A stretch of 33,872 bases of DNA from Clostridium sp. DSM 17811. GTDB taxonomy: Bacteria; Bacillota; Clostridia; Clostridiales; Clostridiaceae. Below the pieces are notes generated by a model that searched no databases, was not told the DNA's origin, and worked only from the letters and a program-made list of their open reading frames with translations. The position numbers were made by a program, and so were the translations under genes. The first letter of the stretch is position 1, and each line of letters begins with the position of its first letter. The DNA lies in NCBI RefSeq assembly GCF_018861905.1, contig NZ_JAHLDU010000034.1, forward strand, positions 1-33,872, written 5' to 3'. Below are positions 1 to 33,872 of the stretch, one piece after another.

Positions 1-12
1 AATGTTGGACAT
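1..12 (-). CDS. 5' end of a gene running off the left edge
   Basis: Only the first four codons (M-S-N-I) are inside the window, read on the minus strand from an ATG at 12..10. The call rests on a near-perfect ribosome binding site, AAGGAGGA, at 28..21, eight bases before the ATG. The product cannot be identified. The next ORF upstream in the same direction is the 28-codon one at 221..307, so the two may be co-transcribed. Confidence 0.6.
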
Positions 13-220
13 AAAAATACTCCTCCTTACAATCTTTGATAATTACTTATCTCAATTATTGCCAAGAAAGAGTACATTTTATTCTGTTTACACAAAATTA
101 TTTACAGGTCCAAATTTAACGATTTTATCTCAAAACATGCTTGGGCCGGAACTCTTATTGGTAATGTATTGATTAAATACTTTATAAGTTAGTTTCTAAA
201 TTTAACATATTTTCTAAATA

Positions 221-307
221 TTAAAGCAATAAACCATATTCTCCAATTAAATAAGCTTCGTGTCCATCCCCTAGTGTTGCAATTTCAGTAGTTGCTTTTA
301 AAGGCAT
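221..307 (-). CDS. 28-residue small ORF with a good ribosome binding site
   Basis: ATG at 307..305, stop TAA at 223..221. An AAGGTG Shine-Dalgarno sequence at 319..314 ends six bases before the ATG. The peptide starts MPLKATTEIATLG and ends in a motif-like stretch, DGHEAYLIGEYGLLL; it has no cysteine and no signal peptide. I do not recognise a family. It could be a short peptide gene (for example a precursor peptide or leader) preceding the gene that starts at position 12, or the surviving N-terminus of a decayed gene. The clean RBS and the charged-then-hydrophobic composition favour translation, but no function can be assigned. Confidence 0.4.
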   Translation of the reverse strand: MPLKATTEIATLGDGHEAYLIGEYGLLL

Positions 308-904
308 TTTTTTCACCTTCTTCAAGTTTTCTATGCCCTATATATCGCATATTTATATCGTACAAATATATTTTCATCATTACATTATTTACCATAACTT
401 AGTTAATACCTATATATATTTTTATAATATTTTTTGGAGACTTTTATTTATAAATATATTTTTGTGGGACTTTTTCCTTCCCCATCCTCCTTACTTTATT
501 TATACATAACGCACCTTTACCCCTATTCTGTGGGGTTTCATTCTGGATTTTCATTATAGAAATTGATTCTATACAATAAACGTAATAGCTTTATTAATCC
601 ATGATGCATCACAATCATTAACTACTACATATCTATTGTCAAAGATCATCACATAAAAGAAAGAGAAGGCTCTCAGTAACTCTCTCATTGCTTAGTTAAA
701 TTTCAATTAAATTTAACACAATACTTATTACTATGTTCTGTGTAATAGGCCCTTAAACAGTTATCATCTTTACCTTATTGCTTCCTTCAATTATCTTAAT
801 GTATTTATATAAACAAGCTCTTAATATTTCGCACATTCTATCACATTAACTTTTGATTATCATACCTTTATTTATAACTTTAATTCAAAATCAAAAGAGA
901 AATC
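308..904. other. Long non-coding stretch with one weak ORF
   Basis: This AT-rich stretch contains no convincing gene. One minus-strand ORF of 39 codons (ATG at 688..686, stop at 571..569; the product contains FYVMIFDNRYVVVND) reads like protein but lacks a ribosome binding site, so it may be a gene relic. The sequence around 524-540 (ACCCC..GGGGT) can form only a short hairpin. Confidence 0.4.
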
Positions 905-1473
905 TTATAGTTCATATTCTTTTATGTGTCTGTATAGTGTTACTCTACTTATATTCAATAACTTTGCGAACTCGACCCCAGTGATCTCTGCTGCTTTCCA
1001 CTTGTCATAATACTTCTTGAAGTCTATAGGTAAAGTTCTTTCAGGTCTTCCAATTGGCTTTCCACTCTTAGTACCATATATCCTGGCTTTCTGTATTCCC
1101 TCGTTTACTCTATCAACTATTATCTCTCTTTCCATTTCTCCAACTGCACCAATATAGTTAACATGAATTTGTAGCTATTACCTACTGTGGTGAAGCCTTC
1201 TTTCACGAAGTGAACAATAACGCCCTTGTCTGTAAAGTAGTCACACAATTGCCTTAGATCCTCTACATTACGTCCTAACCTTGATATACTCTCTATATAA
1301 ATATTATCGCCTTTTTTAGCTGATATCTTTAATTTGTTTAACTCTGGTCTATCTGCATTTTTACCACTCATTTTATCAATAAACCTTTTTTCTATTTTAA
1401 TATTACTCAATGCTATTTCTTGACGCTTTTCATCCTGGTTTACTGTTGAAACTCTTTCATAGCTATATATCAT
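905..1473 (-). pseudogene. Serine recombinase (resolvase family), frameshifted
   Basis: Two overlapping reading frames together encode one Tn3-type resolvase/DNA invertase of about 190 residues, the usual length. The first (to 1120) carries the catalytic serine motif YERVST, an R/D-rich core and the SRLGRN motif. The second (from 1135) carries the end of the long helix (VDRVNEGIQKA), the GKPIGRP linker and a C-terminal helix-turn-helix ending near IKEYEL. The break lies at about 1150-1156, where a missing base turns the expected LTIxGAVGEMEREII into LTILVQLEKWKER. I placed the start at ATG 1473..1471, because GGGAG lies eight bases before it; an earlier ATG at 1488 has no RBS. No inverted repeats or transposase gene accompany it. 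It is probably inactive, unless a programmed frameshift occurs, for which I see no slippery heptamer. Confidence 0.85.
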
Positions 1474-1488
1474 TTTAACAACTCCCAT

Positions 1489-1790
1489 GAATTTATTGTT
1501 ATCATGAGTTTATCATGTACTGTATCAACAACCCTGTCCAATGGTGCGATACACTTTTACAACCTATTCAGTGGGTTTATGTGTCTTATTCTCTTTCTTT
1601 ATGTATCATATAACTATAGTTTTATGCAACACTTATTTTACATTTGTTACTATCCAGTGTGAGGATATTGTGAAGTAACTATTAAATTTAAAAGCGAAGA
1701 TTATTATTTGAAAAATAAGTAAATATAGTTTAAATAAAAAACTTTAATATAATAACAGTTGTAATATATATATTAATATGGATAATATGG
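1489..1790. other. Intergenic region between resolvase and RelA/SpoT-like gene
   Basis: No gene is visible. Near the resolvase start there are two close copies of a TTATCATGA-like word (about 1499-1526) that could be part of a resolvase recombination site, but full res-site architecture cannot be assigned. The rest is AT-rich and leads into the promoter of the gene at 1909. Confidence 0.4.
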
Positions 1791-1820
1791 TATAATCCTT
1801 TGGTGATAGTGAACTATCAC
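1791..1820 (+). promoter_or_regulatory. -10 box plus perfect palindromic operator candidate
   Basis: A consensus TATAAT at 1791-1796 is followed at 1803-1820 by a perfect inverted repeat, GTGATAGT-GA-ACTATCAC. The palindrome would lie at the transcription start of the gene at 1909. That position is typical of a repressor operator. No clear -35 hexamer is seen. No adjacent DNA-binding gene is an obvious partner. Confidence 0.55.
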
Positions 1821-1908
1821 ATTAGATGAATTATCAGCAATTATTTTTAGTAAATTAGTTATAACCTATTAATTTATAAGAATTTCTACACATGTAAAGG
1901 AGAAATTT

Positions 1909-3045
1909 ATGGAAAAACTAGCTACAGCAAAATTTGATTTCAAATTACATCAGCAAAATGCAATTGATGAGTTTACAAAGTTTAGACCTTTGCATGAAGC
2001 ATTTAGTATCACAATTCAAACAATTTTAAAAAAATGCCTTGATGATAAAAATATTAAGTATCATTCAATCGAAGCTAGAGCAAAATCCATTAATAGTTTT
2101 GCTGAAAAAGCATCAAAACCTTCAAAAAATAATATTAATCTTCCAAAGTATAAAAATCCAATTGAAGAAATAACAGATCTAACTGGAGTAAGAATAATTA
2201 CATTCTTTCCAATAACAATAAATGCAGTAAATCAAGTTTTATCTAACGAATTTACTATATTAGAAAAGAATGATAAATCAGCTGCTTTAGATAAACAAGA
2301 GAAATTAGGATATAAAAGTGTACACTACCTTATTAAACTTAAACCATCTAGGTGCAATTTGTCAGAATATAAGCTTTTTACTGATATGGTAGCTGAGGTA
2401 CAAGTGCGTACAATACTTCAACACGCATGGGCTGAAATAGAGCATGATATTGAATATAAGTCCGAGACAATTATACCAATAGATATAAAAAGACGGTTTA
2501 TGGCACTTGCTGGACTATTAGAAATTGCAGATAGAGAATTTCAGTCAATACAAAATGACGATGTAATGCTCAAGAAACAATCAAGAATATCAGTAAATTC
2601 CGGCAAATTACAAAATATTGAAATTACAAATGATTCAGTAAAGGCATATTTAGATAAAAAACTTGGTGGTGAGGCAGATAAAGATAATATCTATGATCAC
2701 GAGGCAAACATGCTAATTGAATTGGGATTTAAGGATTTACAGCAAGTAGACGATTGTATAAAAAACTATGATGTTGAGAATATTCGTAGGATACTCTTCG
2801 ATAAAATAGACTCCGAAAAATCAGTCTCCGATAAAGCAGTTTCACAGTTTCTATTATTTATGAGTCTGCTTATAGCCGGAATGGGCGAAACGTTTATTAA
2901 GAGGCATCCTTGGACTAATCCAAGTATTAGTGATGATAGCGATTATTGGATTAAATATTGGTATGATTTAATAACACTATTAAAAAAATCAGGGATTACC
3001 GTTAGAAACTATATTCCAACAATTAATACTAATGAGAATAGCTAA
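1909..3045 (+). CDS. RelA/SpoT-domain nucleotide pyrophosphokinase-like protein
   Basis: A 378-residue protein with an N-terminal RelA/SpoT nucleotidyltransferase domain (about 40-200), the fold that transfers pyrophosphate from ATP to GTP/GDP. Visible motifs are the ATP-binding RAKSINSFAEK (57-67), DLTGVRIITF (90-99), the G-loop-like GYKSVHY (134-140), and EVQVRT..HAWAEIEHDIEYK (163-184), which has the conserved catalytic Glu and the W-x-E-x-E-H signature. No HD hydrolase, TGS or ACT domain is present, so this is not a long housekeeping Rel. The C-terminal 170 residues are helical and unassigned, which makes it larger than small alarmone synthetases (about 210-260 residues). RBS AAAGGAG precedes the ATG. 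It may make (p)ppGpp-like alarmones, or belong to the synthetase-like toxins that modify nucleotides or tRNA. The sequence alone cannot decide between these. Confidence 0.85.
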   Translation: MEKLATAKFDFKLHQQNAIDEFTKFRPLHEAFSITIQTILKKCLDDKNIKYHSIEARAKSINSFAEKASKPSKNNINLPKYKNPIEEITDLTGVRIITFFPITINAVNQVLSNEFTILEKNDKSAALDKQEKLGYKSVHYLIKLKPSRCNLSEYKLFTDMVAEVQVRTILQHAWAEIEHDIEYKSETIIPIDIKRRFMALAGLLEIADREFQSIQNDDVMLKKQSRISVNSGKLQNIEITNDSVKAYLDKKLGGEADKDNIYDHEANMLIELGFKDLQQVDDCIKNYDVENIRRILFDKIDSEKSVSDKAVSQFLLFMSLLIAGMGETFIKRHPWTNPSISDDSDYWIKYWYDLITLLKKSGITVRNYIPTINTNENS

Positions 3046-3589
3046 AAACTTTAAAACTTTTATTCAACTATATGTAAGTCTTAAAAAAGACTGGCATATA
3101 TCAAAAAAGTTATAACAAATGATTTATTTTTGCCCACACTATTACTTGTTAGTCACCTTAATAACCATATAATAATACTACTATCCTAGCGACGACGTTT
3201 ACAAAAGGGTATAACTATTTACAAATACAACTTTCAATATAAAATCACTCCTGATTCTACTTAAAGCTACTGAAATCCCGCAATTGTCTTTCTTCTGAAG
3301 TGTAGTCAAAAACAAATGTTATTGTATACGCTTATTTGTTCTCATTTTTGTAACTTGTACAAAACTTACTCATGCGATTATAAACACTCTTTACTACACA
3401 CTATGAAAATTATCCGACGTAACTATAGAAATTGAAAGTACGAACAATGCTCTTTGAAAATTTAATAATATGGTAATTAAAAATGAGGATATTTACTATT
3501 ATAAAAATATAGCGATGTATAAATATGAATTAATATCAAATTAATGTTATAATCACACTTGAGAAAATTTTACCAAAGGGAAGTGTATT
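3046..3589. other. Intergenic region with an extended -10 promoter at its end
   Basis: No gene is recognisable in these 544 bases. A short inverted repeat, AGTCTT-AAAA-AAGACT, lies near 3079-3094 but has no T-run, so it is not a convincing terminator. An extended -10 element, TGTTATAAT, at 3545-3553 probably drives the lipoprotein gene at 3590. Confidence 0.45.
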
Positions 3590-4150
3590 ATGAAAAGAGT
3601 GCTAAATTTAGTTTTAGTAGCTTTAGTTTCTATAGGTATTACTGGATGTGGAAACTCAACTACAAAAACTAACACACAAGAAACTAAACAAGTTGGGCAA
3701 TCAAAGGAAGCACCAAAAACTGAATCGTCTAAATCTGAAACTACAGCACCGAAAAATGAGATAGTTAAAACAGAAAAAAACGCCATAAAAACTGATGCTT
3801 TTATATATGCCAAGAAGGTTGATATTACTGATGGTATAGACATCACCAAGCACGTAACAGCCACAGTATTTATGAGCAATGAGTTAACCCAAGGATTAGC
3901 CGTTCAACACGTTTTAAATCAGTCCTATGACTTTTTACAACAACCTGACCTTAAGGGTGCAGATACTGTCACTATTGGAGTTATGCAGGGAGATATAAGG
4001 CTCTTTCAATGCACAGTAACTATGAAAAAGTTTGTTCCGAACGATTCTGTTAGTATGTCTGATGTTGTTCTTAAGGCCTCTAAGGTAGAAAAAATAACCC
4101 CACAAGTTGAGGAGTTTGCAAAGGTACTAGAATGGACTCTACTAAAATAA
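3590..4150 (+). CDS. Lipoprotein of unknown function
   Basis: A 186-residue protein with an N-terminal lipoprotein signal peptide: MKR, a hydrophobic run and a lipobox ending GITGC, with the lipidated Cys at about residue 20. A low-complexity Thr/Lys/Ser/Glu-rich linker (about 22-65) follows, then a compact C-terminal domain of about 115 residues with alternating hydrophobic strands. It is expected on the outer face of the cytoplasmic membrane. RBS AAGGGAAG lies upstream. The C-terminal domain is not recognised and no enzymatic motif is visible. It is 114 bases from the DUF4062 gene, and nothing suggests co-transcription beyond shared strand. Confidence 0.75.
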   Translation: MKRVLNLVLVALVSIGITGCGNSTTKTNTQETKQVGQSKEAPKTESSKSETTAPKNEIVKTEKNAIKTDAFIYAKKVDITDGIDITKHVTATVFMSNELTQGLAVQHVLNQSYDFLQQPDLKGADTVTIGVMQGDIRLFQCTVTMKKFVPNDSVSMSDVVLKASKVEKITPQVEEFAKVLEWTLLK

Positions 4151-4264
4151 ATTTGAATACATAGTCCATAAAAAAGGTATAATTAAATGGTAATTAATTT
4201 ATACTACGATGACTAAATTATTGTATTAAAAGAATATGAACAAAATATTAAAGGAGGAAATAAT

Positions 4265-5263
4265 ATGGCAAAGCCAAGGGTTTTTATTAGTTCTACTTTC
4301 TATGATTTGCATCATGTAAGAGCAGATTTAGAAAAATTTATAAATGAAATTGGTTATGAAAGTATATTAAATGAACAAGGTAACATTCCTTATGGAAGCA
4401 GCGAAAAACTTGAAGAGTATTGTTATAAAGAAGTTGTATTAGCGGACATACTTGTTGCAATAATCGGAGGCAGATATGGTAGTGCGTCAAACTATGAATC
4501 TCATTCAATCACTCAGAAAGAAATAGAATCTGCACTTGAAGCAAATAAACAGGTTTATATGTTTGTTGAAAAAAGTGTTTTATCGGAATTTGAAACTTAT
4601 CTCTTAAACATAGATAATAAAGAAATTAAATATAAATTTGTTGATAATATATTAATATTTCAATATATTAGTAAGTTCAAATTATTGCTTAAAAATAATA
4701 CAATACATGGATTTGAATCGTCGCAAGATATTACTAAATTTCTTAAAGAACAATGGGCAGGATTATTTCAGCGTTTTTTACAAGAACAAAGAAGAGTTGA
4801 AGAGGTTAATTTAATAAGAGGAATTGAGACTACTGCAAATACATTAAATCAACTTGTGACTTTCTTTACAACTGAAAAGAAGGATAAAGATCAAGCAATT
4901 AAGGATATATTACTAAGTAATCATCCTGCTATGGAACAGTTGAGAGAGTTATTGGATGTTAAGTATAGAGTATATTTTACTACATATGAAGAATTAAATA
5001 TTTGGTTAAAAGCGCGTTCTTATAAATCAGGAAAAAGCTTAAAATTTGTAAATAGTCAATCTTATGGATGGATTAATGTTAGACATTCCAATAAAATATT
5101 AATTCTAGAAATAAATAAGGACATATTTGATGAAAAAGGGAAATTAAAAGTATTTACAAATGAGGAATGGGATAATTCTAAAATAGCATTGCATTCTAAT
5201 ATTAATGAAGAGAGCATCCTAGAAGCAGCGGCAACTATTGATGGAGATACACTTATTAAATAA
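4265..5263 (+). CDS. DUF4062 domain protein
   Basis: A 332-residue protein whose first 100 residues match DUF4062: the opening VFISSTFYDL..R..L..FI, then PYGSSEKLEEYCYKEV, then the hydrophobic strand DILVAIIGGRYGS with the GGRYG hallmark, and SITQKEIESAL. In other proteins this TIR/nucleoside-deoxyribosyltransferase-like fold is a signalling or effector head, often joined to an NTPase or other modules. Here it is followed by a mostly helical middle (160-225) and an unassigned C-terminal domain (230-332) with GWINVRHSNKILILEI. No P-loop or TPR array is present, so this is a stand-alone form. RBS AAAGGAGG lies eight bases before the ATG. Family-based inference suggests a role in stress or phage defence; the sequence itself does not show it. 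Confidence 0.75.
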   Translation: MAKPRVFISSTFYDLHHVRADLEKFINEIGYESILNEQGNIPYGSSEKLEEYCYKEVVLADILVAIIGGRYGSASNYESHSITQKEIESALEANKQVYMFVEKSVLSEFETYLLNIDNKEIKYKFVDNILIFQYISKFKLLLKNNTIHGFESSQDITKFLKEQWAGLFQRFLQEQRRVEEVNLIRGIETTANTLNQLVTFFTTEKKDKDQAIKDILLSNHPAMEQLRELLDVKYRVYFTTYEELNIWLKARSYKSGKSLKFVNSQSYGWINVRHSNKILILEINKDIFDEKGKLKVFTNEEWDNSKIALHSNINEESILEAAATIDGDTLIK

Positions 5264-5378
5264 TTTTCCATTCAATCGTTACTCGTCAACAAAATTTTAC
5301 AACTTAAGAAAACTGGATAATTCACATTGTATATGATATAAAAGAAATAGATTTGCTAATTAGCTAAAGGATGATTAA

Positions 5379-5483
5379 TCATTTATTCTTTTTCGTACTA
5401 CATGTTAATATATATAAGTCTATATCAGCTTCATCTTCTTCTATTTCTATTTCTATTTGTATTTTTAATAGATACTGGCTCAA
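5379..5483 (-). pseudogene. Possible C-terminal gene relic with TTCTAT repeat
   Basis: A minus-strand frame of 34 codons ends IDLYILTCSTKKNK and contains an I-E repeat encoded by a short hexamer repeat (TTCTAT, about three units at 5438-5458 on the plus strand). Its acidic stretch followed by a hydrophobic L-x-C tail resembles the end of the gene just upstream at 5541 (EDVLTLICSLCE). It could therefore be the residue of a paralogue or a duplicated 3' end. There is no start codon with an RBS and the stretch lies beyond a terminator. Confidence 0.25.
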
Positions 5484-5494
5484 AATTTATTAAA

Positions 5495-5528
5495 CCAAAA
5501 AAGGTATAGACAAATATATCTATACCTT
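5495..5528 (-). terminator. Rho-independent terminator of the gene at 5541-5981
   Basis: A perfect 10-bp stem, AAGGTATAGA (5501-5510) with TCTATACCTT (5519-5528), has an 8-base loop. On the minus strand the stem is followed by a T-run (complement of 5497-5500). It lies 12 bases beyond the stop codon of the acidic protein gene. Confidence 0.75.
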
Positions 5529-5540
5529 GATAAATTTATT

Positions 5541-5981
5541 CTATTCGCACAGACTGCATATTAATGTTAAAACATCTTCCTTGCCTTCCTCTTGTTCATC
5601 TTCATTGTAAAGGGAGTAAATTTTTTCTTTTATAGTATACTGTTTTTTATTAAATACAAATTTATCACTATTAAGAAATGTATTTAAATAAAACTCCGGA
5701 AAAGAATAGTATTTCAAGTCAGGGTCTCCCTCTAAATTTAATTCTACTGTAATTAAATCTGTTTCTTCTTTCTTTTTTAAAATAATAGTATTACTATTAA
5801 CTTCATTGTCTGAATCTAAATTTCGAATAATATTATGTAAGTCATATTCTTCCTCTTCGTACTCATATACCAAATGCTCATTTAATATCATTTCACAATT
5901 TGAATCTTTTTCAATCTCAAACTTTTTCTCAGTACTATTACTAAAGTCTTTATTAAAAGTCTTCACAATATATTTTCCCAT
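5541..5981 (-). CDS. Acidic hypothetical protein
   Basis: A 146-residue acidic protein without signal peptide or membrane segment. Its sequence alternates charged and hydrophobic stretches (KYIVKTFNKDF, TIILKKKEETDLITVEL, QYTIKEKIYSLYNEDEQEE), suggesting a small beta-rich fold, and ends LTLICSLCE. I chose the ATG at 5981..5979 because AGGAGA (5996..5991) lies nine bases before it. An upstream in-frame GTG at 5990 directly abuts that RBS and is too close. A strong terminator follows. No family is recognised, and its neighbours are remnants of phage and restriction genes. Confidence 0.6.
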   Translation of the reverse strand: MGKYIVKTFNKDFSNSTEKKFEIEKDSNCEMILNEHLVYEYEEEEYDLHNIIRNLDSDNEVNSNTIILKKKEETDLITVELNLEGDPDLKYYSFPEFYLNTFLNSDKFVFNKKQYTIKEKIYSLYNEDEQEEGKEDVLTLICSLCE

Positions 5982-6092
5982 AATTACCACTCTCCTGTCT
6001 TACCTATATAATTCTGTAAAAGTAATAAAACACCTTTATTTCTTTAATGAATATAATATTTGTTTATTATGTAATATAATATCATCTTATAT

Positions 6093-6109
6093 TTTTATGT
6101 TACATAAAA
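6093..6109. repeat. Perfect 8-bp palindrome between two minus-strand genes
   Basis: TTTTATGT-T-ACATAAAA is a perfect inverted repeat between the acidic gene (starts 5981) and the Mrr remnant (ends 6149). It could be an operator or a weak hairpin; no T-run follows beyond the stem. Confidence 0.35.
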
Positions 6110-6148
6110 CAACCTCACCTTAGAAAGCGTTTATCACCCTGTATAAGC

Positions 6149-6869
6149 CTAAACATATGAGAGGCCTTCATTAAAATTAAACATATTCGCTAACTCTTCT
6201 TTAGCAAGCTTATTACACATACCCAATATTTCATCTAATTCTATTATATTAAGCTTTATATCATTATTGTTTAATTCTAATTTTTTTATATATTCACGAG
6301 CATTACTGTGAACATTACCAGTAGTAATAATTATTCCTTTGTGCATTCCATCACAAACCATTGCACCAATTAATTTTTGACAAAATGGTCTACCAACCAT
6401 AAAGTCCTCATTTTCAGTAGCTCTTAAAGTAAGCCTTTTACATTCAACATATATTTTTTCACTATTTAATAGACCTTCTGCTACTCTAATAATTCAATTG
6501 TATTCCTACTTAATATAACATCTACATAACAAAGTCCTCGTACTCTAGGGACTGCAATTTTAACCTCAGTAATCTTTTATCCTCCACTGCTCTAGAAGTA
6601 ACATAATATAAATCTTTAGTTACAAATAAATTCAATTCACCTTCTGACATTTCATACATATTCGTAATAGCATATTTAGAATTAATTACACTAGTTGCTC
6701 TCACTATTTTTGACCACAGAACAATTCCTCCTGTAGTTAAATAAATCACTAGAATAAAGCCACAAATTAATTTCTTAACAATTTTTACAAACTTTTGTTT
6801 ATTCATTTTCAAACCCCTATTTAATTCTTCTAACATATTATATGCAAACGAATTAATACTTTCCCCCAT
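6149..6869 (-). pseudogene. Membrane-anchored Mrr-type restriction endonuclease, broken
   Basis: Read on the minus strand. The 5' part (6869-6522) encodes a short N-terminus with one hydrophobic segment (LICGFILVIYLTTGGIVLW) and a linker ending RLKLQSLEYEDF, typical of the start of an Mrr catalytic domain. The frame is then lost at 6522. The 3' part, open from about 6494 to 6149, encodes the end of the Mrr_cat fold: KIYVECKRLTL (the x-C-K catalytic lysine strand), MVGRPFCQKLIGAMV and GIIITTGNVHSNAREY. Between them at least one frameshift and missing sequence remove the Gly/Asp part of the active site. The likely original start is the ATG at 6806, which has AGGGG upstream. In intact form such proteins cleave modified or foreign DNA; this copy should be dead. 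Confidence 0.7.
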
Positions 6870-6953
6870 TTTAAAGTAATAAAAATTACCACACTATTTA
6901 AATAATGCAGTACTAAGTAATTTAATTAATACTCCAACATCCTGTTTTGATTA

Positions 6954-7394
6954 TTATGCTCTGAGCATCTCTTTGGGCTCTTCTGTAGTAAATTCACTAA
7001 GATCATATTTAGTATTTGTCTCTCCTGTTACATTTATATTACTATCTATATCCTTTCGATCACGCCACTCTTTAGGTTTCCTATTTTTCAACCAGAAGAT
7101 TTGTGCTGTAGTATCCGCAGCTACCTCTTTAGTTATTTCTGTAGTAGTTTTAACTTCAACGTAACTATATCCTAAAGCCCTCTTATTTAAGGCATTCTCA
7201 ACTTCTATATCCGAAATTTCTTTGCCCTTTTTTATGGCCCTTGAAAACTCTTGATGTTCTTTCTTATACACTTCTAAAGTTGATACACTTATCCCTAGGT
7301 TATGAGCAATTTGTTCTTCTATTAAACCATCTCTGGCCCAGGCTTCTACTAATAATAATTTATCTTTTACATCATTCCATTTGCTTTTGCACAT
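6954..7394 (-). CDS. Phage terminase small subunit-like protein
   Basis: A 146-residue protein with an N-terminal helix-turn-helix (LVEAWARDGLIEEQIAHNLGISVSTLEVYKKEH, about 15-45) and a C-terminal part typical of clostridial phage small terminases (AADTTAQIFWLKNRKPKEWRDRKD, about 90-115). In phages the small subunit recognises packaging sites and hands DNA to the large terminase. No large terminase or other packaging gene follows, so this is a stranded phage gene. RBS AGGGGG lies a few bases before the ATG. The frame appears intact. Confidence 0.65.
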   Translation of the reverse strand: MCKSKWNDVKDKLLLVEAWARDGLIEEQIAHNLGISVSTLEVYKKEHQEFSRAIKKGKEISDIEVENALNKRALGYSYVEVKTTTEITKEVAADTTAQIFWLKNRKPKEWRDRKDIDSNINVTGETNTKYDLSEFTTEEPKEMLRA

Positions 7395-7578
7395 TGCCCT
7401 ACCCCCTTTTAGCTTCTTCTATCTCTATTATACGTCTCGTGCCTTGTAATATCAATTTTAAGCTATTTTTATATGCTAGCTGTATTATTACCGATTAATG
7501 CTAAATCGGATTCATACAGCCTATAAGGTGTATTAAATTCTTTGCGGTCTTTTTACACAATTACAGTGTAGTATGTTA

Positions 7579-7749
7579 TTAACTTATAATTTGTTGATAT
7601 TCTCTAGTAGTCATTTCATTAACTTTATTTTCTTCTAAAAAGGTTTCTCTTTCCGCTTGTGGTACATCTAATAATGCTAATACTTTACTTTTATTCAAAT
7701 TCATCAGCGTTGACGAATTGGGAAATTCTGTAGCAACTTGTATGAACCA
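7579..7749 (-). pseudogene. Fragment of a DUF3102-type phage/plasmid protein
   Basis: An open minus-strand stretch of 56 codons encodes WFIQVATEFPNSSTLMNLN and KVLALLDVPQAERETFLEEN, then VNEMTTREYQQ before the stop. This is the characteristic piece of DUF3102/ParB-like proteins found in Gram-positive phages and plasmids (aligned words: NSSxLxxLNxSKxLALLxxPxxERExF). The upstream frame is closed by a stop, so the N-terminus is lost or frameshifted. It lies beside the terminase-like gene, consistent with a decayed prophage segment. Confidence 0.6.
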
Positions 7750-7830
7750 TTAATCTTTCTATCAAAGAACTCACCTTTTTCTTTTAAACAACTTACTCTC
7801 CATGATATAACCTTTCCTTTATTTATTTTT

Positions 7831-7876
7831 AATAAAAACAAAAGGCGGCTTAGCCTTAATTCGCTAACCACCTTTT
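7831..7876 (-). terminator. Hairpin with T-run on the minus strand
   Basis: AAAGGCGGCTTAGC (7841-7854) pairs, with a few mismatches or G-U pairs, with GCTAACCACCTTTT (7863-7876). On the minus strand the stem ends CCGCCTTTTGTTTTTA. It lies upstream of the broken DUF3102 region, so it would end a transcript entering from the right or act as a leader attenuator. Confidence 0.55.
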
Positions 7877-8175
7877 GTCGCACTACTTATATTATTATCT
7901 CCTAACTTGCCTTCTTATGTTTTAGGTTAAACCTTAGTTTTCAATACATATGGATACCACATTTCTTCTAAAAATCTTCTAAAAACTTTTTAAATAGTGA
8001 GTTGTAAGAGTATCAATGCTTCTATCAAATCAGTTTCACAAAACACAATGTAGCCCTGTAGTTTCAAGGGCTACGTCAATCTTTAATAATTTTACATAAT
8101 TAGTATTAATCAATAGAAAATTAGACTCAAAATCCAGCGTTATTCATACCATTCTATTTTCAATTCCACCTCCCG

Positions 8176-8184
8176 TGTTATAAT
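8176..8184 (+). promoter_or_regulatory. Extended -10 promoter of the MazG-like gene
   Basis: TGT-TATAAT (8176-8184) is an extended -10 element 31 bases before the start codon of the gene at 8216. No good -35 is visible, which is usual for extended -10 promoters. Confidence 0.5.
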
Positions 8185-8215
8185 ACCCATATACTATCAC
8201 CCAAGGAGGCACCCT

Positions 8216-8527
8216 ATGAAAACCTACAACAAATTAGTCCGTGACAAAATCCCTGAAATTATAAAAGCTGCAGGTAACCACTTTGATGTTCACTATGCTA
8301 AGAAAGAAGAAGTTCTACCTTTACTTGAACGTAAATTAAATGAGGAAGTATCTGAGTATTTAGAAGCTAAAAATCTAGAAGAACTTGCTGATGTTATGGA
8401 AGTTTTATTTGGACTTGCAAATGCTCTTGGATATTCCGAGGATGATCTAATTAACAAAAGAAATGAAAAGAAAGGAGAAAGAGGCGGCTTTGAAAAAGGC
8501 ATAGTCCTCGAAAAAGTTTATGAATAG
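8216..8527 (+). CDS. MazG-like nucleoside/phosphoribosyl-ATP pyrophosphohydrolase
   Basis: A 103-residue all-alpha NTP-pyrophosphatase-fold protein. It begins with the signature YNKLVRDKIPEII (4-16), then has the metal-binding E-rich helix LNEEVSEYLEAKNLEELADVMEVL (about 40-65), matching the ExxE..ExxD pattern. It ends with NKRNEKKGERGGFEKGIVL, typical of the small 'phosphoribosyl-ATP pyrophosphohydrolase'-annotated house-cleaning proteins rather than HisE of histidine synthesis. It likely hydrolyses non-canonical (d)NTPs. RBS AAGGAGG precedes the ATG; its own promoter and a strong terminator make it a monocistronic unit. Confidence 0.85.
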   Translation: MKTYNKLVRDKIPEIIKAAGNHFDVHYAKKEEVLPLLERKLNEEVSEYLEAKNLEELADVMEVLFGLANALGYSEDDLINKRNEKKGERGGFEKGIVLEKVYE

Positions 8528-8528
8528 A

Positions 8529-8570
8529 CAAAGCCCTTCATAGTTTTTCTCTATAAAGGGCTTTGTTTTT
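8529..8570 (+). terminator. Rho-independent terminator
   Basis: CAAAGCCCTTCATAG pairs with CTATAAAGGGCTTTG (8529-8543 / 8551-8565, one mismatch) and is followed by a T-run. It ends the MazG-like transcript. Being nearly symmetrical, it may also block the convergent helicase transcript that ends at 8575. Confidence 0.85.
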
Positions 8571-8574
8571 ATGT

Positions 8575-11073
8575 TTATTTTTCTAACTTCTCAAGTCTTT
8601 CTTTATAAAATCTTCTAGTTCTATAATCAATAATATCTTTAAAATGAGTTGTAAATTCAGGATTCTTTACGAATCCGCCTAACTCATCATTCAAACAAAA
8701 ATATGCTTCATCTCTATAAAAGAAATCTTCTGCTGAATTTAAAAATGCCTTTATTGGGTTTTCTGCTATTCTTAAATAGTCTTTTTTATCAAACCCTTTA
8801 TAGCTCTTAGTTGCTTTATGTCTCAAAAGATCCACCGCATTTGAAGGTTTATCATAGAATTCTGTAAAACTTTTAAAAATTGTTTCTTCATCTATTTTCA
8901 AATTTATATTACCATCATTATAGAATGCTAGGAGTAATGGCATCTTATAAGTCTTAGTCATGGTCGTTTTCTCAATAGTATTTAGAAATCCATAAGCTTT
9001 AGTATTTAAAAGCATTTTTTCTTCTTCCGAAATTTCATTTATCTTATTTAGAAACCCTAAATAATCATTAAATATATTTAATTCTCCTCTGGATCTTATT
9101 ATATTGTAAAGATCATCATCCATGTAAGTATACATTTGAAGTCTACTAGGTCTAGTTCTTAAATCTTCTTTTATTCTATTAAAATCCTCCACTACTAGAT
9201 CAAATATATTTTTTTGATCTATCATCATCTTCTTGAATATATCAATTACTTGAAAATCAAAATTCACTATACAATCATCGGGATATTCTTCTTCTGTAGG
9301 TAATCTACCAAGTTTTGCTTTCCCTGCAGTATCCTTTAATTTTCCACTTAGAAAGAATGGTATTAAGTTAGCTTTTTTATAATTACCTATAAAATCTAAT
9401 ACATTCACATACTTCTTGTCCTTATATTTCCTTAACCCACGCCCTAGTTGTTGAAGAAAAATGGTTGGGGATTCAGTTGGCCTTAATAGTAAAATCATAT
9501 CAATTTGAGGAATATCTAGCCCTTCATTAAACATATCTACAGAGAATATAATATTTAATTCCCCTGTTTTAAGTTTATCCACCGCTTTATGTCTATCCAT
9601 AGAAAACTCATTTTGCTCACCACTAATTACAGCGCAGGCTTTAATTCCATTTTCATTAAAATATTTGCTCATATATATGGCATGGCGTCTACTACTGCAG
9701 AAACCTAAAGCTCTTTTACTATTATATTTTTCGTAATGTTTTAAGATTAAATTTGAACGTTTATTAAGCATTAAGGCTTTTTCCAGCTCTGTTTCATCAT
9801 ACTTACCATTTTTAAAAGATATCTTTGTATAATCGGTCTCATCGAAAACTCCATAGTATCTAAATGGAACAAGCCATCCCTTATCTATTGCTCCTTTTAG
9901 TCTAACTTCATATACAATATTATAATCACAAAGAGCAAATACATCTTTGTTATCCAATCTCTCTGGAGTTGCAGTAAGTCCTAAAAGAAACTTTGGAGTA
10001 AAATATTCTAATATATTTGAGTAATTACCTGCTGCTGCATGGTGAAATTCATCTATTATAATATAATCAAACGCATCCTTTTTAAAATATTTATCACATA
10101 GGTACTGTTTTTGCCCCAGAGTTTGTACTGTAGCAAACAATACTTCTTTATTACTATCCTTATTTTCACCATTAAAAAATCCAGTCTTAATATTAGGCCT
10201 AATGTTTTTAAATGATATCTCTGCTTGATTTAATATTTCTTCTCTATGAGCTACAAATAGAATCCTATTAAAATCCAGCGAATCAAAAGCAGCAAGATAA
10301 GTTTTACCTATGCCCGTTGCAGCCACAACTAATCCTTTATCTAAACCATCTTCTCTGCATTTTCTTAGTTCATATAGTGCTTCAATTTGTGCACCTCTAG
10401 GCTCGTACAGCGGAATTACTAGGCCATATTCATCTTTGTTATCTTCCACTTTTTCTAGAGTATTAAAGACTTTAGGCCTTTTCCATACTGATGAATAACG
10501 CCTCAGCTCATCATCGTCAATAATTATAGAATGATTTAAAAATAAGTCTTCAAAAACATCTTTAAAATGTTTAAAATCTTCTAAGTTCTTATTCTTATTT
10601 ATTCTATAGTTCCACTCAATACCACTAGTTAATGCAGAATTGGACATGTTAGAAGAACCTATAAAAACATCTCCATCTTCTTCATATTCAAATATGTATG
10701 ACTTAGGGTGAAAGGATTTATTCTTAATATTATAAAACCTTAAATCTACCTTATCCCCTAGTGCTTCCTTTACTAAATATAAAGCTTGAGGCTGAGTGAT
10801 ATTAAGATAATTCCCTGTTAATATCCTTATCCGTACCCCACTTTGCGCAACCTGTTTTAAATCATTTATAAGTAATTTCACTCCTGATTCCATTAAAAAT
10901 CCTACAGCAAGGTCAATAGTCTTTGCTTTTCTTAAGGAGGCCGCTAATTTAGGCAATAAATAATCCTTGTCCCCAGTAGAGCAGTTTGAATCATAATCTA
11001 GCGTGGCCCCTTTAAATTGGATGGAATCACTAGTTATTATATCTTTAGTAACAATATCAACTTTATCCAACAT
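8575..11073 (-). CDS. PLD-domain plus DEAD/DEAH helicase
   Basis: An 832-residue protein with three parts. Residues 1-190 form a phospholipase D-like nuclease domain with one HKD-type motif, H122-x-K124 followed by GSSN (139-142). Residues 225-400 form helicase domain 1: Walker A AATGIGKT (251-258), DEFH (341-344), LTATPER (366-372). Residues 430-560 form helicase domain 2: GFCSSRRHAI, FSVDMFNEGLDIP and QQLGRGLRK (541-549). The last 270 residues are helical. Many relatives carry a further C-terminal DUF3427; here the protein stops at LEKLEK before such a domain. Family members act on DNA and are common in restriction or defence contexts. RBS AAGGAGG lies 13-14 bases before the ATG, longer than usual. 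This is the only full copy; pieces of it recur through the window. Confidence 0.9.
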   Translation of the reverse strand: MLDKVDIVTKDIITSDSIQFKGATLDYDSNCSTGDKDYLLPKLAASLRKAKTIDLAVGFLMESGVKLLINDLKQVAQSGVRIRILTGNYLNITQPQALYLVKEALGDKVDLRFYNIKNKSFHPKSYIFEYEEDGDVFIGSSNMSNSALTSGIEWNYRINKNKNLEDFKHFKDVFEDLFLNHSIIIDDDELRRYSSVWKRPKVFNTLEKVEDNKDEYGLVIPLYEPRGAQIEALYELRKCREDGLDKGLVVAATGIGKTYLAAFDSLDFNRILFVAHREEILNQAEISFKNIRPNIKTGFFNGENKDSNKEVLFATVQTLGQKQYLCDKYFKKDAFDYIIIDEFHHAAAGNYSNILEYFTPKFLLGLTATPERLDNKDVFALCDYNIVYEVRLKGAIDKGWLVPFRYYGVFDETDYTKISFKNGKYDETELEKALMLNKRSNLILKHYEKYNSKRALGFCSSRRHAIYMSKYFNENGIKACAVISGEQNEFSMDRHKAVDKLKTGELNIIFSVDMFNEGLDIPQIDMILLLRPTESPTIFLQQLGRGLRKYKDKKYVNVLDFIGNYKKANLIPFFLSGKLKDTAGKAKLGRLPTEEEYPDDCIVNFDFQVIDIFKKMMIDQKNIFDLVVEDFNRIKEDLRTRPSRLQMYTYMDDDLYNIIRSRGELNIFNDYLGFLNKINEISEEEKMLLNTKAYGFLNTIEKTTMTKTYKMPLLLAFYNDGNINLKIDEETIFKSFTEFYDKPSNAVDLLRHKATKSYKGFDKKDYLRIAENPIKAFLNSAEDFFYRDEAYFCLNDELGGFVKNPEFTTHFKDIIDYRTRRFYKERLEKLEK

Positions 11074-11484
11074 ACTACACTAATGCCTCCTTGGTATAAC
11101 TAAGCAACAACTAATATTTTCAATCAAATATACACTATACCAAATCATTTACTAATATGGCACTATCTACATTTTATCATAGTAACTTGTTGATTTAAAG
11201 ACACCCCTTTCTCACTAAGATGGAATGAAATCTTTTAAATTTAATTAGATTTCATAGCATCTTTAACTTAAATTTAACTTCCTACACTTCAGTGATTTCA
11301 GTCACTTATTAGCTATTAATATTATTTACTTAATTAAAATTTTATTAGGTTCTTATAAGATTTTACACTATTCTAATCTAAATTTTAACAACAGTTTATT
11401 TAAACAAATTCTATATTAATAGTATTTGTAAGTATACGAATATATGTTCGTATTTTGGTAATAATATTATTATATATATTATTT
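11074..11484. repeat. Module spacer, copy A
   Basis: This divergent spacer separates the helicase start (minus) from the Rpn-type gene (plus). Nearly the same sequence recurs at 12470-13078, 19261-19692, 21243-21657 and, shortened, 22644-22992. It contains the helicase RBS, several fixed words (for example GACACCCCTTTCTCACTAAG, TTCCTACACTTCAGTGAT), a LexA-like palindrome and an AT palindrome before the Rpn gene. By eye most positions agree between copies. Confidence 0.9.
11437..11450. promoter_or_regulatory. LexA/SOS-box-like palindrome, copy A
   Basis: CGAATATATGTTCG differs at one position from the Gram-positive LexA (SOS) box pattern CGAAC-N4-GTTCG. It overlaps the probable -35 region of the Rpn-type gene, where a repressor would act. 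Confidence 0.5.
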
Positions 11485-12024
11485 CAGACTTTAAATATAT
11501 ACTAGTAGATATAAACAGCTACTCTAAGGAATATTTATATGAGTTTAAAAACATTGCCGCAGCCATATTTCTATTAGACCAAGATATAAATGCCATGGAG
11601 TTTTTGGAAAGATTGAAAAATATAGTAATTAATTTTAATAACCTAACTTCTGAGGAAAAATTTATTAAAAGGCTGGATTAAAAATACAACTAATAGCAAT
11701 GAAATATATGATATGAATAAGTTAGTAGAAGACATATTCAATGAAAATAAAAAAGAGGAGGTTGAAATTATGGTTTCTAATGCATCGAACATCTTTAGTA
11801 AATTAAAAAGTGATGGAATAAAAGAGGGCAAGGAAGAAGGCAAGGAAGAAGGCAAGAAAGAAGGTAAGACCGAACTCCTTATAACGCTGCTAAAAAAAAG
11901 ATTCAATGGTCTTTCTGATTATTATACAGATAAGATTAGGTCTTTACCCGAGGGTGTTATTGATCAAATAGCAACAGATATATTTGATTTAGAAACAGTT
12001 GAGGATATAAAAAAATACTTATAA
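11485..12024 (+). pseudogene. Rpn-family nuclease/putative transposase, copy A (5'-deleted, frameshifted)
   Basis: Starting directly at the spacer, the frame reads FKYILVDINSYSKEYLYEF and FKNIAAAIFLLDQDINAMEF, typical of the Rpn/COG5464 family (PD-(D/E)XK fold). The start codon, RBS and the N-terminal nuclease half are absent. A 2-base loss relative to copy D (around 11657-11662) shifts the frame, ending at 11681. A second frame resumes at ATG 11713 and runs to 12024: IYDMNKLVEDIF, the K/E/G-rich run with repeated KEEG units, then a DUF4351-like tail (LLKKRFNGLSDYYTDKIRSL ... DLETVEDIKKYL). In intact form these proteins promote recombination; this copy should be inactive. Confidence 0.8.
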
Positions 12025-12027
12025 GAA

Positions 12028-12080
12028 AACAAGTGAAACAGCTATGAGGTAATTAATAGCTGTTTCATTTGTTATTTTTT
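12028..12080 (+). terminator. Terminator of Rpn copy A
   Basis: AACAAGTGAAACAGCT (12028-12043) pairs with AGCTGTTTCATTTGTT (12058-12073) and is followed by ATTTTTT. It directly follows the Rpn stop codon. The same hairpin follows copy D. Confidence 0.85.
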
Positions 12081-12469
12081 GTGTAACCTAAAATAAAAGC
12101 ATTAAAAATTTTAGGTCTTTTCCATACTAATGAATAACGCCTCAGCTCATCACCTAGTGCCTCCTTTACTAAGCATAAAGCCTCAGGTTGAGTGATATTA
12201 AGATAATTTCCTGTTAAAATCCTTATCCGTACACCACTTTGCGCCACCTGTTTTAAATCATTTATAAGTAATTTCACCCCTGATTCCATTAAAAATCCTA
12301 CCGCCATATCTATAGTCTTTGCTTTTTTTAATGAGGCCGCTAATTTAGGTAATAAATAATCATTATCCCCTGTAGAGCAGTTTAAATCATAATCTAGCGT
12401 GGCCCCTTTAAAATGGATGGAATCACTAGTTATTATATCTTTAGTAACAATATCAACTTTATCCTTCAT
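12065..12469 (-). pseudogene. Truncated helicase gene, PLD-half copy B
   Basis: A 134-codon open frame is nearly identical to residues 1-107 of the full helicase, then jumps in frame to residues 189-201 (EALGD joined to ELRRYS), and ends with 15 or so unrelated residues (FILGYTKNNK). The 81-codon deletion removes the H-x-K and GSSN active-site strands of the PLD domain. All helicase motifs are gone. The start codon and a GGGAGG ribosome binding site remain, and the frame has no stops, so a short protein could still be made. The identical deletion occurs at 22239-22643. Confidence 0.85.
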
Positions 12470-12674
12470 ACTTCACTAATGCCTCCCTGGTGTAACTAAG
12501 CAACAACTAATATTTTCAATCAAATATACGCTATACCAAATCATTTACTAATATGGCACTATCTACATTTTATCATAGTACCTTGTTGATTTAAAGACAC
12601 CCCTTTCTCACTAAGATGGAATGAAATCTTTTAAATTTAATTAGATTTCATAGCATTTTCAACTTAAATTTAAC

Positions 12675-12823
12675 GACATTTCAGAAGGAAAGTCTCCCAC
12701 TTCTACAAGCAGGAGTTACATATCCTAGCAAATAGGAAACTTCGGTGGAAGTATAAATCTCCTTCTGAAGTCGTTAATGCATCTTCTTCAAAGCTGTTGC
12801 AGCGACCCAGGAGATGATTTAAC
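12675..12823. mobile_element. 149-bp non-autonomous IS200/IS605-like element
   Basis: Compared with the other spacer copies, exactly these bases are extra. The left flank ends TTTAAC (12669-12674) and the insert itself ends TTTAAC (12818-12823). This is the arrangement expected for IS605-type single-strand transposition: insertion 3' of a TTTAAC-like target, with the same word as right cleavage site. Inside, TTCAGAAGGA (12680-12689) pairs with TCCTTCTGAA (12761-12770), and three smaller hairpins lie between (CTCC..GGAG, TCCTA..TAGGA, ACTTC..GAAGT). It has no ORF. On the minus strand it resembles a tnpB 3' end or guide-RNA end, including GAAGTGGGAG. Confidence 0.65.
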
Positions 12824-12981
12824 TTCCTACACTTCAGTGATTCCAGTCAGTTATTAGCTATTGATATTGTTTACTTAATTAAAATCTTATTAGGTTCTTA
12901 TAAGATTTTATACTATTCTAATCTAAATTTTAACAACAGTTTATTTAAGCAAATTCTATATTAATAGGATTTTTCATTATA

Positions 12982-12995
12982 CGAATATATGTTCG
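12982..12995. promoter_or_regulatory. LexA/SOS-box-like palindrome, copy B
   Basis: CGAATATATGTTCG, the same 14-mer as at 11437, is followed by a TATAAT (about 13014-13019) and the Rpn start at 13067. The palindrome overlaps the expected -35. Confidence 0.5.
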
Positions 12996-13224
12996 TATTT
13001 CGGTAATAATATTATTATAATATATATTATTTCAGATAAAAATTTGATATACTTAGGAGGGTAACCATGAGTTGTAACCATAATAGGCGGAATTCTCCCA
13101 TCCTCTACAGGTGGGGGATGGACAGCCTTTATTATTTTAGGTTAGATACATAAAATAATAGATCTTTGGCAAACTATTAATAGCAATATGTGATCAGTAG
13201 TAAACTTATAAGGGACTTGGTATA

Positions 13225-13422
13225 TTGGAATTAGATACTAATAATCATTCGGTATTCTTGCTAAACTATCATTTAGTATTGGTTATAAAAAAAGAGTTTC
13301 TATCAATCAAAACCAAATTATGGAAAGAGTATTTTTGGAGTAAAAGTTACTGCCTTATAACAACTGGTGGTGCCCCTATAGATATAGTTAGAAAATATAT
13401 AGAAAACCAAGGATTGAAATGA
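13225..13422 (+). pseudogene. tnpA: IS200-type Y1 transposase TnpA, internally deleted
   Basis: The 65-codon frame starts MELDTNNHSVFLLNYHLVLV, the usual N-terminus of IS200/IS605 TnpA, and ends with its usual C-terminus, LWKEYFWSKSYCLITTGGAP..YIENQG. That end carries the catalytic tyrosine helix. A full TnpA is about 130-155 residues; the middle, including the H-x-H metal-binding motif, is missing. It cannot form an active site on its own. It lies nine bases before tnpB, as in intact elements. Confidence 0.8.
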
Positions 13423-13431
13423 GGTGAGAAA

Positions 13432-14517
13432 ATGTTAAAGGCTTATAAATTTAGGTTATATCCAAATGTTGAGCAAAGAATATATTTAGCTAAGACTTTT
13501 GGATGCACTAGGTTTGTATATAACCGAATGCTAGCTGAAAGAATTAAATCATATGAGGAAAACAAAGCCCTAGATATTAAGGCGATTAAATATCCCTCGC
13601 CCGCACAATACAAAACTGAATTTGAGTGGCTAAAAGAAGTCGATAGTCTTGCTTTAGCTAATGCTCAAATGAATTTAGGTAAAGCGTATAAGAATTTTTT
13701 TAGAGATAAATCAATTGGTTTTCCGAGGTTCAAGAAGAAAACTAATACCAATAGTTATACAACTAATAATCAAAATGGTACTGTGTATATAGAAAATAAG
13801 CATATCAAAGTACCTAAATTAAAGTCTATGATAAAAATAAAGCAGCATAGAGAATTCAATGGGTTAATTAAATCTTGCACTATATCACAAGTACCAAGTG
13901 GAAAATATTACATATCTATTTTAGTTGACGCTGAAAATATTCAATTGCCTAAAACAGGTAGTAAAATAGGTGTAGATCTGGGAATTAAAGAGTTTGCAAT
14001 AACAAGTAATGGTGAGTTTTTTCATAATCCTAAATACCTAAAGAAATCAGCTAAAAGGTTAGCTAAACTTCAAAAGGATTTATCAAGAAAACAAAAAGGT
14101 AGCAATAATAGAAAAAAAGCTAAAATAAAAGTAGCAAAATTACATGAGAAAATATCTAACCAAAGGAAAGATATGTTGCACAAAGTAAGCACTCAATTAA
14201 TTAACGAAAACCAAGTTATAGTGATTGAGGACTTAAAAGTTAGCAATATGCTAAAAAATCATAAATTAGCAAAATCAATAGCTGATGTTAGCTGGTCAGA
14301 GTTTAGAAGAATATTAGAATATAAGGCAAAATGGTATAGTAGAGAAATAATAGTAGCACCATCAAACTATGCAAGTAGTCAGTTATGTTCTGATTGTGGT
14401 AATCAATCAAGTCAAACTAAAAACTTATCTTGCAGAACTTATATATGTTCAGTATGTGGGATGATAATGGATAGAGATATAAATGCGAGCAAAAATTTAC
14501 TAAAACTAGCAATATAA
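13432..14517 (+). CDS. tnpB: TnpB, RNA-guided endonuclease of IS200/IS605 family
   Basis: A 361-residue protein with all hallmarks of TnpB. The N-terminus is LKAYKFRLYPNVEQ, the wedge/REC-like region runs to about residue 175, and a RuvC-like nuclease follows. Its three acidic residues are D182 (IGVDLGIKEFA), E266 (VIVIEDLKV) and D349 (MDRDINASKNL). A zinc finger of four cysteines is present (C319, C322, C339, C342). TnpB enzymes use an RNA made from the element's right end to cut DNA next to a target-adjacent motif and thereby help element retention. RBS GAGGTGAG precedes the ATG. Unlike the defective tnpA beside it, no damage is visible. Confidence 0.92.
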   Translation: MLKAYKFRLYPNVEQRIYLAKTFGCTRFVYNRMLAERIKSYEENKALDIKAIKYPSPAQYKTEFEWLKEVDSLALANAQMNLGKAYKNFFRDKSIGFPRFKKKTNTNSYTTNNQNGTVYIENKHIKVPKLKSMIKIKQHREFNGLIKSCTISQVPSGKYYISILVDAENIQLPKTGSKIGVDLGIKEFAITSNGEFFHNPKYLKKSAKRLAKLQKDLSRKQKGSNNRKKAKIKVAKLHEKISNQRKDMLHKVSTQLINENQVIVIEDLKVSNMLKNHKLAKSIADVSWSEFRRILEYKAKWYSREIIVAPSNYASSQLCSDCGNQSSQTKNLSCRTYICSVCGMIMDRDINASKNLLKLAI

Positions 14518-14685
14518 TAAAAGATATGTTGTTAGAGAGGTCGGAATGACCTTGATAGCTTGGATACGTCTCTGCAAGAGATGCACACGGCTCCGGAAGA
14601 GACGAACTTGCTACAGTAGTAGTATTGACCAAGAAGCCATCCACTTCTATAAGTGGTGGTAGTTCACAATGCAGAAGCATTTAAC
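14518..14685 (+). ncRNA. Candidate omegaRNA (TnpB guide RNA) region
   Basis: In IS200/IS605 elements the guide RNA spans the 3' end of tnpB and the right end of the element. The 168 bases after tnpB contain several inverted repeats (GGTCGGAATGACC at 14539-14551, CGTCTCTGCAAGAGATG near 14569-14585, CCACTTCTATAAGTGG at 14641-14656) and end at the inferred boundary. The guide would start at 14686 with CTTCTCATGACC. This is inference from position and structure; the 5' end cannot be fixed. Confidence 0.45.
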
Positions 14686-14705
14686 CTTCTCATGACCTAA
14701 GACTT

Positions 14706-15290
14706 CTATTTTATAATATTAATAGTACCTTCCTTTCGTGAGAGTGCAATTGATGGTTTATCAATATATCCAACCACAGCTGAAGAGCAGATAGTATGCT
14801 CTTTGGGAATCCCTAATTCAAAAAGAAATTCACGAAATTCGGCATCATTTCGTAGCCAGTGTAACTGATTAATATAGCAAGTCCCCAATCCTATAGAATT
14901 CGCCGCTAAAAAAAGGTTTTCTAATGCAAGTGAACAGTCTGCCATAGCATTTTCATAATTAGGCTTATTAGAAGCAATAATAAGTGTAGGTGCATGATAG
15001 AAAAAATGGCAATCTTTTTTTTCTGCTACAGCTTTGACACCCAGCTTACCTGGATAATCGTCATCAGGAACCCAACGTTTAAATCCTTGCCTTAGCAATT
15101 CGTTGATCCGTAAAAGAGTTTCTTTGTTCTGGATTGCAGTAAACAGCCAGCTTTGATTATTGCCTCCACTTGGCGCCCATGTAGCGGCCTCCAATAGGGC
15201 TTTTAGCTCTTCTTCTTTAATCTGTTGCTCCTTGAATTTACGTGTACTTCTCCGCGAACGGATACAGTCGAGCACTTCATTATTTATCAT
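14706..15290 (-). CDS. Nitroreductase family protein
   Basis: A 194-residue FMN-dependent nitroreductase. The N-terminal signature IRSRRSTRKFKEQQI (10-24) and AATWAPSGGNNQSW (35-48) bind FMN. The later stretch ALENLFLAANSIGLGTCYI and the C-terminal VVGYIDKP are family hallmarks. Such enzymes reduce nitro compounds or related acceptors with NAD(P)H; the physiological substrate cannot be told. RBS AGGAGG lies a few bases before the ATG. Its base composition looks slightly higher in GC than its neighbours. A truncated VOC gene lies 56 bases upstream in the same direction. Confidence 0.85.
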   Translation of the reverse strand: MINNEVLDCIRSRRSTRKFKEQQIKEEELKALLEAATWAPSGGNNQSWLFTAIQNKETLLRINELLRQGFKRWVPDDDYPGKLGVKAVAEKKDCHFFYHAPTLIIASNKPNYENAMADCSLALENLFLAANSIGLGTCYINQLHWLRNDAEFREFLFELGIPKEHTICSSAVVGYIDKPSIALSRKEGTINIIK

Positions 15291-15346
15291 AATTTTCCTC
15301 CTATCATAAAACCAAAAATATATAACTATAAATCAATATATTACTA

Positions 15347-15523
15347 TTATACAGCAAATTGTTGCCCAGCTAATTCAAAATTTATACTTTCCGCATCTCC
15401 TGAAGGTGTACCTTCCATAATCGTCACGTTTAGAATCTTAGAGTTATCAAATAAACTGATATAGAATATGGCCGCTTCTTTAGCTTCTTTGTCGTACCAT
15501 AAATGTGGAACTATTTTTTGCAT
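15347..15523 (-). pseudogene. Truncated VOC/PhnB-like protein
   Basis: A 58-codon frame encodes MQKIVPHLWYDKEAKEAAIF, then YISLFDNSKI, and FELAGQQFAV before a stop. This matches the first third of PhnB-like VOC superfamily proteins (full length about 130-160 residues), whose metal-binding fold needs the missing part. RBS AAGGAG precedes the ATG. It is cut after the first beta-alpha unit. A helicase-gene fragment lies just upstream (15588-15638). Confidence 0.65.
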
Positions 15524-15587
15524 ATTATTCTCCTTTCTTGTTATTTAAGAAGTTTCTTCAATAAATCCAAAACACTGTAAATATAAT

Positions 15588-15638
15588 GAATCAAAAGCCG
15601 CCAGATAAGTTTTACCTATTCCAGTTGCAGCCACAACT
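15588..15638 (-). pseudogene. Small fragment of the helicase gene (Walker A region)
   Basis: These 51 bases match the full helicase gene around 10286-10336 with a few differences and encode the Walker A stretch (AATGIGKTYLAAF). The flanks do not match. It is one of several short pieces of this gene scattered through the window. Confidence 0.8.
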
Positions 15639-15826
15639 TATTACAAAAATGCAGGCTCACTTTACAATAGGTATCAGTTTATGATCAGTCAACAAGTATA
15701 TTAACAAGATCAGCGCTGCGTGATTTATTGTTTAATAATATCTAAGCGTTGTAAACGTTTTCCATAGCTTCAAACGATGATTTCTAAAGAGAACAAAAGT
15801 TTTTTAGATATTTTAATTTCTTTATA

Positions 15827-15864
15827 AAAAGCTAACCTGTAAAAGTTTTTACAGGTTAGCTTTT
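15827..15864. terminator. Strong hairpin terminator of the histidine kinase operon
   Basis: AAAAGCTAACCTGT (15827-15840) pairs perfectly with ACAGGTTAGCTTTT (15851-15864), with an A/T loop that can extend the stem. It lies 18 bases beyond the kinase stop. T-runs on both sides make it potentially bidirectional. Confidence 0.85.
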
Positions 15865-15882
15865 CTATATCCATCTCCGTTC

Positions 15883-17325
15883 TCAGTTATATATATCTGA
15901 GAATTCTATACTAGTTTTTTCAACACAACTATCACTTTTAATGCCACAATATGAAATATCCTCTGGACCCTCATCACCTACTAATTTACATGGAATATAT
16001 ATAATAAATTCAGTACCATATCCCTCCTTACTTTTCACCGATATTGTTCCACCATGTAGTTCTACTAGGCATTTCACAAGCGAAAGCCCTATTCCACTTC
16101 CCTCATGATCTCTTGAAAGAGATTTGTCAACTTGCACAAAACGATCAAATATGGAATTTAGTTTATCTGCTGGAATACCTCTTCCGGTATCTTTTACCCT
16201 TATGCAAATATTTTCAATACCGTCCTCTATATTAACCATAACATTGCCACCATAAGGAGTAAATTTTACTGCATTTGATAATAGATTTAAAATAATTCTC
16301 TCAATTTTTTCTGGATCACATGCAATATTTTTTTCCTCTATCTCTGTATCAAATGTTAATGATAATCCTTTATTTTCTATATAATCAACTACAGAAACAC
16401 TTATATCTTCTACGAGACTGATTATGTTAGTATTAATTTTATTTATATCTAAATAGCCTGAATCTATTTTTGTTATATCAATTAAATTATTAATTAGTCT
16501 TAAAATACGAAAGCAATTTTGTTTCATTATCTTTGTGTATTTGTATATATCTGTGGATGCATTTGGGCATACATAGTCTTTTAGTTTAAGTTCATGTACC
16601 TGTAGTGCCGAAAAAATAACATTAATCGGAGTCCTTAACTCATGAGAAATATTCGAAAAAAACTCTGTTTTAATTCTATCATACTCCTTAATCTCATATA
16701 GCCTTTCTCTTTCATCATCAATATTTTTTTGTAATTCTTCCATATGTTTTCTTTCAGTTATATCTATAGCTACTATCATTAACAATTTGCGCCCATCCTG
16801 CAATTGCCTAGTATTTGCTGAATAAAAATCCCAAATTAGAATACTTCCATTCCTTGTTCTTATAGAGTATTCGCCATCATTTTGTTTTTTTCCCATATTA
16901 GACAGTCTGCTTACAGTAGTACCCTCTAACCCTTCTATAAATACATCTGATATTCTTGCAAATTCAGCTATTGTTGGAGTATCTTTAATTGTATATCCTG
17001 TAATATCAGTCCATGTTCTATTTATTTTTTTTATTTCTCCATCCTCATTATATAACATTATAGGTAATGGAGCTTCCTCTATAGTATACCGAAATTGTCT
17101 TTCTCTTTCCTTTACGGCTTCTTCAGTTTTTGTGCGCTCAGTAATTTCCTCTTCTAGCATAACATTGAATTCCTTAAGGTCAGCAGTTATCTCTTCTAGC
17201 TGTTGTGCTTGCTCTAGCACCTTGTTTTCCAAATCACTATTCACTTTTATCAATTCTTCATTAGATTTCTTCATTTCATTAAGAGCTTTTTTATATTCAC
17301 ATTCATTTTCACTTAAATTATCCAT
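15883..17325 (-). CDS. Soluble PAS-domain sensor histidine kinase
   Basis: A 480-residue kinase without membrane segments. Order: N-terminal coiled coil (1-75), PAS domain (about 75-195, ending in the PAC-like IVAIDITERK), and a short coil. Then come HisKA with the phospho-acceptor H228 in FFSNISHELRTP, and a HATPase_c domain with NLLSNAVKFTP (N box), DTGRGIP (G1) and GSGIGLSL (G2). All kinase motifs are present. There is no receiver domain and no response-regulator gene nearby, so its partner is elsewhere. The gene starts 42 bases after the FIST protein gene and must be in one operon with it. The likely arrangement is that the FIST protein senses a small molecule and the kinase relays it. 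Confidence 0.92.
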   Translation of the reverse strand: MDNLSENECEYKKALNEMKKSNEELIKVNSDLENKVLEQAQQLEEITADLKEFNVMLEEEITERTKTEEAVKERERQFRYTIEEAPLPIMLYNEDGEIKKINRTWTDITGYTIKDTPTIAEFARISDVFIEGLEGTTVSRLSNMGKKQNDGEYSIRTRNGSILIWDFYSANTRQLQDGRKLLMIVAIDITERKHMEELQKNIDDERERLYEIKEYDRIKTEFFSNISHELRTPINVIFSALQVHELKLKDYVCPNASTDIYKYTKIMKQNCFRILRLINNLIDITKIDSGYLDINKINTNIISLVEDISVSVVDYIENKGLSLTFDTEIEEKNIACDPEKIERIILNLLSNAVKFTPYGGNVMVNIEDGIENICIRVKDTGRGIPADKLNSIFDRFVQVDKSLSRDHEGSGIGLSLVKCLVELHGGTISVKSKEGYGTEFIIYIPCKLVGDEGPEDISYCGIKSDSCVEKTSIEFSDIYN

Positions 17326-17367
17326 TATTTATGGCTCCATTTCAAAATATTTTAATAGAAAATCAAG

Positions 17368-18717
17368 TTATATATTTGCTTTTAATTTGAAAACAAGCAT
17401 AGTAGCTGTCTGATTTATATGTCCAATAAATTCTTCACCATAAGTGGAGAAACCTATGGTCGGAATATCACTAAATATTTGACCATACTGCTTTTCAAGA
17501 TCGTTTCTCTCCAATTCAAGTGTCCGCTCTACACAATTAAAATTTATGAAACCATCTATTCTTCCAAATTCTTTTATTTTATTTTCAACAGCGTTCTTTG
17601 TATCTTCAACTATATTTGTACACTGCATCAATCTGACTTCCATACCTTTAAGTATATTGCAATAAAATAACATACTGGTTCCCTTTATTTGTTGGGGACT
17701 TCTTATGAATATATCATTATCTCCAACTAATAAACCAACTGGATTGGTCTTAAAGTATTTTGTAGCATCTTCAATTGAAGCTGCCCCTACTGCCTCTGCA
17801 TATTCCAAGATAGCAGGCTTATTATTAAATTCAATGACTTCTCTAGTTTCTTCATTAACATTATTTGCAGTAAATATATGATCCAAAGCTTTGAAGCTTT
17901 GTGTTTTAATAATACTAAATTCAGCATTGTCGTTTATTTTCAACATTATAAGAACTGCTGAATCAGCATATGCCTTTCCATTTGCACAAACATGCGTTTT
18001 AAAATATTTAAGATCATCACCTGCAGAGCCACCAACAAAAAAAACGTTAGTTCTATTACCGATTAAATCCATGATTTTTTCTTCTTTCCTACTTACACCA
18101 TCAATTAAAACAATACCAACAAATTTTGTTGCATCCATTGTATATAAACTCTCATTAAAGTATTTCTCAAAAGAAGTAAATGCAGCTTCTAAGCTTAGAT
18201 TTTCTTTCATATGTTCAATTACTTCCACTTTTGCATCAGAAATAATATTTGAATTAATAGCCATTGCTACAACAGAATTTTTCAACAACTCACCACTTAC
18301 TATTTCACCAGCAGTAGAACATCCAACTACTATGCAATCCACAAAAGCTTCTTGCAGCAGATTACTTAACTTGTCTTGGTCAAAATTAGAAGAAGCGAAG
18401 AATATTAATATCTTTGCATTGCAATGATTTAACTGACTTTTAATATCCAATACAATCTCTTTTTCTAAAGATTTTGTTGAAAACACGGATTTTATATTCA
18501 TATCGTTATCTTCCATCTTTCTTACATTCAATTGTTTAGCGATTTTAAGAAGTTTTCGGACAATTTCCGGATCATCAGCTGAGTGACTATCAAATTTGTT
18601 AGGATTAAGTCCTTTCAGAATTAATTTAGATATAGTCATTTCTCTAATAGCAGGATTGCCTTTAGAACGTTCTTGAATAATCTGATTTATCATTTCTCTT
18701 ATTTTACCAGCCACCAA
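17368..18717 (-). CDS. FIST-domain sensory protein
   Basis: A 449-residue protein. Residues 1-70 form a helical module (IREMINQIIQERSKGNPAIR ... DPEIVRKLLKIAKQL). FIST_N follows (about 85-280, with CIVVGCSTAGEIV and VFFVGGSAGDD), then FIST_C (about 290-430, with NPVGLLVGDNDIFIRSP and IDGFINFNCVERTLEL, ending GFSTYGEEFIGHINQTATML). FIST domains are small-ligand sensors commonly coupled to signal transduction. No membrane segment is present. The start is non-ATG: TTG at 18717 has AAAGGG eight bases upstream, and the next codon, GTG, is a less well-placed alternative. It is the first gene of the operon with the histidine kinase. Confidence 0.88.
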   Translation of the reverse strand: MVAGKIREMINQIIQERSKGNPAIREMTISKLILKGLNPNKFDSHSADDPEIVRKLLKIAKQLNVRKMEDNDMNIKSVFSTKSLEKEIVLDIKSQLNHCNAKILIFFASSNFDQDKLSNLLQEAFVDCIVVGCSTAGEIVSGELLKNSVVAMAINSNIISDAKVEVIEHMKENLSLEAAFTSFEKYFNESLYTMDATKFVGIVLIDGVSRKEEKIMDLIGNRTNVFFVGGSAGDDLKYFKTHVCANGKAYADSAVLIMLKINDNAEFSIIKTQSFKALDHIFTANNVNEETREVIEFNNKPAILEYAEAVGAASIEDATKYFKTNPVGLLVGDNDIFIRSPQQIKGTSMLFYCNILKGMEVRLMQCTNIVEDTKNAVENKIKEFGRIDGFINFNCVERTLELERNDLEKQYGQIFSDIPTIGFSTYGEEFIGHINQTATMLVFKLKANI

Positions 18718-18719
18718 TA

Positions 18720-18890
18720 ATCATTCCCTTTCTTTATATTCGCATAGTTAAGTTCCAGCTTTAGAATTAAATTTACCAACATCATTCAAAAGCCACATCT
18801 TACTAATTTTAGACTTTTTTACTAAAATATACATCATTATAGCATATATTCCCTATAATTTACTTAATTTTCATAAAAAATTTACTCTTG
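18720..18890. promoter_or_regulatory. Upstream region and extended -10 promoter of the FIST/kinase operon
   Basis: On the minus strand an extended -10, TGC-TATAAT, lies at 18845..18837, about 120 bases before the FIST start, leaving a long leader. No consensus -35 is seen. No other gene is visible in this stretch. Confidence 0.4.
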
Positions 18891-18897
18891 TATACAA

Positions 18898-19003
18898 AGT
18901 GATCCCTACTGGTACAGAAACCTAAGGCTTTTCTACTATTATATTTATCACTATCATTATTTCTACCACTAAAAAATCCAGTTTTAATACTTGGTCTTAT
19001 GAG
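18898..19003 (-). pseudogene. Helicase gene fragment with internal deletion
   Basis: Two short pieces match the helicase gene. 18905-18950 corresponds to the CSSRRHA/RALGF region (around 9686-9730), and about 18951-19003 corresponds to the region around 10145-10200. They are fused, so about 400 bases between are gone. The pieces are diverged and not translatable. Confidence 0.7.
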
Positions 19004-19019
19004 TATTATTATTTACAAT

Positions 19020-19190
19020 TTTATGAGGAAAGCCCACTTCTTTAGATGTGGAATGGATATCACTACCAAAATCAACTATTAAACATAGGTGTTTTGGTAC
19101 GATATAATTAATTTAGGTTTTGAAATGAGCCTTATACTATCGTTACGTCGGTTATGATAAGTTGAAATTTTTAAAGGAACCCTTGTTGAA
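19020..19190. mobile_element. Possible IS200/IS605 end remnant
   Basis: The plus strand contains GAAAGCCCACTTCTTTAGATG with a subterminal hairpin (CCACTTCTTTAGATGTGG, imperfect), similar to the CCCACTTCTACAAG end of the element at 12675 and to the hairpin at 14641. The following 120 bases have no coding frame. It lies between two helicase-gene fragments. The call rests only on these end-like words. Confidence 0.3.
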
Positions 19191-19194
19191 CTGC

Positions 19195-19260
19195 CCCTTT
19201 AAATTGGATGGAATCACTAGTTATTATTTCTTTAGTAACAATATCAACTTTATTCTTCAT
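19195..19260 (-). pseudogene. 5' end fragment of the helicase gene, copy C
   Basis: About 66 bases match the start of the helicase gene (start codon ATG at 19260..19258, then KNKVDIVTKEIITSDSIQF). Beyond that the sequence diverges into unrelated DNA. The adjacent spacer copy C continues to the right. Confidence 0.8.
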
Positions 19261-19692
19261 ACTACACTAATGCCTCCCTTATATAATTAAGCAACAACTA
19301 ATATTTCCAATCAAATATACACTATACCAAATCATTTACTAATATGTCACTATCTACATTTTATCATAGTAACTTGTTGATTTAAAGACACCCCTTTCCC
19401 ACTAAGATGGAATTAAATCTTTTAAATTTAATTAGATTTCATAGCATTTTTAACTTAAATTTAACTTCCTACACTTCGGTGATTTCAGTCAGTTATTAGC
19501 TATTAATGTTATTTACTTAATTAAAATCTTATTAGGTTTTTATAAGATTTTAATCTACATTTTAACAAAAATATATTCAAACAAATTCTATACTAATAAT
19601 AATTTTCATCGCACGAATGTATGTTCGCTTTTCGGTAATAATATTATTAAAATATATATTATTTTAGGCAAAAATTTGATATACTTAGGAAG
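19261..19692. repeat. Module spacer, copy C
   Basis: Same order of conserved words as spacer A, more diverged, with a short deletion near 19553 (the ACACTATTC stretch is missing). It includes the Rpn promoter region and leads into the only preserved N-terminal piece of an Rpn gene besides copy B. Confidence 0.85.
19614..19627. promoter_or_regulatory. LexA/SOS-box-like palindrome, copy C
   Basis: CGAATGTATGTTCG. The central bases differ from the other copies, while the outer CGAAT and GTTCG half-sites are kept. Confidence 0.45.
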
Positions 19693-19806
19693 ATGAACAT
19701 AAGTTTTAAAAAAGATTTAAATGACATTCATTATAAAAGTTATAAGGATTTATTTTCTACAAATGATGCTTTTTTATCCTTTGTTAAAACCTTTAATTTA
19801 TTTTAA
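19693..19806 (+). pseudogene. N-terminal fragment of the Rpn gene, copy C
   Basis: Encodes SFKKDLNDIHYKSYKDLFST then NDAFLSFVKTFNLF and a stop. This is the usual first 35 residues of the Rpn family. The codon corresponding to the normal start is ATA (19699-19701); an in-frame ATG lies two codons earlier but is too close to the GGAAG. After the stop, the sequence jumps to the region normally downstream of the Rpn stop (AACAAGTGAAACAAC), so the whole body of the gene is deleted. A short helicase-like word (GATGAATAACGCC) follows at about 19824. Confidence 0.75.
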
Positions 19807-19934
19807 AACAAGTGAAACAACTATGATGAATAACGCCAAAGTTCAGCATCGTCAAAACTGAATATGATTTACAAATAAATAAAAGATATTCAATTACAAT
19901 TTAGAATGATATAATATAAAAATGAGGTGCTAAT

Positions 19935-20249
19935 ATGAGCGATGATAAAATGTTTGAATTTATGACCAAAATGTATTCAGAAATGCAAGAAAGTTTTAAA
20001 GACATAAAAAATAATGATAAAATTCACACTGAACGATTTGATAAGCTTGAAACTAGACTTGGTAGCCTTGAAAATGAGGTTAAAAAAATAGGTGTGAAGA
20101 TAGATGGAAAACTTATCCCTACCAGTGATGCTCTTTTGGATGGATATAAAAGTAATTCTGAACATATAACGATTATTGATGATAAAATTGTCAGGTTACA
20201 AATAGATGTGAATAGTATAAGTATGAAAGTGTCAAATAAATTTCTTTGA
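19935..20249 (+). pseudogene. Coiled-coil protein gene, copy 1 (3' end replaced)
   Basis: A 104-codon frame whose first 96 residues closely match the protein at 23145: MSDDKMFEFMTKMYSEMQ, coiled-coil heptads, GVKIDGKLIPTSDALLDGY, SEHITIIDDKI. The last residues (SNKFL) diverge at about 20232, where a DUF1016-type fragment begins. RBS GAGGTG precedes the ATG. The natural C-terminus (SRIIEISKNLRKVE) is missing; a shortened protein could still be made. Confidence 0.65.
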
Positions 20250-20392
20250 CTATATCCTTTGCCATAATCTTTAGTTAACTCCTTTCTTAAATTGCTAATT
20301 ACTGATTTACCATACTCAGCTTTTGCACTTTGCAATATTTCCGTTTTATTAATTTTACCTATATTCCAATATAAAATTACCACCGAATTCTT
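20234..20392 (-). pseudogene. N-terminal fragment of a DUF1016 (YhcG-type) nuclease
   Basis: The minus-strand frame encodes VVILYWNIGKINKTEILQSA, then KAEYGKSVISNLRKELTKDY and GKGYSQRNLF. This is the characteristic N-terminal helix-turn-helix-like region of DUF1016/YhcG proteins, which in full length (about 340-380 residues) carry a PD-(D/E)XK domain. Both ends are cut, on the left by the coiled-coil gene and on the right by a helicase-gene fragment. Confidence 0.75.
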
Positions 20393-20404
20393 TTATGCTT
20401 TCTG

Positions 20405-21242
20405 TCTAAGTCTTTTAATCATATCTACAGAGAATATAATATTTAATTCCCCTGTTTTAAGTTTATCTACCGCTCCATGTCTATCCATAGAAAACTCATT
20501 TTGCTCACCACTAATTACAGCGCAGGCTTTAATACCATTTTCATTAAAATATTTACTCATGTATATGGCATGGCGTCGATTGCTGCAGAAACCTAAAGCT
20601 CTTTTATTATTATACTTTTCATAATGTTTTAGGATTAAATTTGACCGTTTATTAAGCATTAAGGCTTTTTCCAGCTCAAACTCATCATACTTACCATTTT
20701 TAAAAGATATCTCTGCTTGGTTTAATATTTCTTCTCTATGTGCTACAAATAGAATTCTATTAAAATCAAGCGAATCAAAAGCAGCAAGATAAGTTTTACC
20801 TATGCCCGTTGCAGCAACAACTAATCCTTTATCTAAACCGTCCTCTCTACATTTCTTTAGTTCATATAGTGCCTCAATTAGTGCACCTCTAGGCTCATAC
20901 AGCGGAATTACTAGGCCATATTCATCTTTGTTATCTTCTACCTTTTCAAAAGTATTAAAGATTTTAGGCCCTTTCCATACTGATGAATAACGCCTAAGCT
21001 CATCATCGTCAATAATTATGGAATGATTTAAAAATAAGTCTTCAAAAACATTCTTAAAGTGTGTAAAATCCTACCGCCATATCTATAGTCTTTGCTTTTT
21101 TTAATGAGGCTGCTATTTTCGGCAATAAATAATCCTTCTCCCCTGTAGATCAGTTTGAATCATAATCTAGCGTGGCCCCCTTAAATTGGATGGAATCACT
21201 AGTTGTTATATCTTTACTAAGAATATTAACTTTGTCCATCAT
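20405..21242 (-). pseudogene. Helicase gene, copy D, with two internal deletions
   Basis: Compared with the full gene at 8575-11073, this copy lacks the 3' half. It begins (on the plus strand) at helicase motif FSVDM, runs through RALGFCSNRRHA and then loses about 390 bases. It continues from the region of the Walker A motif to IIIDDDELRR, loses about 330 bases, and ends with the first 55 or so codons. The deletions join at short shared words (GATATCTCTG near 20706-20715; AAAATCCTAC near 21065-21074). No complete domain remains. Confidence 0.9.
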
Positions 21243-21657
21243 AATTCACTAATGCCTCCCTTATATAACTAAGCAACAACTAATATTTTCAATCAAATAT
21301 ACGCTATACCAAATCATTTACTAATATGGCACTATCTACATTTCATCATAGTAACTTGTTGATTTAAAGACACCCCTTTCTCACTAAGATGGAATAAAAT
21401 CTTTTAAATTTAATTAGATTTCATAGCATTTTTAACTTAAATTTAACTTCCTACACTTCAGTGATTTCAGTCAGTTATTAGCAATTAATATTATTTACTT
21501 AATTAAAATCTTATTAGTTTCTTATAAGATTTTACACTATTCTAATCTAAATTTTAACAACAGTTTATTTAAGCAAATTCTATATTAATAGGATTTTTCA
21601 TTACACGAATATATGTTCGTATTTTGGTAATAATATTATTATAATATATATTATTTC
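21243..21657. repeat. Module spacer, copy D
   Basis: Very similar to spacer A, including the point where the Rpn 5' deletion begins (TATTTCAGAC). Copies A and D are therefore products of one duplication that happened after the Rpn 5' deletion. Confidence 0.9.
21606..21619. promoter_or_regulatory. LexA/SOS-box-like palindrome, copy D
   Basis: CGAATATATGTTCG, identical to the copies at 11437 and 12982; a TATAAT follows at about 21639-21644. Confidence 0.5.
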
Positions 21658-22198
21658 AGACTTTAAATATATACTAGTAGATATAAACAGCTACTCTAAG
21701 GAATATTTATATGAGTTTAAAAACATTGCCGCAGCCATATTTCTATTAGATCAGGATATAAATGCCATGGAATTTTTAGAAAGATTGAAGAATATAGTAA
21801 TTAATTTTAATAACCTAACTTCTGAGGAAAAATTATTATTAAAAGGCTGGATTAAAAATACAACTAATAGCAATGAAATATATGATATGAATAAGTTAGT
21901 AGAAGACATATTTGATGAAAATAAAAAAGAGGAGGTTGAAATTATGGTTTCTAATGCATCAAACATCTTTGGTAAATTAAAAAGTGATGGAATAAAAGAA
22001 GGTTTGAAAGAAGGTAAGAAGGAAGGCAAGAAAGAAGGTAAAACCGAACAACTTATAACGCTGCTAAAGAAAAGATTCAATGGTCTTTCTGATTATTATA
22101 CAGATAAGATTAGATCTTTACCCGAGGATGCTATTGATCAAATAGCAACAGATATATTTGATTTAGAAAAAATTGAGGATTTAAAAAAATACTTATAA
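21658..22198 (+). pseudogene. Rpn-family nuclease/putative transposase, copy D (5'-deleted)
   Basis: The same 5' deletion as copy A, but the rest of the frame is open from FKYILVDINSYS to the stop at 22198. It includes NNLTSEEKLLLKGWIKNTTN, which is frameshifted in copy A, the charged repeat KEGLKEGKKEGKKEGKTE and the DUF4351-like tail. A shortened product could start at ATG 21767 but no RBS precedes it, and the catalytic N-terminal half is missing. Confidence 0.8.
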
Positions 22199-22201
22199 GA
22201 A

Positions 22202-22254
22202 AACAAGTGAAACAACTCCGATGAGATTCTTAGCTGTTTCACTTGTTATTTTTT
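22202..22254 (+). terminator. Terminator of Rpn copy D
   Basis: AACAAGTGAAACAAC pairs with the GCTGTTTCACTTGTT arm ending at 22247 and is followed by ATTTTTTG. It is equivalent to the terminator at 12028. Confidence 0.8.
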
Positions 22255-22643
22255 GTGTACCCTAAAATAAAAGCATTAAAAATTTTAGGTCTTTTCCATA
22301 CTAATGAATAACGCCTCAGCTCATCACCTAGTGCTTCCTTTACTAAATATAAAACCTCTGGTTGAGTGATATTAAGATAATTACCTGTTAATATTCTTAT
22401 ACATACACCACTTTGCGCCACCTGCTTTAAATCATTTATAAGTAATTTCACTCCTGATTCCATTAAAAATCCTACCGCCATATCTATAGTCTTTGCCTTT
22501 TTTAATGAGGCCGCTAATTTAGGTAATAAATAATCCTTATCCCCTGTAGAGCAATTTGAATCATAATCTAGCGTGGCCCCTTTAAATTGGATGGAATCAC
22601 TAGTTATTATATCTTTAGTAACAATATCAACTTTATCCTTCAT
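22239..22643 (-). pseudogene. Truncated helicase gene, PLD-half copy E
   Basis: 134 codons, almost identical to the copy at 12065-12469, with the same in-frame loss of residues 108-188 and the same new C-terminus (FILGYTKNNK). The start codon is kept, but the distance to the upstream AAGG is changed by a small deletion (GCCCCTTGG instead of GCCTCCTTGG), weakening the RBS. The frame is fully open. Confidence 0.85.
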
Positions 22644-22992
22644 ACTTCACTAATGCCCCTTGGTATAACTAAGCAACAACTAATATTTATAATGCTATAC
22701 CAAATCATTTACTAATATGGAACCATCTACATTTTATCATAGTAACTTGTTGATTTAAAGACACCCCTTTCACAATGAGGTGGAATGAAATCTTTTAAAT
22801 TTAATTAGATTTGGCAGCATTTTTAACTAAAATTTAACTCCCTATACTTCAGTGATTTCAGTCTGTTATTAGCTATTAATATTATTTTTTTAATTAAATT
22901 CTTACTAGGTTTTTATAAGATTTTACAACATACTAATCTAGAGATTAACAACAGTTTATTTAAACAAATTCTACTAATTCTATATTAATAGA
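22644..22992. repeat. Module spacer, copy E (shortened)
   Basis: The same conserved words as the other spacers but more diverged and missing the part that holds the LexA-like palindrome and the Rpn promoter. It joins directly to an internal Rpn piece. Confidence 0.8.
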
Positions 22993-23083
22993 TGTGAGGA
23001 AAAATTGTTATTAAAGGATAGACTAAGAATACAACTAATAACAATTAAATATATGATATGGATAAGTTAATAGAAAATAACTC
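22993..23083 (+). pseudogene. Internal Rpn gene fragment, copy E
   Basis: About 90 bases correspond to the Rpn stretch SEEKLLLKGWIKNTTNSNE to MNKLVED, with substitutions and no usable frame. It follows spacer E and precedes the coiled-coil gene. Confidence 0.65.
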
Positions 23084-23144
23084 ATTAAAAAAAAGATATT
23101 AAATTGCAATTTAGAATGATATAATATAAAAGCGAGGTGCTAAT

Positions 23145-23519
23145 ATGAGTGATGATAAAATGTTTGAATTTATGACCAAAATGTATTCAGAAATGCAAGA
23201 GGGATTTAAAGATATAAAAACTGAGTTTAAAGATATAAAAACTGAGGTTAATGATATAAAAACTGAGATTAAAGAAAACACCAAAAGGCTTGATGCAATT
23301 GAGAATGATGTTAAAAAATTAGGTGTAAAGATAGACGGAAAACTTATCCCTACCAGTGATGCTCTTTTGGATGGATATAAATGTAATTCTGAACATATAA
23401 CGATTATTGATGATAAAATTGACAGACTTCAAATAGATGTAAATAGTATAAGTATGAAAGTGTCGTATAATGATAGTAGAATTATAGAAATATCTAAAAA
23501 CCTTAGAAAAGTTGAATAA
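23145..23519 (+). CDS. Small coiled-coil protein, copy 2 (intact)
   Basis: A 124-residue soluble protein, almost entirely coiled coil. The N-terminus is MSDDKMFEFMTKMYSEMQ, followed by three to four heptads of the type (F/V/I)-x-D-I-K-T-E encoded by a 21-base tandem repeat (about 23203-23268). A conserved middle follows, GVKIDGKLIPTSDALLDGY, then a second coiled-coil half ending ISKNLRKVE. RBS GAGGTG lies a few bases before the ATG, and TATAAT at about 23120-23126 can serve as the -10. It has the look of a family common in clostridia, of unknown function. A partial paralogue lies at 19935. Confidence 0.7.
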   Translation: MSDDKMFEFMTKMYSEMQEGFKDIKTEFKDIKTEVNDIKTEIKENTKRLDAIENDVKKLGVKIDGKLIPTSDALLDGYKCNSEHITIIDDKIDRLQIDVNSISMKVSYNDSRIIEISKNLRKVE

Positions 23520-23523
23520 TAAG

Positions 23524-23558
23524 AAACCTCTGGAAACCAGTGGTTTTTTTTATTTTTA
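23524..23558 (+). terminator. Terminator of the coiled-coil gene
   Basis: AAACCTCTGG (23524-23533) pairs with CCAGTGGTTT (23537-23546) apart from one mismatch and is followed by a long T-run. Confidence 0.85.
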
Positions 23559-23767
23559 AGCTATCAATCCCATGCGATATAGCATCTTATTATACGCCAA
23601 TTGGCGCTGTCGATAAGTAACACTCACCGTGATCATAATAATATAAATGCAGAAGTCTTTTTTCACAACATTTTCTTATATGTAGACTTATTTGAGTTAA
23701 AAAGTTATATTTTATTATGCTTTTTAATATACATTATAGAAAATAAATAAAATAGGCGGTGTATTAG

Positions 23768-24238
23768 GTGTCAGTAAGCGAAATTAAGAAAGAAACTCCT
23801 AATAATATTAATGAGTTAGTTAAAATGGCAGATGATAAAGCTAATTGGAGAAAAAGACTTGAAGCAGTAAATGAGTTGAAAAATTGGAAATGTCAAAAAT
23901 CGCGAGATGTATTAACAAGATTAGCAATGCATGATTTAGTATTTAAAGTTAAAGAGGAAGCTCTCCGGGCAACTCAATCCTTAGGCATAACTAAGAATGG
24001 TAAACGTTTGAAACTCGGTAAACCCAAGGTTCATTTGATCAAAGACATAAACAAAAAACTATATCATGTAGATAATGTAATAACGGAAAGTTTTGAAATA
24101 ACTAAGTTTAAAGAGAAATTTAAGCAACTTTATCCTGAGCCATATGATGTATATGAGGGCGATAAAGGAACCAGTTTTGATGAATGGATTTTAAATGTTT
24201 TAAAAAATAAACCCAAAAACAAGACTACAAACAAATAA
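23768..24238 (+). CDS. HEAT-repeat-like protein
   Basis: A 156-residue soluble protein. Residues 15-75 form two HEAT-type helical hairpins (NWRKRLEAVNELKNWKCQKS, VLTRLAMHDLVFKVKEEALR). A basic linker (KNGKRLKLGKPK) and a C-terminal helical part (FKEKFKQLYPEPYDVYEGDK) with a Lys-rich tail follow. HEAT repeats generally mediate protein-protein contacts. The start is GTG at 23768 with GGCGGTG upstream. I recall similar clostridial proteins of unknown role. The frame is intact, and a helicase-gene fragment follows within ten bases. Confidence 0.65.
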   Translation: MSVSEIKKETPNNINELVKMADDKANWRKRLEAVNELKNWKCQKSRDVLTRLAMHDLVFKVKEEALRATQSLGITKNGKRLKLGKPKVHLIKDINKKLYHVDNVITESFEITKFKEKFKQLYPEPYDVYEGDKGTSFDEWILNVLKNKPKNKTTNK

Positions 24239-24243
24239 ACTTC

Positions 24244-24302
24244 TATTAAAATCCACTGAATCAAAAGCAGCAAGATATGTTTTACCTATACCCGTTGCAA
24301 CA
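24244..24302 (-). pseudogene. Small fragment of the helicase gene (Walker A region)
   Basis: About 55 bases match the helicase gene around 10268-10325 (AATGIGKTYLAAFDSLDF) with a few changes. It stands alone between the HEAT gene and the terminator of the glycerol operon. Confidence 0.8.
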
Positions 24303-24313
24303 CCAAATAAGTC

Positions 24314-24360
24314 AAAAAACAAACCCTAATCATTGAAACAACATTGTTCAATGATTAGGG
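24314..24360 (-). terminator. Terminator of the glycerol dehydratase operon
   Basis: A perfect 14-bp stem, CCCTAATCATTGAA (24324-24337) with TTCAATGATTAGGG (24347-24360). On the minus strand a T-rich run (complement of 24314-24323) follows. It lies 27 bases after the activase stop codon. Confidence 0.9.
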
Positions 24361-24387
24361 CTATAAATCAAATTTCTTTATTCTTCT

Positions 24388-25317
24388 TTAGCCTCCAATA
24401 GTACATTCTAATCCATATTCCTCTACTATTTTTTTGAAATTATTCATAGTATCCTCATCTGGTGTTTTAATTTCCTGTCCCATTGTATAATCTAGCCCTA
24501 AGTTCTCATACTTATTGGCACCAAGCTTATGATATGGTAATAAATCTAAGCGCTGTACTCCATTTAAACTTTTTGCAAACTTAGCTATATCAGATATACT
24601 ATTTTTATCGCAATTAAATTTTGGAATAACAGGTACCCTTATAATAAGCTCTGTGCCTATGGTAGATATTTTTTTAGCATTTTTAACTATAACCTCATTA
24701 CTTACATGAACATACTTTTTATGTTTTTCATCATCTAAGTGTTTTATATCTAAAAGTACTAAATCAACCAAAGGAATTAACTTGTCTATTGTATCTTCAC
24801 TAGCATAGCCTGTAGTTTCTATTGCAGTATGCCATCCCATTGCCTTGCAAGCTTTTAAAAGTTCAATTGCAAATTCTGGTTGCATAAGTAATTCTCCTCC
24901 AGATAATGTAACTCCACCTCCGGAACGTCTGAACTGGATAGTTTCTTTTTTTAGTTCAGTCATTACCTTCTCAACAGTAGTTTCTTCTCCTGATTTTACA
25001 AGACCCCCTGGATAACAATTTTCAGCGCAAACTCCACAACTAGTACATTTCGCTCTATCTATTCTTCCAGTCCTTAGCATATTAATCGCACTTTCTGGGC
25101 AATTTCTTTCACATTTTTTACACCCAGTACAATTTTTTTCATTAAACATAATTTCAACTACTGGATCTTGTGATTCGGGATTACTACACCAATCACATTT
25201 TAAAGGACATCCTTTTAAAAATACTATTGTCCTAATTCCTGGTCCATCATGTATAGAAAAGCGTTGCATATTAAAAATTATGCCTTTTTGCTCATAGTTA
25301 ATTCCTTTTGTAAGCAT
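24388..25317 (-). CDS. dhaB2: Radical-SAM activating enzyme of the glycerol dehydratase
   Basis: A 309-residue glycyl-radical-enzyme activase. The radical-SAM cluster ligands are C37, C41 and C44 (GCPLKCDWCSNPES). Two further 4Fe-4S motifs follow (C63/C66/C69/C73 and C91/C94/C97/C101), the ferredoxin-like insert of activases for dehydratase-type partners. The SAM-binding GGE motif is in GVTLSGGELLMQ. The enzyme abstracts a hydrogen from the partner's C-terminal glycine to install the radical, under strictly anaerobic conditions. RBS AAAGGAGG precedes the ATG. It starts 16 bases after the dehydratase stop, so the two are co-transcribed. Similar in size and motifs to DhaB2 of Clostridium butyricum. 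Confidence 0.92.
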   Translation of the reverse strand: MLTKGINYEQKGIIFNMQRFSIHDGPGIRTIVFLKGCPLKCDWCSNPESQDPVVEIMFNEKNCTGCKKCERNCPESAINMLRTGRIDRAKCTSCGVCAENCYPGGLVKSGEETTVEKVMTELKKETIQFRRSGGGVTLSGGELLMQPEFAIELLKACKAMGWHTAIETTGYASEDTIDKLIPLVDLVLLDIKHLDDEKHKKYVHVSNEVIVKNAKKISTIGTELIIRVPVIPKFNCDKNSISDIAKFAKSLNGVQRLDLLPYHKLGANKYENLGLDYTMGQEIKTPDEDTMNNFKKIVEEYGLECTIGG

Positions 25318-25333
25318 TTGCTTTTCCTCCTTT

Positions 25334-27739
25334 TTAGAAAGTTTGTTCAGTTCTCTTTATAATATCATCTTGAATTGCTTTATCTAATGTTATAAATTGA
25401 GCACTATAACCGGCAACACGTACTACTAAATCTCTATATTTACTTGGGTCCTTTTGTGCTTCAACAAGAGTTTCCTTATCGATTATATTAAATTGTACAT
25501 GCATACCTTTTTGATCAAAGAAGCTTCTAACAAGTGACGCTAAATTTTTAAGTCCACCACTTCCCTGAATTGAACCTGGATGAAATTTTTGATTTAATAA
25601 AGTACCATTAGATGCAATAAAATGATCTAATTTTGCTACTGAATTTATAGCAGCAGTTGGTCCATTACTATCAGCGCCTCTAACTGGAGATACACCATCA
25701 GCTAATGCTTCATGTGCTTTTCTACCGTCTGGAGTTGCTCCAATAAGATCACCAAATAAGATGTTAATTGCTGCCGGGTATAATCCTGCATGGAAATTGC
25801 CACCTCTTGGATTTTTATGTTTTGCGACTTCTTTGCAGTAAATATATGCTCCTTGCCTTGCTAGTTCATCAACTTCGTCAATATCATTACCAAACTTAGG
25901 TGCTCTATGAATTAACATTTGTCTTAAATCCTCAAAATTTTCCTTTAAAGTTGGATCTTCTTCACCAAAGTTAGTGTCTAGAGCTTCTTTTAAGTCTTTT
26001 AAAGTTACCTTTTTAGTATCAAATACAAGCTTTTTAATGGCTGCAAAAGAATCTCCTACATTTGCAACACCAACACCTTGTGGCCCTGTAAAGTTATAAT
26101 ATGCTCCACCTTCTTGAAGTGATTTTCCGTCTGTTATACAATCATCAACCATACAAGATAGGAATGGTAATGGTGCTCTTTCTGCATGAGCAAGATCAAT
26201 AGAATTGTCTGCTACTGATAATTGATAAACAAAGTATTCCATTTGTTTAGTATAAGCTTGAACAACTTCTTCAATCGACTTGAACTTTGTAAATTCTCCA
26301 GTCTTAGGTCCTATTTGTTTTCCATTACTCATACCATTATTTATAGTGACTTCTAATAGTCTTGCTAGATTAAAGAAACCTGAATCATGCCATCCTTCTG
26401 TTTTTCCTGGTTTTTGAGGTTCAACGCAACCAATAATTCCATATTCTCTAGCATCTTCCATTGTTAATCCATTACTAACTAAAGCTGTAATTACAACTTC
26501 ATCATTATAAAATGCTGGCATACCCAGGCCTAATCTGCTTAACTCACAGGATCTTAATAAAAATTCATCTGGCGTTTTGTTCCATATTCTTACCGAAAAA
26601 GATGGTGCCGATAATCTTACATGAGCCGTAGCATCTATGCACATATATGATAAATCATTTGTAGCATCTTTACCCTCTCTAGTTTGTCCACCTACACATA
26701 GGTTTTGAAACATTGGATATCCACCAAATGCTCTTGTTGATACTTCATCACGAACTTTGTTAATGTCATTCAATTTAACCCATACACAATCAATAAGTTC
26801 TTGAATTTTATCTATGTCAAACTTTCCTGAATTTAATTCTATTTCATAATATGGATACATATATTGATCAAATCTTGTTGGTGAAATAGAGTGTCCATTT
26901 GATTCTATATTTATAACTGCATGTACAAACCAAAATGATTGACAAGCTTCATAAAAATTAGTTGCGCCATTTTCAGGTACTGTTTCACAGTTTTTAGCTA
27001 TTTGTAATAATTCTTTAGCGCGAACAGCATTAGATTCTTTTGAAGCCATTTCTCTTGCAAGCTTTGCATATCTATGTGCATAATTTATTACTGCTTTGCA
27101 AGAACCTATGATAGATTCCCAAAATAGTTTTTGCTTAATATACTTCGGATTTTCTTTATCAGCATTCTTAATTGCACACTTAACTTCCTCAATAATCCCC
27201 TTATATCCTTTAGCCAAAACCTTAGCATAATCTACAGATACATGTCCTACTCCATTAAGATAATAGTTTGCAACTGTAAATACATTTTCATTCATTGCCT
27301 CAATAGTTTCTGGATACATATATGAAGTAGCAAGTTCATTAGTAGTTTTGCCTTCCCAATAATCAAATACTTCTGTAAGTTGTTTTTTTGCCTTTTCAGT
27401 AATTTGGAATGAATCACCTTTTCTCTTTCCTATGGTTTCAAATTCATCTTTAATCCACTTATTTGAGAATTCAGGAAAGATTTGAGCTGATCTTGCTTCC
27501 TTGGTCAAACTTCCAACTATTAGCTCTTCATCTCTTATAATAATAGGAATTTCGTTTAATATCTTTTCAAGTGCTTTAGCCCTACGCACTACTATAGATT
27601 TTCCTTCTGTTTCTTTAAATGATTCTGTTATTAATAACGCTCTATCCACTTCAATACAAGGAACCGCTGATAGTATTTGTTCCTTTAATGCCTCTACCCT
27701 CTTTGTTGGTTTACTAAATCCATTTTGCAAAACATACAT
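25334..27739 (-). CDS. dhaB1: B12-independent glycerol dehydratase (glycyl radical enzyme)
   Basis: An 801-residue glycyl radical enzyme closely resembling DhaB1 of Clostridium butyricum in the regions I can compare from memory. Catalytic Cys438 and Glu440 lie in GIIGCVEPQKPGKTEG. The radical-bearing Gly777 lies in RVAGYSAQF near the C-terminus. Substrate-contact positions correspond: His166 (GVGHVSVDY), His283-Ser284 (NGHSIS) and Asp452 (GWHDS). It removes water from glycerol to give 3-hydroxypropionaldehyde; 1,2-propanediol is a possible alternative substrate. RBS AGAGGAAG precedes the ATG. It is oxygen-sensitive by nature. No microcompartment shell genes are present, which argues for glycerol over propanediol use. 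Confidence 0.92.
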   Translation of the reverse strand: MYVLQNGFSKPTKRVEALKEQILSAVPCIEVDRALLITESFKETEGKSIVVRRAKALEKILNEIPIIIRDEELIVGSLTKEARSAQIFPEFSNKWIKDEFETIGKRKGDSFQITEKAKKQLTEVFDYWEGKTTNELATSYMYPETIEAMNENVFTVANYYLNGVGHVSVDYAKVLAKGYKGIIEEVKCAIKNADKENPKYIKQKLFWESIIGSCKAVINYAHRYAKLAREMASKESNAVRAKELLQIAKNCETVPENGATNFYEACQSFWFVHAVINIESNGHSISPTRFDQYMYPYYEIELNSGKFDIDKIQELIDCVWVKLNDINKVRDEVSTRAFGGYPMFQNLCVGGQTREGKDATNDLSYMCIDATAHVRLSAPSFSVRIWNKTPDEFLLRSCELSRLGLGMPAFYNDEVVITALVSNGLTMEDAREYGIIGCVEPQKPGKTEGWHDSGFFNLARLLEVTINNGMSNGKQIGPKTGEFTKFKSIEEVVQAYTKQMEYFVYQLSVADNSIDLAHAERAPLPFLSCMVDDCITDGKSLQEGGAYYNFTGPQGVGVANVGDSFAAIKKLVFDTKKVTLKDLKEALDTNFGEEDPTLKENFEDLRQMLIHRAPKFGNDIDEVDELARQGAYIYCKEVAKHKNPRGGNFHAGLYPAAINILFGDLIGATPDGRKAHEALADGVSPVRGADSNGPTAAINSVAKLDHFIASNGTLLNQKFHPGSIQGSGGLKNLASLVRSFFDQKGMHVQFNIIDKETLVEAQKDPSKYRDLVVRVAGYSAQFITLDKAIQDDIIKRTEQTF

Positions 27740-27961
27740 ATTAAAACTTCCTCTCTTAAAATATATTATTAATTAGTGTGTTATTCATTAAAATCCATAT
27801 TTTATTCTATATTCTTAAATTAAACATTTGTTAAATTTATAACTATCAAAGATATTCGAAATTTATAATATATCCTCAACAAATACATCGAGGACATATT
27901 ATTACTGTTTTAACTTATATTTATTAATTTCTGTTATATCATCTTTCTCAAAGTTGCAAGA
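27740..27961. other. Spacer between dhaT and the dehydratase gene
   Basis: 222 AT-rich bases. A short hairpin (TCCTC..GAGGA, 27873-27894) lacks a T-run. Several TTGATA- and TATAAT-like words exist on the minus strand, so an own promoter for the dehydratase is possible but cannot be chosen with confidence. Confidence 0.35.
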
Positions 27962-29119
27962 TTAAAACGCTGATTTAAATAATTCTGCAATATCTTTTTT
28001 ATTTCCTTTTCTTGGATTACTAAAGGCATTACCATCTTTTAATGCCCATTCAGCCATGTATTCGATGTCTTCTTCTTTAGCTCCTTGTGATCTTAAGTTA
28101 GCTGGAATTCCAACATCCTTTGCAAGTCTAAACATAGCATCAATAGATTTCTGCGCTGCATCCAATACTGAAAGTCCTTGTATGTTTTCACCCATGAATT
28201 CTGCTATATCAGCAAATTTCTGTGGATTTGAAATAACGTTCCATTTTTCAACGAAGGGAAGCAATATAGCATTAGCTACTCCATGAGGCATATCATAAAG
28301 TCCACCTAATTGATGAGCCATTGCATGTACATAACCTAAGTTAGCATTATTAAATGCCATACCAGCAAGAAGTGAAGCATAACACATATTTTCTCTAGCT
28401 ACTAAGTTCTCACCTAGTGCATAAGCTTGTCTTAAATTGTTTGATATCAATTTAATAGCTTGGATAGCTGAGGCATCTGTAACAGGATTAGCATCCTTTG
28501 AAACGTATGCTTCTATAGCATGAGTTAACGCATCCATTCCTGTTGCAGCTGTAAGTCCTGCAGGCATTCCAACCATTGTTAATGGATCATTAATTGAAAC
28601 TGATGGTAAGTTTCTCCAACTAACTATAACAAATTTAATATTAGTTTTAGTGTTTGTTATAACACAGTGACGAGTAACTTCACTACCTGTTCCAGCTGTG
28701 GTATTAACCGCAATAATTGGCGGAAGTGGACTTGCAAGAGTCTCTATGCCTGCATAGTCAAACAATTCTCCTGGATGGGTTGCTAGTATCCCGATACCTT
28801 TACCACAGTCATGTGAGCTTCCACCACCAACCGTAATTATCATGTCACAGTTTTCATCTTTGAATATTTTTGCACCTTCAATCGCATTTCTATCCTTAGG
28901 ATTCGGCTCAACATTATCATAGTATACAAAGCTAATTCCTGCTTCCTTTAATGAAGCTTCAACTTGTGCTACTGCTCCGCCCGGAAGACTTTTAAGAAAT
29001 TTATCAGTTACTATTAACGCTTTCTTTCCACCTAGAATTTTAGCTCTCTCGCCTACTACTTTTACAGCTCCTACTCCCATAAAGTTAACCGCTGGTGCTA
29101 AATAATCATACATTCTCAT
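27962..29119 (-). CDS. dhaT: 1,3-propanediol dehydrogenase
   Basis: A 385-residue iron-containing (group III) alcohol dehydrogenase, the same length as clostridial DhaT. Visible are the NAD-binding GGGSSHDCGKGIG (about 98-110), TTAGTGSEVTRHCVI, GMDALTHAIEAY and VHAMAHQLGGLYDMPHG. The last two carry the Asp/His residues that bind iron. It reduces 3-hydroxypropionaldehyde to 1,3-propanediol with NADH, completing the reductive branch of glycerol fermentation. RBS AAGGAGGAAT precedes the ATG. It is the first structural gene, whereas in C. butyricum dhaT lies last, after dhaB1 and dhaB2. Confidence 0.93.
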   Translation of the reverse strand: MRMYDYLAPAVNFMGVGAVKVVGERAKILGGKKALIVTDKFLKSLPGGAVAQVEASLKEAGISFVYYDNVEPNPKDRNAIEGAKIFKDENCDMIITVGGGSSHDCGKGIGILATHPGELFDYAGIETLASPLPPIIAVNTTAGTGSEVTRHCVITNTKTNIKFVIVSWRNLPSVSINDPLTMVGMPAGLTAATGMDALTHAIEAYVSKDANPVTDASAIQAIKLISNNLRQAYALGENLVARENMCYASLLAGMAFNNANLGYVHAMAHQLGGLYDMPHGVANAILLPFVEKWNVISNPQKFADIAEFMGENIQGLSVLDAAQKSIDAMFRLAKDVGIPANLRSQGAKEEDIEYMAEWALKDGNAFSNPRKGNKKDIAELFKSAF

Positions 29120-29364
29120 TAATTATTCCTCCTTGATTTTCTTAAACATTATAATTTATTGAATTGTTACCTTAATATATTTTTAAGGCGATATTAGCAT
29201 TTGCTCATTATCAATCTGTTTGTTATTAATTTAACTTACTAACTATCTACCTAAAGTATAAGCCTGTCTAATTGAAATTTCATTGAAGTAAATTGCATTC
29301 TTGTAGAAAAACCTTGCTTACTTAATGTAAATTTACACAGTAATTTCTTGCACTTTGTGTTTAA

Positions 29365-29403
29365 ATATAAAAAAATAGCACTAGTTTTACCTAAGTGCTA
29401 TTT
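29365..29403 (-). terminator. Terminator of the regulator gene, overlapping its stop codon
   Basis: AAATAGCACT (29373-29382) pairs perfectly with AGTGCTATTT (29394-29403). On the minus strand a T-run follows. The regulator's stop codon (29400..29398) lies inside the stem. Regulator and dhaT are thus separate transcripts. Confidence 0.85.
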
Positions 29404-30447
29404 TCCTATATTATATTCATTTCTATAAACTGCTGGGGTTACCCCTTCAATTCTTTTAAATACTTTTATAAAATAACCACAATCCTCAAATCCTAAATCC
29501 AAAGCCAAATTGATTATTGGAATATCAGAGGCCTCAAGCAATTCTTTAGCTTTTTTAATCCTCACTTTATTTATATAATTCGAGAAATTATCACCAATAT
29601 TCTTTTTAAAAAGCTTGCTAAAATAGCTAGGACTAACGTTACACATGGATGCCATTTCATCAATGCTAATTGCGTAACTATAACCCACTTGTATATAGTC
29701 TAATGCTGGCTTTAAAATAGCATTACATTTATTCTCACGTATTACAACGTTTCCATTTTTACTAATATTTGAATTAACATTATTCTTTCGCTTAACATTT
29801 TCCTTTGTATTTTCTTCCACTGTTTCCACTTTGTTAGTATCTTTTAATTCTAGATTTGCAACCTTAAAGGAATCTACCGTTAGAATTTTATCATTAAGTT
29901 TATTTGAATTTATTTTTAATAAGGCTTCTTCTACAATATAATTACTAATATGCAAAATCATATTAGCAACGGATTTAACCCTGTCCAAAGTCATAATAGG
30001 TAACTTGTCATATAAAATTTTTAGCTCAGTTTCTTTTTCTAATTCCATCTTAAAACACTTATTATTAACTATTTGTTCTAAATCTTCCTTTTGTTTATCT
30101 TTAACAATAACTTGTCCTGCCATTACAGCTCCAAAGTATTGTCCATCTACTATAATAGGGATTGCAAAATCTAAAATACCTACATGACATATATATAGAT
30201 ATGGTTCTTGTAATCTAGCAGCCTCGAGTCCACCTCTAGAATCACATTTTTCACAAAGCTCACTTAAGTCTAAACGTGATCTTATAAATTTACAAAATTC
30301 GCTACATTTACTATGTGTAGTAACCCTCTTGCCTTTATAATCAACCGTAACCATAGCAATCTCTGTTACCTCCGCTATATTATCCTGAATTTTTTGAAAA
30401 TTATCCACATTAATAATATTATCTAAATGCAACAAACCATTCTGCAA
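29398..30447 (-). CDS. PocR-sensor/AraC-type regulator of the glycerol operon
   Basis: About 349 residues. The N-terminal PocR-type sensory domain (about 5-175) has the Cys-rich signature CSEFCKFIRSRLDLSELCEKC then YLYICHVGILDFAIPII and FGAVMAGQ. A Lys/Asn-rich linker follows (about 195-240). The C-terminal AraC pair of helix-turn-helices contains SIDEMASMCNVSPSYFSKLF and LALDLGFEDCGYFIKVFKR. PocR domains bind small diols such as 1,2-propanediol, so this protein probably activates the adjacent genes in response to glycerol or 1,3-propanediol. I place the start at TTG 30447..30445, because GGAGG lies seven bases before it. The in-frame ATG at 30465 has no RBS and lies only some 11 bases after the -10 box. 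Confidence 0.85.
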   Translation of the reverse strand: MQNGLLHLDNIINVDNFQKIQDNIAEVTEIAMVTVDYKGKRVTTHSKCSEFCKFIRSRLDLSELCEKCDSRGGLEAARLQEPYLYICHVGILDFAIPIIVDGQYFGAVMAGQVIVKDKQKEDLEQIVNNKCFKMELEKETELKILYDKLPIMTLDRVKSVANMILHISNYIVEEALLKINSNKLNDKILTVDSFKVANLELKDTNKVETVEENTKENVKRKNNVNSNISKNGNVVIRENKCNAILKPALDYIQVGYSYAISIDEMASMCNVSPSYFSKLFKKNIGDNFSNYINKVRIKKAKELLEASDIPIINLALDLGFEDCGYFIKVFKRIEGVTPAVYRNEYNIGK

Positions 30448-30475
30448 AATACTTCCTCCATTCATCTATAAAGGT

Positions 30476-30505
30476 ATTATAATTAAATCATCACCTGAGA
30501 TGATT
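30476..30505 (-). promoter_or_regulatory. Promoter and inverted repeat upstream of the regulator
   Basis: On the minus strand TATAAT lies at 30481..30476. Just upstream is an inverted repeat, AATCATC-ACCTGA-GATGATT (30486-30505, plus-strand reading), covering the -35 region. It could be an operator, for example for autoregulation. On the plus strand the same repeat is followed by a T-run and could also act as a weak terminator. Confidence 0.5.
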
Positions 30506-31066
30506 TTTTTCATTACTACTTTCCATATAAGTAATATTAACATCAAAGACAAAAAAATAGAAGCTAATTAATTTTGGATTTCGCGAACCAAGTTATAGAT
30601 ATAAAATAACCTATTATAGGGGAAACTCCATATCCCATCAATGGAACTGGGAAATTCCCAAATAGAGTAGAAATTAAAACAATTATAAAATTCATAATGA
30701 AATTATTCCAGCTAACACTAAACAAAAAATATTTTGACCAAAGATAGCAATTGGTACTTTATTTACGTACATTACTATCACCCCAATAATTATTGACGGT
30801 ACTGCCATCAATAACGGTATAAAATTCAATAACCTCAAATTTTTATTCATTACATTTCTTCCTTTCAAAAATAAAATTGAACAATATATACAATATCACT
30901 AAGCTATTCTATTGGCTACATATTAATTACTTCCATCCAAAGAGTAAGCATTTAAAGCCTGATGCTATATTTTCCTTATAAATCAGGATAATTAAGCAAC
31001 TATTTTATTTCGTACTCGTAATGTACTGTGACGTTGTAAAAAAAATCGAGGGGGAATAGTTTATTT
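30506..31066. other. Region upstream of the regulator, with a membrane-protein remnant
   Basis: Apart from the broken membrane protein at 30564-30850, no gene is seen. The 200 bases before the lipoprotein at 31067 are AT-rich; GAGGGGG near 31050 is its ribosome binding site. Confidence 0.4.
30564..30850 (-). pseudogene. Split small membrane protein, FtsW/RodA-like in flavour
   Basis: The first frame (ATG 30850, 52 codons) encodes IPLLMAVPSIIIGVIVMYVN and QNIFCLVLAGIISL. Its stop TGA overlaps the ATG of a second frame (ATG 30695, 43 codons), MNFIIVLISTLFGNFPVPLM then GYGVSPIIGYFISITWF. Both are hydrophobic and read as one protein interrupted by a shift or deletion. The segment GNFPVPLMGYGVSPIIGYF resembles the PFISYGGS-like loop near the end of SEDS (FtsW/RodA/SpoVE) proteins, but a full SEDS protein is about 370-400 residues, so the middle would be missing. 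RBS GGAAG precedes the first ATG. The ATGA overlap would permit translational coupling if both are made. Confidence 0.45.
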
Positions 31067-31480
31067 ATGAAAAGATTAATATTAATTTTATTAACATCTA
31101 TTTTAATATTTTCTGGTTGTGCAAACACTAAATCAGTTTCAGTAGATAATACTAAAGAAATAATTAATATAAATGATGTTGATAACTTAAAAATAATAAC
31201 ATTACCAAGCCCACCGAAGGAAAAAACAATAACTAAAAAAGAAGATATTAAAAAAGTAATAAATCTCATAAATTCAATAAAAAAAGAACATATAAAACAA
31301 AATGATTATAATGGTTGGGTTATATTGATTAAAACAGACGGTAAAGAAAAACATTCAATATGTTTTTCTGGTGGAAGAGTTGAAATTGACAACTTGTGGT
31401 ATATTATTAATAATAATGATATAGATAAGATTAAAACTCTATATAATGAATTAAATTATAAAGAAGGGAAGTATGTATAA
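31067..31480 (+). CDS. Small lipoprotein of unknown function
   Basis: A 137-residue protein with a lipoprotein signal peptide ending at the lipobox ILIFSGC (Cys at about residue 18), so exported and membrane-attached. The mature part contains LKIITLPSPPKEKTITKKED, then IKKVINLINSIKKEH, and GWVILIKTDGKEKHSICFSGG. This resembles small extracellular beta-alpha domains of the DUF5301 kind in clostridia, but the match is only suggestive. RBS GAGGGGG lies 12 bases before the ATG. Confidence 0.65.
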   Translation: MKRLILILLTSILIFSGCANTKSVSVDNTKEIININDVDNLKIITLPSPPKEKTITKKEDIKKVINLINSIKKEHIKQNDYNGWVILIKTDGKEKHSICFSGGRVEIDNLWYIINNNDIDKIKTLYNELNYKEGKYV

Positions 31481-31591
31481 TCTAATTATTCTGACTCTTG
31501 GATAAGGCAATAAGTAGTATAATTAAATAAATATTTCATAGATGATTTAGAAAGAGCCATAAGACTTCAGAGTAGAAAAATGGGGAAGAGC

Positions 31592-31759
31592 ATGATAAAA
31601 AAGATTGTTTTTGTAGTAGTATCAGTAGGCGTCGGTTCGTTCGTAGACAATATATTGGAAAAGACAGATATAAACGTTTGGCTTGCTAGGGGCACTGGCT
31701 GTCTGGTTACTGTGATTATAGCGTTGCTTTTGTACTATTTATTGATAAAAAAATCTTAA
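31592..31759 (+). CDS. Short two-helix membrane protein
   Basis: A 55-residue frame: MIKKIVFVVVSVGVGSFVDN, a short polar loop (ILEKTDINVWLARG), then a second hydrophobic helix (CLVTVIIALLLYYLLIKKS). An in-frame ATG at 31580 adds four residues. GGGGAAG (31582-31588) is a possible RBS but close. Its GC content is visibly higher than its surroundings, suggesting acquisition. The family is not recognised. A helicase-gene fragment begins ten bases after the stop. Confidence 0.5.
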   Translation: MIKKIVFVVVSVGVGSFVDNILEKTDINVWLARGTGCLVTVIIALLLYYLLIKKS

Positions 31760-31768
31760 ATCCACCTT

Positions 31769-31950
31769 ATTACCTAGTGCGTCCTTTACTAAATATAAAG
31801 CCTGCGGTTGAGTGATATTAAGATAATAACAAAGAGCAACTATCTCTTTGTTATCCTCCACTTTTTCTAAAGTATTAAAGATTTTAGGTCTTTTCATACT
31901 GATGAATAACGCCTCAGCTCAGCATCATCAATAATCATGGAATGGTTTAA
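31769..31950 (-). pseudogene. Helicase gene fragments, copy F
   Basis: Two pieces of the helicase gene are fused. 31772-31810 matches the region around 10765-10808 (ITQPQALYLVKEALG), and about 31845-31950 matches 10435-10545 (VWKRPKVF, DDDELRRYSS). The order is that of the gene, with the DNA between them replaced by about 30 unrelated bases. Not translatable. Confidence 0.8.
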
Positions 31951-32021
31951 AAATAAAACTACAACTGGGGCATCATCGCTTTTGCACGACCATACCTGTA
32001 TATTTCCCAGGTAGATACACT

Positions 32022-32204
32022 TCAGAATTTAAACTCGACATTAACAACCTTTTTTGAGCCCTTAGGACGGCTAAAGCGCTTCATGAATGCCGAGTTAGCG
32101 CGACTTTCATCATACACGGCACCGTGAGGCATGTTTTTCATGAGTGTAAAGCAAACTCTTGCCTGGCCGTAAGAGTTATTGTATTGATCCATCCAAATCT
32201 GCAA
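32022..32204 (-). pseudogene. Unidentified C-terminal gene fragment
   Basis: An open minus-strand stretch encodes NSYGQARVCFTLMKNMPHGA then VYDESRANSAFMKRFSRPKG and KKVVNVEFKF before the stop. Composition is richer in GC than the neighbours and the text reads as real protein, but I do not recognise the family. Its 5' part has been replaced by a PrpR-like N-terminus in another frame (32176-32303). Confidence 0.4.
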
Positions 32205-32303
32205 TTTCTATATCCATAACAATCTTTTCATATTTACTACATATATCTTTAAGTAATTCTCTTAAACCTTCATATGGGACTATCGCAAGTAGCTTTATCA
32301 TCA
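32176..32303 (-). pseudogene. N-terminal fragment of a PrpR-type regulator
   Basis: From ATG 32303, MMIKLLAIVPYEGLRELLKD followed by YEKIVMDIEIADLDG matches the start of the PrpR_N ligand-sensing domain of sigma-54-dependent regulators (pattern IKxLxIxPYEGL .. V.V.DL). GGAG lies eight bases upstream. After about 40 residues the frame runs into unrelated DNA and stops, so the AAA+ and DNA-binding domains are gone. Confidence 0.6.
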
Positions 32304-32493
32304 TATTTTCGACTCCATTTTGTATTGCAATTTTCAACACCTTTATCTTACCATTATAATTCTCCTGCTTCAATATACACTATACAACAATTTAGTAATT
32401 TCTTTATCAATTATCATATAGAATATATGTTATATATAGTATAATTAAGCATATAAGTTAATTCGAATTTGTAATTTAATACTAACTCTATAA

Positions 32494-32778
32494 TTAATTT
32501 TTGTCAGAATGATTTTTATCTCCCCATTGTGCCATTAATTCTAATATGGGAATTAAAGTTTTCCCTTTTTCTGTTATAGAATATTCTACCTTAGGTGGAA
32601 TTTGGGGATACTCCTTACGATTTATTAAAAGATTACTTTCTAAATCTTTAAGCTGTTGACTTAACATCTTATGAGTAATATGATCCAAATCTTTTTTTAT
32701 TTCACCATATCTTTTTACATTATCTCTAGATAATAACCAAAGTATAACCCATTTCCACTTACCACTCATTACCGTCAT
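32494..32778 (-). pseudogene. HxlR-type regulator lacking its N-terminus
   Basis: 94 codons encode the HxlR winged helix: SGKWKWVILWLL, RYGEIKKDLDHITHKMLSQQ, LKDLESNLLINRKEY, the wing PPKVEYSITEKGKTL and a C-terminal helix. HxlR proteins normally begin about 15 residues earlier with a Cys-containing C-P-V-x-x-x-L-x-x-I-G-GKWK segment. Here the frame starts at MTVMSGKWK with no RBS, and DNA of the divergent neighbour begins at once. Either the start lies in non-native sequence or the gene is dead. Confidence 0.65.
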
Positions 32779-32789
32779 CGTGTAGGTAT

Positions 32790-33026
32790 GTGAAAACAGT
32801 AGGATGGGACCGCAGTATAGATTTCAATGAGTTTATGTTAAAAAGAATATTTGGGTATTCAGAAACTCTACTTAGTTTTAATACCAGTCAATTTGATGAT
32901 TATTCAAAGGTAGTATCATCAAGTGTCGATCTTGCATCAAAGGCCCAAACACGTAAAGAACAATTTCCCGAAGATTGTAATAGCGCTTTTGTAATGGGAG
33001 TCAGATTTGCAAAAAATAGAGCATGA
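32790..33026 (+). pseudogene. C-terminal fragment, probable oxidoreductase
   Basis: 78 codons (KTVGWDRSIDFNEFMLKRIF ... YSKVVSSSVDLASKAQTRKE, ending AFVMGVRFAKNRA) read as the C-terminal third of a larger enzyme. There is no proper start or RBS; the GTG at 32790 is only a frame opening. HxlR genes often sit head-to-head with the oxidoreductase they control, so a flavin- or NAD(P)H-dependent enzyme is plausible, but no cofactor motif remains. Its 5' end meets the 5' end of the HxlR remnant. Confidence 0.5.
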
Positions 33027-33099
33027 TATCTTCAATATGTAAATATATGTATATTAACATCTCATTAGATTATTCATTTATTAATTATGAGGGATTTTT

Positions 33100-33462
33100 A
33101 TGATTGAGAACATTAGTTTAGGAGCTATAATGATCGATTGTGACGACGATAAAAAGTTACGTGAGTTTTACGCAGAATTTCTTGGCTGGGAAAGATGTGA
33201 AGTATACAGTATTCCAGGCGTACGTAGTGGGGACGGTGTTGTGTTTTACTTTGTGAAAAATGAGGATTATATTCCTCCTATTTGGCCTGAGCAGGCCAAC
33301 AAACAGCAAAAACAAATACATTTTGATTTTATGGTGCCTAATGTCTCTGCCGTTCAACATGCAGAGACACTTGGAGCCGTCAAAACGCTGTCACAGTTTG
33401 GAGGCACCCACTCTACTACAATATTGGATCCGACTGGGCGCCCATTCTGCCTGCATCATTAG
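33100..33462 (+). CDS. VOC family (glyoxalase-like) protein
   Basis: A 120-residue protein made of two beta-alpha-beta-beta-beta units. The first has LGAIMIDCDDDKKLREFYAEFLGWE; the second has KQIHFDFMVPNVSAVQHAETLGA and ends ILDPTGRPFCLHH. This is the Glyoxalase_6-like branch. Candidate metal ligands are the Glu/His positions of each unit (H in QIHFDF, C-terminal DPTGRPF context). The substrate is unknown; relatives include detoxification and antibiotic-resistance proteins. RBS GAGGG lies a few bases before the ATG. Base composition is higher in GC than flanking DNA. Confidence 0.8.
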   Translation: MIENISLGAIMIDCDDDKKLREFYAEFLGWERCEVYSIPGVRSGDGVVFYFVKNEDYIPPIWPEQANKQQKQIHFDFMVPNVSAVQHAETLGAVKTLSQFGGTHSTTILDPTGRPFCLHH

Positions 33463-33674
33463 ATCTGTGGATTACTTGTGACGACATATTCATATATGCC
33501 ATCACTATAAATAAAAAATACAAAGATAATTAGAAAGTTGAGGCTAACTAGTAATTAATACCCCCGTTTTAAACCAAGTTATCTTTATATGGCGTAGTAT
33601 TAAAAAAGCAAAACTTCCTTTTTTAACTTATTAGATTGAATCTTTATATAATCACCAATTTAAAGCATTAATAG
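33463..33674. other. AT-rich intergenic DNA
   Basis: No gene or convincing terminator is seen; a run TTAAAAAAGCAAAACTTCCTT near 33600 is low complexity. Confidence 0.4.
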
Positions 33675-33872
33675 TTAAACTTTTTTCCTTAAATCCTCAA
33701 TTTTAAAAACAATCATATCCCATATCTTTAACGCAAAGTTAGTTATATAATCAAAATACCCAGGGAATTTTTGTATTGTTTTATATGTGGCATAAGCTAT
33801 TATCGCTCCACCGACAATGTCCAATGGATAATGAAGTCCAACATATACTCTGGCAAAACATAATAATAATGA
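33675..33872 (-). CDS. PAP2-superfamily phosphatase, C-terminal part
   Basis: The last 65 codons of a minus-strand gene cut by the right edge. It contains the third PAP2 motif, ARVYVGLHYPLDIVGG, with the catalytic His of the R-x-x-x-G-x-H-x-x-x-D pattern. A hydrophobic helix (AIIAYATYKTI) and a basic C-terminal tail ending DLRKKV follow. PAP2 phosphatases of this membrane type dephosphorylate lipid phosphates such as undecaprenyl pyrophosphate or phosphatidate. Signature motifs 1 and 2 lie outside the window. Confidence 0.8.
   Translation of the reverse strand, partial: SLLLCFARVYVGLHYPLDIVGGAIIAYATYKTIQKFPGYFDYITNFALKIWDMIVFKIEDLRKKV

Follow-up and report, generated by a model that had tools for sequence, protein, structure and literature searches.

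A SauUSI-like helicase beside a MazG-like gene amid an eroded repeat array with Rpn nuclease gene remnants in Clostridium sp. DSM 17811

The window analysed here, a stretch of 33,872 nucleotides from the cold-loving Clostridium sp. DSM 17811 (contig NZ_JAHLDU010000034.1), carries five copies (A to E) of a repeat in which a helicase 5' end, a spacer of ~415 bp, and a remnant of an Rpn nuclease gene follow in that order with ~82-97% identity (Table 1). Self-BLASTN of the window (E ≤ 1e-5) reproduced the recurrences, and the single full-length helicase, of a preliminary description made from the sequence, and it added four helicase crumbs that were missing there (15588-15641, 18867-19001, 24231-24310, and 31750-31964). 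The second of these may be the remainder of the copy C helicase, and the copy number is therefore given as five to nine. In copy B, by way of correction, only the Rpn leader remains. Both copies of a small coiled-coil gene share the history of the array, and the intact G003 gene matched by the nuclease relic near copy D consists of the Pfam domains DUF1016_N and YhcG_C. Pieces related to the 142-bp insert of copy B occur in G003, G005, and C. frigoris. In the window's own genome, every protein-level match (E ≤ 1e-5) lies on this contig, except for a 38% paralogue on contig 27. A scan of the window against Rfam at gathering scores returned no match.

Table 1. Features of the repeat array and its flank, in window coordinates.
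Feature	Position	Strand	Remarks
MazG-like NTP-pyrophosphohydrolase gene, 103 aa	8216..8527	+	neighbour on the helicase's other side, away from the spacer
PLD nuclease/SF2 helicase, 832 aa, full length	8575..11073	-	SauUSI-like in first 580 residues
Copy A	8575-12034
HIT-hydrolase gene remnant, helicase side of spacer A	11074..11183	-	now helicase leader and likely ribosome-binding site
Middle of spacer A, 131 bp	11235..11365	.	resembles DNA upstream of HIT in G001 and G005; dispersed elsewhere too
LexA-like (SOS) box CGAATATATGTTCG, Rpn promoter, copy A	11437..11450	+
Rpn remnant A	11489..12024	+	lacks nuclease domain; frameshifted near 11661; open RpnS-like antitoxin frame at 11770-12024
Copy B	12065-13078		interrupted by insert
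Helicase fragment B	12065..12469	-	residues 1-108 joined to 188-204; open 134-aa frame
Spacer B	12470..13036	.	LexA-like box at 12982; split by insert
142-bp insert at TTTAAC	12675..12816	.	resembles non-autonomous IS200/IS605-type element (type by eye); gap between matched halves
Rpn leader only, copy B	13037..13078	+	12817-13077 matches 19459-19709
Helicase crumb	15588..15641	-	90.7% to 10280-10333
Helicase crumb, two joined pieces	18867..19001	-	self-BLASTN
Copy C	19192-19803
Helicase fragment C	19192..19260	-	residues 1-23
Spacer C	19261..19667	.	89% to spacer A; LexA-like box at 19614
Rpn N-terminal fragment, about 34 residues	19696..19803	+	79% to Rpn N-terminus
Small coiled-coil gene	19935..20249	+	downstream of Rpn remnant; homologues at 23145-23519 and in G006, G003, and C. 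frigoris
Relic of DUF1016/YhcG PDDEXK nuclease gene	20234..20382	-	96.6% to part of intact 348-aa gene in G003
Copy D	about 20415-22208
Helicase fragments D	20405..21242	-	about residues 516-418, 290-165, 60-1
Spacer D	21247..21660	.	95% to copy A; LexA-like box at 21606
Rpn remnant D	21661..22198	+	open C-terminal part, without nuclease core; RpnS-like frame 21944-22198
Copy E	22239-23094
Helicase fragment E	22239..22643	-	deletion as in B; open 134-aa frame
Spacer E	22644..22973	.	shortened; 88% to spacer A
Rpn crumb E	22995..23094	+	82% to 11651-11750
Small coiled-coil gene, second copy, 124 aa	23145..23519	+
Helicase crumb	24231..24310	-	86.3% to 10253-10332; 87.5% to 20745-20824
Helicase crumbs	31750..31964 (31750-31827, 31845-31964)	-

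SauUSI-type type IV restriction enzymes cut 5mC/5hmC DNA in an ATP-dependent manner, and the HxK motif is the catalytic motif of PLD nucleases. The full-length helicase combines Pfam PLDc_2 (E 3e-12), ResIII, and Helicase_C domains, and its residues 38-583 align to the SauUSI structure 7clg (E 4e-98). It thus shares with SauUSI an N-terminal PLD nuclease domain with predicted catalytic His/Lys residues and a mid-protein SF2 helicase-like ATPase, and H122, K124, and N142, together with the motor residues, are invariant in a 35-row alignment. The C-terminal DUF3427 domain (PF11907) gave no match in the helicase at E ≤ 0.001, and the PDB match stops at residue 583; this recognition domain forms part of the SauUSI-type definition as far as PMC3874153 describes it. 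Compared with G006, the helicase shows N 51.5 and S 122.5 against a null N of 131. The Pfam matches of the adjacent MazG gene, to MazG-like (E 5e-5) and to PRA-PH (E 0.005), lie under the curated cut-offs; the gene likewise shows purifying selection against G003 and G006. These substitution patterns indicate that a single helicase and a single MazG gene have stayed under purifying selection.

The Rpn remnants, located by tblastn with a 348-aa intact Rpn, have all lost the nuclease domain; the PD-(D/E)XK core (Transposase_31) is absent from the window's Rpn sequences and present in the intact relative L067. Remnant D matches only DUF4351 in Pfam (E 2e-12). The PF12784 profile matched nothing anywhere, controls included, and is uninformative. 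No intact copy of this Rpn subfamily turned up in the window's genome. A predicted internal RpnS start and four-residue repeats are present in copies A and D as well as in three intact relatives, and in remnant A an internal AGGAGG lies 8 nt 5' of the ATG. The preliminary description had derived one of the segments 11074-12480 and 21243-22650 from the other by shared derived deletions, and this holds: 10896-12674 and 21065-22838 are 93.1% identical over 1784 bp and have the same Rpn deletion and the same deletion of helicase residues 109-187, copy A having acquired an additional frameshift.

On comparison with related loci, the spacer appears in part to be a dead HIT gene fused to a putative SOS-type Rpn promoter. 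Its helicase-side end has matches in the coding DNA of the G005 HIT gene and in the truncated HIT gene of C. algoriphilum, which has a deletion joint identical to the window's; the deletion joins two AAAGAGGC sites. The match is short: BLAST aligns 37-45 bp and local alignment about 100 bp. The local alignment values are 62 for C. algoriphilum and 57 for G005 against bests of 50 and 48 among 200 shuffles, and the value for the G001 HIT gene, 58, lies below the best of 200 shuffles (61). The middle of the spacer is 74.6% identical to DNA of G001, 70.4% to G005 (81 bp), and 74% to G016 and C. bowmanii (113 bp). The LexA consensus is CGAAC-N4-GTTCG, and the four predicted boxes in the Rpn promoters agree with it at 9 of 10 key bases; a pattern search of the window found no such box in spacer E. 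Four window sites compare with 0.10 expected by chance, for a pattern chosen after it had been seen. The same box precedes intact Rpn genes in G009 and G016, not in G013. Across the genome, six sites lie within one mismatch of CGAACATATGTTCG against one for the reversed control pattern, three of the six being in the array and one upstream of an ORF that by eye looks like a Y-family polymerase. The proposed divergent layout with a control region is thereby supported through a putative LexA-like box in front of Rpn. The idea that the spacer was kept as a functional element was dropped, several helicase crumbs having no adjoining spacer.

Related genomes point to other partners for the helicase. 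A MazG-like homologue lies beside it in 39 of 52 related loci, by a profile built from 29 of those loci that found no match in the other 13, and a HIT hydrolase (16/52) or a SAM methyltransferase (11/52) also occurs, the probes for these two having been picked from loci without MazG in the same set and the families chosen after the fact. At least one of the three is present at 47 of the 52 loci, a count that leaves out the broken or partial subfamily members L040, L041, L047, and L055, versus 1 of 19 outgroup loci (34-43% identical, mostly SauUSI-sized). MazG lies within 200 nt of the helicase in 35 of the 39 cases and does so in four side/strand arrangements, which speaks against mere inheritance of gene order. 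A background control of Rpn/spacer-selected loci and tiles overlaps the array and is not clean: among 53 loci, HIT occurred in four (two being the same place) and MazG in two (both the G006 array), and among 10 tiles each occurred in one, both from the G005 helicase locus. MutT-like enzymes have the Nudix fold, and a Nudix partner was set aside, as a motif regex run with no positive control found no Nudix-box ORF in the 52 and 19 loci. These comparisons place the helicase in a subfamily of PLD-nuclease/SF2-helicase proteins encoded beside MazG and often HIT or SAM methyltransferase, and suggest that the surviving helicase belongs with small nucleotide-processing enzymes and not with Rpn.

The array itself probably goes back to a single defence locus that was duplicated locally again and again and whose copies then eroded, in keeping with the earlier view of amplified copies that have since decayed, and it most likely arose by local duplication, deletion, and inter-copy recombination instead of as a mobile unit. 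In the sister genome G005 the layout is MazG→ ←helicase ←HIT, all open, and one deletion, common to the window's group and C. algoriphilum, joined the HIT PKRH codons to the helicase start. The likely helicase ribosome-binding site now lies within former HIT codons, followed, beyond the HIT remnant, by DNA like that upstream of HIT and then by the putative divergent Rpn promoter with its LexA-like box. Duplication of this joined region would have produced the five to nine copies, which would then have lost parts through deletions, some of these at short repeats, and traded sequence with each other, moving metabolic genes between copies. The helicase 5' ends are 91-97% alike within the group and 77-85% to other species, with a star-like tree. 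Five helicase deletion joints were compared (B and E are probably one event), and microhomology at all deletions held only in part, with two long runs (15 of 16; 6 nt) and three of about 3 nt against a null mean of 0.84 (P(≥4) 0.028; P(≥6) 0.004). The preliminary description had allowed for an assembly artefact; this can be discounted because the near-complete sister genomes G003 (2 contigs) and G006 (4 contigs) hold similar arrays of the same pieces. An excess of synonymous changes in the truncated helicase pair B-E and in the frameshifted Rpn remnant is odd for plain decay and may reflect gene conversion or selection on fragments; the comparison of helicase residues 418-516, which fell in the wrong frame (22 stops), does not enter into this.

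Persistence of the repeats as homology arms for gene-block exchange between strains is unlikely. The tnpB-nitroreductase-kinase-FIST block, which in G006 lies on the opposite side of copies C-D, is 98.5-99.9% identical there, whereas another region, of 5.3 kb, reaches 96% and the helicase 93%; however, that background is a single region, a glycyl-radical-enzyme operon is likewise 97.8% identical, and rearrangement between repeats requires no selection. It is improbable, too, that helicase and Rpn work together as a divergent nuclease pair that was amplified and later eroded, as had been proposed. Their remnants adjoin repeatedly in G000, G003, G006, and C. frigoris, the region between them carries an SOS-like box, and in C. 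tagluense an intact Rpn is divergent from an intact HIT gene, the helicase's neighbour elsewhere. Nevertheless, Rpn was rejected as the partner because its profile matched none of the 52 related helicase loci (which include G003 and G006, where the Rpn crumbs are too small to give a profile match) and the search for intact pairs found none in 17 genus genomes; Rpn is also broken in all linked copies seen, whereas one helicase was kept. The preliminary description had itself named separation of the two genes in related genomes as a refutation, and these results supply it, so that the partnership is largely refuted. Equally improbable is that the Rpn C-terminal frames of A and D were retained as orphan RpnS antitoxins that neutralise full Rpn toxins on foreign DNA. 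Both frames are open, with AGGAGG before an internal ATG and four-residue repeats as in the RpnS proteins described in PMC10327210, copy D matches DUF4351, and the A-D differences (N 11.5, S 8.5, null N 15.0, P 0.04) would fit selection, yet this signal is not specific, because the frameshifted Rpn stretch (N 1, S 6, P 0.002) and the truncated helicases (B-E, P 0.0003) show it equally or more strongly, and several other Rpn relics of the group (G003, G007, G008) are partial or contain stops. Finally, a self-copying mobile element, as earlier suggested, has in its favour the many pieces spread over 8.6-32 kb with unrelated genes between them, an IS605-type tnpB, and the small insert, but it is very improbable and was rejected, as matches between copies end at different places with no end common to all, no transposase was recognised in the unit, the relics are confined to one contig, relatives in the plasmid (19 records, E ≤ 1e-60) and phage (8, E ≤ 1e-40) collections are all <60% identical, and the insert looks like a visitor because its place is copy B in the window, whereas G006 has a piece of it in the main copy.

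Under local duplication of a defence locus, the surviving pair would comprise a SauUSI-like ATP-driven nuclease directed against marked or foreign DNA and a nucleotide hydrolase to remove or detect the nucleotides that the attack produces. More tentatively, and with somewhat less than even confidence, the helicase may lie at the centre of a so far undescribed immunity or repair system made up of several genes with, nearly always, a small nucleotide-handling partner (MazG, HIT, methyltransferase, or macro protein), in which the motor would detect or cut damaged or foreign nucleic acid and the partner would either destroy a nucleotide product or respond to it as a trigger. Unrelated enzymes with similar substrates stand in for one another here, which speaks for a nucleotide step common to all. 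The locus thus corrects a tempting pairing: two genes found side by side again and again in one genome group are probably no partners, and one has to look at relatives to see the likelier partners of the helicase. It also offers an intergenic control region of traceable origin, in which the next gene appears to have taken its leader, and probably its ribosome-binding site, from part of a dead HIT gene. Should the association of the helicase with MazG/HIT prove functional, it would provide a testable SauUSI-related system across Clostridia.

Among known systems, the Rpn (YhgA-like, PF04754) RpnL/RpnS toxin-antitoxins, as far as PMC10327210 and PMC5350276 describe them, are resembled by the intact relative L067, which consists of Transposase_31 and DUF4351, and by three intact relatives with an internal ATG, a purine-rich site before it, and four-residue repeats, whereas the window has only remnants that are devoid of the nuclease core and preceded by a LexA-like promoter box. 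With SauUSI (PDB 7clg), a type IV restriction enzyme, the helicase shares an N-terminal PLD nuclease followed by an SF2 motor; it differs in its length (832 versus 953 aa), in having no DUF3427 match, and in its MazG/HIT/methyltransferase neighbours, which are absent from 18 of the 19 outgroup loci. In Corynebacterium, a PLD-helicase gene is paired with a MutT-like pyrophosphohydrolase gene, according to the account in PMC5379612. In both cases, on that account, the gene next to a PLD-fused SF2 helicase encodes a nucleotide enzyme that splits pyrophosphate, the partner being MutT-like there and MazG-like, often with HIT, here; if functional, the clostridial association would be a second case of a PLD helicase coupled to a nucleotide-splitting enzyme, after this Corynebacterium pair (PMC5379612).

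The source genome spans 5.19 Mb in 98 contigs, and the window is the entire contig 34. Self-BLAST of the window recovers five copies (A-E) of a unit made up of the helicase 5' end, a spacer of ~415 bp and the remnant of a divergent Rpn gene, as well as helicase crumbs at four other places, one of which is perhaps part of copy C. The recurrence of this unit, its single full-length helicase and the presence of the same derived deletions in two segments had all been proposed in the preliminary description and are borne out here, with segments A-B and D-E being 93.1% identical and having deletions in common. Helicase matches at E≤1e-5 in the source genome are confined to contig 34 except for a 38% paralogue on contig 27, and Rpn scraps also occur on contigs 16 and 42. 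Arrays built from the same pieces in differing order are found in two sister genomes, G003 (two contigs) and G006 (four contigs), whose helicases are 95% identical to that of the window, and relics are present in C. frigoris. Named species with helicase relatives are Clostridium bowmanii, lacusfryxellense, algoriphilum, tagluense and frigoris.

Positions in the window of the helicase, the array copies and the surrounding genes
Feature	Position	Strand	Remarks
RelA/SpoT-domain protein	1909-3045		PADLOC PDC-S33-like; left of helicase
DUF4062 protein	4265-5263		left of helicase
MazG gene	8216-8527	+
Helicase	8575-11073	-	832 aa; sole full-length copy
Copy A	8575-12034
Segment A-B	10896-12674		compared with D-E
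Copy B	12065-13078
IS200/IS605 TnpB	13432-14517		intact-looking, 361 aa; NF038281, E 6e-149; inside array, adjoining copy B
Nitroreductase, PAS histidine kinase and FIST genes	14668-19202
Copy C	19192-19803
Small coiled-coil gene (MSDDKMFEF...)	19935-20249		after Rpn remnant
DUF1016/YhcG nuclease relic	20234-20382		intact in G003
Copy D	~20415-22208
Segment D-E	21065-22838		compared with A-B
Copy E	22239-23094
Small coiled-coil gene	23145-23519		after Rpn remnant

Several other genes lie in or near the array. The TnpB gene is preceded by a degraded TnpA-like sequence, recognized by eye. Identity between the nitroreductase, kinase and FIST genes and their G006 counterparts reaches 98.9-99.9%, compared with 96% for one other region, and in G006 these genes lie on the opposite side of copies C-D. 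G006 has three homologues of the small coiled-coil gene, and G003 and C. frigoris have homologues as well; an ORF judged similar by eye, with a piece of Rpn-type promoter in front, is found at locus L086 of the compared genome G001. The intact DUF1016/YhcG gene of G003 (L058:11036-12082) sits between a truncated and a full helicase.

The helicase is composed of an N-terminal PLD nuclease domain followed by an SF2 motor, and residues H122, K124 and N142, together with many motor residues, are invariant among 35 aligned relatives. Substitution counts against G006 (N 51.5, S 122.5; null N 131) show that the gene is evolving under purifying selection between species, as is the MazG gene.

A partnership between the helicase and Rpn, also put forward in the preliminary description, is not upheld: an Rpn profile matched none of 52 related helicase loci (two of which, in G003 and G006, have Rpn crumbs near the helicase too short for the profile test), while matching 9 of 10 control loci, five of which had served to build it. 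An earlier phmmer check likewise found Rpn in none of 29 of these loci. Close Rpn relatives of ~340-366 residues exist in the congeneric genomes G009, G013 and G016 (C. tagluense), none adjoining the helicase. In these intact relatives a Shine-Dalgarno-like site accompanies an internal ATG, and repeats of four residues are present, features that match those described for the antitoxin RpnS (PMC10327210); in E. coli, Rpn proteins are reported to increase RecA-independent recombination (PMC5350276). The nuclease core is absent from every Rpn copy in the window, and the RpnS-like part is retained in copies A and D. Substitution counts do not set this part apart, as the same kind of synonymous excess is seen in the frameshifted Rpn stretch and the truncated helicases, which suggests either that the copies diverged while coding and exchanged deletions later, or that the fragments are still selected.

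As judged from alignments, the spacer end facing the helicase derives from the coding sequence of a HIT hydrolase. The HIT gene and helicase start overlap in the sister genome G005; in C. algoriphilum, the HIT gene breaks off at its PKRH codons, where it is fused to the helicase start. This joint (GGCATT then AGT..., ATG) recurs, slightly changed, in copies A-E and in G006, and the full G003 copy retains just its last bases. The deletion is explained by a short repeat, because both places joined elsewhere read AAAGAGGC in G005. Local alignment of the spacer scored 62 with HIT of C. algoriphilum (best of 200 shuffles, 50) and 57 with that of G005 (best, 48), both above all shuffles; the other HIT gene of G001 scored 58, not above its best of 200 shuffles (61). 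The spacer middle is similar to the sequence that precedes HIT in G001 and G005, and is also present elsewhere. In C. tagluense (contig 36), intact Rpn and HIT genes diverge 551 bp apart with a LexA-like box between them; the ancestral divergent pair was therefore perhaps Rpn and HIT-helicase, on the basis of this one genome.

The LexA-like box occurs at four sites, in spacers A-D, against 0.10 matches expected for a pattern picked after it had been seen, and these sites are copies of one another. The same box precedes the intact Rpn of G009 and G016, and is absent before that of G013. Genome-wide, six sites differ from the LexA-box consensus by no more than one mismatch, versus one for a reversed control pattern; three of the six belong to the array, and another stands in front of an ORF that, judged by eye, encodes a Y-family polymerase.

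The neighbours of the helicase were surveyed at 52 subfamily loci from 52 genomes, six from the same genus (17 genomes searched) and 46 found by searching 206 genomes of the family and 391 of the class, with weaker matches and four partial or broken members left out. Flanks were examined to 1.5 kb from the matched stretch, or less near contig ends or where the gene was partly matched, and the neighbours were assigned to families through Pfam matches of exemplars. MazG was found at 39 loci, HIT at 16 and a class-I methyltransferase at 11, with at least one of the three at 47 of the 52 and none of the probed families at three. A macro protein and an SLFN-type helicase gene each occurred at one locus, counts that hold by construction because both loci supplied the probes. 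The choice of the HIT and methyltransferase families was likewise made after the fact, since the probes came from loci within the 52, and outgroup loci (34-43% identical) served as its control: among these 19, MazG was present in one and HIT and methyltransferase in none. MazG lies within 200 nt of the helicase in 35 of 39 cases, in four side and strand arrangements, and the earlier phmmer check found it at 28 of its 29 loci. HIT is always on the helicase strand (16/16), and upstream in 13. MazG, HIT and the methyltransferase are the likely partners of the helicase.

Further observations were made at individual loci. The class-level relatives L157-L161 and L163-L165 have frames of 841-1057 aa in which the initial match starts only at about residue 209-220, so their N-terminal part may have been exchanged or strongly diverged. 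In another genus (L146:335-652, G028), a full helicase has helicase fragments on its upstream side, and partial duplication has therefore occurred elsewhere too. G006 carries a second MazG-like gene (L060:8406-8717) ~10 kb from the helicase-linked one. With the DUF4062 and RelA/SpoT-domain proteins to its left, the window helicase may reside in a defence island.

Comparison between species reveals the common HIT deletion, the repeated copies and their differing order, and homology is seen at the joints of some of the deletions. The array was probably shaped by unequal recombination between copies in tandem, with metabolic genes becoming trapped between them. The array itself represents ordinary genome decay; what merits follow-up is the association of the helicase with its neighbours and the derivation of the spacer from HIT.

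The nearest PDB structure to the helicase is SauUSI (7clg), over residues 38-583; the DUF3427 domain belonging to SauUSI (PMC3874153) was not found at the C-terminus of the helicase. The helicase is predicted to cleave foreign or modified DNA in a SauUSI-like manner, with a nucleotide hydrolase assisting it. No paper pairing such a helicase with MazG or HIT was found among the open-access papers listed, and the association may exist in print elsewhere. MazG is listed among the defence domains predicted by DefensePredictor (PMC13092281), and a PLD helicase is paired with a MutT-like pyrophosphohydrolase in Corynebacterium (PMC5379612).
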